Shown here piece after piece: positions 1-54,338 of a stretch of 54,338 nucleotides of DNA; positions within the stretch are counted from its first letter, which is position 1, and each line of letters begins with the position of its first letter. The stretch covers positions 1 to 54,338 of IMG/VR virus record IMGVR_UViG_3300021389_000029; one strand, given 5' to 3'. The DNA comes from a virus. Under the pieces are notes generated by a model. It saw only the letters and a list, made by a program, of their open reading frames with translations. It was not told the origin of the DNA and did no database searches. The position numbers and the translations under genes were made by a program.

Positions 1-80
1 TAGGTTACATTTGATACATTTCCCACATATTTATGTGCATTGACCGGATTATATTTTCCTTTATATGTAAATCTCCGCAT
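1..80 (-). CDS. 4: Head completion protein gp4-like, N-terminal fragment (partial)
   Basis: Read on the minus strand, an ATG at 80-78 opens a frame that stays open to the window edge and gives 26 residues beginning MRRFTYKGKYNPVNAHKYVG, followed by NVSNVT. The basic start and the pattern of K-G-K, N-P, K-Y-G and N-V-T resemble the N-terminus of the T4 gp4 (gp50/65) head-completion family, which usually continues with a tyrosine-arginine-serine-tryptophan segment. The next, incomplete codon begins TA, which is compatible with tyrosine. In T4, gene 4 is the neighbour of gene 53 at the start of the baseplate cluster, so the position fits. The fragment is too short to show catalytic or structural residues, so the family call rests on the N-terminal pattern plus synteny. 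The gene is cut by the window edge, not broken. Confidence 0.6.
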   Translation of the reverse strand, partial: MRRFTYKGKYNPVNAHKYVGNVSNVT

Positions 81-97
81 TGTCGTATAAAAAACCT

Positions 98-105
98 TAT
101 AAATA
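98..105 (+). promoter_or_regulatory. T4-type late promoter, TATAAATA
   Basis: The exact octamer lies 27 bases before the ATG at 133 and is followed by a TAGGAG ribosome-binding site at 118-123. It would drive the packed baseplate operon from 133 onward. It sits in the divergent gap between the minus-strand gp4-like gene and the tail cluster. Confidence 0.75.
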
Positions 106-132
106 TATTTAACTATTTAGGAGTCTTTACTG

Positions 133-1275
133 ATGTTTAATTTGCCATTTGGGAATTTTAATATATCTCAGGTCACCAATACGTTTGACGATAATAATAT
201 TGCTATACCAGATATACCAAATCTTTCTATACCGGATATACCAGATATATCAGAAATTACACCTCAACTTATTCTTGAGAGATCGGGTATACCTGTCACA
301 ACGGAAAGTCTTGAGGCACAGGCAAAGTTATTGGAAGGCGCCACTCAAGAGAAATTGCAAGAAGCTCTTGCAAATGCTGATGCGGTCGGAAGGGCTCGCG
401 CATCAATCGAAAAAGCAGCAAATGATGCAGCTGGGGTGATCTCTCAACAAGTAACAAGAACTGGTGGACCTAATACAGTACAGGCTAGTGACATGGAAAG
501 GCCTTTCGCTGGGGCATATCCTGGCGATATGGGATCTGATAATGTTCGTGATTATATCATATTTACTGCTTATTCAAATGACATTGCAGGATATACAAAG
601 ATGGAAACTGTAGGTTCGCAATCGCAGGGTGGAGAACCAGAAGGAACTGTCCAGTTATATATCCCAGAAAGTCTTACAGTAAATTCTCAGGTAGGATATA
701 GAAATACAGACGGTGGAAGTATTGCGGGTACGATAGGGAATCTAGGAAGTGATGGAGATGATAATAATATGGATGTACTTGCAAATCTTTCTGCACAGAT
801 CATCGGTCAAACTGGTCAACAATTGGGTGATACTGGTGGGGTTCTTGCCCAGACACAGGGCGCTGGTGTTGGTGCTGCAAATCGACATGTTTTATTTGAG
901 GGAGTAGAGTTTAGGACTTTTAGTTATGCATATGAATTTTTGCCCAAATCTTGGGAAGAATCTGATATGTTGAGAAAAATAATTAAATTTTTTAGGATCC
1001 AGATGTTGCCCGAAATTAGAGGAAATGGAAATACTTTCAACCCACCCAATTGGTTTAGTATAGAATATATGATTGATGGAAAACCTACTGAATATCTCAA
1101 TAAGATAAAACCATCGGTATGTACGGGTTGTGATGTATCATATGGTGGCAATGGACAGTTTGCAATGTTTCAAAGTGACAAGGGTGAGGCCCCTGCTCCA
1201 GCACTAATAAATCTCACATTAACATTCCAAGAAGTACAAGTCGTATCCACACGCGATGCTGCAGAAGGATATTAA
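133..1275 (+). CDS. Baseplate tail-tube cap protein (gp48/gp54-like)
   Basis: This 380-residue protein probably joins the baseplate hub to the tail tube. The N-terminal ~55 residues are rich in I-P-D-I-P repeats, then comes an Ala/Glu-rich helical stretch (about 60-105). The C-terminal half (about 255-380) holds the recognisable tube-like part: FRTFSYAYEFLPKSWEES, then MLRKIIKFFR, a P-P-N-W-F segment, and a C-terminal LTLTFQEVQ strand. This pattern of a Y-x-F-x-P-K-S-E stretch, an I-x-x-F-x-x-x-M-x-P helix and an L-x-F-x-E-x-x strand is familiar from gp54/gp48 and tail-tube relatives in T4-like phages. It has a good TAGGAG ribosome-binding site 9 bases before the ATG and is the first gene after a late promoter. 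Whether it corresponds to gp48 or gp54 cannot be decided from sequence alone; only one such gene is visible here. Confidence 0.7.
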   Translation: MFNLPFGNFNISQVTNTFDDNNIAIPDIPNLSIPDIPDISEITPQLILERSGIPVTTESLEAQAKLLEGATQEKLQEALANADAVGRARASIEKAANDAAGVISQQVTRTGGPNTVQASDMERPFAGAYPGDMGSDNVRDYIIFTAYSNDIAGYTKMETVGSQSQGGEPEGTVQLYIPESLTVNSQVGYRNTDGGSIAGTIGNLGSDGDDNNMDVLANLSAQIIGQTGQQLGDTGGVLAQTQGAGVGAANRHVLFEGVEFRTFSYAYEFLPKSWEESDMLRKIIKFFRIQMLPEIRGNGNTFNPPNWFSIEYMIDGKPTEYLNKIKPSVCTGCDVSYGGNGQFAMFQSDKGEAPAPALINLTLTFQEVQVVSTRDAAEGY

Positions 1276-1277
1276 AA

Positions 1278-2558
1278 ATGTTTAATAAAATTTCAAATAT
1301 TAAATATGATATAAAACTTGATAATCGTCCAGTAGAATCTAAAAATATTTTTAGATTTGCATATATTTTAGATTCTTACAAAGATGATCCCAAAAATTAT
1401 TTGGTACATACTATAGAATCTGACCAGACAGTAGAAAGCATATCTGCACAATATTATGGCGATACGAAATATAGTTGGGTTATTTTGATGTACAATAACT
1501 TGTTAGACGTTTATGAAGAATTACCTAAGACGGAATCTATGTTGTATGAATATATCTCTAAAAAATACACTCCAAAAAATGTTTTAGAACTAAAACGTAT
1601 GTTACCAGCTCCTTTGTTGCCCAAAAATGGAAACACTTCATTTGGAAATTATAATGGTCAGATTGTTTATGACGAAAGTATTGATAGAGGCGTCAAATGG
1701 GATAGTATAACTCAAAATTGGTCCCCGTTACCCGAACTTGGGGTGCCAACTCCTAGCTCGGCCGAATTTAATATATCATGTAATAATTGGAATAATCCTG
1801 AAGAATCTAATCATTTTTTAATTAATGGCCTTACAGATCCAGAACTTGTGTTATTTCGAGGTGGTACATATAAATTTAAAATAAATTTTTCTCCTTATGA
1901 TACTTTTTATTTAACTACCGATGATGGAAAAAATTATTGGAATCCGAATCGTTTTTATGGTCTATATGACAATGGAATATCTGAAAAGGATTTTTTTGGA
2001 TCTTCCCACATAACTTTCAAAGTTCCTGATGATGCTCCAGATTTATTATATTACTCATCTGATATGACCCGACCTTTTGATGAAAATAACAATAGAAATA
2101 TGTCTAATATGATAAGAATTATAAATCTTGAAGATGTTCCATATGTTAGTCAGAGCGATAGAAATTCGTTACAAAATCTAAATGGCCGAGTGATGGGCAA
2201 AGTAGTAAAAATTGAAGATAATTTTTATGTTTGGAATGGAATATATACAGAGCCAAATCAAACTAACTTTCTCGAGGGTTGGAATTTACTAAATCCGCAA
2301 TCGTCCTCTGAGTATATAATAGAATTAGGATTGTTGGTTGCAATGCAGACCCCACACAAATTTACTCATAAAATAGAAGGCTATAAAATAACATCAGATA
2401 CATATTCTGCGTTGCCGGCAGAAGAAAAAAATTCGTATATTATGCAGTCTAAGTATGCATATGAAGAAGAGAAAAACGAAAAAAATAGAACTATAAGAAT
2501 TATGAAAAAAGATCTTTTGGGTAAATTTTTAGAAAATTGGGAAAGGATTGTTGCATAA
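1278..2558 (+). CDS. 53: Baseplate wedge protein gp53 with inserted cupredoxin-like domain
   Basis: The N-terminal ~100 residues match gp53: DNRPVESKNIFRFAYILDSY, then a LysM-like stretch (about 43-75) with the pattern T-V-E-S-I-S-x-x-Y-Y-G-D-x-x-Y-S-W-V-I-L-x-Y-N-N. The C-terminal ~25 residues (RTIRIMKKDLLGKFLENWER) also fit marine gp53 homologues. Between them sits about 160 extra residues. Residues 164-285 look like the cupredoxin-like module seen in marine phage structural proteins: LFRGGTYKFKIN, then HITFKVPDDAPDLLYY. The Cys and His that usually follow the double tyrosine are absent (S-S-D-M instead), so it probably does not bind copper. The ATG lies 2 bases after the upstream stop, and the stop overlaps the next ATG (TAATG). 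The protein is longer than T4 gp53 (about 196 residues). Confidence 0.82.
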   Translation: MFNKISNIKYDIKLDNRPVESKNIFRFAYILDSYKDDPKNYLVHTIESDQTVESISAQYYGDTKYSWVILMYNNLLDVYEELPKTESMLYEYISKKYTPKNVLELKRMLPAPLLPKNGNTSFGNYNGQIVYDESIDRGVKWDSITQNWSPLPELGVPTPSSAEFNISCNNWNNPEESNHFLINGLTDPELVLFRGGTYKFKINFSPYDTFYLTTDDGKNYWNPNRFYGLYDNGISEKDFFGSSHITFKVPDDAPDLLYYSSDMTRPFDENNNRNMSNMIRIINLEDVPYVSQSDRNSLQNLNGRVMGKVVKIEDNFYVWNGIYTEPNQTNFLEGWNLLNPQSSSEYIIELGLLVAMQTPHKFTHKIEGYKITSDTYSALPAEEKNSYIMQSKYAYEEEKNEKNRTIRIMKKDLLGKFLENWERIVA

Positions 2559-3886
2559 TGAGTATTTCTCAGACATATGGGCTGTGTGAAATAAAAAAAA
2601 TGACTATAGTTTCTCACAACGACTTTGAATTGAATCTTTTTGGTGTTTACAAATCTCTTAATATTTACGAAGACTTATTTTCTCCTTCGATTACGGCTCA
2701 ACTGACTTTGGAAGATGCTAACGGGATTCTCAACTTTTTGCCTATTATAGGACAGGAAAGGGTAAATATATCTTTTGCGACTCAAGGATTAACAGAATTT
2801 ACAGAACTTGATATGATTGTCAATAAAATTACAGATTTAGAAAGCGATGTCAGTACGCAAACTTATAATTTGGAATTGGTTTCTGTAGATATGATAACAA
2901 ATTTTGAACAAAGAATATCAGAATATTTTGAAGGCAGTTCTACAGAAATTGCTGAAAAATGTTTTCAACGATTAGAATCTAAAAAGACATTTGAGTTTGA
3001 GCCAAGCGAAGATAAATATGATGAAGAACTTGGTGTCGTAATTCCTAATATGACGCCTATGAAAGCAATTTCTTTTTTGTGTGGAAAGGCCTTTCACGAA
3101 GAATATAAGAGTTCATCTTATATGTTTTATGAAACCAGTAAAAAATATGTAATGAAACCTATGGAAATGTTGGTGGAAGAAGAGCCTAAAAATGAATTTA
3201 ATCTTGGTTCTTATAAAAATGCTGGTGTTGATGGAAAAGAGATATTGGACGCAAATGTAGAAAACAAAAAGGCAATCACTTATAAGTTTCTTTCCAATTT
3301 TTCGGTTTTGGATAACATTACAAATGGTGTTTTTGCTTCAAAAGTTTCTACTGTTGACATGCTTACAAGAAATAAAACCGATCTAGAACATAGTATATGG
3401 GAAGATCACGAAGAATACAAATACTTGAATTATGACAAAGACAATAAAAACACATCAGGTCCAATTTTTGATGTTTCTGGAAAAGGCAAACAATATATGA
3501 AAGTCGATGATGACACTTCGGTACGATTTATAGTACCTGAAGTGGAAGTCAAAGAAGGCCGGCCAATGTATAATCAAGAGAAAATTTTTAGGCAGAGGTT
3601 ATTTTATACAAATCTTATGAATAACATCAAATGCGAGATGTCGATTTATGGTGACAGCGACTTAGTGGTCGGCGACACTGTAAATTTAACATTACCTCTG
3701 TTTACTAGAGTCGATATGGGCGAAGAATGGAAAGATAAATATTATAGTGGAAAATATTTGATAACAGGAATTAGACATATACTAGCCGGCGATCAGTACA
3801 CCACAGATTTAGAATTAGTCAAAGACAGTTTCAATGATGTTTTACCATCGAAAGAACCAGTATTGACGGGGGGCGGTGGTAAATGA
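2558..3886 (+). CDS. Baseplate hub protein, gp27-like
   Basis: This 442-residue protein is probably the hub ring that sits on the gp5 spike. It begins MSISQTYGLCEIKKMTIVSH, followed by alternating beta strands (FELNLFGVYKSLNIYEDLF) in the pattern of tail-hub tube domains, and ends with DKYYSGKYLITGIRHILAGD, a motif typical of the last domain of gp27/gpD-type hub proteins in marine T4-like phages. The ATG at 2558 overlaps the gp53 stop codon; an in-frame ATG at 2537 lies inside gp53 and is less likely. The stop overlaps the ATG of the gp5 gene (ATGA at 3883), so the two are probably translationally coupled. Position directly before gp5 supports the call. In T4 itself gene 27 is elsewhere, but this order is usual in marine relatives. 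Confidence 0.75.
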   Translation: MSISQTYGLCEIKKMTIVSHNDFELNLFGVYKSLNIYEDLFSPSITAQLTLEDANGILNFLPIIGQERVNISFATQGLTEFTELDMIVNKITDLESDVSTQTYNLELVSVDMITNFEQRISEYFEGSSTEIAEKCFQRLESKKTFEFEPSEDKYDEELGVVIPNMTPMKAISFLCGKAFHEEYKSSSYMFYETSKKYVMKPMEMLVEEEPKNEFNLGSYKNAGVDGKEILDANVENKKAITYKFLSNFSVLDNITNGVFASKVSTVDMLTRNKTDLEHSIWEDHEEYKYLNYDKDNKNTSGPIFDVSGKGKQYMKVDDDTSVRFIVPEVEVKEGRPMYNQEKIFRQRLFYTNLMNNIKCEMSIYGDSDLVVGDTVNLTLPLFTRVDMGEEWKDKYYSGKYLITGIRHILAGDQYTTDLELVKDSFNDVLPSKEPVLTGGGGK

Positions 3887-6192
3887 ATCTTTTTACTGGT
3901 ACTGAAGGATTGGTCTGGTGGCAAGGCATTGTAGAAGATGTCAATGATCCAGAGACATTAGGTCGCGTCCGAGTTCGTATTTTTGGATTTCATAGCGATG
4001 ATAAATCAAAAATTCCAACAGATAAATTACCTTGGGCTGCGCCGATAATGCCCATCACTAGTGCTGCTATTGGTGGTGTCGGACAATCTCCTACTGGATC
4101 TCTGCCTGGCGCATGGGTTATGGGATTTTTCCGAGATGGCATGAATGCTCAGGATCCTATAGTTTGGGGGACCGTTTATGGAAAACCAAATGCAACTTCT
4201 ATAAAATCTCCAGATGGGTCTTATCCCGCTGAAGGAAGTGCGTCTGTCGAGGGTGGTACAGTCGTAAATCAGAGTGACGTAAACCCTCTAGCAACTGGAG
4301 CAGGAGTCGAAACAAGTGCCAGCGGCGCGCCAGCATCAAATGACCACCACAATAAGGGAAATGATAGCGCAAGTCCAGATCAATCTGGTACTCCAAATGA
4401 TGCAGACAATAGAGAACGACTTTCAAAAATTACAACTAAAAATGGCAAAAGTACTTGGGTTGCGACTATCTATGCAAAGAATTTTCAAAACTTTATAAAT
4501 GAATTTGAAAGAACTCCTGCTCCTAATCATCCGGATGGATATACTATTTATAGTCTGGGTGGATATGTCCATAGACAAAGTAGAGGTTCTAAAAAATGGA
4601 GTTATCATGCTTCTGGTGTTGCGATTGATATCAATCCCGCTGAAAACCCATACCAAAAAACATTTGAAAGTGATATGCCATCAAATACCTCTGCAATTGC
4701 AAAGAAATATGGCCTTGGTTGGGGTGGTGATTGGAATAGTGTCAAAGATGCAATGCACTTCAGTATGGCCAAGGGAGAGCGTGGCACAGTACCAATAAAA
4801 AGAAATGGTATTGTGCCAGACCCAAAAACAGGAAGTCAAGATTCCAAAAGTATTGGATCTTCGGTTGAAGGAACTCCTTTAGAATATTCGCCTTCTACAT
4901 CAGCCCCCACCGGCAATACTGGAACTTATGATAAACCAGAACCAAAATCTAGCGAAAACATCGGAGCTGCCCCAAGCTTGGATGTCAGCGAATGGAAGAA
5001 TGGGTCAGATTATTCGGAGGGAGACTTGGTGCGTTCTCCACAACTGCAAGAAAATCAAATTGGAAGTCTACCTCCGTATACATATAGAACTGGCATCATT
5101 ACTGCTGCTGCTGCAATGCAGTGTAGTGCATTAGACTTTGGTACTGTTATGTCTTATGAAATGGGCGGTAGGTGGGACGCCAGACGCAAGGGACCAACTA
5201 CACAATGGGGTCAGCACCGAGGCGTCATTCAATTTGGAGAACCACAAGCTAAAAAATACGGCATTGATTTTTCAACGGAACAAACCGCGATTGATACACA
5301 ACTTGGTCCTAACGGCGCGGTTGTAAGATATCTGAGAGATCATGGCGTCAAAAATGGTATGGGTAGATTAGAAATTTATTCTTCAATTAATGCGGGTGGT
5401 GTTGGTGAAAAATACTATGGAAGATCTGATGCGAATAATAATGGCGCGCCCGGATCGGTCAGAGATAAAGTTAATAATCAAATGGGTGGCCACGAAGCAA
5501 ATGCCAGAAGATTATTGAACAGTAAAGACGATGGTAAATACATAGAACAAAAAGTTTATCGGGCGGTAAAATCAGGAACATCTAGTGATAGTGGAACTGG
5601 ACCGGCTTCATCTAAACTGAAAGATGGAGATGTGATGTGGGAAGTTGCTCCAGAAGAATTTCAGAGTGCTTCTAGGAATACTCAAAATGCAATGTATGAG
5701 TCAGAGGCTCCATCTTCAAGTGATGGTTATTCTGTAGCGCCCCAACAATCCGGTGGCGGTAGCAGTAGTCCAAAACCACCATCAGTTGAGAAAAAAATTG
5801 CAGATACCGATGTTACAGATTTGTTTCAAGAACCGGACAATCCATTTGGAGCAAAATATCCGCATAATAAAGCACTATTCACAGAATCAGGACACATTCA
5901 AGAATTTGATGATACGCCAGGAGCTGAAAGAATACATACTTATCATAGAACTGGAACTTTTGAAGAAATACATCCAGACGGTACTAGGGTTGTAAAGGTA
6001 GTAAAAGACAATTACGAAATCATTTTTGGAGAGAATAATATTCATGTAAAGGGTACTGCAAATATTGTGGTAGATGCTGATGTAAATGTCAAAATAGGTG
6101 GAAATGTAAATGTAGAGGTTGGTGGCAAAATCGACACTACAAGCGGTGGAAATACAACTATCAAGGGCGCTCAAATTCATCTGAATCCATAA
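3883..6192 (+). CDS. 5: Baseplate central spike gp5 with M15 peptidase and lysozyme-like domains
   Basis: A 769-residue modular spike. Residues 8-100 form the gp5 OB-fold (G-x-V-E-D-V-N-D-P-E-x-L-G-R-V-R-V-R-I-F-G, ending in D-P-I-V-W-G-T-V-Y-G). Residues about 177-300 are a peptidase M15-type domain: YHASGVAIDIN carries His242 and Asp249, then GLGWGGDW, and His292 in DAMHFS, the expected zinc ligands of L-Ala-D-Glu/VanY-like peptidases. Residues about 403-545 look like a transglycosylase-type lysozyme fold: VMSYEMGG with Glu426 as probable catalytic acid, then GQHRGVIQFGEPQAKKYG. Residues about 685-769 are the C-terminal beta-helix with repeated V-D-V-x-V-x-x-G strands. Low-complexity linkers separate the domains. 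T4 gp5 (575 residues) has a different lysozyme and no peptidase. It overlaps the gp27-like gene by 4 bases. Two hydrolases in one spike would let the tip cut both the peptide and glycan parts of the wall. Confidence 0.88.
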   Translation: MNLFTGTEGLVWWQGIVEDVNDPETLGRVRVRIFGFHSDDKSKIPTDKLPWAAPIMPITSAAIGGVGQSPTGSLPGAWVMGFFRDGMNAQDPIVWGTVYGKPNATSIKSPDGSYPAEGSASVEGGTVVNQSDVNPLATGAGVETSASGAPASNDHHNKGNDSASPDQSGTPNDADNRERLSKITTKNGKSTWVATIYAKNFQNFINEFERTPAPNHPDGYTIYSLGGYVHRQSRGSKKWSYHASGVAIDINPAENPYQKTFESDMPSNTSAIAKKYGLGWGGDWNSVKDAMHFSMAKGERGTVPIKRNGIVPDPKTGSQDSKSIGSSVEGTPLEYSPSTSAPTGNTGTYDKPEPKSSENIGAAPSLDVSEWKNGSDYSEGDLVRSPQLQENQIGSLPPYTYRTGIITAAAAMQCSALDFGTVMSYEMGGRWDARRKGPTTQWGQHRGVIQFGEPQAKKYGIDFSTEQTAIDTQLGPNGAVVRYLRDHGVKNGMGRLEIYSSINAGGVGEKYYGRSDANNNGAPGSVRDKVNNQMGGHEANARRLLNSKDDGKYIEQKVYRAVKSGTSSDSGTGPASSKLKDGDVMWEVAPEEFQSASRNTQNAMYESEAPSSSDGYSVAPQQSGGGSSSPKPPSVEKKIADTDVTDLFQEPDNPFGAKYPHNKALFTESGHIQEFDDTPGAERIHTYHRTGTFEEIHPDGTRVVKVVKDNYEIIFGENNIHVKGTANIVVDADVNVKIGGNVNVEVGGKIDTTSGGNTTIKGAQIHLNP

Positions 6193-6202
6193 GGAAATTA
6201 AA

Positions 6203-6640
6203 ATGGCATATGCAACAGAAACAAACAGAGATTTCGATTTAAAATTTATGAAAAACCCCATTAGCAATGATGTGGTAATAAAAATAGACCGACCTGAAAG
6301 GAATAGATTTCCTGCTATTGAACAGAGTATTACTAATATATTAATGACCTCTAAACTGGAAAGAAAGTTTATGCCTGCATTTGGTGGAAATGTATTGAAA
6401 ACTTTATTTGAGTTATTAACAGATTTTGACCAAATCAGTGTACCGGGCGAGATAAATATTAAAGAAGTTATAAGAATGTCACTGAAAAAATATGAACCCA
6501 GAATTACAGTCGAAACTGTCGATTTTGGTGATTGGAAAGAAGATAGTAACTCAAATAAACTAAATATCACCATTATGTATTCGGTGCCACCTGTCAATGA
6601 GGTACTGTCATATACGCTAGGGATTAAAAGAGTAAAATAA
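6203..6640 (+). CDS. 25: Baseplate wedge protein gp25
   Basis: A 145-residue protein of the gpW/gp25 family, a lysozyme-shaped but non-enzymatic wedge protein that helps start sheath polymerisation. It shows the family core: DLDLKF-like start, NDVVIKIDRPERNRF, AIEQSITNILMTSKLERKF, then LFELLTDF, IKEVIRMSLKKYEPRI and a terminal strand LNITIMYSVPP. Length is close to T4 gp25 (132). It has an AAGGAAAT ribosome-binding site just after the gp5 stop, and its TAA is followed immediately by the gp6 ATG. Confidence 0.92.
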   Translation: MAYATETNRDFDLKFMKNPISNDVVIKIDRPERNRFPAIEQSITNILMTSKLERKFMPAFGGNVLKTLFELLTDFDQISVPGEINIKEVIRMSLKKYEPRITVETVDFGDWKEDSNSNKLNITIMYSVPPVNEVLSYTLGIKRVK

Positions 6641-8704
6641 ATGGCAAAAAATATTCAAATTTCCGAATTAGACTTTTCAAGTATCAAAAGTAGTATAAAA
6701 GAATATATGAAAAGTGATCCTACATTTAAGGATTATGATTTTGAAGGCTCTGGACTATCAACTCTCACAGATCTTTTGAGCTATAATACCTACTACAACT
6801 CTTTTTATCTTAATATGATATCTAACGAAATGTTTTTGGATACTGCTAGGTTGAGAGATAATGTTGTAGCTAAAGCAAAGTTGCTAGGATATACGCCAAC
6901 TTCAGCACGTGCGGCTGAGGCATCACTATCATGTACGTTTGAGATTGTTTCAGACTATGAAGATCCATCGATTTTCAATAGTATAAAAATAGACAAAACT
7001 TTTATGTTTTCAAAAAATAATAGCCAGACATACGAAGAATATAAGTTTATTCCAAAAGTGAGTAGGACTGTCCCACGAACTTTCTCACCTCAACTTCTAG
7101 CGAATGGTACATATAAACATACATATGAAATATTTGATTTGGAAGTAATCCAAGGCATATATGTCGAAGAAAAAATAATAGTAGATACTACAGATCCAAA
7201 TCAAAAATTTCTTATATCAAATTCTAATGTTGATACAGATACTTTGCAAGTGTTTATTCAATCAAATGTTACTGACACCAATTTGACTGAGTTTAAACGA
7301 TCTACTGATACAATGTCATTGTCAGATATAAGTAAAGTATTTTTCTTGCAAGAATCTTACGAGGAAAAATATGAAATTGTTTTTGGCGATGGTGTTCTAG
7401 GATCTGCCGTAGAAAGCGGAAATATAATTATTTTAAAGTATTTAGTTACTCAGGGATCCGTGGCTAATGACATGACAGGAAATTTAAGACTTATTTCTTC
7501 TAATAGAAATATTAGGGCGTCAAATATACAGGACAATTTGCAAATAATTGGACGTACTTATGGAGGTAGTGATAGGGAATCTGTAAATTCTATTAAATTT
7601 TATGCACCAAAAACTTTTGAAGGACAGAATAGAGCTGTAACTGCAAGAGACTATCAAACAATAATTCCTAAAATTTATCCACAAACCTCATCTGTTAATA
7701 TTTGGGGCGGCGAAGATTCCGATCCACCCGAATATGGAAAAGTGTTTATCAGTATCAAACCCAATTCTGGATTTTATGTTTCTGCTCAAGAAAAACAATC
7801 CATAAAACAAAATTTAGTAAAAAATTACTCTGTACTGACTTTGACTCCGACCATTATCGATCCAGACTTTATAAAATTAAAAATAACAACACAAGTAAAA
7901 TATGATAATGAATCTACAATGTTGGATGAAGCTACATTACAAGAAATCGTTAAAAAATCTATTATAGATTATGATATGAATATGTTGAATGATTTTAATA
8001 GTTACTTTAGATATTCTCAGTTCTTGGCTAAAATCGATCAATCGGACGAATCTATAACTAACAACTTGACAGAAATATTGATGATAAACGAAAAAACGAT
8101 ATTTGTGGATACATCTACTAGTTATAGATTTCAATTTAATAATGCTTTAACTCCATCAACTCTATATTCGAAAGCATTTTATATTACTGGTAATGAAAAT
8201 GCATATTATCTTGATGACAATGGTCTTGGTAAAGTAAGATTTCACACTATGAACGTCGCTGCAGAAAAAGTTTATGATCCGATATATTCTGGAACAATAG
8301 ATTATGAAACAGGAACAATAATTATTCCCGATATTTCTTTATCCAGTGTTGTTGGATCATCATCTTCTATTGGTGTGGTCGTTAAGCCTTTGAATAATGA
8401 TATATTTCCTGTAAGGAATCAAATTATCTTATTAGATTTAGATGAACTGTCAATCACAATGCTAGAAGATACCGATGACTTTAATGAAAATTATGACATA
8501 TCTTCGCAAAGAGTTGTAGTATCCAGAAATGCTACATCTACATATAATAATTCATCTATGTCTGTCACTTCGGCAACTGGGACCACATCTATAACTAGAA
8601 CTTATTCGGATTCTCCATCTGCTGGTACTTCAGGATCAAGCAGTGGTGGTGGATCTAGTAGTGGCGGATCCAGCAGTGGTGGTGGATATGGCGGTGGGTA
8701 TTAA
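6641..8704 (+). CDS. 6: Baseplate wedge protein gp6 (baseplate J-like)
   Basis: A 687-residue wedge protein, similar in length to T4 gp6 (660). The N-terminus has the gp6 pattern FKDYDFEGSGLSTLTDLLSY, then YNSFYLNMISNEMFLDTA and LRDNVVAKAKLLGYTPTSA. A conserved baseplate-J-like stretch follows: YEIVFGDGVLGSAVESGNII, then ARDYQTIIPKIYP and YGKVFISIKP. The last ~32 residues are a Ser/Gly low-complexity tail (nt 8620-8704) ending in a GGGYGGGY motif, which is unlike the rest of the protein. The gene abuts gp25 with no gap and is followed after 2 bases by the next ATG. gp6 dimers form the inner baseplate ring in T4. Confidence 0.9.
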   Translation: MAKNIQISELDFSSIKSSIKEYMKSDPTFKDYDFEGSGLSTLTDLLSYNTYYNSFYLNMISNEMFLDTARLRDNVVAKAKLLGYTPTSARAAEASLSCTFEIVSDYEDPSIFNSIKIDKTFMFSKNNSQTYEEYKFIPKVSRTVPRTFSPQLLANGTYKHTYEIFDLEVIQGIYVEEKIIVDTTDPNQKFLISNSNVDTDTLQVFIQSNVTDTNLTEFKRSTDTMSLSDISKVFFLQESYEEKYEIVFGDGVLGSAVESGNIIILKYLVTQGSVANDMTGNLRLISSNRNIRASNIQDNLQIIGRTYGGSDRESVNSIKFYAPKTFEGQNRAVTARDYQTIIPKIYPQTSSVNIWGGEDSDPPEYGKVFISIKPNSGFYVSAQEKQSIKQNLVKNYSVLTLTPTIIDPDFIKLKITTQVKYDNESTMLDEATLQEIVKKSIIDYDMNMLNDFNSYFRYSQFLAKIDQSDESITNNLTEILMINEKTIFVDTSTSYRFQFNNALTPSTLYSKAFYITGNENAYYLDDNGLGKVRFHTMNVAAEKVYDPIYSGTIDYETGTIIIPDISLSSVVGSSSSIGVVVKPLNNDIFPVRNQIILLDLDELSITMLEDTDDFNENYDISSQRVVVSRNATSTYNNSSMSVTSATGTTSITRTYSDSPSAGTSGSSSGGGSSSGGSSSGGGYGGGY

Positions 8705-8706
8705 AA

Positions 8707-11700
8707 ATGAATAAAACTAATATTTCAAATATTGCAAACCATGTAAAAAGTCAGCTTCCATCTTATATTTCTTCTGATGAAGATTATTCTAGGTTTGTAA
8801 AATTTTTAGAATTGTATTATGAGTGGATGTCTCAGTCAGATAATCCGTCCGGTGTCACCGGCGATATGACTGAATATGCCGACATTGATGATACACTAGA
8901 AATGTTTGTTTCTTTATACAAGAACGAGTTGGCTTCATCTTTTCCAAATGTTGTAAAAATAAAAGGAATAGAAGAAAAAAACTCTGAAAATGTGAACGCA
9001 AACCAATTAGGAAAAACCGCTGAGTCTGCTACAGAAAGTTTGTATGACCAAGAATTTTTAATGGATGGAATTGCAACATCTTTCAAACTTAATTATTTTA
9101 ATCCTTTTTATTATTTTGGCGAAACTGATGCGACATCTGTTGTTGATGAAATTGTGGTGTTTAAAAATCCAGCGACTTCAACTGATCGTGGAGATGGAGA
9201 TACATTGCAATCTTATGTCGATAATCTGACTCCGCCAGCTGTAAGTCGTACAGGAACAACAGGTGATTATGTAAAACTGGTCGAAAATACAGATTATGTT
9301 ATAGAAGGAAATGTCATTAAATTTGTGGACTCTAGTGGAGATCCCGACACTTTGATTGTAAATGATATAGTAAAAATTAGATTTTATGTAAAAACATACT
9401 TGGATGTTTCAACGACACCGGACACAGAAGATGGTGTTAAAAGATTAGTTGAATCTACTGGCGTCAAAAAAACTACATATGAAAATCAAAGAAACTTTCT
9501 AAAATTTATGAAAGATTTTTATCAATCTAAGGGTACAGAAAAATCATATGATTTTTTATTCCGATCAATTTTTAACGAACCCATAGAAATTTATTATCCA
9601 AAAGACAACCTATTTAAAGCCAGTAATAATATTTGGGAAAGTACTACATCAGTACGATCGATACCACATGTCGTTACTTTAGAGAATCCAGAAATACAAA
9701 ATCCATATAGAATAACAGGAAAAGTATCCGAAGCAACTGCTATTGTTGAATATTATAAAGACTTGAAAATTGGCGATTATGATGTTAGAGAATATTTCAT
9801 AACAAATATTTTTGGAACTTTTCAGAGCGAGGAAGATATTATAGTTTCTCAGACCAATGGAACTAAATTCGAAGAAAAATTATATGAATGTGTTGTGGGG
9901 TTTGATATTACAAATGCGGGTACGGATTATTCCAGAAATCAACCAATTCACTATAATCTTTCTTCAGAAGGTAGTGGCCATGGATTTGCAGCCGAAATTG
10001 GTCATACAACCACCGGCAAAGTGGAAAGAATCGATATCGGATCTGGTGGAGATGGATACACAGATGGAGAACATATAGAATTTGTTGATGATGGGACATT
10101 GGGTTCAGGTGCATCAGGTATAGTAATAGATACAAGCGCCACCACTAGTAATTATAGTGTATTGTTTAATCAAAATCCATCTTCTAGTGAGTATATTGCA
10201 AACGGGCCTCAAACTATATTTGATATTGGATTGTCTGGTGATGTTTATCACGATACTGCAAAAAATACAGTGGTAAGTATTGAAAATATTGATTCTATGT
10301 CAGATTCGGTTTTTGCTTTGTATGATTTTGAAAGTATTGATACTTCTATTATCACTGTTAAAGATAGTACTCAATTTTCTGGTTTGATACCAGATCTGAA
10401 ATCAAATTTGAATGGTATTAGAATAGAAACATCACTTGTTTCTACTGTGTCGCCGCCGTATGCGGTAGCCAATATTGACCCCAGTGATGATTTGGATACT
10501 AGATATAAAAACGATTTACTTTTGAGCGTGTCAAGTGTGGATTCAAATGGATCTATCACTGGTATTTCTACCGAAAATTCATTATTTGGTTCGTCTTTCA
10601 CGTCACTATCATCGCCATCCGCCGGTAAAACTAGTTCTAATTCTCAAGTTCTTCCTTCTCCTGTTAATTTAACCAACCAAACAGCTAGATACGAGTCTGG
10701 TAATGGTTTCGGTGGTAAATTTGATATATCAATAGAAAATAATTCGATATTAACTATTCTTTCTAGTACATCTGGTTTGGGATTTCAATATTTAAAAAAT
10801 GATGTATTAAAGATTGACGGAACTCAACTTGGTCTGAACGGATTATCTGACACGAATGATATTTTTATAAAAATAGATTCTGTAACAGCTGGTAGTGATT
10901 ATATGACAATTAATCAAGAAGATCCTATTACTTCGACCGCTGGATATACCACCACATCCGTCAGTGGTACGAATGCTAGTTGGAACGTCAATACGGGTAT
11001 GACTTTGCCCAGCGGTTCACCCATACCACTTTTTGTTAAATTGGCAGATTCTCCCTCTTCTGTAGGATATTCTGTAAATGATGTAATTATAATTCCTGGC
11101 GACTTATTAGGTGGATTTTCGCCTACAAATGACTTGACAATTATTGTAAATCAGGTCGATTCTATTGGAAGAATAGAAGAATTTTCTTTTAGTGGGGTTT
11201 CTTCGGTTGGCCAAATAGCTTCGTTTAGTGTGATTGGTACTCCAATTATTCCCGATGTCAAAGATAGTCATTATAACCCTTCATTTACCCTAACACAGTT
11301 CGATACATCTCTTCCAGCAGGAACTGATGCGAAATTTTTTGTTGAGAGAAGTGGTGCAACGTATCAAGTTTTGTTGCCCAGTTTTTCTGATAGAGGTACT
11401 AATTATGTAGTTGGCGACTCAATACTTATTGATGGTGCCCAGCTGGGTGGCGTTAGTACCACAAATGATCTAATTTTTGAAATTTCTTCTATTGACAGTA
11501 ATGGTGGAGTCACAGGGATTTCTATTATATCCGGTACATCTAAAAATTCATTTTCTATCTCTGACATTTCAGCGGAATCTGTCAAAGGAATTGGCGCAGA
11601 ATTTGATATTGTTATTACAAATGATGTCTATTCAGCAAGTGTTAGTTCTGGAAAAGGTGGCACTGGATATAATGTAGGGCAAGTTTTAACTATCAAAGGT

Positions 11701-14700
11701 TCTGTTTTAGCCCATCAGTGGGTTAAAAGTGGATTTACTGCAAAAATAAATCAGGTTGGTGAAAATGCACTATTTACTGATTCTGGATATATGAGACTTT
11801 CCGATATCGGTGAAACATTTAGAAAAAATTCTACGGATGGTATTACTATTGATTTTTGGTATTTCCGAAAAGGCACTGAAATTAGTGGTACTTATGGAGG
11901 CGCATCTATATTTTCTATAAATGAATCTGTAGGTGGTACACAAAAAACATTTTTACAACAACTTCCAGATGGTACTTTAGAATTTGGAAATGGGACTGTA
12001 TCGGAGACTGGCTCAGCTCTTTCCTTTGGCGATTGGCATCACATTGCCGTATTTTTAGGCCCAGCAGAATCCAGAGTTTATGTTGATGGACAAAACTATA
12101 TCACAACAATCACCGATAATAGTTATTTTGATATTTCTGAATATGGAGAGTATACAGAAACAATCACTATTGCCTCTGGTCAAGAAAATGGTATTTCTAC
12201 GATAGTATATGATCCTAATAAAAATATAGAAATGTCGGTTGACTATACATCGGGCCCATCTGCCGGAACACTTGTTTCTGTTACACCTACGACCAACTCT
12301 GCGGGTAATGTTATTTCCTGGCCAACATTGTCGATTGGAGACGTGGTCACTCTAACATATTCAAAACCAGTAAAGAATTTTTACTTGGGTGCTAGACAAA
12401 AAGTAGATTCTTCATATTCCATAGAAGATTATAATCATGCTTTCTTTGGAACTCTGAGATTTACAACTGGTCGCAGATATGAAGAAGTCTCTGGCCTCAT
12501 TGAAGATACGGGTACTGATAATTCTATCTCTGGTGTTGGATTGAATCCAATATATGTAAATCCAATTCCTTCTGTTACTACTATTCGAAAATCTGAACCA
12601 TTAAAGGTTACATTTAAAGTGACAGAGTCAAATAAATCTGCATTTTCTATGATGTTTGATATAAATGAAATCCCTACAATTACTAGAAGTGTAAACTCTA
12701 CTGTTCCCTCTGGTGAAATAATAACAAATACTTCCGAATTAATTCAACCAGGCCAAACCGGCGCACAGTTTTCATTGACTCAGGCTTTAGATTCTGGTGG
12801 TAATGCTATAAGTGGAATGGGCAGTGGAATTGCATTTTCGCCAGATTTGGGAATAGATGAAGTAATAGAAATAAGTTATTTGAGCGTTCTTGAAGATGAT
12901 GTAGAATATATTATTCGTAATGAAAATCATCCTGTGTCTGCTAATAAAATTTCTTTGCGAAAATCTGACGAAAATGGCATATATTCTACCTATGCTCTAC
13001 CGGACGGAAATTCTTTGCGAGTTTCTTGGTCGTCAAAACCAAGAGCTGCGGTTACTATTGTAAGTTTGTCTACTTTTGGAAATAATTATATGAAGAAACC
13101 ATATGGTTATGTCAAGGAATATACTGGTATTTATAAGTCGATTGGTAAGGGTGCATGGTTCAAAGGACATGGCAAAGACATAGGTAAAATAGAAAGTTTT
13201 AAAATAAAAGGAAATACACTTCAATCAGAACTGGAAGGGTTTGGAGTTGATTATACTACCCCACCAGTAATTGATCTAAGTTCCTTTGGTGATGGACAAG
13301 CGACAGCGACTGTATTGACAGGACCCCTTTGTGTGCGGTCTGGCGAGTTTTTAAACAAACAGGGATTTTTGTCAGATGACAATAGATTATATGATGGGTA
13401 TTTGTGGCAGGAGTTTTCTTATGTTGTTAAAGTCGGAAGATATATTGACGAATGGAGAAAAATTGTTAAAAAAGTGATTCACCCTGCCGGATTAATGATG
13501 TTTGGAGAATATAGTATTTCTACTGCTGCAGAAGTCAGAAAAGGTGCTGGTATTGCATGGGCCCAACTTATATACGAGATTATTAAAAATGTCAACATGA
13601 AAGTTAAAAATATGGACGGTCTTGGTCGATGGGCATATGGAGAAACTAATGGCCAATGGTATCCGACTTCGACAAGACAGGACACAAATTATTTAAATTC
13701 TCATGGAAATATATTCACATATGACAATAGACAACTAAGTGTAAATTCTACAATAGATGGAATGTATAATGGCGTAGGCGAAGGCGAAGTGTCTGACGAT
13801 ACCGCTGGATCTACAACAGTAGATAACGGATCTGGAAGATACGCTTTACTACAGGTTGATGGTACAAACGCTTCTGGTGGATGGTGGCAAGTTAAAAAAA
13901 TTGCATTAAATTTTAGAGAAGCATTTGGAAAAGACTATTCACACTATTACACTTCCGGGCTTATAGGAAATACTGTAACTATTTACGATATTTCTGATGA
14001 AGATATGATCTCTGATAATTGGATTAATACTCGACCTTGGGGAAAGTATGAAATAATTGGAGCTCTAATTGATTCATCGGTTGGTGAAAGATATGTTGTA
14101 TATGATGTCAAATTGATTTCAAGTTATTCTGCTGACATGCCCGAATGGGATAATGCAGTATTCGGTGGTCCGAATAGAGTAGAATTTAGATGGGATAATA
14201 TATTTCGTGGAAATGTAGATAGAAATGCCAATAGTTGGATCGGTTCTATCGCAGATGGTGCAAATCCTCGCGATGAAAAAATGATTATAAATATTTCTGG
14301 AAGATTTAACAATAATAAAGAAGGCGATGTGCCGACTTTACATACGACTTGGAAATCTTTAGAAAGATTTAAATTTTATTTTAGGGATACTTATCCTCGT
14401 AACGAATTGGTGCAACAAATGTTTAGTCCAGCTTCGGAAATGGTAGGTTCGCCTTATAATAACCATAGAAAATTGGTACAGGGAAATAATTTGACACATA
14501 TAGCAGTTAGACATCCGGATTATAATATGTGGTATAATTTGCCAGTAGAAGAAAATGGAAATGAGGAATGGATATCTACCACTGACGGAACAGATCATAA
14601 ATGGAGAAATACTGTTATGTCAGATGTAGTTACTAAATCTGATAGAAAGTATAGGGCGGTTTTAGATTCTATTGTAAATATTTCTCCCGTTTATTTGATT

Positions 14701-14979
14701 ATGTCGGAAGAAACCCCCCTATCAGGGACAAGAAAAAGAATGGGCCCAACAAATCTTTCAGTAGAAAGAGCTAAATTTAACGAAAAACTACAGTCGGGAT
14801 CTGATTATAACATTAGTGTTTTGGATGAAAATACATTTGAAAAATTTATATCGCCGGGCACTATAAATGACAAATCCAATTTCGCATCAGAATCTACATT
14901 GGTAAAATATACGACAGCAAATATACCATCAACTGTTGAAGAATTGAATCAAATTTTAGAAACTATGACAATCGACTAA
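8707..14979 (+). CDS. Giant baseplate wedge-like protein at the gp7 position, with LamG-like domain
   Basis: This 2090-residue protein occupies the gp7 slot between gp6 and gp8. The N-terminal ~420 residues (SRFVKFLELYYEWMSQSDNP; later NFLKFMKDFYQSKGTEKSYD) and the block at nt 13329-13520 (FLSDDNRLYDGYLWQEFSYV; KKVIHPAGLMMFGEYSI) follow patterns I associate with the gp7-position protein of marine T4-like phages. Between them are about six beta repeats of a G-x-x-Y-x-V-G-D-x-L-x-I type (nt ~9900-11760) and a concanavalin/LamG-like domain (residues about 1020-1258) with SFGDWHHIAVFLG and VYVDGQ motifs. An extra ~480-residue C-terminal part (nt 13521-14979) is not recognised. T4 gp7 is 1032 residues, so this protein is about double. 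The exact equivalence to gp7 is inferred from position and not proven. The frame is intact throughout. Confidence 0.7.
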   Translation: MNKTNISNIANHVKSQLPSYISSDEDYSRFVKFLELYYEWMSQSDNPSGVTGDMTEYADIDDTLEMFVSLYKNELASSFPNVVKIKGIEEKNSENVNANQLGKTAESATESLYDQEFLMDGIATSFKLNYFNPFYYFGETDATSVVDEIVVFKNPATSTDRGDGDTLQSYVDNLTPPAVSRTGTTGDYVKLVENTDYVIEGNVIKFVDSSGDPDTLIVNDIVKIRFYVKTYLDVSTTPDTEDGVKRLVESTGVKKTTYENQRNFLKFMKDFYQSKGTEKSYDFLFRSIFNEPIEIYYPKDNLFKASNNIWESTTSVRSIPHVVTLENPEIQNPYRITGKVSEATAIVEYYKDLKIGDYDVREYFITNIFGTFQSEEDIIVSQTNGTKFEEKLYECVVGFDITNAGTDYSRNQPIHYNLSSEGSGHGFAAEIGHTTTGKVERIDIGSGGDGYTDGEHIEFVDDGTLGSGASGIVIDTSATTSNYSVLFNQNPSSSEYIANGPQTIFDIGLSGDVYHDTAKNTVVSIENIDSMSDSVFALYDFESIDTSIITVKDSTQFSGLIPDLKSNLNGIRIETSLVSTVSPPYAVANIDPSDDLDTRYKNDLLLSVSSVDSNGSITGISTENSLFGSSFTSLSSPSAGKTSSNSQVLPSPVNLTNQTARYESGNGFGGKFDISIENNSILTILSSTSGLGFQYLKNDVLKIDGTQLGLNGLSDTNDIFIKIDSVTAGSDYMTINQEDPITSTAGYTTTSVSGTNASWNVNTGMTLPSGSPIPLFVKLADSPSSVGYSVNDVIIIPGDLLGGFSPTNDLTIIVNQVDSIGRIEEFSFSGVSSVGQIASFSVIGTPIIPDVKDSHYNPSFTLTQFDTSLPAGTDAKFFVERSGATYQVLLPSFSDRGTNYVVGDSILIDGAQLGGVSTTNDLIFEISSIDSNGGVTGISIISGTSKNSFSISDISAESVKGIGAEFDIVITNDVYSASVSSGKGGTGYNVGQVLTIKGSVLAHQWVKSGFTAKINQVGENALFTDSGYMRLSDIGETFRKNSTDGITIDFWYFRKGTEISGTYGGASIFSINESVGGTQKTFLQQLPDGTLEFGNGTVSETGSALSFGDWHHIAVFLGPAESRVYVDGQNYITTITDNSYFDISEYGEYTETITIASGQENGISTIVYDPNKNIEMSVDYTSGPSAGTLVSVTPTTNSAGNVISWPTLSIGDVVTLTYSKPVKNFYLGARQKVDSSYSIEDYNHAFFGTLRFTTGRRYEEVSGLIEDTGTDNSISGVGLNPIYVNPIPSVTTIRKSEPLKVTFKVTESNKSAFSMMFDINEIPTITRSVNSTVPSGEIITNTSELIQPGQTGAQFSLTQALDSGGNAISGMGSGIAFSPDLGIDEVIEISYLSVLEDDVEYIIRNENHPVSANKISLRKSDENGIYSTYALPDGNSLRVSWSSKPRAAVTIVSLSTFGNNYMKKPYGYVKEYTGIYKSIGKGAWFKGHGKDIGKIESFKIKGNTLQSELEGFGVDYTTPPVIDLSSFGDGQATATVLTGPLCVRSGEFLNKQGFLSDDNRLYDGYLWQEFSYVVKVGRYIDEWRKIVKKVIHPAGLMMFGEYSISTAAEVRKGAGIAWAQLIYEIIKNVNMKVKNMDGLGRWAYGETNGQWYPTSTRQDTNYLNSHGNIFTYDNRQLSVNSTIDGMYNGVGEGEVSDDTAGSTTVDNGSGRYALLQVDGTNASGGWWQVKKIALNFREAFGKDYSHYYTSGLIGNTVTIYDISDEDMISDNWINTRPWGKYEIIGALIDSSVGERYVVYDVKLISSYSADMPEWDNAVFGGPNRVEFRWDNIFRGNVDRNANSWIGSIADGANPRDEKMIINISGRFNNNKEGDVPTLHTTWKSLERFKFYFRDTYPRNELVQQMFSPASEMVGSPYNNHRKLVQGNNLTHIAVRHPDYNMWYNLPVEENGNEEWISTTDGTDHKWRNTVMSDVVTKSDRKYRAVLDSIVNISPVYLIMSEETPLSGTRKRMGPTNLSVERAKFNEKLQSGSDYNISVLDENTFEKFISPGTINDKSNFASESTLVKYTTANIPSTVEELNQILETMTID

Positions 14980-14986
14980 AAAAGAT

Positions 14987-14994
14987 TATAAATA
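14987..14994 (+). promoter_or_regulatory. T4-type late promoter, TATAAATA
   Basis: Exact octamer in the 46-base gap between the gp7-position gene and gp8, 31 bases before the gp8 ATG at 15026. Confidence 0.7.
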
Positions 14995-15025
14995 ATATAA
15001 AAAATCATATGCAAAAGGTAAAACA

Positions 15026-16708
15026 ATGGCAGCAATTATCACAAATAAACTGAGAATATTTAATGCTCAGGAATTTTTGCAATCTATTAACAGATCCGCA
15101 CCAATTTGGAAGGCATCAACAACTTATTCAGAAGGCACTTCTGTAGTGAAAGATGGAAATCTTTGGCTTGCATTGGGTAATGGAACTTCTGGTACTACAG
15201 GTCCAACACCGTCCGTACCCACCGATGGAAATATTACTTGGTCCCATCTAGGACAATCAGTATATAATAACCTTTATATGTCGATTGGGAAACCTACTGC
15301 TTGGTTGAATGATGCAAACCCGCCAACACCGGAAGATTCTATCGGATATGGATATGCAGTCAAACAGGGTTCTATTGCAATGAAAAAGGTCGAACAGACT
15401 GATATGACTCTTGCAATTCCTAGAATTAACTGGACACCAAATACAGTTTATACAATGTATGAACATGACTTGGCAGAAGAGATTATCCCAAATTCTTATG
15501 TGATAACCGAAGGTTCGAATCAATACAATGTGTATAAATGCATAAACAATCAAAAATTTGTAGATGACAGTGCAACATCTATTGCAGTTCAATCGACTGT
15601 GAAACCTACCACCACTTCTGTATCAGAAATAGAAACTACAGCTGATGGTTATAGGTGGAAATATATGTATTCTATTTCTCTTGCAGATTCCTTGAAGTTT
15701 TTGACAAAGGATTATATTCCTATAACCACTGTTGAATACGATCCATTAGATTCTTCTTCTGCTGAAGGTGTTCAATGGCAAATTCAACAAGCTGCTCTGA
15801 CAGCGCCTGGCCATATAGATCATGTAAAAATAATGCCTAATGAGGTCAATGGATCAATAACAGGAGGAGTAGGTTATCACGACAATATTTCTCGCAATGA
15901 CATGCTCCTTGATGGGACAAGTACTGTCACAATCACTGGTGTAGAATCTGGCATGTTGAGTGGTAAGTATAACGGATATTATGTTGTAGATGTACAAAAT
16001 CAAAATCAACAAAAAATTACAGATTGGGTAGTTACTGGAACAACTGTTGTTGTTACTCTCGATGGTGCTCTTCCTGCACAGGCCTCAACTACTATAATCG
16101 TGGCGCCAGGAATTACCACTACGGGTAATGGTTCGGGTTTCGATGCATATGGTATTGTTTCTTCTGGTAAAATTTCTAATATAAACATTACTAATAAAGG
16201 AACAAATTATACTACGATTACTTCAGCAGTTATAGATACCGATCACTTGCCGGCTCTTAGTTCTGGTGCAGATAATGTGAACGCATGTAAGGTAAAGCCG
16301 ATCATTAGTCCCGATAAAGGCCATGGATCTGATGCTATAGAAGAACTTGGTGGATATTATATTATGATAGCTATGCGACTTGAATATGATGAACAACATA
16401 CCAGACCTAATGATGCGGGCACTGATACAACTAAAGTAATGTTTCCAGTTTCGGACACATCTTCTGTGTTTAGACAAATCGCAATTGTTGCAGATCCCCT
16501 CGAAAAAACATCTCTTATTCCTGCAACAAATGTATCATATCGTGGTCCATCTTATACAACGCCATCGTCCGATGCTTGGGGTACTGCCGGAGAAACTACT
16601 TTTGATGTAGAATCTGGTTCTGGTAAGGTTTTGTATACTGAAAACAGACAACCCGTATCTCGCGCTATAGATCAAATCGAAGATATCAAGGTTGTCTTTG
16701 AATTTTAA
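15026..16708 (+). CDS. 8: Baseplate wedge protein gp8, with N-terminal inserted module
   Basis: A 560-residue gp8 homologue (T4 gp8 is 334). It starts MAAIITNKLRIFNAQEFLQS, the gp8 family start, and resumes at residue ~80 with LYMSIGKPTAWLNDANPPTP, IPRINWTPNTVYTMYEHDL and later YRWKYMYSISLADSLKFLTK. Residues about 27-76 interrupt the usual spacing with IWKASTTYSEGTSVV, LWLALGNGTSGTTGP and ITW, the pattern of small carbohydrate-binding-like modules found in many phage virion proteins. A second beta-rich insertion lies around residues 290-400. The C-terminus (REIAIVADP-like, RQIAIVADPL here; ending QIEDIKVVFEF) again matches gp8. It has its own late promoter and an AAAGGT ribosome-binding site. 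Confidence 0.88.
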   Translation: MAAIITNKLRIFNAQEFLQSINRSAPIWKASTTYSEGTSVVKDGNLWLALGNGTSGTTGPTPSVPTDGNITWSHLGQSVYNNLYMSIGKPTAWLNDANPPTPEDSIGYGYAVKQGSIAMKKVEQTDMTLAIPRINWTPNTVYTMYEHDLAEEIIPNSYVITEGSNQYNVYKCINNQKFVDDSATSIAVQSTVKPTTTSVSEIETTADGYRWKYMYSISLADSLKFLTKDYIPITTVEYDPLDSSSAEGVQWQIQQAALTAPGHIDHVKIMPNEVNGSITGGVGYHDNISRNDMLLDGTSTVTITGVESGMLSGKYNGYYVVDVQNQNQQKITDWVVTGTTVVVTLDGALPAQASTTIIVAPGITTTGNGSGFDAYGIVSSGKISNINITNKGTNYTTITSAVIDTDHLPALSSGADNVNACKVKPIISPDKGHGSDAIEELGGYYIMIAMRLEYDEQHTRPNDAGTDTTKVMFPVSDTSSVFRQIAIVADPLEKTSLIPATNVSYRGPSYTTPSSDAWGTAGETTFDVESGSGKVLYTENRQPVSRAIDQIEDIKVVFEF

Positions 16709-16740
16709 TTCGTTTAACTACCCAATGAGAGAAGAAACAT

Positions 16741-19700
16741 ATGACTTTAAATCTTAATGTCACCCCCTATTTTGACGATTATGACATAAACAAGGGATAT
16801 CTAAAAATACTATTCAAGCCTGGAAATTCTATTCAGGCAAGAGAATTGACTCAAATGCAGAGTTTGTTGCAACAACAGATTACTAATTTGTCAGATCATT
16901 TCTTTAAAGAAGGGGCGATGGTAATACCTGGCCAATCAGCGATTGATTTAAATGCTCAGTATGTAAAAGTTATGCTTCCAACTACTCTACCATCTGCAAA
17001 TGATTTTGTAGGAAAGATAGTTCAAGGTAACAAAACTGGTTTGAAGGCATTAGTTGTTAAACATGTAGATATTTTTGATGGAAATAGTGACGGAGATTTT
17101 ACAGATTATGCAGCAGATGGTGATGAACCAACTACACTATATTTGAAATATCTTGATGGAGCCCCTGCTCCGAATACACAAGTTAATGTGGGAAGCGGAT
17201 TGGTTTCTATTCAAAATTCGGTGCCGGGCACCACGACATTTACTGTCAATGGAGAGACCGTAACTATTGATGAAGGGGCTACTTCTACATTTGTTGAAGG
17301 CGAAACTCTTGTAACAACTGGAACAGATGGTTCTACTTTAACTTGCGAAGTCATGTCAAATTCTGTTGTCTCTAGACCCATTGGTCAAGGTACGATTGCC
17401 TTTATTGAGGAGGGCGTTTATTATATCAGCGGACAATTGGTAAAAGTCCAAGCACAAAGTATTGTATTGAGTAAATACACTTCGGAACCAACTGCAAAAA
17501 TTGGTCTGGATATTTCACAATCTGTTATTACTTCTAATGATGATAGTTCTTTGCTTGATACATCTTTGGGTAGTGTAAATTATAATGCGCCTGGAGCTGA
17601 TAGACTGAAAGTTGTATTGACTTTAGTAAAAAAGGATATTGATGTAGTAGATACATCCGATTTTGTTGAGTTGATAACTGTTAAAAATGGTACTGTTGCT
17701 AAAGAAGCGGCGAGAGATGATTATGAAATTCTTATGAAAACTTTGGCCAGAAGAACTTATGATGAATCCGGCGATTATACTGTACGACCTTTCAAATTAG
17801 ATATTAGAGAATATTATAAAGAGAATTTTAATGATGGCGTTTTTGATATGTCGGACTTTGTATTTAATACTGATGTTGAGGCTAGATTCTGGGCAGAAAC
17901 TAAAATGCCAGAAGAATATGGAATGACTATCGATGGAGTCGGTCAATCGCATCAGATTACACAGCAAGATATTAATAATTATCCCGATCAGGTGCTAGAT
18001 ACAACTCAGACAAAATACTATCCTGGCGTTACGCATCAGAATTTGATTAATGCAGTTAGAAATAAAATTGCAATTGGTATCGAATCTGGTAAGGCATATA
18101 TAAAAGGATATGAAGTAGAACCCAAGGCCTTAAGCAAAGAGGGTAAATATCTTATATACGATAAAGCAAGAGAAATTTATAAAGAAAACAATGAGTTTAT
18201 TCCAGTAGATTTGGGCCCATATATCTTTGTGTCTGATATGAAGGGATTGCCAAAAATAAATAGTGCGGTCAATTTGGTAAATTGTCACATAGGTAAATCT
18301 GCGTCCGAAAAATGGGTTAGCGTGCCGGCAGATTCTAATACAACCTCTCTCAATATAGCGGGAATGACAGTCGATGGTGTTGCCGGAGAAATCCCACCAG
18401 TTATGTTTGATGGTGGGGCGGAGACATTGACATCAAACGTATATGGTATTGATATTGTCGGTACTGCAAAGGTTAAAGCAATTTCTTATTACGAAGATTC
18501 TAGTAGTGGTGCCAGATCATATAATCACACAACGGGGGATTTTAGACCTCCTGTTACCACACAAGAAACGGCGATCTATAAATTATATCTATATGACATA
18601 AATTTTGAAACTAACCCCAGAACTAACGCAGAATATAATATATTAGATGCTAGGTCTGTTACATCTCAAGAGACACATGGCGCAACAAAAGTATATGACT
18701 TTGGTTCAAATATTTTAACAAAGATGTCTATGATGCAACAAGAAGGAAATTTTTCCAGAAAATCTTTGATTTACCAAAAAAATAATGATGCTATTCGTGG
18801 CATTGTTTATGATTACAACTCTTTTAATGGTTCTTTATTGGTAAAAGAATTAAATTCTGGAAATGCGGGCGGATCAAATGGTTCGGTCGGAGACACTAAT
18901 ATTTTACCGAGAAATCGTTTTGCTCTTAATGAGGTAATTTTTGAGGCAATCGGAGTTAGTTCTGGTGGCAATTTCGCTAATACTGGAAATTCGACAGACG
19001 GAACTATTTCCAATACTACAACTACAGCTAGACTCTTTAGTAAATCGGTTATATCAAATTCCCTTGGCGGAAGTATAATTGAAACTGGAAATAATTGGCT
19101 CAAGACAATACGAAGTATAGATGACATTAGTGGTACTTCTACTGTTGATACACAATATTCTGTAATGAAAGAATTTGTGACTTCATCCAGTAATTTAGGA
19201 TCGGTAACTCTTACTCTAGCTGCCGCCGACGAATATTTTGAACAAACTACAACATTATATAATGTATGGACGCCTCCAAATGGAACTAGTTTATTCGCAG
19301 GCGAAGTAGGAACTCAAAGCAACTTTTCATTCTCATCCGATCTAAAATCGGTTACTTTTATAACTACATTATCTAGTATGTCGAACTTAAATGTACTGGT
19401 TCCTGTGAGAAAAACACAATCGAAAGAAAAAATAAAGACTGAAAACACACAAATATATATGCCATATACATTGACAAGTTTGACCGGCGGTACTATATCT
19501 GGACAAAATTGGGATTCGAACACAACGAACAATGATACAAATAACACTAATACATATGATATTGATATTGCTTCTCAAAGATCTTCTTCATCTGGACAAC
19601 TTTTATCTACTCTCACTGGATTGGGTGTAAGTACAGATTTATCATTATCTATAAACGAATTTCAATTACATCATTCTGATATCGTTAGCCTTAAAAAAAT

Positions 19701-22700
19701 ATATGATACATGTAATGTAAATAATTATGCGTATAGAGTTGCTATAGATTCATCTGATAAGAAAAACATTCACCAGATGTCAGAGGAAGATTTTGAATTT
19801 GCATTGAAAGCTTATAATTTTTATGAACAAACTGGTTCAAGCCCTTTCAATGTAACTTTGACAGCTGTCGGTGGGTTGACTTATGATGACGTGAAAAATT
19901 CCCTTACAATTTCTGGTATAGAAAATCCATTTTCTGATGAAATATTAAATCTATTTGTTTCTGGTGTAACTGCAATTCCAAATCCATCTGATGTACCTGT
20001 TAAAATTAATGATATTACAGATCGATATATTTTAGATGATGGATCAAAATTTAATGTTTTAGGCCTTGGTAAAGTAAAAATTAAAGGCGCGGGAGAATCT
20101 TGTAAAGGTAGGCCTATTATAGTGTATTCGTATTGGTCACATGGTGTAGGAGACTATGCTTCGGTAGATTCTTATCCAGATTATGAACTTATTGGAAATT
20201 TTGATAATATCAGATTGTCTGATGTTTTTGATTTCAGACCTGCATTAGAATGGTCTCAACTCGATGGGACGGGCGGATTAGTTGGCGGTGGATGGCCAAA
20301 TGTACTAGGTGTTGTAAATAGTCCATCTGGAGATTACCCCAGAACGGGTAGTGCTATCAGCGCCGATTTACGGGGATATTTGGGTCGTAAAGATAAACTT
20401 TATGCAACAGAAAAAGGTAAATTTTTAATAAAATATGGCAGTTCTTCTATATCTCCTCAAATGCCCGATGATCCTGTAAATGGAATGGTTTTATATGAAT
20501 TAACGACATTACCATATACTGAGGGTCCAGAATCTATATCAATTTCGATGATGGATAATAGAAGATATACCATGAAGGATATTGGAAAATTGGAAAAAAG
20601 AATTTCCAATTTGGAATATTATACATCTCTCAATCTTTTAGAAAAAGATACAATGGATATGAAAGTTACAGATGCCGATGGAAATGATAGATTTAAAAAT
20701 GGGTTCATTGTAGATCAGTTTCAAAATCATAGTGTTGGTGCAACAGCAGATCCAGATTATAGAGTTGCTATTGACAGCAATAGGGGAGAACTGAGACCAT
20801 TCCATACATCAAAAAATGTTAATCTTGCTATCAACACATTAGAATCTAGTGGGTATGCTCTTAAAGAACAGAAAATTTACTTGCCATATACTAGTGAACA
20901 GGTTATGGCACAAGAAAAATCATCTAAAACTATCAACGTAAATCCATTTGCTATTTTCTCATTTAGAGGAAGTTTGCAACTTTTCCCTTCGACTGATGAT
21001 TGGAAAGAAACCAATCAGGCTCCAGATATTGTAACAGATAAAAGAGATGAATATGAGGTATTTGAACATTTACTTCCTGCCGATGGAGTCATGGGTACGG
21101 AATGGGGCGAATGGGAAAATAACTGGACCGGTGTAGTGGAAGGTAGAACTACTGTTACAAAAAACTCATGGGCCCAAAATAAAGCTTTTAAAATCTCGCG
21201 GGGATTGACCAACTGGGGCGTGCCTAGAACTTCGACAAGAACAACACAACAAAAAAGAGTGGGCACAAAAACTCGCACAGGACAACAGACAACCGTGGCG
21301 CCTTTAGATAAAAGAGAAAGTTACGGGACCAAAACTCTGAAAACTGAAGTGATTCCTTATATTCGTTCAAGAAATGTTTATTTCTCTGCTGAAAAAATGA
21401 AACCAAATACCAAATTGTATGCATTTTTTGATGGTGTAGCAGTTTCAGAGTTTTGTGAAAGCACCAGAAAATTCACATTTACGGATACAAATGAGGTTAT
21501 TGCCGAGTGGTTTAAAAACAATAGAGATGTGATAGTAGACAATAGAGGAAATGTTGGTTTGGTAGGAGATACCAGCGAACATAAAGTCAATATATATGAT
21601 GTTGATTGGATCGATTCAACCACTATTACACTACATGTGGGACCGGATAATGTATTTGCACAATTTGGTAGTCGCGATGGTTCATATACTACTGGAGAGC
21701 AAATGACTGTTAGGTGGCCGGATCCAGATAGTCCAACTGGTCTTTCTGAAAAACGTGTAGGAACATTGCCTGCCGGGGATAATGTAATAGCGGCAAATTC
21801 AGATCTCAAAACGGATGAAGCTGGATTTATTTCTGGAATATTTTCATTACCCAATAGTGCAAATATAAGATTTAAAACTGGCGAAAGAATTTTTAGAATG
21901 TCAGACCAAGTAAACAATGCATCTGATGCAGGCACAGAAGGGCAAACAACATATGCTGCAACTGGTATTATAGAAACTGTTGCTGATCAAATTGTCTTGA
22001 CAAGAGTTCCGGAATTTACAGTCACCGATGTTAGTGACGAAGAACCTATTAGTAAACGGCTTCCGCCGATAAATCAAGTTTTTCAGAGTGGTGGCTGGTA
22101 TGATCCACTTGCACAGACAATTATGGTTGATATGGATGGTGGTATGTTTATTAGTGCTGTAGACCTATTCTTTTCCACTAAAGACGATTTTAAACCCGTC
22201 ACATGTCAAATTAGACACACTGTAAACGGATATCCTGGCCCTAAGATTTTGGGCGAAAAAGTCTTATATCCAAAAGATGTAAATATTTCTGAATTAGGTA
22301 CAACACCGACTCAGTTTGTATTCCCTTCTCCAATTTATGTACAAGATCAAACGGAATATTGTATTGTTATCTTAGCAGACACTCAGGGTTATAGATGTCA
22401 TATTTCTAGGATGGGACAAGAAGCCGTCGATGGTAGTGGAACAATTTCTGCTCAACCACATGCGGGTGTGTTCTTTAAATCTCAAAATGCGTCTACTTGG
22501 ACAGCTGATCAAATGGAAGATTTGAAATTTAGAGTACATAGAGCAGTATTTGATACATCTGCTCGCGGCGAGGTAATACTAGAAAACACAGAATATGATG
22601 ATAATAATAACGATCTATGGTCAAAAGAATTTGGTCCACAGAGTATGAAAATAACTGAAAATTCATCAAAAATTACATTTAATATTAATGACACTTCAGG

Positions 22701-23751
22701 ATTTGTTTCGACAGACCGGTGGTCCGGACAAGGATATAACTATGTTACTTTATCAGATTTTCATGGAACATATGATGTATTTCCATCAGAATCTTTTAAC
22801 GGCGACCACTTAGTTACCGAAACGACTTATAATACATTCACTATTGATATGAGAAATAGTTTTTATAAACAGGGATCGTCTTCTCAAAGTATTGCATATT
22901 CTGCAGCTGAATTGCCAACAGCAACTAATACATACACTCCAAAAAGTAATACCGGATTTTTACCTAGATTTAAAAGTAATTTTAAATATGATTTGATGAA
23001 ACCGACTATTCAAACAATAGAATTGCCAAATACTGATATTACTGCACAATTTAGAGGATTGTCTGGAACATCACAAGATTCCAACAAAGTGCCAGGAATC
23101 AAGGATGCAAATTATCAGTATTTTGTACCCAATCAAAATATAGAATTTTCTTCTCCGATGATGATGGCAACAAATACAAATGAAAGACTTTTCAACAGAT
23201 CCGGTACTGCATTAGACAAAAAATCTCTGGCAATAAAATTGAATCTGATAAGCCAATTTGATAATATTTCTCCTGTTGTTGATACACAAAGAATGAGTGC
23301 AATTCTTATATCAAATAAAACGAACAGTCCTTCAAACGCAACTGTTGGACAGAGAGGATATGTCAATACTGGATTTATTGCAGAAACAGAACCAACTAAC
23401 GGTTCAATTGCAACTAAATATATAACAAAGGAAGTCACACTAGAACAGTCATCCACATCTCTGAAGACCGTTGCGTCTGTAAATAAACAGTCGCCATGTG
23501 ATATTGATTTTTACTATAGAATCAAAACTTCAGAAGAACAAGTTTTCGTTGACCGGCCTTGGGTATTAATGGAAAGACCAGATATCTATAGTGTCAACTC
23601 TATAAACGAAGATGATTTCAAAGAGTTTGAATTTGATGTGCAAAATTTACCAGAATTTACTTCTGTTTCGGTAAAAATTGTTATGTCAACTGAAAATTCA
23701 TCTATTGTACCAAAAGTAAAAGACCTAAGAATAATTGCATTGGCGAGTTAA
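16741..23751 (+). CDS. Very large DUF4815-type baseplate or fibre structural protein
   Basis: A 2336-residue virion protein. The N-terminal ~430 residues carry the DUF4815 signature seen after gp8 in marine T4-like phages: TPYFDDYDINKGYLKILF, IQARELTQMQSLLQQQI, LSDHFFKEGAMVIPGQ, then GVYYISGQLVKV. Around nt 20560-20640 there is a predicted coiled coil, MKDIGKLEKRISNLEYYTSL, which in such proteins precedes a conserved D-A-D-G-N-D-R-F-K-N-G-F segment. Further on: VIPYIRSRNVYFSAEKMKPN and, near nt 22100-22400, a beta module with FFSTKDDFKPVTCQI, VNGYPGPKILGEKV and FPSPIYVQDQTEYCIVILAD. Its role is peripheral baseplate or fibre attachment by family context; no enzyme motif is seen. It starts at an ATG preceded by GAGAGAAG. 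The next gene starts 2 bases after the stop. Confidence 0.8.
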   Translation: MTLNLNVTPYFDDYDINKGYLKILFKPGNSIQARELTQMQSLLQQQITNLSDHFFKEGAMVIPGQSAIDLNAQYVKVMLPTTLPSANDFVGKIVQGNKTGLKALVVKHVDIFDGNSDGDFTDYAADGDEPTTLYLKYLDGAPAPNTQVNVGSGLVSIQNSVPGTTTFTVNGETVTIDEGATSTFVEGETLVTTGTDGSTLTCEVMSNSVVSRPIGQGTIAFIEEGVYYISGQLVKVQAQSIVLSKYTSEPTAKIGLDISQSVITSNDDSSLLDTSLGSVNYNAPGADRLKVVLTLVKKDIDVVDTSDFVELITVKNGTVAKEAARDDYEILMKTLARRTYDESGDYTVRPFKLDIREYYKENFNDGVFDMSDFVFNTDVEARFWAETKMPEEYGMTIDGVGQSHQITQQDINNYPDQVLDTTQTKYYPGVTHQNLINAVRNKIAIGIESGKAYIKGYEVEPKALSKEGKYLIYDKAREIYKENNEFIPVDLGPYIFVSDMKGLPKINSAVNLVNCHIGKSASEKWVSVPADSNTTSLNIAGMTVDGVAGEIPPVMFDGGAETLTSNVYGIDIVGTAKVKAISYYEDSSSGARSYNHTTGDFRPPVTTQETAIYKLYLYDINFETNPRTNAEYNILDARSVTSQETHGATKVYDFGSNILTKMSMMQQEGNFSRKSLIYQKNNDAIRGIVYDYNSFNGSLLVKELNSGNAGGSNGSVGDTNILPRNRFALNEVIFEAIGVSSGGNFANTGNSTDGTISNTTTTARLFSKSVISNSLGGSIIETGNNWLKTIRSIDDISGTSTVDTQYSVMKEFVTSSSNLGSVTLTLAAADEYFEQTTTLYNVWTPPNGTSLFAGEVGTQSNFSFSSDLKSVTFITTLSSMSNLNVLVPVRKTQSKEKIKTENTQIYMPYTLTSLTGGTISGQNWDSNTTNNDTNNTNTYDIDIASQRSSSSGQLLSTLTGLGVSTDLSLSINEFQLHHSDIVSLKKIYDTCNVNNYAYRVAIDSSDKKNIHQMSEEDFEFALKAYNFYEQTGSSPFNVTLTAVGGLTYDDVKNSLTISGIENPFSDEILNLFVSGVTAIPNPSDVPVKINDITDRYILDDGSKFNVLGLGKVKIKGAGESCKGRPIIVYSYWSHGVGDYASVDSYPDYELIGNFDNIRLSDVFDFRPALEWSQLDGTGGLVGGGWPNVLGVVNSPSGDYPRTGSAISADLRGYLGRKDKLYATEKGKFLIKYGSSSISPQMPDDPVNGMVLYELTTLPYTEGPESISISMMDNRRYTMKDIGKLEKRISNLEYYTSLNLLEKDTMDMKVTDADGNDRFKNGFIVDQFQNHSVGATADPDYRVAIDSNRGELRPFHTSKNVNLAINTLESSGYALKEQKIYLPYTSEQVMAQEKSSKTINVNPFAIFSFRGSLQLFPSTDDWKETNQAPDIVTDKRDEYEVFEHLLPADGVMGTEWGEWENNWTGVVEGRTTVTKNSWAQNKAFKISRGLTNWGVPRTSTRTTQQKRVGTKTRTGQQTTVAPLDKRESYGTKTLKTEVIPYIRSRNVYFSAEKMKPNTKLYAFFDGVAVSEFCESTRKFTFTDTNEVIAEWFKNNRDVIVDNRGNVGLVGDTSEHKVNIYDVDWIDSTTITLHVGPDNVFAQFGSRDGSYTTGEQMTVRWPDPDSPTGLSEKRVGTLPAGDNVIAANSDLKTDEAGFISGIFSLPNSANIRFKTGERIFRMSDQVNNASDAGTEGQTTYAATGIIETVADQIVLTRVPEFTVTDVSDEEPISKRLPPINQVFQSGGWYDPLAQTIMVDMDGGMFISAVDLFFSTKDDFKPVTCQIRHTVNGYPGPKILGEKVLYPKDVNISELGTTPTQFVFPSPIYVQDQTEYCIVILADTQGYRCHISRMGQEAVDGSGTISAQPHAGVFFKSQNASTWTADQMEDLKFRVHRAVFDTSARGEVILENTEYDDNNNDLWSKEFGPQSMKITENSSKITFNINDTSGFVSTDRWSGQGYNYVTLSDFHGTYDVFPSESFNGDHLVTETTYNTFTIDMRNSFYKQGSSSQSIAYSAAELPTATNTYTPKSNTGFLPRFKSNFKYDLMKPTIQTIELPNTDITAQFRGLSGTSQDSNKVPGIKDANYQYFVPNQNIEFSSPMMMATNTNERLFNRSGTALDKKSLAIKLNLISQFDNISPVVDTQRMSAILISNKTNSPSNATVGQRGYVNTGFIAETEPTNGSIATKYITKEVTLEQSSTSLKTVASVNKQSPCDIDFYYRIKTSEEQVFVDRPWVLMERPDIYSVNSINEDDFKEFEFDVQNLPEFTSVSVKIVMSTENSSIVPKVKDLRIIALAS

Positions 23752-23753
23752 AG

Positions 23754-23963
23754 ATGAAAAAAGAAAAAATAAAAGTACAAGATCACGAAGATTATGTGAG
23801 AGATAGTTCCACAAATGCAATTATTAATACCGATATAAAATCATATAAACAGTATATGACAAAAATTAATGCACAAAAACAAACAAAAGAAGATATCCGA
23901 GATTTGCAAAATGAGATGTCAGAAATAAAAGAACTTTTAATAAAGATATTGGAGAAAAAATAA
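23754..23963 (+). CDS. Small coiled-coil virion-associated protein
   Basis: A 69-residue, highly charged protein. The N-terminal half contains HEDYVRDSSTNAIINTDIKS; the C-terminal ~28 residues (DIRDLQNEMSEIKELLIKIL) form a clear leucine/isoleucine heptad coiled coil. Small proteins of this make-up follow large baseplate proteins in many T4-like marine phages, but I know of no assigned function. The tight spacing (2 bases after the DUF4815 gene, 1 base before the next ATG) and in-frame codon usage support a real gene. It could be a minor structural or assembly (trimerisation) factor. Confidence 0.7.
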   Translation: MKKEKIKVQDHEDYVRDSSTNAIINTDIKSYKQYMTKINAQKQTKEDIRDLQNEMSEIKELLIKILEKK

Positions 23964-23964
23964 A

Positions 23965-25155
23965 ATGGCCGTAGAATATCCAACACTGGTATCTGTTTTA
24001 ACTACAGATACATTCGAAGAATGGCGCAAAAAAACCAATTCTATGATCCTCCACACAGAGGCCGGAAGACAAAACATTGGTGATCTGGGACTTCTAAACA
24101 CCGATAGTAAAGTTTCTATTGTGAATGCAATCAACGAAGTCGATGCCCATGCAGATCAAAACACGCAAAATATTGGCAATTTGTCACTTCTTAATTCAGA
24201 CATTAGTGCTGTAGATTTAGTTTCTGCTATCAATAATAATTATGATTGGCAAAAAATAAATACTGACTCACAAATAGACAAAGAAGTTATTGATAGAAAA
24301 GCAGCAGATTCTGCAATTCAATCTGAATTGGATTTAACCCAAACATCTTTGGGTATACTTTCTAATGGAACATTTAATATTATGGTTGGTAGTAATTATC
24401 TTAGTACTGCTAACAATTTGCAGGGTGCGGTGTCCTTATTGGATGCAGCCACCAAGACTAAGGCAGATTTATTAGACACTCTGATAGCCACTATAGGCAG
24501 TGACTCTACGGCTAAATTTGATTGGTCTGATAGTACGGTAAACTATTTGACAGTAGAATCGGATGGCAGTGCAAATATCAAAAAGAATATGGTAATTCTC
24601 GATCAGAGAATTAAAACTAATACAGACGCCCAACTTGCAAACACAACTGCTGTAGAATTAAATTTAATTAAAATACAAAATATTATTGCATCTTTGGGTG
24701 TTGATAGTGTGCAGGGTACTATGGTTCCGGATGCAGAGAATGATTATGCAACTTCTGCAAATATTGTGACTAATGTTAGGTTATTGGATAATGAAATTAG
24801 AACATTGGATGACAGACTAGATGGCGAAATTGAAATAAAACTCGACGCATTACGTGCTGATATAGAGAAGAGAACTAAAATAGAAGATGTTGGAACTGTC
24901 TCAAATTTAAGTGATGGTTTAAATGGAACTACTATCATAGATGCAATAAATATTGTTTATGGTCTCTTGAAACCCATTGCAGATGATTATAATAATAATG
25001 GCGGTTTTGTGAGACGAAATAAGGTCGATGGTGATAGTATGAATAATGGACTAGACATAAACGATGGCGATTTAAAAGTGCAAGGGGCTGCAGGGACTTC
25101 AAGGCGGATTACTTGCACCGGAGATATTGTAGCATATATCGGTTCTGTTGCATAA
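23965..25155 (+). CDS. Fibre-like structural protein, helical repeats
   Basis: A 396-residue protein starting MAVEYPTLVSVLTTDTFEEW, an N-terminal motif that recurs in marine myovirus fibre proteins. Several internal units read N-I-G-x-L-x-L-L-N-(T/S)-D followed by a V-x-A-I-N helix (for example NIGDLGLLNTDSKVSIVNAI and NIGNLSLLNSDISAVDLVSA), which suggests repeating helical fibre segments. The C-terminus (RRNKVDGDSMNNGLDINDGD) resembles the thin beta-fibre ends where a trimeric fibre connects to a further subunit. It has no enzyme motif. It is probably a fibre shaft or connector acting with the next gene. Confidence 0.65.
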   Translation: MAVEYPTLVSVLTTDTFEEWRKKTNSMILHTEAGRQNIGDLGLLNTDSKVSIVNAINEVDAHADQNTQNIGNLSLLNSDISAVDLVSAINNNYDWQKINTDSQIDKEVIDRKAADSAIQSELDLTQTSLGILSNGTFNIMVGSNYLSTANNLQGAVSLLDAATKTKADLLDTLIATIGSDSTAKFDWSDSTVNYLTVESDGSANIKKNMVILDQRIKTNTDAQLANTTAVELNLIKIQNIIASLGVDSVQGTMVPDAENDYATSANIVTNVRLLDNEIRTLDDRLDGEIEIKLDALRADIEKRTKIEDVGTVSNLSDGLNGTTIIDAINIVYGLLKPIADDYNNNGGFVRRNKVDGDSMNNGLDINDGDLKVQGAAGTSRRITCTGDIVAYIGSVA

Positions 25156-25158
25156 ATA
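25151..25158 (+). promoter_or_regulatory. Possible variant late promoter, CATAAATA
   Basis: One mismatch from the TATAAATA octamer, overlapping the stop codon of the preceding gene, 19 bases before the ATG at 25178. It is weaker evidence than the exact matches but is in the same kind of position. Confidence 0.4.
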
Positions 25159-25177
25159 AACAAAAAGAGTACAAAAC

Positions 25178-28120
25178 ATGGCGATACCAAAATCAGGAAA
25201 AATATCATTATCTGAAATTGTTGTAAATTTTAGTCCAGAAAAAAACACTGCATCTCATGCAATAAGTGAATATTATAGGGCTCATCCAAATGGAAATGTA
25301 AAAGATTTTGTCAGTAATAGAAATATCCCATTATATAGATCTGCTGGTATTCCTAGAGAAATAAAATGGTCAGATTTTCATGGATCTGGATTGCAATCTG
25401 AATATTATTGGCCAATTCCAGAACTTTGTACAGACTCATTTCATCTTTTTGGAAAGGGTGTTGAGAATTGGGATGGAGTGAAAGATTCAACTAATGAATA
25501 TGTAGGACGCGATGATACTGAAGCTTCAATGACAATACCAGTTTTTAATGAACAAGCAACAATATCTATCCCTCCATTGAAATTTGATATTGGAAGCGAG
25601 CTGGGCGAAGATTTGAGATATGAAAGAATTTTAGAAAATACTTCTACTGTTGCAAAAAATTTGGGATTGCCTACAACTAGTTTTACCTCTGGTCACTGGC
25701 AAATGATAGTACCTAAAAAATTCAAAAGACTCAAGATTATGGTAGTTTCTGGTGGTGGTTCTGGTAGTGTCCAGAAAACTATTGTGTCTGGCGATCAATT
25801 GAAAAATAAAAAAACAAAAGGTATTGTAGAAAATGGTTATGATGGTGGAAATTCTACCGTTTGGTTAGAAACTGCATCTATAAATCTGTCCGGCGGCGCC
25901 GGCGGGGGAGATGTTTCTAAAGATGGTGGGGTTATCAAGTCTGGTAATGAATACGATCAGACATTATCAACAACAGAAAATCCTATTGTAACTGGTGGTT
26001 TTGCAACTTCATATGAAAACAAATCAGCTGATACGCCGACAGAATATATAATATCTGATACAATGGTTCCTGATAATGGTAGTATTTCTTTTGGACGAAA
26101 TAATTTTCCCATCAACATTTTGCACAAAATTGGACGTCCTAAAGAACTTCGTGGACATGCTACGAATCGCGAAAGCGGCCTTGGTGAAGATTCTCTGTTC
26201 GGCACTGGCGGCACGCCAGGAATTGAATATACATATGCTGGAGAACGGCAAATAGATATAACACAAGTGCCGGATAGCTCATTTGGTGTTGGTGGTGCTG
26301 CAGGGCAACATGGGGGTCGTGGATCGGATGAAACTGGTTATACAGGAACCCAAGCAGGACAGAGTGGGGTGACAGGATATTTTGGGGATTTTGAAGTAAA
26401 TGGGGGCGATATTGTAAATATCAATGTTGGCGCTGGAGGAAAAAGTTCTATTAATTATTATCAAGATTTTGATCCCGAAACTGCTTCTGATGATTATGAC
26501 GGCATGTCCAATACTCGAATTTCTGAATCTGGTTATGGTGGAAATGGAGTTGTGCAAATAATTGGGTCTTATGGACATTCTCATTCCAAATTGAGTCATC
26601 CTGGCTGGATACTGGAAGATGAATTAGGTAATATTTTATCATCTTCTTATGCACGAAGTTATTCCGTTCGCGGAGAGACAACATTTCAAGGAGCAATGAC
26701 TTCTGCCAGAACTATTGACGTAATGGGATCGAATGATGTAAACAATCCAAAAATGTACCGATTAAGATTTAGTGCAAGAATTGGAAAAAATGGCGATGTA
26801 CCTATGAAAACAACCTTCTGTCACATAGGAAAAAAATCAGTAAAAGTAAAAGCATTGACGAAAAAAATATTTTTGAATAGTCCTATTTTAGAAAAATTAT
26901 ATGAAAATCCCGATGCATCTTTGGATGTAGAACAAGTAACCGGCGTTTATATGCCTAGGGGGGAGACCGACTATGAAGAAGTAGATAATTGGTTCATTCC
27001 AACATGTCCTGTTAAGTTTGAATTGACACATAGAGGATCGTATAATAACACAGCGACATTTACAAAAGTGCCATCTACTGCTGTATCACAATCGCGCGGC
27101 GGCGGGCCAGATACTTTTACTTTAAGCAAAAGTAAAAGTGTAATAGAATTCACAATGGCATCAAGAGAAAGATATGTATTAAAACCACAAAATTTGGATG
27201 GAACAGGTAGAAGTAAATCTTCATCTAATAGGCTTGCATCTTTTGTAAGAAGTAGAAATCAAATGCAATTAGATGAAAGTGGTGGAATGAACTCTTTTGC
27301 AAATGCTGACATGGCAATTAAATATACTGGTATGGGTGGGTTTTACTTGAGCTCAAATACTTTTTCCCCAGTTCGAATTGATAAAACCAACTCGGCATCT
27401 TCCGGTGTACAAACTCATCATCTTGCACATCGAATTAATAATCTGAACGGTAATGGCATGGTATTGACCGAATATAATAGTAATTGGACAATCGGCGGTG
27501 GAACGTTTGGTTCACCCAAAACTTTAAATTCTAGTAATTTTCCAGATTTATTTGAAAATAAAACAGTAGCTTGGGAAACTTCCGAAGATGGTATAGATAG
27601 TAAACAAGTCTATTGGATTAAAGATGGTTGGGAATCTCTTGCTAGAAGTATTTTTTCCGACTCTGGCGGAGCTACAAATACTACTCATTTTAGTTGTGGT
27701 TATAGAGGTAATGCACAAAATGGTACTGGAACAACCGTAGCACATACATGGGTGAAGAAAAAAGATAAATGGTGGGATGTGAACATCAAGCCATCACACT
27801 GTTGTACTGCGGCTGAGAATCGTGGTATAATGACTTTCACAGAAGTTAAAAAACTTCGGGCCTGGCACAGAAAACAACCTATAATCTGGCAAGAAGGATA
27901 TGATATCTGGGGCAAAGTAATCGCTGATACTCTTATTTCAAAATCTGATTGGTCGTCCAGAAGAGTTGTAGATTATTATAAACATAAAATATATGGAAAA
28001 AGATCATTTGGTTCTACTCTTGCAGATATAGTGATATATCCTATATCTATGATTGTTGGTACATATGTGTGTGTATCTAAGGGATTATCAAAACTATTTA
28101 GACGGACAAAACCGTTATAA
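25178..28120 (+). CDS. Glycine-rich adhesin-like fibre protein
   Basis: A 980-residue protein. The N-terminus has the S-G-x-I-S-L-S-E-I pattern of marine phage fibre proteins (MAIPKSGKISLSEIVVNFSP), then a partner I-K-W-S-D-F-H-G-S-G. Two glycine-rich regions follow, at residues about 188-250 (VVSGGGSGSV; LSGGAGGGDVSKDGG) and about 341-430 (GVGGAAGQHGGRGSDE; VNINVGAGGK), of the type that forms polyglycine-II bundles in gp38-like adhesins. The C-terminal ~110 residues hold a Cys-Cys pair, two Trp-containing motifs (LRAWHRKQPIIWQEGYDIWG) and a hydrophobic stretch (DIVIYPISMIVGTYVCV) before a basic end. That C-terminal block has the look of a conserved domain, but I cannot name a function. Receptor contact is an inference from the glycine-rich regions. 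Confidence 0.7.
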   Translation: MAIPKSGKISLSEIVVNFSPEKNTASHAISEYYRAHPNGNVKDFVSNRNIPLYRSAGIPREIKWSDFHGSGLQSEYYWPIPELCTDSFHLFGKGVENWDGVKDSTNEYVGRDDTEASMTIPVFNEQATISIPPLKFDIGSELGEDLRYERILENTSTVAKNLGLPTTSFTSGHWQMIVPKKFKRLKIMVVSGGGSGSVQKTIVSGDQLKNKKTKGIVENGYDGGNSTVWLETASINLSGGAGGGDVSKDGGVIKSGNEYDQTLSTTENPIVTGGFATSYENKSADTPTEYIISDTMVPDNGSISFGRNNFPINILHKIGRPKELRGHATNRESGLGEDSLFGTGGTPGIEYTYAGERQIDITQVPDSSFGVGGAAGQHGGRGSDETGYTGTQAGQSGVTGYFGDFEVNGGDIVNINVGAGGKSSINYYQDFDPETASDDYDGMSNTRISESGYGGNGVVQIIGSYGHSHSKLSHPGWILEDELGNILSSSYARSYSVRGETTFQGAMTSARTIDVMGSNDVNNPKMYRLRFSARIGKNGDVPMKTTFCHIGKKSVKVKALTKKIFLNSPILEKLYENPDASLDVEQVTGVYMPRGETDYEEVDNWFIPTCPVKFELTHRGSYNNTATFTKVPSTAVSQSRGGGPDTFTLSKSKSVIEFTMASRERYVLKPQNLDGTGRSKSSSNRLASFVRSRNQMQLDESGGMNSFANADMAIKYTGMGGFYLSSNTFSPVRIDKTNSASSGVQTHHLAHRINNLNGNGMVLTEYNSNWTIGGGTFGSPKTLNSSNFPDLFENKTVAWETSEDGIDSKQVYWIKDGWESLARSIFSDSGGATNTTHFSCGYRGNAQNGTGTTVAHTWVKKKDKWWDVNIKPSHCCTAAENRGIMTFTEVKKLRAWHRKQPIIWQEGYDIWGKVIADTLISKSDWSSRRVVDYYKHKIYGKRSFGSTLADIVIYPISMIVGTYVCVSKGLSKLFRRTKPL

Positions 28121-28123
28121 ATA
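28116..28123 (+). promoter_or_regulatory. T4-type late promoter, TATAAATA, before P1
   Basis: Exact octamer overlapping the stop codon of the glycine-rich protein gene (28118-28120), 26 bases before the ATG at 28150. Confidence 0.72.
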
Positions 28124-28149
28124 GGTATGAACTAAAATATTAGGAATTG

Positions 28150-30492
28150 ATGCAAATGGCTCAACGGCAAATAACAAATCTCGCTACATTCTCAAATTAT
28201 GGAATGAGTAGACTCAGAACTGGATTTACTAAAATTGATGGAACCGCTTCTATCGACTCTAATGAAGTCGTGTCGGGTGGAATGATGATGGCCTTAGCGT
28301 TAGATATGAAAAATACTTGGGGTATGTTTAACGGAGCTCCAGATGTCGGAAATGAATTAATAGATTCATCTAATGTACCCATAACAAAACAATTCTTTGA
28401 AGAAATATCACTCAACAGAATAGGAGATTTTTCGGGAACATATTCTGGGTCTGCTAACTATAGCCAGTCAACACCCTCTGCGCCCTCTCAACATGTTATG
28501 TTATTTCAATCCACAAATGATATTTTGCCCAATAATGGTACAGTTTCTAGGGGATTGGATCAAAATTATAGGATACGTTTTGAGTTAGATTTGAGACCGA
28601 GACTTTATTTTAATCATGGGACCGGATTGGGTGACAGAGAATTTGCTCAAGAATTATATCAATTAAATATGAGAATGGATTCTTTAGGACTTTATCATTA
28701 TTCTGCTGGCAACCAAATAAACGAACAAGCGTTCAAACCAAATTCTTACTATCCCGACACAGTATACAGACCTGATAATTTTATTCTCCCAGCATCTGGT
28801 TTTAGTGGGAGTTCTGGTTGGGAGGATCAAATTGGTATTCCAAATCCTATGTATGGATGGTTTAAGGTTAATGTGGGTTGTTCAAATCAATTATTGGCAT
28901 CTGGTGATATTTCTAGTCCACAAACAGAAACCAATGGATTAATAACACTGGAAAATGGTTCTACAGTAGATACATCTATTTTGAGGATGCCAGGAGAGTG
29001 TGTAGATTTGACATTTGAAGATGTCACTGTTCTTTCAGACCCTTCCAACACAGGTCCATATTATGTACAAGGGACTATAACAGAAGACAATCCACAACCA
29101 AAGTATTATTTTCCTGTGTTTTTAGATCAATACGCAGCAAATCAATACGATGGAGCGATTGCTAACACTGCGTCTACCACCCCGATTTCTGCTGTCTCTA
29201 ATACGAGTCCTGTGATTGTGACCACCTCTGCGGCACATGGATATACTGACGGCCAACCAGTACATTTTAGTTCTATCTCTCCGACGATAAACCCATTAAA
29301 CGGAAACACATATTATATAAAACTTATTGTTGGCAGTGTAACTCAATTTAGAGTATACATGAACTCAAATTGTACAATTCCATTAGATGGCACTCTTTGG
29401 AGTACTGCTCAACAATACACTGGTGGCGGGACAGTATCTTCTGGTGTTGGAACATCTGTTGCAAAAACTGTTACAGAATTTCCATTGCTGACGCTGTATG
29501 TACCTACTACTTCGCATGGGTCTGCTACATGGGGTTCTGATACGGCTCCAAGTTCTGTAACGGGATTTAAAAAATATATAAACAACCGATCTCTTCGATT
29601 TAGAAATAAGAAAAAGGGTTCTGGTTGGTTTAAAAGATTTCCTAAAACAGAACCAGTTTTACAAGGGTCATATCCATTTTCATATAGACTTACTATGACA
29701 GAAAGAGGAATATTTTTATATATTCACGATGATGCTGCATCCGATCAGGCAGATGATTACGCATGGCTTGCAGTTCAAAGAACTGTAAATAATGAGACCG
29801 GTATAACAAGAACAGATGAAGGTTCAAAGTTTCCATTACATACGATGTATTCATGTTCAAGAGATTCTGTATATTCTAGGGATGCTGGTGTTTATTTTTC
29901 TCAGGCCGCGGCCAATTTGCAAAATGCAGAAAATACGGTAGATACAGTTTATGACGAATCAGGCAACACATACAACTTATCAAATTTAGACAACAGCAAA
30001 ACATTTTATATATTAAGTCCATATGATAGAGAAGATTATCTTGCAGATGAATATACTGCAAAAAATATTTGGAGATTTGTTGCAAGAGAATTTGATATTT
30101 TAAAACCCACAGATGTTCATAAATTTGCCACACGACATCAAGTTGACAGCAACGCAGTCATTAATCCACTTGAACAATTATCTATCACAGACGAAAACAG
30201 ATTTGTTATAACATTTCCGACCGGATTGACGACTCAAAGATTTATGTATCCAAAAGAAGAAATGGATTTGATTTGTTTTTCATCTGCTGAAGTAGTTGCG
30301 GAGTCAAGTAATATTCCAATGACAACTTATAAGTATGATGGTACAAGCATAGATAAACGCAGATATCAGGGCATGCGTTCCACGGCAGCTTTTGGTAACG
30401 GTATGCGAATTATGGCTTTAGTAAACGGACAGAATATTCATAATAGTGATGTAGTATTGGATATTAACGATCCAATTGGAATAGAAGTATAA
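28150..30492 (+). CDS. Structural paralogue P1, with FCCH-like domain
   Basis: A 780-residue member of a four-gene family in this window. Shared blocks: a M-P-G-E-C-V-D-L segment (nt ~28985), block A near nt 29667 (SYPFSYRLTMTERGIFLYIH; DQADDYAWLAVQR) and block B from nt 30073 (FVAREFDILKP; SNAVINPLEQLSIT; TTQRFMYP; GNGMRIMAL). Only P1 carries a segment at nt ~29167-29455 with VTTSAAHGYTDGQPVHFSS and LNGNTYYIKL, the pattern of FCCH-type beta domains common in phage virion proteins. Its N-terminus differs from the S-I-Q-R-N-E start of the other three. A TTG at 28147, ATG at 28150 and ATG at 28156 are all possible starts; AGGA at 28142-28145 fits the last two. No enzyme motif is seen, and the role is presumed peripheral tail or fibre. 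Confidence 0.7.
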   Translation: MQMAQRQITNLATFSNYGMSRLRTGFTKIDGTASIDSNEVVSGGMMMALALDMKNTWGMFNGAPDVGNELIDSSNVPITKQFFEEISLNRIGDFSGTYSGSANYSQSTPSAPSQHVMLFQSTNDILPNNGTVSRGLDQNYRIRFELDLRPRLYFNHGTGLGDREFAQELYQLNMRMDSLGLYHYSAGNQINEQAFKPNSYYPDTVYRPDNFILPASGFSGSSGWEDQIGIPNPMYGWFKVNVGCSNQLLASGDISSPQTETNGLITLENGSTVDTSILRMPGECVDLTFEDVTVLSDPSNTGPYYVQGTITEDNPQPKYYFPVFLDQYAANQYDGAIANTASTTPISAVSNTSPVIVTTSAAHGYTDGQPVHFSSISPTINPLNGNTYYIKLIVGSVTQFRVYMNSNCTIPLDGTLWSTAQQYTGGGTVSSGVGTSVAKTVTEFPLLTLYVPTTSHGSATWGSDTAPSSVTGFKKYINNRSLRFRNKKKGSGWFKRFPKTEPVLQGSYPFSYRLTMTERGIFLYIHDDAASDQADDYAWLAVQRTVNNETGITRTDEGSKFPLHTMYSCSRDSVYSRDAGVYFSQAAANLQNAENTVDTVYDESGNTYNLSNLDNSKTFYILSPYDREDYLADEYTAKNIWRFVAREFDILKPTDVHKFATRHQVDSNAVINPLEQLSITDENRFVITFPTGLTTQRFMYPKEEMDLICFSSAEVVAESSNIPMTTYKYDGTSIDKRRYQGMRSTAAFGNGMRIMALVNGQNIHNSDVVLDINDPIGIEV

Positions 30493-30520
30493 TTAAAAAG
30501 AGAAACAACAAAATATTTTT

Positions 30521-30528
30521 TATAAATA
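30521..30528 (+). promoter_or_regulatory. T4-type late promoter, TATAAATA, before P2
   Basis: Exact octamer in the 62-base gap between P1 and P2, followed by a TAGGAG ribosome-binding site at about 30543 and the ATG at 30555. Confidence 0.78.
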
Positions 30529-30554
30529 ATAAGAAAATTAGATAGGAGACCTTA

Positions 30555-33500
30555 ATGTCTATTGCAAGCGGATTTAGTATTCAGAGAAATGACGTTATAC
30601 AAGTGCCACATAGGCAACAATACGAAAGTCACGATGCAATTTCGGGAGATAAAATCTATCTTTTGAGATCATTGCCAGATTATGAAGACAAGAATTGGGA
30701 TTGGGATATTCGAATGGGTGAAGTTAGAACTCATCTAGAACGAGGGGCAGCTGCTTTAGCGGTGAATGGGAATAATACCACCTCGACTGGCGTTGGCCCA
30801 ACCGGAGTTTACCCAACAGAAAAAGTGGCATGGAACGCAAATGCATATACAGAAGGGTCTCTTGCAGCAGGACTAGGAACTGTTATGTACGATTCTCAAT
30901 ATGGAGAATTTGGAGCTATTGTATTCCATGAATCAGCTCAACCAATGCCGGGCGAAATAGTTGAGATTTCATATACAGAACATACAAGTAAATTTACTGG
31001 TTCTGGTGGTTTATTATATCAACTTGCACATGATATGTGTATTCACCCTTTCGATTCACCAGAAATATTTCAAGCCCACTTTGGAAATTACACAGAATTC
31101 GTGGATGATAATGCCGCCGAGGCTGGCAACCAGCGCGGCGACGTGGGCAAGGAATATGTATCTAACATTCCTTCTGCTGGTCTCGCAGGATCAAATAATT
31201 TCGCTGCATTGGGCCCAGCTGGTGCTGTCTTGACAGGTACAGCTGCAGAGGATCTAAAAGTTTTTAAAAACAACCTCTCTATAAAATACAAAGATTTATT
31301 GGATGATGACATTAAAGAGGCGACACAAAGAACTGTTCAGAATTTGTGGAAGGTCGTAAGAGAACACAAAGAAACTGCAACTATTAATATGAGCGCCAAC
31401 ACAAGCGGCGCGACAACCAATGCGGATCTTTTCGCGACGGACACAGTGCCCACAATAGCTGAAACATATAGCTTGGCCAAATTACAAGCTGCTTCGACGG
31501 CGGCAGAGATTACAGCGCAAACTATTCCACTTATGACAGACTTCCCATTAATTGAGAGCGATCTTGGTAGTGGCGAATTTAGAGTTTCTATTGACGGAAA
31601 ACTGATTAATAGAGATGATTGGATAGTTACCAGCGATGTTTCATCAAGAAGATCGACTTTTAAATTAAAAAGAACTACTGGCATGCCTTGGATTAGAAAT
31701 CTTGGAGCTGTCGAAGTCTCTATTGCATATGTCTGGGGCAAATCTATCGATGTTCCTTATGGAGCATTAGTTGGTAGACAAGGACTAGGTCCAGATCAAG
31801 TCACATCGACTTTGGCGGTTAATGAGGTATCTTTCCCACATGACGATCAGGCCTACGATAGTAATATCCTAGATGCAAATACACAAAAGTATTGGATATT
31901 TAGTAGGGCGTTTAGGTCGCCCACCAAAGTGTCACCACTTGATCCAAAAAATGCATTTTTTGGATGGCATACGGCTAGCGCAGCTACTGAGGCGACTATA
32001 GTAACAGCTCAAGAAGGATCAACTGGTCCATTATCATTGTCTGCGATCGCAACCGCCGAGGCCTTGTCGGGAAGACACAAGAATACTGCTAAAATTAATG
32101 ATTCTGATGTTATGTATCTGGAAATGAAATCTTCTGATGAATATTCAAGACCATTTCAATTGATATATCCGCGGCCGCTTACTTCGGGGTTGACGTCTTC
32201 CGATAGTGATATAAAATCTAAATTAAGAGAAATTACAGATAGATTTGTAGTCGAATCAGAAAGAGGTGTCGATCTCCTGTCTGATAGTAATTTGAGTTTT
32301 GTTAATAGTAACAGCCCTGTAAGTAATAGAAAACCACAGAAATGGCGTATAAGATTTGTTTGGGATGAGACATCACTATCTCTAAAAGTCAATGTTGGTA
32401 CAGATTTGCAAATTTTAGATGATTGTACTGTATCAACAATGCAAAATCGAGATGGAATAAAATCTCCAATATTCAGAGAGCCGGGCGAACTGTGCGATGT
32501 ATATCAAACTCCTGCTATTGGCCGTGGTACTAGTGTGTCAATTTCACGAGCGAAGTCTCAATTTTTTAGAAAATCACAAATCGAAAAAGAAATGGCTCGC
32601 AGTTATCCCATGTCTTTTAAAATGACTTGTACTGATCACGGCATGGGATTGTTCTTGTTTGATCAAGCCTCTGTTGACCAAGACGACGATTATGCATGGT
32701 TTGTAATTCAAAGACATGTAAATCAATCAACTGGACAACCGGAATTTGCAGATAAATCACCAGTACATTGTGTATATTCGCCATCAAAAAGACCGACAGA
32801 TGTGAGTACACTGACTCCATATTATTCATCTTCTGACATAAACGATATGAGCAAACCACCAACCATTTATAGTTCTCTTGCTGGTGTATATAAAACTGAA
32901 GCACCGACAGTATATATCAGTAAAGATGCTGCGTTTTTTAATGGTAGGGTAAATGCAATTGATTTTAATGGATATGGATATGCATCTGGTACTGCTCAAG
33001 GATCGGTTGCTGCAACCACTTTAGAAATTTCTGATGTAAAGGTAGATTTATTTAGAGGATTGTCGGGAAATATGTCTGCAATCAATACTGATTTGTGGTA
33101 TGAAAAAACATATTCTTTCTTTGTTAAAATTGATGACGCCATAAATCCACCAAAAATTCAAAAAGGACATTTTTTGGCATGTAGAAACAAGGCTGGAGAT
33201 GTTGACGACACAAATCCTATTATATGGGGGGGTAGAATAAAAGAATGGTTCCCATCCACTGGAAAAATTACAATTTCATCGGTAAATAATATTACTGGCG
33301 ATGAAATTCGAGGTGACAGTCTCACCGATGTTACTACTAACGCAGATGGTACTCTATTGAAATTAATTGACGCTGATACTGCGACAGATGGTTCTACTAC
33401 TATAAACCTTGAAATTGGTATGTCAAATTCTGGTGATGTTACAGATGGTACTTTCCAACCATTTGCTTCAACTGCCGAGGCGCTCACAAGAACGGCTGAA

Positions 33501-35303
33501 TACAAAAAAACAACTTTAAAGTTAAAAACTATGCCATATGTGAATATCTCTGGACCATCCAGCGAGATTACAGATTTGGCTATTACAGGATTTAATTCTT
33601 TGCCTAGAAGAAGAGACACATCTATAGCATTGAATGCGTCACCAGCGCCAGGTGCTGTTGAACAAGTTGAAAAACAAGTTACATCGGGTGTTGTTACTGC
33701 TGAGGCATTGATTCGTGGTATCACAACTACTGGTGATAATCTCATAGATGCGACACCGGCCGCCGCAAATTGGGCAATCGGAAATGACACATCTTCACAA
33801 CTCTCCCAAAATATAATTTGGCCAACCCAAATTATTGAAAGAATGTCAACATTTAAAAATGCTTCTCAAGATGGTACTGGTGTACCTAGTTCTGTAGAAA
33901 ATATCAATTTGACTAATTATGCAGAAGGTGATTCTGCTTTAATGGACATTTTATATACAGCACAACCAGAAAATGTCGATAAAGTATTTGAATCTATGGT
34001 TGTAACTTTAGATGAAGTTGAAGTTATAAGAGATTCAAAAGCATATATCCTAACTTACGATGAATGGGTAAGAAGAGGAGATCCGACTACTGTTCCTAGA
34101 TTTATGGAATCTTTAGAGGCTGCTGGTGTGACCAATCTTGGACCAAATTTTAAACTTCCTAATATAGATGCGAGTACTGTGCCAAATTTCAATGCGTTAC
34201 AGCCAGGAATGGATCCAAACGCTACAAGTAACAATATTATTTCGTATACTACACAGAATTTTACTACTGGAAAAAGATTCTTTTCAGAATGGAATACTAC
34301 AACAACAGGTATATATTCACATGTGGATAACTCTGGAAACATCATCGCGCCGGATACTACTGGCTCAGGGTTTGCGAGTGGTAGCTCAACTACACCCACG
34401 GACGATGCTGACACCGATTGGGTACAGGGTGTGGATTATCCACATTGGGTTATTGATTCTAGTAAATTGGTTGCTTCTGCCAACGATTCAAAATTGAGTT
34501 CTAAATTGCCGGGCGATGTAATATGGACAAATACAACTGGTAGAAACGAATATATGTATGATTTTTGGAATAAATCTCTTTATTTTAAGAATTCTCCAAG
34601 ATCAGGATCGTCATTCTCAATTTCTATGATCAACTACCAAACATCAAATCCAAGTCAAGGAACATATATTATTTCTACTCCCGAAGATAGAAATTTCCCC
34701 GAAACAAATATGAATGATGTTAAGTCTATTAATAGATTTATTGTAAGAGAAAAAGATGTGTTTAAACCGTGGGATTACCATGTTTCTGCAACAATGCATG
34801 AAGTAGATTCACATGCTATTATAAATCCGCAAGAACAACTTTCGATTACTCAAGGAAGAAATTTCGTATTTTCTTTCCCAACACAATTGACAAGTCAGAG
34901 ATTTTACTATCCAGAAAGTGAACTGGATCTGATTTGTGTTTCTTCTGCTGATTTTTCAACTCAAGCTGGGTATGTAGAAATTGATAAATACAATGACTCT
35001 GATGGCAAGATAACACCAGCTGGCAGTGGTTATACAGATCCAGTTCAAGTAGCTATCAACGCCGTATCGGACACCAACGAAATCAATGAAGATTTACATA
35101 AGATAAACACTACAAACGCTGGTGCTTATGGTGGGCATTTGGCGCCGGATGGATCTTACCAGATTTGGAGAAAAAATAAAAGAAGGTATGAGGGCATGCC
35201 TTCAACATTGCCGAACGGAAATGGTATGAGAATATTCTTACAAGTTACCGGATCTAGTATTTCATATAGTGATGTAGAAAATGGCTCCGCACCTGTAGCC
35301 TAA
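30555..35303 (+). CDS. Structural paralogue P2
   Basis: A 1582-residue family member. The N-terminus has SGFSIQRNDVIQVPHRQQ, shared in pattern with P3 and P4. Shared inner blocks are KPQKWRIRF then VNVGTDLQIL and FREPGELCD (nt ~32330-32510), block A (SYPMSFKMTCTDHGMGLFLF; SVDQDDDYAWFVIQRHVN; nt 32599-32725) and block B (FIVREKDVFKPWDYHVSA; HAIINPQEQLSITQ; GNGMRIFLQV; nt 34733-35250). The part between A and B (nt ~32900-34700) is unlike the paralogues. GC-rich islands lie at 31111-31150 and around 31400 and 33755. A 48-base tract in block A is identical to P3. It is apparently a large beta-rich virion protein; no catalytic motif is seen. Confidence 0.72.
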   Translation: MSIASGFSIQRNDVIQVPHRQQYESHDAISGDKIYLLRSLPDYEDKNWDWDIRMGEVRTHLERGAAALAVNGNNTTSTGVGPTGVYPTEKVAWNANAYTEGSLAAGLGTVMYDSQYGEFGAIVFHESAQPMPGEIVEISYTEHTSKFTGSGGLLYQLAHDMCIHPFDSPEIFQAHFGNYTEFVDDNAAEAGNQRGDVGKEYVSNIPSAGLAGSNNFAALGPAGAVLTGTAAEDLKVFKNNLSIKYKDLLDDDIKEATQRTVQNLWKVVREHKETATINMSANTSGATTNADLFATDTVPTIAETYSLAKLQAASTAAEITAQTIPLMTDFPLIESDLGSGEFRVSIDGKLINRDDWIVTSDVSSRRSTFKLKRTTGMPWIRNLGAVEVSIAYVWGKSIDVPYGALVGRQGLGPDQVTSTLAVNEVSFPHDDQAYDSNILDANTQKYWIFSRAFRSPTKVSPLDPKNAFFGWHTASAATEATIVTAQEGSTGPLSLSAIATAEALSGRHKNTAKINDSDVMYLEMKSSDEYSRPFQLIYPRPLTSGLTSSDSDIKSKLREITDRFVVESERGVDLLSDSNLSFVNSNSPVSNRKPQKWRIRFVWDETSLSLKVNVGTDLQILDDCTVSTMQNRDGIKSPIFREPGELCDVYQTPAIGRGTSVSISRAKSQFFRKSQIEKEMARSYPMSFKMTCTDHGMGLFLFDQASVDQDDDYAWFVIQRHVNQSTGQPEFADKSPVHCVYSPSKRPTDVSTLTPYYSSSDINDMSKPPTIYSSLAGVYKTEAPTVYISKDAAFFNGRVNAIDFNGYGYASGTAQGSVAATTLEISDVKVDLFRGLSGNMSAINTDLWYEKTYSFFVKIDDAINPPKIQKGHFLACRNKAGDVDDTNPIIWGGRIKEWFPSTGKITISSVNNITGDEIRGDSLTDVTTNADGTLLKLIDADTATDGSTTINLEIGMSNSGDVTDGTFQPFASTAEALTRTAEYKKTTLKLKTMPYVNISGPSSEITDLAITGFNSLPRRRDTSIALNASPAPGAVEQVEKQVTSGVVTAEALIRGITTTGDNLIDATPAAANWAIGNDTSSQLSQNIIWPTQIIERMSTFKNASQDGTGVPSSVENINLTNYAEGDSALMDILYTAQPENVDKVFESMVVTLDEVEVIRDSKAYILTYDEWVRRGDPTTVPRFMESLEAAGVTNLGPNFKLPNIDASTVPNFNALQPGMDPNATSNNIISYTTQNFTTGKRFFSEWNTTTTGIYSHVDNSGNIIAPDTTGSGFASGSSTTPTDDADTDWVQGVDYPHWVIDSSKLVASANDSKLSSKLPGDVIWTNTTGRNEYMYDFWNKSLYFKNSPRSGSSFSISMINYQTSNPSQGTYIISTPEDRNFPETNMNDVKSINRFIVREKDVFKPWDYHVSATMHEVDSHAIINPQEQLSITQGRNFVFSFPTQLTSQRFYYPESELDLICVSSADFSTQAGYVEIDKYNDSDGKITPAGSGYTDPVQVAINAVSDTNEINEDLHKINTTNAGAYGGHLAPDGSYQIWRKNKRRYEGMPSTLPNGNGMRIFLQVTGSSISYSDVENGSAPVA

Positions 35304-35329
35304 GGTTTATTAGTCGGAAAAATACTATG

Positions 35330-35337
35330 TATAAATA
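35330..35337 (+). promoter_or_regulatory. T4-type late promoter, TATAAATA, before P3
   Basis: Exact octamer in the 62-base gap between P2 and P3, followed by AAGGAGATC at about 35352 and the ATG at 35366. Confidence 0.78.
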
Positions 35338-35365
35338 TAAGTAAAACATTTAAGGAGATCAATAA

Positions 35366-38300
35366 ATGCCAACATCAACCTCACTGAAAACTCCATTTCT
35401 GTCGGGGGGATATTCCATTCAAAGGAATGAGATGATATCAATCCCCCAAACAAGACAACGGCAGAGATTTCAGTTCATGAACGAATTTAATCAAACTTTC
35501 GCTAAGTTTGATCGAGCGGCACAAGGCCTTGGCAGAGGCGCACAAGAACAACTTGACAGAGTTCCGGCATACGAAATAAGATCAGAAAAAAGAGAAGTTC
35601 AAAATGGAGTCATTAGTTCTGTCAAAAAACCTCTAACTTATAAATTTGCAACTGGTTCTAACAAAGCTACTTTAGGAACTGTTGTTTTAACTGATTCTAC
35701 ATCTCCATTGGGCGAAGGAGTAATTCAACAGTTTGCTATTTCCAATGGTGGTCAAGGATATACGCCTGGAGCTGATTATGGAGTATGTATCAGAGGCGGA
35801 GAAGCAGCAAACAAGACCCCCCAACCAGCTAACATTACTTGTAAGGCTGATGGTAACGGTTCTATAACATCATTTACAATACATGATGGTGGACAGAATT
35901 ACACTCTCGCTGGGGATACTGGTAATGGTTATCCAGCATTGACAATGGAAATTGATGAAACTCCATTGTTAGGACAGTTTGTTGTAACAAGACTTAATGG
36001 AGAAACCGAAGATACGGGTGTGGGAGCAATAACAAGTATAGATATTACATCCACAACATTGACAGGACATAGGCCGGGCGTCTGGTTTGTTTCTCATAAT
36101 GGAAGCGACAAAGTAATTACTACCGATAGCACTGATGGTGTTGTAAATAATTTAATGATACAAGTTTTTGTAAATCAATTAGGAAAAATTAACAAAGTTA
36201 CTTTCTGTTCTTATGGCGAAAAATTTTTGGTTGGTGATACACTCACAATCCCACAATCCCAACTGGGTGGAATTCAAGACGATTCTTTGGGCGTAAATGA
36301 TTTAGTATTAACTGTCACCACAGTCGCAGATCAAAATCAAGTTGATTTAGATCATGGTACTGCAATTTGGAGAAGTGAATCTTTTGAAGCCGGTGTTGAT
36401 GTTGTTATGGAATATACAATTGACACCAATATCGACACAAAGACTGAAGATGGATTTTTAAGAACACTTGCTAAGGACCTTTGTTTACACCCATATGCAA
36501 ATTACTACAGTTCTGCATGGAGCACTGTTGCTCAAAGAAAAGCTACTCTGCAGCTGACGGGCGCTCCGCGCACTATGGTCACGTCCGGCACCGCTGAAGT
36601 GACAGCAACACTGCGCGATAGAGAAACCAATGTAGCATTAACAGAATTGACTGGCGGCTTTAAATCTGAGGATATAAAGAAGAGAATTATAGAACCCTAC
36701 GGAAGTGGTACTATGTATATTACTGGTGTGGTTGATGGTGTAGCGACTTGTACTATGCTAAAATCTGGAACTTATAATGATGAGGATGTAAATACTTGGG
36801 ATGATCCAACTCAGGAGTTCTATCTTATGGATCATTGGAGACTTTGTATAGACCAACATGCTGATCCAAGCGGCACATATCCCGATACCAATCTTGGCGG
36901 ATTCGAATCGCAACCCTATAATTTAATTTATCCTAGAATAGATGAATTTGCATCAAATCATATTCTCATTAGAGATAATGGACAACAAAATCATAGAGAT
37001 GTTATGAGTTGTATTCGTCGGATAGGTGATTTGTTTGTTGTAGAATCGGAAAAGGCGACAGATCTTCTTTCATCTTTAGCCGATGTGAGCTCAGCTTCAG
37101 TTTCTATACCAAGAACGATAAACTTAACACAACCTGTCAGAGACCAGAGAAAACCTCAAAAATGGCGTATGAGATTTTATTATGATTCAAGAGATGAATA
37201 TTTATATGTTAATGTTGGAACTTCCTTACAAATTATGGATAATGGGGATTTGACAAGTGGACAAGGTCGAGATGGTATAAAAAATGCCGTGTTTAGACAG
37301 CCAGGAGAACTGAGTGAAATTTATTATAATTTCAGTAATGATGATAATAAAGCAAAATCCGGTTTCTTTAGGAGACAGGGGAAAACTGATGACGGAATAG
37401 ATTCGAATTATCCAATGGCATATAGACTTACTTGTACTGACCACGGTATAGGATTTTTCATGTTCGATCAAGCCTCAGTCGACCAAGACGACGATTATGC
37501 ATGGTTTGTAATTCAAAGACATGTAAATAATGTCTCTGGAAAAATTGAAGGCGAAGATGGAAAATCCCCAGTTCATTGTTTATATTCACCATCAAAAAGA
37601 CCTGAAGAAACTAGTGATTTTAATATGGGATTCTTTGCTGAAGTGGTTAATAAGTTAGACCCTGAGACCGGTACGACTACCGTAACATCAAAAACTCTTG
37701 GCGATTTAGAAATTTTTGATGTAAATGGTAGAAAACTTACGCCCGGACTTCCACTAAATCAAAGTATTTTGACTTCTGGTTTTCCAGTTATGTCTAGAAC
37801 AACACCATATGGACAAGGAACAAGCTATGTAACTCCTCCATCAACAGGGGGATTGCGCCTTACAGATTCTTCTAATATGGGCACAGATTTAACCTCTGGA
37901 TATTCAAACGTCAATGATTTTATCGAATTTCCACCTGTCACCTCAACCAATTATACTGGATTAGAAAAATCTAACTTAGATGATTCAGCAGTGATTGATG
38001 AAGTACTTGCAGATGGCGTCGTAACCGAACCAGCTATATATGCTTTTCCGATGGGATATGGTAGAAATTTTGGTAGTAATTTCGTAACTGTTGGCGATTA
38101 TTATGTTGATATGAAAAATTCCACCAGATATACTGACGCATCACCGGGCAATTCAAAACCAAGTGCCTTTTTCAGATCTGCTGGCGGAGTGTCAGTGCCG
38201 GCCGAGGGTAGTACAGAGGCAGTGTCAGGCCGAGACGACATGGGATTGGCGAATTATGTTAATGCCAGAAATCAAATGCAAGGCCCAGCGAGATTGGGAC

Positions 38301-40255
38301 TCAAATTACATAGAGTTCGTCATAGAACTGCATCCGGATTTGATACAATATTGGATGTAAGTGATATTCAATTTATAAACAGATCGGAACAACCACCAAG
38401 GGTTGACAAAGATAATAAACCACTAGAATTGCCTGTTTCATCTGCCGTTGCGATATTTACACCAAAATCTTCTGCTGCTCTGAATCTTTTAAAGACTCGT
38501 AGTATCAAAATTATGTATTATGATTATGTTACTTTTACTTATGATGGAACAACTTCCACTATAATCACACCAACAATCCAAAGCGCGCTGGCGGCAGGCC
38601 ACACCGGCGGTAGTGAAACCGAACCAACGAAACAGAACAGAGCTAATTACGATACAGCGACATATGACTTTTCATCTACCATCGCCGCAATCACCGAGCT
38701 CGGTGCGGAAAATACCAGCGCGCCCCAAGACGGAACTGAAACAAATGGTCCAATTTCTATATTGAAAACAGAAATAGTACCTGTGCCAGGCCTGGCAAAC
38801 AATATTGGCGGAAACACTCAAAAATATTTTGCACATAAATCTCTATCAGATACGGATAATACTACTGAAGATACATCCGGAACTGGATCTTTTTCAACTA
38901 GAATTGGCAATGTAAATGCCGCCGGCAGCGAACAAGTTTTACCTAGAGTTGGCGATGTTGTTACTCTGAATGAATGGGTCACTGAGGGTTCTGCGGCCCA
39001 AACCCTGAGTGTTGAACCCGCTACTGTTTTGGATTCGAGCAGTGAAAGGCCTGCGGCTAGAATTACTAATATATTAAGTTCATTTCCTGAAGGTGACAGA
39101 CTTATATATGAATATGCATGGGAAGGTGCGGGACATAACAGTGAATATACAAACTTTTATGGACGAAGTGGTATTGGTTCAAATCCTTTATTCGAAACAA
39201 ATAGACTAAAAGTTTTTGTTGATGGATTAGAAGCCGATGCTGCGATTCAAGGTATAAATTATGATATAAACTCTGATGGAGAAATAGAATTTGGCGAGAC
39301 GAGTTCATCATTGGAATATTTTGGCGTTGAAAAACCAATTTATGCTTATAACACAGCAAATGATAAATTGAAATTTGCATTGCCGGTCGAAGATAATAAG
39401 ATCGTAAAACTTTCTTACGAAAATTATTCAGATGTAGAAGAACGAGATACCGGAAAATCTACATACCTAATTAAAGTACCTGAAGATAGAGATATTCCAA
39501 ATATCTGGAACGATATTCACAAAGTTTCAAAGGGCATTTATCGTTTTGTTGTTAGAGAAAATGATGTACTAAAACCTTGGGATTATCATGTTTCTGCTGT
39601 ATTGCCACAAATTGACAGTCCAGCATGTATTAATCCTGTTGAGCAACTATCAATTACTCAAGATAAAACAGTGATATTCAACTTCCCGACACCATTAGCG
39701 TCACAAAGATTTATCTATAGTGATGCAGAAGCAGATATAATTTGTATTGCTGGTGCGGATAGTTCTACTCAAGGTGGTATTATTAAAACTTCAGATACTA
39801 AGTTTGATTTGGATTCTGCACAAACTAGTGGATATATGAACGCCCTTGAATCAGACGGCACATATCCCAGCACAGCTGGAATTCAATACGGTTTTGATGC
39901 CGATGGCATAGCGGCAAATGAGGGTATAGCCAAGGTCGCAAAATCTTCTAATGGTGATTTTTTAGACTTCAGAAGAGAATATTCATGGCATAATCCATTC
40001 CAAGGCTCAGTTAATACCACCACGAGCGATGCCAATCTAGGATATCGTAGTGGTCGAGTTGCGACCGCGCCATTGACAGCATTTGATACTCCTGATAATT
40101 GTACTCATAGAACTTATTTGGGAATGCAATCTACCAAACCTTATGGTAATGGTATGAGGTTATTTATTTTGACTCGCGGCGGACCTATTAGACCTCAATA
40201 TACAGATTATACTCCTAGAGATCAAGTAGACAGTGGTTCCAATACTTTCACCTAA
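35366..40255 (+). CDS. Structural paralogue P3
   Basis: A 1629-residue family member beginning with GGYSIQRNEMISIPQTRQ. The N-terminal third contains G-x-G-Y type beta repeats (AISNGGQGYTPG; HDGGQNYTLAG; GEKFLVGDTLTIPQSQLGG; nt ~35733-36330) like those in the gp7-position protein. Family blocks follow: KPQKWRMRFYYD with VNVGTSLQIMDNG and FRQPGELSE (nt ~37150-37320), block A (YPMAYRLTCTDHGIGFFMF; SVDQDDDYAWFVIQRHVN; nt 37408-37530), and block B (FVVRENDVLKPWDYHVSA; PACINPVEQLSITQ; GNGMRLFIL; nt 39541-40180). GC-rich islands lie at 36551-36600 and 38581-38610. It is the last gene before a hairpin with a T-run at 40308-40333. Its role is inferred as tail/fibre structural. Confidence 0.72.
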   Translation: MPTSTSLKTPFLSGGYSIQRNEMISIPQTRQRQRFQFMNEFNQTFAKFDRAAQGLGRGAQEQLDRVPAYEIRSEKREVQNGVISSVKKPLTYKFATGSNKATLGTVVLTDSTSPLGEGVIQQFAISNGGQGYTPGADYGVCIRGGEAANKTPQPANITCKADGNGSITSFTIHDGGQNYTLAGDTGNGYPALTMEIDETPLLGQFVVTRLNGETEDTGVGAITSIDITSTTLTGHRPGVWFVSHNGSDKVITTDSTDGVVNNLMIQVFVNQLGKINKVTFCSYGEKFLVGDTLTIPQSQLGGIQDDSLGVNDLVLTVTTVADQNQVDLDHGTAIWRSESFEAGVDVVMEYTIDTNIDTKTEDGFLRTLAKDLCLHPYANYYSSAWSTVAQRKATLQLTGAPRTMVTSGTAEVTATLRDRETNVALTELTGGFKSEDIKKRIIEPYGSGTMYITGVVDGVATCTMLKSGTYNDEDVNTWDDPTQEFYLMDHWRLCIDQHADPSGTYPDTNLGGFESQPYNLIYPRIDEFASNHILIRDNGQQNHRDVMSCIRRIGDLFVVESEKATDLLSSLADVSSASVSIPRTINLTQPVRDQRKPQKWRMRFYYDSRDEYLYVNVGTSLQIMDNGDLTSGQGRDGIKNAVFRQPGELSEIYYNFSNDDNKAKSGFFRRQGKTDDGIDSNYPMAYRLTCTDHGIGFFMFDQASVDQDDDYAWFVIQRHVNNVSGKIEGEDGKSPVHCLYSPSKRPEETSDFNMGFFAEVVNKLDPETGTTTVTSKTLGDLEIFDVNGRKLTPGLPLNQSILTSGFPVMSRTTPYGQGTSYVTPPSTGGLRLTDSSNMGTDLTSGYSNVNDFIEFPPVTSTNYTGLEKSNLDDSAVIDEVLADGVVTEPAIYAFPMGYGRNFGSNFVTVGDYYVDMKNSTRYTDASPGNSKPSAFFRSAGGVSVPAEGSTEAVSGRDDMGLANYVNARNQMQGPARLGLKLHRVRHRTASGFDTILDVSDIQFINRSEQPPRVDKDNKPLELPVSSAVAIFTPKSSAALNLLKTRSIKIMYYDYVTFTYDGTTSTIITPTIQSALAAGHTGGSETEPTKQNRANYDTATYDFSSTIAAITELGAENTSAPQDGTETNGPISILKTEIVPVPGLANNIGGNTQKYFAHKSLSDTDNTTEDTSGTGSFSTRIGNVNAAGSEQVLPRVGDVVTLNEWVTEGSAAQTLSVEPATVLDSSSERPAARITNILSSFPEGDRLIYEYAWEGAGHNSEYTNFYGRSGIGSNPLFETNRLKVFVDGLEADAAIQGINYDINSDGEIEFGETSSSLEYFGVEKPIYAYNTANDKLKFALPVEDNKIVKLSYENYSDVEERDTGKSTYLIKVPEDRDIPNIWNDIHKVSKGIYRFVVRENDVLKPWDYHVSAVLPQIDSPACINPVEQLSITQDKTVIFNFPTPLASQRFIYSDAEADIICIAGADSSTQGGIIKTSDTKFDLDSAQTSGYMNALESDGTYPSTAGIQYGFDADGIAANEGIAKVAKSSNGDFLDFRREYSWHNPFQGSVNTTTSDANLGYRSGRVATAPLTAFDTPDNCTHRTYLGMQSTKPYGNGMRLFILTRGGPIRPQYTDYTPRDQVDSGSNTFT

Positions 40256-40298
40256 TACTTTCACCGATTAAAATTATTCAAATAATCTAAAAATTTAA

Positions 40299-40306
40299 AA
40301 TAAATA
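40299..40306 (+). promoter_or_regulatory. Possible variant late promoter, AATAAATA
   Basis: One mismatch from the late-promoter octamer, 38 bases before the ATG at 40345 and directly before the hairpin. If used, the hairpin would form at the very 5' end of the new transcript. Weak evidence. Confidence 0.3.
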
Positions 40307-40307
40307 G

Positions 40308-40333
40308 AGGGGGAACTTGTTTCCCCCTTTTTT
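40308..40333 (+). terminator. Rho-independent-type terminator hairpin after P3
   Basis: AGGGGGAA at 40308-40315 pairs with TTCCCCCT at 40321-40328 across a 5-base loop, followed by a T-run to 40333. This is the clearest terminator in the window. It ends only 11 bases before the ATG at 40345, so it may also act on translation or read-through of that gene. Confidence 0.75.
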
Positions 40334-40344
40334 GCAGAGTATAC

Positions 40345-43300
40345 ATGACAACATTATCTAACATATTTTTATTTAATGACGTAATAATCGTCAGAGTAGG
40401 CGTTGAAAGTCCTTCGAATTTTTCTCGCTCGCCTACAACTGACCCAGCCAATCGTGATTATACAATTACGATAGATGGAGAAACTTGGAAATATATACAT
40501 CCTTTTGGTTGGAATATTCCGGTTAATACTGTTATAGATGAAGGAAAATTACGATACACTTGGTCGTCTATAGGGTTTAGAGAGAATGGATATCTGACCG
40601 ATGAATGGAAAATTTGCGTATTTTCAAATCTAATAATGGTAAATGGTTTATCTGGACCAGTTACGATTTCATTTGATAGTGGCGAAATTTATAAAAATGG
40701 ATCTTCTGTCGGTAATACTACTACTGTCGAAAACGGCGACACTATCAAGTTAGAAGTTTCAAATTACATTGCTAATATTTCTCAACCATCCATATTCTTA
40801 ATAAATGTAGATGGTGTCGATATACCTTGGACAGTTTCATTGACAGATCCATTGTTGAATATCATAGAAAACGAAGTCAGAAAATCTTCATCAAATGATG
40901 ACTTGAAAATATCTCATCATAATATTCCAGTTAAGGCCGCAGATTTAAAACTTGTATATGATAATGCTCCGGTTGTGGCTAATGCATTTGAAAAACTGAT
41001 AAGCGATATTGCAGAAAAATCAACCAGTATAGAGTTTTCTTTGCAGGAGTTGCAAGAGGTAATATCAGATCAGGTCATAGGTATAATTTCTGAAAAAACT
41101 AGAACGACTGTCTCCGAATTAAATATTCTTTCTCCTTCTGAAATAATTAGTCTTAGAGAAATAAAAATAGACAATATCTATGACACAGAGACTTTAATAT
41201 TGGAGTTGGATATTCCGCTCGAGAGATCTGACACTTCCGATATTTCTGTTATTTCTGCTAATGAAATTGCATCAGTATCAGAAATTGATGTTACTGAAAT
41301 AACAGAAATATCAACCACAGAAGATATAGAATCTACATCATCCGAAGATTTATTACTTACGAAAGAAAAAGAGTTTGATAGTCCTGAAGAGGTTGTAAAT
41401 ACATCTGCGTTAGAAAGTGCTGTTGACGAAGATTTAGCAGAAACTACAGAGACACCAACAGAAACAATAGTAGATTCTGTAGAAACTGCAGCGGCCGAAA
41501 CCACATCGGTAGTCGATTTGCCAGATGGGTTGGATGTAGAAAACGATGTTGATGAAGATTCTCCGGACGGACTCAGTGTAGAAAGTGCTGTTGACGAAGA
41601 TTTAGCAGAAACTACAACAACAGAAAGCGCTGTTGATGAAGATTCTCCGGACGGACTCAGTGTAGAAAGTGCTGTTGACGAAGATTTAGCAGAAACTACA
41701 ACAACAGAAAGCGCTGTTGACGAAGATTTAGCAGAAACTACAACAACAGAAACCGCGGCAGTAGATGATTTGGTGGAAACCTCTACCACTGAAACTGCAG
41801 CTCTGGATGATTTAGCAGAAACCACAGACACACCGACTGAAACAATAGATGATTTGGCGGAAACTTCTACCACTGAAACTGCAGCTCTGGATGATTTAGC
41901 AGAAACCACAGACACACCGACTGAAACAATAGATGATTTATCTACCACAACAGATTTGGAAAGTGCGACAGTAGATGATGATTTGGAGTTGTCGGCTGTT
42001 GATAATGTAGTAGATGTAGAACTAACAACAGATTCGGATATAGAAAACGAAACCGATAATGATATTGTAGATGAAAATGAGTTTGAAAACGCATCTATAG
42101 AAGATGTTATCACAGAAAACGAAATAGAAAGTGTTATCGAAAGCGAAACATCTGAAACTGGCGATTTGGCTACTATTGCTGAGACAGATTTATCTAGTGA
42201 AGAAACGAGAGAATCTATCTCAGAGAGTGAAACTCTTGAAGAAAAAATACTTGAAAAAATACAAGAGTTGACCACCGAAGTATTTTCTGATGTTTCTGTA
42301 ATTACAGAAGAGATAATCGAAGATTTATTAGAAAGTGTATTAGATCAATTATCAGAAACTACAGATGAAAATGATATCTCTACTTTATCAATAACAGAGC
42401 TGATCACCCAATTACAAACAGTCTTTGATAATTCGCCCGAATTCTTAACCACAACCGACACAGTACAGGAAGTTGTCAAAGAATCAACATCAACATTGGA
42501 TCTTGCCGTAGTCAGCGAAGATTTTGTAAATACATTTATAGAAACTCTTTCTGAAAATATTCGTGAAGAAATAGAAATCGCAGAAAGAGAAGAAGATAAT
42601 CAATTAGAAATTGTAACATCATTAGATGCTGAAGTTTTAGAGGAATCTGAAACGGTTTTAGAAGATACGAAAATAGATGATACGATAACTCCCACTGATA
42701 ACACCGAAATTACTTTAGACGATGTGTCGGGAAGTGAGGGCGATGAGGAAAATTCCGAAGATCAAGTTACAGAAGTTAGTGATAATTTTGAAACTGGTCA
42801 AGATCAAATCACAGATTCCCCCGCCAATGGGGAAAGTGTTCAAGAAGAAGTTATAACAAACGAATCAAATATAGAAATTTCATTAGATGAGCCTATCAAA
42901 ATAGAATCTCCCACAGATGATACACCAGATAGCCCACAAAAATTTGAAACATCTATAGATGACACGCCAGATAGTCCACAACAATTCGAATCATCTATAG
43001 ACGAGACTCCAGACACGCCACAAGAATTTGAAACTGCAACTGATGATACGCCTGATAGTCCACAACAATTTGAAACATCAACAGACGAAACACCAGATGC
43101 ACCTCAGCAATTCGAATCAGCTATAGATGACACACCAGATGCACCTCAAGAATTTGAAACTGCAACTGATGATACGCCTGATAGTCCACAACAATTTGAA
43201 ATTGCGACTGATGATACGCCCGATAGTCCACAAGAATTTGAAATTGCGACTGATGATACGCCCGATAGTCCACAACAATTCGAAACGGCGACCGATGACA

Positions 43301-43812
43301 CACCAGACACACCACAAGAATTTGAAATTGCGACTGATGATACGCCTGATAGTCCACAACAATTTGAAACGGCGACTGATGACACACCAGATGCACCTCA
43401 GCAATTCGAATCAGCTATAGATGACACACCAGACACGCCGCAAGAATTTGAAACTGCAACTGATGATACGCCTGATAGTCCACAACAATTTGAAACATCA
43501 ACAGACGAAACACCAGATAGTCCAGAACAATCTGAAGCTTCAGTGGATGAAGTGCCAGACGAATCGACAATTTTAGTTTCAGATGACAATCAAACTTTGG
43601 ACAATTCTTCGCCCACAGTTACTACCGGAGAAAGATTTCCAGAATTTTCTCCAGAAACTATTGTCGGTGCGGATAATTTTTCCCAACAAAGGGGGGTCGT
43701 TCATATGCGTACGGCCGAATCGAAACTTTATTACTTGAATCCACATATAACTATTGCAGGCAGAACCGGACCATTTATCGACAGAAATGGTGTTAATAGG
43801 GATTACGGATAA
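40345..43812 (+). CDS. Highly acidic repeat protein with Ig-like N-terminus
   Basis: An 1155-residue protein with three parts. Residues 1-~175 are a normal beta-rich region ending in an Ig-like segment (VGNTTTVENGDTIKLEVSNY, then VDGVDIPWTVSL). Residues ~200-850 are extremely rich in Asp, Glu, Thr and Ser, with 28-residue repeats built on A-V-D-E-D-L-A-E-T-T units. Residues ~855-1075 are a tandem array of 14-residue units (consensus FETATDDTPDSPQQ). The last ~60 residues return to ordinary sequence (FPEFSPETIVGADNFSQQ; SKLYYLNPHITIAGRTGP). No signal peptide or membrane segment is seen. The layout, folded ends joined by a charged repetitive stalk, recalls extended surface stalk proteins, but I do not recognise the family. 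The start has only a weak GCAGAG upstream, and the next gene begins 1 base after the stop. Confidence 0.7.
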   Translation: MTTLSNIFLFNDVIIVRVGVESPSNFSRSPTTDPANRDYTITIDGETWKYIHPFGWNIPVNTVIDEGKLRYTWSSIGFRENGYLTDEWKICVFSNLIMVNGLSGPVTISFDSGEIYKNGSSVGNTTTVENGDTIKLEVSNYIANISQPSIFLINVDGVDIPWTVSLTDPLLNIIENEVRKSSSNDDLKISHHNIPVKAADLKLVYDNAPVVANAFEKLISDIAEKSTSIEFSLQELQEVISDQVIGIISEKTRTTVSELNILSPSEIISLREIKIDNIYDTETLILELDIPLERSDTSDISVISANEIASVSEIDVTEITEISTTEDIESTSSEDLLLTKEKEFDSPEEVVNTSALESAVDEDLAETTETPTETIVDSVETAAAETTSVVDLPDGLDVENDVDEDSPDGLSVESAVDEDLAETTTTESAVDEDSPDGLSVESAVDEDLAETTTTESAVDEDLAETTTTETAAVDDLVETSTTETAALDDLAETTDTPTETIDDLAETSTTETAALDDLAETTDTPTETIDDLSTTTDLESATVDDDLELSAVDNVVDVELTTDSDIENETDNDIVDENEFENASIEDVITENEIESVIESETSETGDLATIAETDLSSEETRESISESETLEEKILEKIQELTTEVFSDVSVITEEIIEDLLESVLDQLSETTDENDISTLSITELITQLQTVFDNSPEFLTTTDTVQEVVKESTSTLDLAVVSEDFVNTFIETLSENIREEIEIAEREEDNQLEIVTSLDAEVLEESETVLEDTKIDDTITPTDNTEITLDDVSGSEGDEENSEDQVTEVSDNFETGQDQITDSPANGESVQEEVITNESNIEISLDEPIKIESPTDDTPDSPQKFETSIDDTPDSPQQFESSIDETPDTPQEFETATDDTPDSPQQFETSTDETPDAPQQFESAIDDTPDAPQEFETATDDTPDSPQQFEIATDDTPDSPQEFEIATDDTPDSPQQFETATDDTPDTPQEFEIATDDTPDSPQQFETATDDTPDAPQQFESAIDDTPDTPQEFETATDDTPDSPQQFETSTDETPDSPEQSEASVDEVPDESTILVSDDNQTLDNSSPTVTTGERFPEFSPETIVGADNFSQQRGVVHMRTAESKLYYLNPHITIAGRTGPFIDRNGVNRDYG
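41551..41718 (+). repeat. Perfect 84-base tandem duplication
   Basis: Two adjacent copies (41551-41634 and 41635-41718) appear base-for-base identical and encode 28 residues each (units of DEDSPDGLSVESAVDEDLAE and ETTTTESAV). In frame within the acidic repeat protein. Confidence 0.9.
41782..41939 (+). repeat. Second 84-base tandem duplication
   Basis: The unit starting at 41782 repeats at 41866. The second copy is identical to the first through 41939 (74 bases), then diverges. It encodes ETAALDDLAETTDTPTETID-type units in the acidic repeat protein. Confidence 0.85.
42910..43560 (+). repeat. Tandem array of ~14-15 units of 42 bases
   Basis: In-frame 42-base units encode the 14-residue consensus FETATDDTPDSPQQ with variation at fixed positions (T/I/S at 3, A/S at 4, T/I at 5, D/E at 7, S/T/A at 11, Q/E at 14). 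About 14 full units plus one degenerate unit at each end. Multi-unit blocks also recur, for example the FETATDDTPDSPQQ plus FETSTDETPD pair near 43029 and near 43449. Confidence 0.9.
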
Positions 43813-43813
43813 C

Positions 43814-46800
43814 ATGGCAGTTTCATTTCAAGGCCGAGTGGGTCCGATAGTTCAAACAGTTACCAGAACAATAGATAATATAATATTCGATTCTAATGAC
43901 AGTATCGAGGTATCATATGTAAATTATTTTTTTTCATCTACAGAAAAATCATCATCAGAAGTCATTGTAGAATATACAGATGGATTGCCCCTTCACACTG
44001 GGCCAAAATCAAATAGTGAATTTGTTGCCGAATATCACCACGAAAAATATGTTGATGAACAAAAATCATCAGTAATTGTAGAATCATTTAATTATATGAC
44101 AGGAACATTTTCTTCATATGAAGATAGATCTGCTTCTAAAAAATCATTCGATTTTAACAGAAATATAGTGTTATCGAATCAATCATTGTTGTATACGATA
44201 ACTGGAAATGATTATAAAGTTGGATTACAAACCGTAGGTGATTGGGAAATTCGACCATTTCTACAGACAGCATCCACAAAACATCTTATCAACAATCCAT
44301 TTTTAGATGATCCAGAATCTAAAGCTCCGCCATGGGATGGTCAAGTTTTATTGGAATCTGGAACCAGTTTTAGTCATAATCCGATATTTTTTCAAGGAAT
44401 TGCATACAACTTTCCAGAACCGACTGAGTTTATTTCTAAAACATCAAAGTTAATTAACGAAAATTCTAATTTCTCAAGACATTTAGAATCGTTTAATTTA
44501 TTAAATCAAAACTTTGCAAGATCAATGCACATATCCAATCCTACTACTCATGATGTAATAGAAATGAAAAGCGGATTGTATGTTATGCAGCCGGAAATGT
44601 TTAACAAATCAAACACTATATATAGATCTCTGGGATATGGACCACCAGCAGATAAGGCTGTTTCCATAAGTTTAACAGTCAGCAATCCAAGAGATACTTT
44701 TTCAAAAAATAATCAATTTTCAAAATTATTAGATAATTATAGTTCAAAAGATGATGAATTTGTTGAAATTGTCAAAAACACTACTTTGAATGATGTTACT
44801 TGGGTAGATAAAATAAAGGTTTTAAATTTTGAATTTTCCAAAACGGCATATTTTGAACGCACAAATCCTCTAGAGGTTCCTGTAAAAGTTTTCTATACTC
44901 CGGTATTAGATAAACCATTTATTCACAAGGTTTTCTTTGTGAATTTTGATATTGGGAAACCAAAGTTTAAACCTTTTTTACAATCACCAGATAAGACATT
45001 TCTCATAGAACAAAATTATATGCACAGCACCGTTTCGATTGGAAAAGGCCCAAAAAACAAGTTCAAACATTTAATGATAGAGGAATTGTATAGGCCAGGA
45101 TTCAGATCTTATGAACAGGTCTATGAATTTATTATGGAAAAATTCGAGGTTGTTTCATCTACCCAATTTGATTATAATAAATTTGGACACACATTTTATG
45201 AAGTGATACAGACAAAAAGACCGAGTTTATCTGGCGGATCTAATGCGTTTGGTCACGATCTTTTACCTATTGAAGTTGGGCCAACTTCTATCAAAAATAA
45301 AATATTTAACTTGGAAGAGCATGTAGAAAATAGTCTACAGGCTGCTGGAAGATCGGGTACTCATAGAGATGGAGAGTACAGAGAAATTCAAAATATAGAT
45401 TTATACGAATTTCAATATCTGGATTATGATGTAAAATCAAAAGGTCCATATTCTGAAGATTGGAGATTAGATAAAGAAAAATCTACTTTTAATTTTATCT
45501 ATACAATAGATGAGGATCCGAGTAATGGTAGATTACCCGAATGTCTGTCTTTTGATGATGGCCGATTAACAGGAACGGTACATGAAACAGATAAATTTTT
45601 AAGAAAATATTCATGGGAAGATTGGATGAAAATACAAGGTGAAACGGATTCAGATGGTAATTTTATATCTCTATCCGACAGTTTAGATTTTTCATATGAA
45701 GATTTTGAATTGATTACACCGAGAAAGTGGGAAGTCAACCTCACCGGCAGAAGTATAACCAAAGGAACGATAGATTTAGTATATAATGGCGTAGAATTAA
45801 AAAGAGGTGATATAATAACACAGACTATAGCGGGACAAAGTAGCGAATTTGAAATTGTGGAAAAGGTTTCAGAATTTGACAAAGAAACCGATAGAGCTAC
45901 TGGCGGATTAATCACTGAAACTATTCACAGATATGAATTTGAAAATCTTAGGGGTGAGATAGAAATCACAACATTGACAGATTTATTTGTAGAAACATTT
46001 GTCGACGGAAAGTCAGAATTACAAAAAGAAGTAAATAATTTACAAGAAGAATTGCAATTTTCTGTCAATTTTAAAGCTTCAGTTCTACAAAAACAAATAG
46101 AAGAATTAAGTGCAACTATTATAGAAAATGATTTGGTAAATCCTACTGGATATGCTTATATAGAAAAGACTCCATCTGGAAAACAGGTAAACTATCAATA
46201 TGTGTTGAATGAAGAAGGAGATAGTTTTGTTGTAGATGATCTTGAGATGTTGACAGGTGGTGTTGTAACAAAATTTATAAAATTAATATTTACAATACGC
46301 AACAACTGGTCATTTGATAGAGATTTGAGATTGTTCACAGATAGCTCTATTATTGATTCTGAATTCCCCAACAGGACTGATTGGGTAGAAGATCAAAGAT
46401 CTAAGGGTAGGGGATTATTTGATCCACAATTAAATAATAACGAAATTGACAAAATGTTGATAGGATATATGAAAGAATATAAAGATTCTATTATAAGTAT
46501 AGAAAGATATTTAGAAGAAAGAGATATTATTATAGAGAGTAGAATTTATATCGATCCTGATCAAAAAATAAAATATAAAAATTTCTTGGATCGATTTATC
46601 TATATTGACAGAAAGAGCAACATGTGGCAAAAAAATGATTATTTGATAATGTCTATTACTAGTGAAGATTTCTTTTTAGAATTTCCTATAAACGATGGTA
46701 TAGATAGAGGACAAAGTTTGGATACAATTTCAGAGACAGAAAACGGAAAACAAGTATTTAAAATAAATTGCGATTTTAATGTTGACGAACAGACTTTCTA

Positions 46801-46861
46801 TAATAATGTAGACGATGTAAGAGAATTGAGGGGGTATCCAGTTTATGCCAGCTGTAACTAG
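43814..46861 (+). CDS. Large unrecognised virion-type protein
   Basis: A 1015-residue protein that I do not recognise. The ATG at 43814 (MAVSFQGRVGPIVQTVTRTI) is preferred over an upstream in-frame ATG at 43754, which lies inside the acidic repeat gene. The first ~600 residues are beta-rich with many Phe, Asn and Ser. Near nt 46010-46130 a predicted coiled coil reads LQKEVNNLQEELQFSVNFKA then LQKQIEELSATII. The C-terminal ~200 residues contain W-V-E-D-Q-R-S-K-G-R-G-L-F-D and IDRKSNMWQKNDYLIMSIT, and it ends DVRELRGYPVYASCN. It overlaps the PAAR gene by 17 bases and begins 1 base after the acidic gene stop, so all three were probably co-transcribed. A structural role linked to the spike tip or acidic stalk is an inference from that linkage only. 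Confidence 0.65.
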   Translation: MAVSFQGRVGPIVQTVTRTIDNIIFDSNDSIEVSYVNYFFSSTEKSSSEVIVEYTDGLPLHTGPKSNSEFVAEYHHEKYVDEQKSSVIVESFNYMTGTFSSYEDRSASKKSFDFNRNIVLSNQSLLYTITGNDYKVGLQTVGDWEIRPFLQTASTKHLINNPFLDDPESKAPPWDGQVLLESGTSFSHNPIFFQGIAYNFPEPTEFISKTSKLINENSNFSRHLESFNLLNQNFARSMHISNPTTHDVIEMKSGLYVMQPEMFNKSNTIYRSLGYGPPADKAVSISLTVSNPRDTFSKNNQFSKLLDNYSSKDDEFVEIVKNTTLNDVTWVDKIKVLNFEFSKTAYFERTNPLEVPVKVFYTPVLDKPFIHKVFFVNFDIGKPKFKPFLQSPDKTFLIEQNYMHSTVSIGKGPKNKFKHLMIEELYRPGFRSYEQVYEFIMEKFEVVSSTQFDYNKFGHTFYEVIQTKRPSLSGGSNAFGHDLLPIEVGPTSIKNKIFNLEEHVENSLQAAGRSGTHRDGEYREIQNIDLYEFQYLDYDVKSKGPYSEDWRLDKEKSTFNFIYTIDEDPSNGRLPECLSFDDGRLTGTVHETDKFLRKYSWEDWMKIQGETDSDGNFISLSDSLDFSYEDFELITPRKWEVNLTGRSITKGTIDLVYNGVELKRGDIITQTIAGQSSEFEIVEKVSEFDKETDRATGGLITETIHRYEFENLRGEIEITTLTDLFVETFVDGKSELQKEVNNLQEELQFSVNFKASVLQKQIEELSATIIENDLVNPTGYAYIEKTPSGKQVNYQYVLNEEGDSFVVDDLEMLTGGVVTKFIKLIFTIRNNWSFDRDLRLFTDSSIIDSEFPNRTDWVEDQRSKGRGLFDPQLNNNEIDKMLIGYMKEYKDSIISIERYLEERDIIIESRIYIDPDQKIKYKNFLDRFIYIDRKSNMWQKNDYLIMSITSEDFFLEFPINDGIDRGQSLDTISETENGKQVFKINCDFNVDEQTFYNNVDDVRELRGYPVYASCN

Positions 46862-47783
46862 ATTAGGAGATCGATGTACTGGTCATGGTTGTCACCCGCC
46901 TCGACCGAATAGATCAGCAAGTACAGATGTATTTGTAAATAGTAAGGGAGCACATAGAAAAGGCGATGGATGGCATGTTCATGTATGTCCACCAAAAATA
47001 TATGCGCCGCACGGTTCAATTCTCGCGGCCGGTTCATCGTCAGTTTTTGCAAATGGAAAACCAATCGGAAGAATAAACGATCCAGTTGCGTGTGGTTCTT
47101 ATGTTCGAGATGGAAGTGGAAATGTTTTTGCTGGAGATAGTTCTCCACCTGTGCCACCTTTATCGGATGTTCCGGTAGATATCTCGCAAGAACATGAAGA
47201 TTATATGAAAGAAGGAATAATTACCGCGCCAAAGAATAGTGAAACTTTTGAATATGGTGATGGTGGAATATCTAATGGCGATGGTGGATACTTATCAAAT
47301 AATACAAGTCCTGTAAATAATGTTACTGGACCACAAGATGCTCCAATAGAAGATAATAGTGTTCCATTTGAAAGAGTTGATGATCCAACATTGAATTTCT
47401 TACCACACACAGATTCTAGAATTGAACCAGCACTGAAAAATATTCTTATTGAAGTTGCTAAAGAATGGGGCCGGACACTTGATATAACCAGCGCCTATCG
47501 CAGTCCAGAGTATAACAAAAAGGTTGGTGGGGCTAAAGGAAGTATGCATCAACAGGGTAAGGCTACCGACATTATAATGTCTAGTTATAGCAAAACCGAT
47601 AGGGCAAGATTTATTGATATATGCGTTCAAAAAGGAATAAAGGGTATTGGATTGTATAATACTTTCACTCACATTGATATTGGAGGCAAACGGGCATGGG
47701 GATCAAATGGCAGTAGAACAAGTATTCCAAGATTCCCTTGGGCGATATCTACTTTGAAAAAACATGGTTATGCTACTGGTTGA
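46845..47783 (+). CDS. PAAR spike-tip protein fused to an M15 peptidase
   Basis: A 312-residue, two-domain protein. Residues 1-~98 form a PAAR domain: MPAVTRLGDRCTGHGCHPP, then D-V-F-V-N, HGSILAAGSSSVFANGKPIG and RINDPVACGS, with His14, His43/45, Cys48 and Cys83 as candidate metal ligands. Residues ~185-312 look like an M15A-type peptidase: LDITSAYRSPEYNKKVGGA, SMHQQGKATDI (His235, Asp242) and FTHIDIGG (His276). The linker (~100-180) is Gly/Asn/Pro-rich. PAAR proteins such as T4 gp5.4 cap the gp5 needle and sharpen it; here a wall-cutting enzyme would ride on the tip. T4 gp5.4 is only ~97 residues and has no peptidase. The ATG lies within the end of the previous gene (17-base overlap). Confidence is high for both domains. 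Confidence 0.85.
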   Translation: MPAVTRLGDRCTGHGCHPPRPNRSASTDVFVNSKGAHRKGDGWHVHVCPPKIYAPHGSILAAGSSSVFANGKPIGRINDPVACGSYVRDGSGNVFAGDSSPPVPPLSDVPVDISQEHEDYMKEGIITAPKNSETFEYGDGGISNGDGGYLSNNTSPVNNVTGPQDAPIEDNSVPFERVDDPTLNFLPHTDSRIEPALKNILIEVAKEWGRTLDITSAYRSPEYNKKVGGAKGSMHQQGKATDIIMSSYSKTDRARFIDICVQKGIKGIGLYNTFTHIDIGGKRAWGSNGSRTSIPRFPWAISTLKKHGYATG

Positions 47784-47790
47784 TATTTGT

Positions 47791-47798
47791 TATAAATA
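47791..47798 (+). promoter_or_regulatory. T4-type late promoter, TATAAATA
   Basis: Exact octamer 19 bases before the ATG at 47818, followed by a TAGGAG ribosome-binding site at about 47804-47809. The short spacing means the transcript would have a very short leader. Confidence 0.7.
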
Positions 47799-47817
47799 AT
47801 ACATAGGAGATTTTTAA

Positions 47818-48735
47818 ATGGCAGGCGCATTTCCACTCAAGGCTATTGTACAAACTACCGGAGATGTTGTACTTGGAGAGTTTTTAGAATCTGATTTCGT
47901 TGGCATTTTAGACGGCGGAACTGGTGCAGGCGGTAATGGTGGACTCCCTGATACTGCCACCGATTCGGAAAAATTATTAGCAATAAAAGGTCAAGTAAGA
48001 TCAAATTTTGATTTGATAAAATTTGATACATATAATACATTGGCAGAACTACAATCTGAGGTTGCTGATAGTGGTCGTTTAGCTTTGCTTAATTCTAATT
48101 TATATTATTCAACTGGTTCTAGTTGGATAGCTCTTGCAGAAGCATTGACGGTCGATACTAATATTACGGGAAATATAGAATTTGCTGGTAGTATAATTTC
48201 GACATATGATCCAACTACAAACACTACAACTGCAAGTTTAGATCTTACACCATTGCAATCCGAACTTGATACGACACAATCAGCAGCAGGACTAAATGCG
48301 GATGGGACTTATACTGCCGATGGCACCACTAATTATTTGACAACCTCTACATCTTTGAAAGATTCTGATGGACTTCTGGATTCTGCTATATTCTCAGAAA
48401 GAACCAGAGCTATTGGCGTAGAAACAACAATTATTACAGATCAAAACACCATAGAAAATAACTTGCAAAATTTTGAATATTCCGGTCATACAAGCGCCCA
48501 AGTGTCTGCAGCGGGTAAAGTTAGTATTGCTTATGATATAAATACTGGCAAATTCGTACCTGATGATAATTTTGGAACTGGTGGGTTTATAAAATTTACA
48601 AAAACTAATGGTACAAGGGATGATATTCCATTGACAACTACATTTACAGGTAACGAAATGACCAGTGGTGAAGTAGATTTTTTCATGGCAAATGGCACAC
48701 AGGATAATATCGATCTCATTATTAACGGTGTGTAA
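47818..48735 (+). CDS. Short fibre-like structural protein
   Basis: A 305-residue protein. Its start, MAGAFPLKAIVQTTGDVVLG followed by EFLESDFVGILDGGTGAGG, matches the start of the fibre gene at 53603 (both G-D-x-x-x-L-x-E-F-L, then G-I/L-x-x-G-G-T-G-A), which suggests a common attachment domain. The middle includes YNTLAELQSEVADSGRLALL, a Y-Y-S-T-G-S-S-W segment and Thr-rich beta stretches. The C-terminus has two similar strands ending in N-G-T-x-D-(D/N)-I (TNGTRDDIPL; ANGTQDNIDL). No enzyme motif. It is probably a minor fibre or collar component. Confidence 0.62.
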   Translation: MAGAFPLKAIVQTTGDVVLGEFLESDFVGILDGGTGAGGNGGLPDTATDSEKLLAIKGQVRSNFDLIKFDTYNTLAELQSEVADSGRLALLNSNLYYSTGSSWIALAEALTVDTNITGNIEFAGSIISTYDPTTNTTTASLDLTPLQSELDTTQSAAGLNADGTYTADGTTNYLTTSTSLKDSDGLLDSAIFSERTRAIGVETTIITDQNTIENNLQNFEYSGHTSAQVSAAGKVSIAYDINTGKFVPDDNFGTGGFIKFTKTNGTRDDIPLTTTFTGNEMTSGEVDFFMANGTQDNIDLIINGV

Positions 48736-48743
48736 TTTTTTTT

Positions 48744-48751
48744 TATAAATA
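48744..48751 (+). promoter_or_regulatory. T4-type late promoter, TATAAATA, before P4
   Basis: Exact octamer preceded by a T-run, in the 60-base gap before P4; a TAGGAG site at about 48783 precedes the ATG at 48796. The spacing to the ATG (44 bases) is longer than for the other paralogues. Confidence 0.75.
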
Positions 48752-48795
48752 ATAAAAACAAACATGCACAGAATTAAAATTATAGGAGCACATAA

Positions 48796-51700
48796 ATGTC
48801 TATTTCAATAAACAGAAATGAAATTGTCCATATGGATGATTATTACAGAGATAGGAAAAGAGAGACCTTCAAACCACTAATCCAACAGATGTCCGAAGAT
48901 ATGTTGGATAATGGATTTAAAGATGTAGGTCCACAAATTACTAAGATTAGTATCAATGATGATAATTTAACACAATTTATCGATGAATTTATTTGTTTTT
49001 ATTACGATTCGAGTGTTGGTCAAGTTGGAAAAGGTGCCAGCGGTATAAATGTTTTTGGCAAGGTCGCGGATTATGATACCGGCACATCTGTGTACACCAA
49101 CCGAAATGAAGTTGGAAATTTAAGTGCTACGACATACTTTCTTGATGGAGAAAAAGGTAGTAGAATTAAAAAAATTGATGATATATACGACAATCCAAAC
49201 TGGAACGAAAATATTGCTAAAAAAATTCCAGCGATTGGATATCCCAATTATACTATTAGGGAAGGGACCCATTCGACGAACTCTAAAGACAATGCTATTA
49301 CAGGAACATCTAATTATCCGGCTGAATTCTTTAAAGCTACTGACGGAACTGCTATTACACACGTTTCTTCGTTGATTCCAAACTATACAAAGGAGGCAGA
49401 TAATCTAAACTGGGGCGATGAGGACGCACTGGAACTTGACACAAGTGTTTTTGGACAAGTATTAGGTCCAAATTCAGAACTTTTTGCATATTTAAATCCA
49501 CATCCAAATATGCGCGGAAGTACACAAGCAATAAGAGATTTTATTGCACCAAACTTTCCATCTAGTCCTTCAAATGGAGATACCCACACAATACATACGA
49601 ATGATGGTCCGGTCATCTATACATATGATGGTAGTATTTGGAATGGTGCAGACGGATCTACACATACCGGAACATCGACTTTAGATTCAAGTGTTCTCAG
49701 CGATGGAGGTAGTGTTAAAGGAATTCCATTTGGTTCTGGATGGAAAGATATAAATGATTTAGTTCCTTCAAGTGGATTTACCTGGCCCACTCAAGCCGGT
49801 GCTTATAAAGAACGTGGCGATCGGACAGATAATTCGCGGCCACTGGATTTAAAGGACGGACATTTTTATAAAAAAACGCCAGGGACCCCCGATATAGCGA
49901 CCGGTTCTGAAGTAATCCTAGTAGGCCTAGCAAGTGCAACAGAATATGCTGAAAAAGGTATTACAGATAGCACTGGATGGGACTTCATCACCACCGGAAC
50001 CCCCGACGCAACTGCGACCCCACCCACCACTTTGCCGCCAACGGCGTCCAGCAGCAAAGCAGGCCAGTCAACTTCTATCCCCGTATACCGAACTTTGCCT
50101 GCTTATCTTAATCAAGCAGGATATGTTGGATTGTCAGAGATTTCGAAAGCGGTATATTTGAACGAATTTAATAAAGTAAAAACTCTTCTTACACACCAAT
50201 CTCGAGGTGTTGTTATGCGGCCAGATTCTGCATCTGGAGTCAATACAAAAGCAACTATTAGAAATTATAGAAAAACTGTAGAAGAAAAAGGCCCAGACAC
50301 ACATGATTTTTGGATTTCAAATTATAAAGACGAAAACTTTTTTCCAGCAGGAACAGTAGAACCTAAAAAATTCGAAGGCGAATTGATGATTGGTTTTGAT
50401 TCGACATATAACAATAATGTGTTTCAAACTGGCGATGTATATACTTTCTCTTTTATCCATACTGCATTTGGCGCTGGAGCACAAACATTTACAATTCCTG
50501 TAGAAGTTGTACAAAGTACTGTAGCCGGATTCAGCAATTCAGTTTTTGAAGCTCTTTCAAAGAATCAATTATTTGATCCTGCATCCGGAGCATATTCTGT
50601 TGTAGATGGTGGCACTCTGTCTCCCAAGAGAAATGGTGTGTTAATTATAGAATCTAACAACATTGGTAGCAATTTGACGTCATCTGTTTCAAGAGTTGCA
50701 AGACCTATGGAGAGTTTTACTAATAATATACAATCATATATTGTAACTGATAACAACACACTATTCAATTCTACAATGACTAATGGCGATGGTGGTACGG
50801 CTTACACCTTAAACACATTTGAAAATGGATATGTACATGAAATTCAATTGCGCGGGTTTAGTGGCGCAAACAACGATGATGAATTTGAGTTCACAATAAA
50901 TAATCTGTTAGATGAACTTCCTAATGGTGGACTGGCAGATGTAAATAATCCAGCACTCAGAAGTGAAACTATTTACTTTAAGACAGGTGTTGCATTAAAC
51001 TCAGGTCAATTAACAGAGGCCATAGCTGCTAAGATTAGACAAAACGCATATATGAATAAGTATATGGAAGTTATATCAAATTCAAATGCTATTACTCTCA
51101 GATATAATAGACTTTCTTCTGGATATATGAAAAAGGGTGATGTTGGAAAAAGTCATGGATTACTTGCTGCAAATAGTGTCGCCCAAGGCGGCACAGGATC
51201 CGTATTGTTTACTGGCAAAACAGTAGGACAGACAAATTCCGAAGAATTTTCTATAAATGGTATCGCAGAAGAGGATGTTCCTGCCGCAGCAAAATTCAAT
51301 ATTGTGGGTAATGCTGTTTCCGGTTCTACTAATATAACTGCAATGCGAGTTGCAGCGGACGGAACATCTGCATCTACAGATACCACATATCTCGCTGCAA
51401 CGCTTCTAGATGAGAATGATTTTACTCCTGCTAAAACTGTAGACACAACCGGAGATCCATTCAACTATCGTGGAGATAATGGCGCAGTCGAAGTGATTCA
51501 AGTGGGGTTAGGAACATCTATTAAAAGAGTTAGATTAGAATTTCCTTTGGCGAGAGATTTAGGTACTTTTGCGATGCCGGTTCATGGGCAATATACAGCT
51601 TATGTTGCTCCAGCAACCAGTAGAAAAACTTCGTATTTTTCATCATATGAACAAATGGTGCTTGCTAAAAAGACGGGCAGACCAGAAGGTCCACAAGTTT

Positions 51701-53514
51701 CTTTCGATTCTATTGTAATTGCACAACACCCAAATACTTCACATGGCGGAGTTCAAAATGGTATAGTAGGTTATGAAGAGTTTGAAACTTATTCTCACGA
51801 TATTGATATTGAAACTTTCGAATATATCACAGATTATTCTATGGGTCCAGTAGTATTAGAAACCGATAGACTTCACAAATTATCGGGTTATCCAACTGGC
51901 AGAGAGGGTGAAATAGAAGGTGATCAACCTTGGAGAATAAGATTGAATATCACCAGAGGACATGAAATCCAAGAAGCTTCTCCTTATATTGCAGATGCAG
52001 TTTTGCAAGTTAATCCTGAGCAAGATTCTTCTAATTCTTTTGAATATTTACAAGTTCATGTAGCTACAGAATTTCAACTTAAAGGTGATGGAACTGTCGC
52101 AAAACCCGAGGGGAAAGATGGTCTCTCCGCTGTCACCACTATGAGAGAACCGGGCCATTTGGGTGGACTCAGACCCCAATATAAAGGGTATTTAGAAACT
52201 GCTGTTCATAAGGTAAATCCTTTTGTTCAAAGATCGAAACTTGACAGCGGAGTTAGAACTGGTTTTAATTTTAGTTCGGGAGTTGTCGGTATCCATCATT
52301 TCAATGATAGTCATGAACTGATGTTGGATCACTCATCAGTATTTACTCAAGAAGTCATTGCGGTGCCAGCATCGGGCAGCGGCGCCACGGCCGTGACCGC
52401 CGTAGCAGGCGTACCGAAGTACTTTTCTGTTGGCGGCGAGGGTGAAGGACAGATTCCATTAAAAGTGGTTGGATCAAGAATTATGACAGATTATGATTCT
52501 GGTATTTTAGTAAATGATGAGTATAGATATGAAGAACATTATTTGAGGGGTACATCTACAGAATTGGTACATGATACACCATATAATAATGGAAATTTAA
52601 GACTGCAAAAAGGATTGTTTAGAAGAACTGGGAAATCAAGATCAGATATTGCTCCAGCATATCCTATGAGTTATTATATGACAATTGTTGATCATGGAAT
52701 TGCATTTTATCTTAGAGATCAAGCTTCAACACAGGCAGATGATAATGCATTTTTTGTTGTACAAAGACATGTTCATTCTTCGGCAGAAGTTGGTAATGGA
52801 ACCACAAGTGCGCCTCAATTTCGTGCTGGTTATCCTGATATGGGAATTGATGGAAGTGATCATCAACCAATTCATTGTGTATATCAATCTTCAGAACCGA
52901 CATTGTTGTATTCTGATTTAGAACCACTCTTTACAGAAAAAGATTTGTCAAGAAGATCTTCTATTGCAAATATGGGACTATACGATCTTGAAGGAAATCA
53001 AACATTTGACTTTATGACATCAAGACTAGAATCAGCTGAGATGTCATCGGTAGATTTGGAAACTCAAAGTAGATTTAGAAGATTTGTTGTTCGAGAAAAA
53101 GATGTTCTAAAACCTTGGGATAGACATGTATTTGCTGGAGTTAATGAAAGAGATTCTACTTCTATTATAAATCCACTTGAACAACTATCTCTCAATGACC
53201 GTGGAAAACTTGTAATTCAATTTCCAAATAGATTGGGATCGCAAAGATTTATGTATACCGGCAGAGAAATTGATTTGATCGGTTTCTGTGCTGCTGGCGC
53301 GGTCGGACAAGATACTTTGATTAGTAGTGATAGGATGAGTACAGCCGGGCAAGGTGGTACGGGATCTGATGGCGATTATAGAAGATTGTATAGAGGGATG
53401 ATGTCAACTGGTGAGTTTGGTTCGGGGATGAGAATTCTTCTTCTAGTAGCAGAAAATGCTGCAGGCGATTCTATTATGCCTACCAATGCCGACATTAGAT
53501 TACTGGACAATTAA
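48796..53514 (+). CDS. Structural paralogue P4
   Basis: A 1572-residue family member. It begins MSISINRNEIVHMDDYYRDR (compare S-I-Q-R-N-E in P3). Family blocks: QPWRIRLNITR with LQVHVATEFQL and REPGHLGGL (nt ~51930-52170), block A (YPMSYYMTIVDHGIAFYL; STQADDNAFFVVQRHVH; nt ~52660-52780) and block B (FVVREKDVLKPWDRHVFA; TSIINPLEQLSLND; GSQRFMYTG; GSGMRILLLV; nt 53077-53450). It lies about 8.5 kb away from P1-P3, separated by the acidic/PAAR block, and is the most diverged in blocks A and B. GC-rich islands lie at 49991-50070 (encoding a Thr/Pro/Ala-rich stretch) and 52361-52420 (Ala/Gly/Val-rich). Its function is inferred as peripheral tail or fibre structure; no enzyme motif is seen. Confidence 0.7.
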   Translation: MSISINRNEIVHMDDYYRDRKRETFKPLIQQMSEDMLDNGFKDVGPQITKISINDDNLTQFIDEFICFYYDSSVGQVGKGASGINVFGKVADYDTGTSVYTNRNEVGNLSATTYFLDGEKGSRIKKIDDIYDNPNWNENIAKKIPAIGYPNYTIREGTHSTNSKDNAITGTSNYPAEFFKATDGTAITHVSSLIPNYTKEADNLNWGDEDALELDTSVFGQVLGPNSELFAYLNPHPNMRGSTQAIRDFIAPNFPSSPSNGDTHTIHTNDGPVIYTYDGSIWNGADGSTHTGTSTLDSSVLSDGGSVKGIPFGSGWKDINDLVPSSGFTWPTQAGAYKERGDRTDNSRPLDLKDGHFYKKTPGTPDIATGSEVILVGLASATEYAEKGITDSTGWDFITTGTPDATATPPTTLPPTASSSKAGQSTSIPVYRTLPAYLNQAGYVGLSEISKAVYLNEFNKVKTLLTHQSRGVVMRPDSASGVNTKATIRNYRKTVEEKGPDTHDFWISNYKDENFFPAGTVEPKKFEGELMIGFDSTYNNNVFQTGDVYTFSFIHTAFGAGAQTFTIPVEVVQSTVAGFSNSVFEALSKNQLFDPASGAYSVVDGGTLSPKRNGVLIIESNNIGSNLTSSVSRVARPMESFTNNIQSYIVTDNNTLFNSTMTNGDGGTAYTLNTFENGYVHEIQLRGFSGANNDDEFEFTINNLLDELPNGGLADVNNPALRSETIYFKTGVALNSGQLTEAIAAKIRQNAYMNKYMEVISNSNAITLRYNRLSSGYMKKGDVGKSHGLLAANSVAQGGTGSVLFTGKTVGQTNSEEFSINGIAEEDVPAAAKFNIVGNAVSGSTNITAMRVAADGTSASTDTTYLAATLLDENDFTPAKTVDTTGDPFNYRGDNGAVEVIQVGLGTSIKRVRLEFPLARDLGTFAMPVHGQYTAYVAPATSRKTSYFSSYEQMVLAKKTGRPEGPQVSFDSIVIAQHPNTSHGGVQNGIVGYEEFETYSHDIDIETFEYITDYSMGPVVLETDRLHKLSGYPTGREGEIEGDQPWRIRLNITRGHEIQEASPYIADAVLQVNPEQDSSNSFEYLQVHVATEFQLKGDGTVAKPEGKDGLSAVTTMREPGHLGGLRPQYKGYLETAVHKVNPFVQRSKLDSGVRTGFNFSSGVVGIHHFNDSHELMLDHSSVFTQEVIAVPASGSGATAVTAVAGVPKYFSVGGEGEGQIPLKVVGSRIMTDYDSGILVNDEYRYEEHYLRGTSTELVHDTPYNNGNLRLQKGLFRRTGKSRSDIAPAYPMSYYMTIVDHGIAFYLRDQASTQADDNAFFVVQRHVHSSAEVGNGTTSAPQFRAGYPDMGIDGSDHQPIHCVYQSSEPTLLYSDLEPLFTEKDLSRRSSIANMGLYDLEGNQTFDFMTSRLESAEMSSVDLETQSRFRRFVVREKDVLKPWDRHVFAGVNERDSTSIINPLEQLSLNDRGKLVIQFPNRLGSQRFMYTGREIDLIGFCAAGAVGQDTLISSDRMSTAGQGGTGSDGDYRRLYRGMMSTGEFGSGMRILLLVAENAAGDSIMPTNADIRLLDN

Positions 53515-53539
53515 TTTTAGTCAGTTAGTAAATTATGAG

Positions 53540-53577
53540 GGAGTCTGATAAAATCTCAAGGGGTAATATCAGACTCC
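53540..53577. promoter_or_regulatory. Perfect 11-bp inverted repeat between P4 and the fibre gene
   Basis: GGAGTCTGATA (53540-53550) pairs with TATCAGACTCC (53567-53577) around a 16-base loop. There is no T-run right after it, so it is not a standard terminator. A near-promoter CTAAATA (53577-53583) overlaps its right edge. It may be an RNA hairpin, a processing site or an operator. Confidence 0.6.
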
Positions 53578-53602
53578 TAAATAGTATTAAAAGAGGTTTT
53601 TG

Positions 53603-54338
53603 ATGGCTGACGTAACCCCAATTCGAGTCGTAGTTGATGGTTCTGGTGACACAACAGGATTAAGTGAATTCCTGTCCGGCGAAACACTAGGACTCGTACA
53701 CGGTGGTACAGGTGCGACCACAGCCGCGGGCGCGAGAAATAGTCTGGGGTTGCACTCTATTGCTGTAACTGGTAGTTGGACGCAATTATTAAATAAACCT
53801 GATACAGATGGTATACCAGAAGGTACTACAAATCTTTATTATACAGATGCTAGAGTTATATCATATTTAAACACTAATAGTTATGTCACCCAATCATATG
53901 TAGATAATGCAGTTTCTAATATTCTTGATGGCGCTCCTGGCGTATTAGATACTTTAAATGAACTTGCAGCGGCCATCGGCGATGATGCAAATTTCATAAC
54001 TACAATCAACTCAAGTATTTCTGCTGTTCAAAGTAATGTTGATGCATTATTTGGATCAAAATCTACAACTGATTTATCAGAAGGTACAAATCTATATTTT
54101 ACCAATGAAAGAGTTGATGATAGGGTTGCAAATCTGATCACTGATGGCGTTGGTATCACGAAATCGTATGATGACGCCGGAAATCTTTTAAATATCGCAA
54201 TAGATTTCTCCGAGTTTGATACAGATGATATCATTGAAGGAAGTGTAAATACTTTCCTCAATACCAGAACAACAGATGATTTATCTGAAGGTTCGACAAA
54301 TCTATATTTTACCAATGAAAGAGTGGACGATAGAGTAG
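53603..54338 (+). CDS. Tail fibre protein, N-terminal part (runs off the window)
   Basis: The frame opens at ATG 53603 (MADVTPIRVVVDGSGDTTGL) and stays open for 245 codons to the window edge. The N-terminus carries EFLSGETLGLVHGGTGATTA followed by A-G-A-R-N-S-L-G, the well-known phage fibre repeat pattern. Then comes SYVTQSYVDNAVSNILDGAP with LDTLNELAAAIGDD, and two units of T-(T)-D-L-S-E-G-x-N-L-Y-F-T-N-E-R-V-D-D-R-V, plus an earlier variant TNLYYTDARVISYL. These are standard trimeric tail-fibre shaft modules in T4-like phages. A ribosome-binding site AAAGAGG lies at about 53590. The receptor-binding end is outside the window. Confidence 0.85.
   Translation, partial: MADVTPIRVVVDGSGDTTGLSEFLSGETLGLVHGGTGATTAAGARNSLGLHSIAVTGSWTQLLNKPDTDGIPEGTTNLYYTDARVISYLNTNSYVTQSYVDNAVSNILDGAPGVLDTLNELAAAIGDDANFITTINSSISAVQSNVDALFGSKSTTDLSEGTNLYFTNERVDDRVANLITDGVGITKSYDDAGNLLNIAIDFSEFDTDDIIEGSVNTFLNTRTTDDLSEGSTNLYFTNERVDDRV

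Follow-up and report, generated by a model that had tools for sequence, protein, structure and literature searches.

Why does a marine virus of bacteria encode four related giant proteins beyond its baseplate genes, and what might they build? The window analyzed here, the whole 54,338-nt stretch of IMG/VR record IMGVR_UViG_3300021389_000029, carries four such ORFs (P1–P4) that sum to 16,704 bp, in agreement with an earlier estimate that over 16 kb is devoted to the family. P1, P2 and P3 lie side by side and P4 is found 8.5 kb further on, all within a baseplate/fiber module, downstream of T4-like baseplate genes and away from head genes. By analogy with gp47 and gp48 of phage JBD30, we propose that P1–P4 are probably co-assembling subunits of a lateral attachment fiber on a contractile T4-like tail.

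28147..30492, + strand: P1, ORF of 781 aa, likely start ATG 28156 ('MAQRQ'); least enlarged of the four, AF2 model matching JBD30 gp47
30555..35303, + strand: P2, 1582 aa (phrog_12249 and blastp)
35366..40255, + strand: P3, 1629 aa (phrog_12249 and blastp)
48796..53514, + strand: P4, 1572 aa (phrog_12249 and blastp)
133..16708, + strand: context, T4-like baseplate and hub genes (phrog_230 tube cap, 232 wedge, 350, 430 hub/lysozyme, 261 wedge, 219 wedge, 17744, 438)
46845..47783, + strand: context, a PAAR spike-tip/M15 peptidase fusion protein encoded between P3 and P4 (Pfam and PHROG profiles)

Fiber-type ORFs adjoin the four genes at 25178–28120, 47818–48735 and from 53600 onward, the first two being classed as such by our own reading of their sequences. 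The P1 ORF opens at TTG 28147, and a methionine occupies the position equivalent to ATG 28156 in all seven of the seven listed orthologs; ATG 28156 is the likelier start.

One family of four paralogs

The preliminary description regarded P1–P4 as a four-member family of paralogs and proposed pairwise alignment as a check. Their paralogy is established: blastp connects all six pairs, with best E values per pair from 2e-61 (P2–P3) to 4e-20 (P3–P4), and 50 rounds of a shuffled-protein control gave no blastp match at E<=1e-3. A profile of 12 compact members from other phages detects P1–P4 at E values of 2e-35 to 1e-52, and the phrog_12249 profile matches P1 (2e-48), P2 (7.2e-39), P3 (2.7e-32) and P4 (2.5e-34). 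In a tree of 63 sequences P1–P4 together make up one clade (UFBoot 100), within which each paralog has a clade of its own (UFBoot 85 for P1, 99 for P2, and 100 for both P3 and P4). This clade is separate from the compact members and underwent its own duplications. The four are also jointly conserved. In related contigs P1–P3 are adjacent and keep their order, and of 23 such contigs the 7 that are long enough to include P4 have all four paralogs. A near-identity DNA search with positions 28150–53100 against phage records found none.

Relatives in other phages carry from one to at least six copies, mostly in tandem; named members include PaBG gp261, Lu11 gp246–247, Y3 gp151–152, and NCTB BN7874_241–244 and 246. 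Six of the 32 family-bearing records tested (PaBG and five others) contain a single match, indicating that not every relative needs a heteromer. One scan of bacterial genomes returned two loci, both in Pseudoalteromonas.

A single core and its insertions

The motif blocks first described for the family (WR(I/M)RF, VNVGT, PGEL, block A with TDHGI, and block B) do occur in that order in each of the four proteins. Several of the quoted letters are exact in P2 and P3 only, whereas P1 reads YRIRF, VNVGC, PGEC and TERGI, and P4 reads WRIRL, VHVAT, PGHL and VDHGI. We also found an N-terminal element, previously overlooked, that is common to all four and to the compact members: a strand (SIxRN in P2–P4) followed by a helix with L..D(L/M). 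In P2–P4 this element was placed by eye, at weak statistical support (P4 i-E 0.04–0.1). The core is predicted to be nearly all beta, with a single N-terminal helix.

28204..28308, + strand: P1 N-terminal core element, strand MSRLRTGF and helix GGMMMALALDM
29671..29787, + strand: P1 block A
30073..30183, + strand: P1 block B (start)
30394..30408, + strand: P1 GNGMR, C-terminal strand of the core
30576..30593, + strand: P2 N-terminal core strand SIQRND
32604..32720, + strand: P2 block A
34734..34844, + strand: P2 block B (start)
35217..35231, + strand: P2 GNGMR
35414..35431, + strand: P3 N-terminal core strand SIQRNE
37409..37525, + strand: P3 block A
39542..39652, + strand: P3 block B (start)
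40145..40159, + strand: P3 GNGMR
48805..48918, + strand: P4 N-terminal core element (SINRNE ... LIQQMSEDMLDNGF)
52660..52773, + strand: P4 block A
53080..53190, + strand: P4 block B (start)
53419..53433, + strand: P4 GSGMR

These positions overturn the earlier picture of a common C-terminal attachment core. The core runs the whole chain, as is established for its extent in P1; block A lies mid-protein in P2 and P3, and the variable material is located between core elements, at about six places. An arrangement of C-terminal core plus N-terminal variable domains was dropped after the compact members and the N-terminal motif had been aligned. The stretches that hold the variable material are listed below.

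29008..29670, + strand: P1, PGEC to block A, 221 aa, mostly insertion
29170..29430, + strand: E1_FCCH-like small beta domain within that P1 stretch (Pfam PF16190 E 0.027, below cut-off; structural match Z 4.7)
30594..31010, + strand: P2, N-strand to N-helix, 139 aa, mostly insertion
31038..32339, + strand: P2, N-helix to WRIRF, 434 aa, mostly insertion but ending in core linker
32721..34733, + strand: P2, block A to block B, 671 aa, mostly insertion
35432..36454, + strand: P3, N-strand to N-helix, 341 aa, mostly insertion
36482..37159, + strand: P3, N-helix to WRMRF, 226 aa, mostly insertion but ending in core linker
37526..39541, + strand: P3, block A to block B, 672 aa, mostly insertion
48919..51927, + strand: P4, N-terminal helix to WRIR, 1003 aa, mostly insertion

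The E1_FCCH-like domain is present in five and absent in seven of 12 aligned P1 sequences. Loops vary faster than the core, with identities of about 35% versus 60–71% (insert/core identities among orthologs of the four paralogs of 0.37/0.71, 0.35/0.70, 0.33/0.71 and 0.33/0.60), a comparison that is partly circular because the core segments were picked from conserved matches.

Predicted fold and the tail sheath label

Both phrog_12249 and RefSeq records label this family 'tail sheath', and PaBG is known for a two-protein sheath (PMC7412058). It is nevertheless extremely improbable that P1–P4 are tail sheath proteins, and the label is almost certainly wrong, because 30 of the 32 family-bearing records tested hold a separate Pfam sheath gene (a PF04984 match elsewhere, above Pfam's cut-off in 19 of the 32) and PaBG gp261 is distinct from the sheath proteins. 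Table 1 of PMC7412058 gives the PaBG sheath as gp213 and gp76, and places gp261, a compact family member, in band 10 of purified virions. The related genome G003 has its own 1061-aa sheath adjoining a tube gene. Pfam at E<=1 gave no sheath family for P1–P4, and a Pfam search of the 12 compact members gave no family matches. Sheath folds are absent from the best 50 VIA matches of the gp261 and P1 models, an absence that counts neither for nor against. We rejected the sheath reading on the separate sheath genes, the Pfam negatives and these PaBG virion data.

Searches of the PDB by sequence gave no match to P1 at E<=1, and only 11 matches to the compact-family profile (E 0.17–1), all unrelated proteins. 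The AF2 model of PaBG gp261 (mean pLDDT 91.5, pTM 0.91), compared by VIA with 991 PDB chains, matched 8rk3_G with Z 15.7 (rmsd 3.3, 241 of 305 residues aligned, model residues 4–323), the next entry after 8rk3 reaching only Z 4.1; the match rests on this VIA second look, because plain Foldseek against the PDB gave nothing at E<=0.001. The P1 model, compared with 485 chains, matched 8rk3_K with Z 14.8 (rmsd 4.0, 264 of 317 aligned, model residues 18–758; next entry Z 4.7). It is a poor model overall (mean pLDDT 54.7, with 384 of 779 residues below 50) and only fair in the core, and its fold is not independent of that of gp261, because the P1 alignment, different from the gp261 alignment and partly overlapping it, includes compact members. 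Entry 8rk3 is the JBD30 baseplate, which contains gp47 (318 aa) and gp48 (307 aa); chains K and G were assigned to these two by length. Searching BFVD with each model gave matches to two Atu_ph07 proteins (E 6e-10 or better). The gp261 model also matched a Vibrio MAR10 protein (E 3.7e-5); its 295 aa agree with the length of MAR10_044, which occupies the gp48 position. By prediction for gp261 and P1, and by homology only for P2–P4, the core of the four appears to have the gp47/gp48 shape.

JBD30 gp47 and gp48 are described as similar proteins that form heterodimers, three pairs per arm, in the lateral tail fibers that grip the type IV pilus (PMC11445458). A core shaped like the builders of these side arms in a small phage suggests that P1–P4 are probably parts of one multi-part attachment fiber, and not sheath. 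The likeness does not extend to detectable sequence homology, none being found with hhalign and three alignments (probability 0.4–1.4%; the yardstick, the gp47 set against the gp48 set, scored 90%). The family profile had no match in JBD30 at E<=1, and phrog_687, the gp47/gp48 family, was not among the P1–P4 matches at E<=1 and had no match in eight records other than JBD30.

We therefore envisage P1–P4 as members of one family, most likely virion proteins, each built on a single core of predicted gp47/gp48 fold. Following the JBD30 analogy, they would join in building lateral attachment fibers, each in a set role that differs from those of the others, and the long insertions would leave the core at its loops and provide a rapidly varying exterior that may meet the host. 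Contacts among P1–P4, the formation of fibers, their site on the tail and their binding target are all inferred. Much of the preliminary reading stands: one family, a common core with variable parts, and virion proteins probably tied to host attachment and possibly co-assembled. The link to virions and attachment is supported by gp261 in the PaBG virion list (PMC7412058) and by the predicted fold.

Possible attachment fibers and hairs, and known systems

The earlier suggestion that the four could be alternative or co-assembled proteins can be narrowed toward co-assembly. That they are alternative or separately mounted receptor-binding homo-oligomers, each with its own receptor and only the attachment core in common, so that duplications widen host range, is unlikely. 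In its favor, most of the difference among the four lies in the insertions, some P1 sequences have the E1_FCCH-like domain and others lack it, and single-match relatives such as PaBG indicate that the core can work without partners. However, joint retention and the separate clades fit fixed joint roles better, the core does not form a terminal anchor of its own, and the presence of all four in every contig long enough for P4 favors co-assembled subunits over alternatives. A role as structural baseplate connectors like T4 gp9/gp10/gp11, which would carry fibers rather than form them, would suit genes that follow those for the wedge proteins phrog_219 and phrog_438 and adjoin fiber-type ORFs, but we consider it highly unlikely. 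The fold match is to fiber subunits, and the closest isolates by the phrog_219 wedge protein (best 12 of 2331 records: Methylophilales Melnitz, Pelagibacter HTVC008M and Synechococcus phages) share no host genus with the 65 phage records that have a P1 or P2 match, indicating that the family is not a standard T4-type baseplate part.

It is decidedly unlikely, too, that P1–P4 are decoration or whisker proteins of the tail or capsid without direct receptor binding, acting in protection or as a Hoc-like aid to stickiness. This would agree with the presence of the family in jumbo phages reported to be hairy, namely Lu11, Y3, JA29 and other JA phages, Atu_ph07 and AD1 (described in parts of PMC6143709, PMC6102473 and PMC13282480), and with Atu_ph07 whiskers described as mainly capsid-associated. 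On the other hand, the fold relative is a pilus-binding fiber, the genes are not with the head genes, and the correlation with hairiness is imperfect because the family profile finds nothing in CBB, RaK2 and 121Q, which belong to the other hairy group.

A connection between attachment fibers and hairs is suggestive nonetheless, and the family may build the hairs of some hairy jumbo phages. The two Atu_ph07 members, at 244205–245194 and 246152–247330, lie near the only annotated tail fiber gene of that stretch and presumably fall in the published virion-protein cluster CDS 284–329; for jumbo-phage decorations in general, an attachment role is described as proposed, not confirmed, in the relevant part of a review (PMC7824862). 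As a tentative possibility, the family could be the building block of tail hairs in one large hairy jumbo group, where heteromeric gripping arms of JBD30 type would recur along or around the contractile tail. In the present marine T4-like lineage the unit could have been captured and then duplicated to yield four fixed subunits, loop insertions having made each about two to five times larger, and the outcome would be a four-part gripping fiber. Literature searches found no four-part gripping fiber of this kind and, in a search without most subscription journals and the Y3 paper, no link between JBD30 and hairy phages.

If correct, the proposed role would replace a wrong 'tail sheath' label, now on many phage records, with one that can be tested, and would single out specific genes as candidates for hair proteins in jumbo phages of the Lu11/Y3 type. 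It would also tie the adsorption fibers of small pilus-dependent siphophages to proteins of giant contractile phages, between which sequence comparison made no connection here. The family is in addition a clear case of duplication into tandem paralogs (one to at least six copies) with variation between the elements of one conserved core.

Among known systems, members in Lupandier/'hairy' jumbo myophages resemble P1–P4 in clear sequence homology, contractile tails and mostly tandem paralogs, but are mostly about 320–460 aa and without giant insertions. T4 Hoc, likened here by description only, also combines a conserved attachment part with variable surface domains (as outlined in PMC10385173), although it is a head protein with Ig-like domains. 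Lydia (Mesyanzhinovviridae), one of the phages that tblastn links to JBD30 gp48, has gp67–gp68 described as JBD30-like two-protein fibers; it is a siphophage, unlike the phage of P1–P4, and the contractile-tail family is unmentioned in the relevant part of that paper (PMC11946847). JBD30 gp47 and gp48 share with the family a predicted core fold over nearly the whole chain and probably a place in the tail adsorption apparatus, and with P1–P4 tandem genes for similar proteins. They differ as two subunits of 318 and 307 aa versus four of 781–1629 aa, and as a pair between the tape measure and distal tail protein of a siphophage versus genes after a T4-like baseplate. Enlargement has its own parallel, in that the protein in gp47's position is likewise enlarged, to 506–544 aa, in JG012, QH16, DoCa5 and DLP_3.

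Family, neighbourhood and history of the four giant proteins

P1–P4 are paralogous, as the preliminary description had proposed: pairwise alignment found two main sequence blocks in common, with best E-values per pair of 4e-20 to 2e-61, and shuffled-sequence controls gave 0 matches at E<=1e-3 in 50 rounds. All four matched a single PHROG, phrog_12249 ('tail sheath'), and are arranged as follows in the virus record of 54,338 bases.

First 17 kb: T4-like baseplate genes (phrog_230, 232, 350, 430, 261, 219, 438 and others)
28147–30492 (+): P1, 781 aa, first of three consecutive large genes
30555–35303 (+): P2, 1582 aa
35366–40255 (+): P3, 1629 aa
After P3: acidic repeat protein, 1035-aa ORF, PAAR/M15 protein, fibre-like ORF
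48796–53514 (+): P4, 1572 aa

The acidic, low-complexity protein (40345–43812, 1155 aa) carries repeats of the TPDSPQQFETATDD type, is poorly conserved in the related virus records G001–G003 (58–78 bits), and its ORF overlaps the following one (43754). The PAAR spike-tip protein (46845–47783) has a fused M15 peptidase, a fusion that is not universal, because the PAAR open frame in G001–G003 is just 102–107 aa. Three ORFs close to the family (23965–25155, 47818–48735 and 53600–54338) resemble fibre proteins; the families of the first two match each other weakly in relatives (23–36 bits), the last two share by eye a similar anchor-like stretch at the start, and the ORF at 53600 hits tail fibre PHROGs.

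Searching with P1 by tblastn, we found the family in 65 phage records, namely 48 Erwinia, 8 Dickeya and 5 Pseudomonas, with a single record for each of Phage NCTB, Alcaligenes, Salmonella and Yersinia; among the matches listed from these 65, 38 of 40 had genomes of 248–267 kb. In the phage genomes inspected, members are compact (about 320–400 aa), and profiles of 12 of them recovered P1–P4 at E 2e-35 to 1e-52. The same family occurs in metagenomic phages, where the preliminary description had suggested looking for it: scanning IMG/VR with the alignment of compact members yielded 62 loci, and a scan of bacterial genomes gave two, both in Pseudoalteromonas. Copy number is one in PaBG, two in Alexandra, Lu11, Y3, fHe-Yen9-02 and Afa-NA1, five in NCTB and the virus records G024 and G025, and at least six in a Pseudoalteromonas-type element, represented by a 127,643-base virus record and, in two genomes, by contigs of 128 kb and 203 kb. 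In that element (stretches L117, L119 and L120) about six members lie in tandem with a sheath gene nearby.

In a 63-sequence tree, P1–P4 formed one clade (UFBoot 100) within which each paralogue had its own (P1 85, P2 99, P3 100, P4 100); P2 and P3 paired (100), and P4 was weakly placed beside them (62). The paralogues therefore probably arose by duplication within this lineage, followed by fixation, and by this phylogeny their duplications were probably separate from those that gave jumbo phages their pairs and quintets. P4 turned up in seven of the 23 contigs that were searched (G001, G002, G003, G008, G015, G017 and G018); by their coordinates, the other 16 stop less than 5 kb past P3 or before it, and P4 blocks lie at least 12 kb past P3.

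Conserved core, insertions and the tail sheath label

Alignment of P1 with compact members showed a core kept from an N-terminal element of strand plus helix through to the GNGMR strand at the C-terminus. Its landmarks recur in the same order in P2–P4, where the N-terminal landmark was located by eye and is weakly supported statistically when these three are taken alone. The earlier suggestion of a common core bearing variable parts thus stands, but not that the core is C-terminal. The added length lies between landmarks and, with some core linker included, spans 1003 aa from N-helix to WRIR in P4, 671 aa (P2) and 672 aa (P3) from block A to block B, and 221 aa from PGEC to block A in P1. Orthologue identity was 0.60–0.71 in the core versus 0.33–0.37 in the remainder, which had more gaps (six relatives for P1–P3, two for P4), a comparison that is partly circular because core segments were picked from conserved matches. 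A small E1_FCCH-like domain within one P1 insert (Pfam E 0.027, below the cut-off; structural Z 4.7) was present in 5 and absent from 7 of 12 aligned P1 sequences, indicating that loops gain and lose modules.

The database label would make these proteins tail sheath subunits, an identity that we rejected. PaBG gp261, that phage's compact member and the product of PaBG_00261, is one of 14 virion proteins visible with Coomassie (band 10, 34,778 Da, 'Unknown'), and the sheath is ascribed to two distinct proteins, gp213 and gp76 (PMC7412058). The sheath family PF04984 was matched in 30 of 32 family-carrying records (24 of the 62 IMG/VR loci, both bacterial loci and six named phages), above Pfam's cut-off in 19 of the 32 and in neither G034 nor G046, and every match sat apart from the phrog_12249 genes. 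Among 23 close relatives, only G003 (203,815 bases) showed PF04984, with sheath, tube and portal genes consecutive; the other 22 are shorter and probably fragmentary records. The label is thus misleading. RefSeq records (L032, L033, L054, L122 and others) name family members 'tail sheath' though true sheath genes are also present, likely one wrong label propagated. The G003 sheath (L039:4914–8099) is, at 1061 aa, unusually long for such a protein, and enlargement of structural proteins seems general in this lineage.

Predicted fold and proposed fibre role

AlphaFold2 models were built without templates. The gp261 model (72 sequences) had a mean pLDDT of 91.5 and no Foldseek match in the PDB at E<=0.001; VIA-align against 991 chains placed it on 8rk3_G, from the baseplate of siphophage JBD30, at Z 15.7 (241/305 residues; next entry 4.1). 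The P1 model (34 sequences; mean pLDDT 54.7, core better) likewise reached 8rk3_K among 485 chains at Z 14.8 (264/317 residues over model positions 18–758; next 4.7). Sequence search of 8rk3 led from the JBD30 tail-fibre-forming proteins gp47 and gp48 to chains of 318 and 307 aa, and these lengths identify chain K as gp47 and chain G as gp48. The entry was released in August 2024, and AlphaFold2 training data are older. In BFVD, both models reached two Atu_ph07 proteins, and that of gp261 also a Vibrio MAR10 protein. The family profile did not match JBD30, and profile comparison gave no link to gp47/gp48 (0.4–1.4%), which confines our claim to a predicted shared fold, rather than membership of one sequence family.

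Lu11, Y3, the JA phages and AD1, described as 'hairy Myoviridae' (PMC6143709; for Y3 tail hairs also PMC13282480), all carry the family. Atu_ph07, with tail fibres and whiskers seemingly mainly capsid-associated (PMC6102473), has two members, and for PaBG small appendages are described at the end of its tail (PMC7412058). The profile matched neither Motura nor CBB, RaK2 and 121Q; CBB is whiskered and 121Q has hair-like fibres (PMC7824862). Not every hairy phage, therefore, can owe its hairs to this family, but in one group of them it is a good candidate for the hair protein, a connection for which our literature searches found no earlier paper.

JBD30 has three lateral arms, each of three gp47–gp48 heterodimers turned by 180 degrees with respect to one another; gp47 and gp48 resemble each other in fold, and the arms can embrace a type IV pilus (PMC11445458); the same arrangement and role are proposed for Lydia gp67–gp68 (PMC11946847). 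P1–P4 are phrog_12249 members with a gp47/gp48-type fold predicted from the models. By analogy, their cores may build a lateral fibre from which the insertions would point outward. With moderate confidence, we assign them a fibre role as a new version of a known fibre type: like the JBD30 proteins, they are several similar subunits, encoded together near baseplate genes and retained together.
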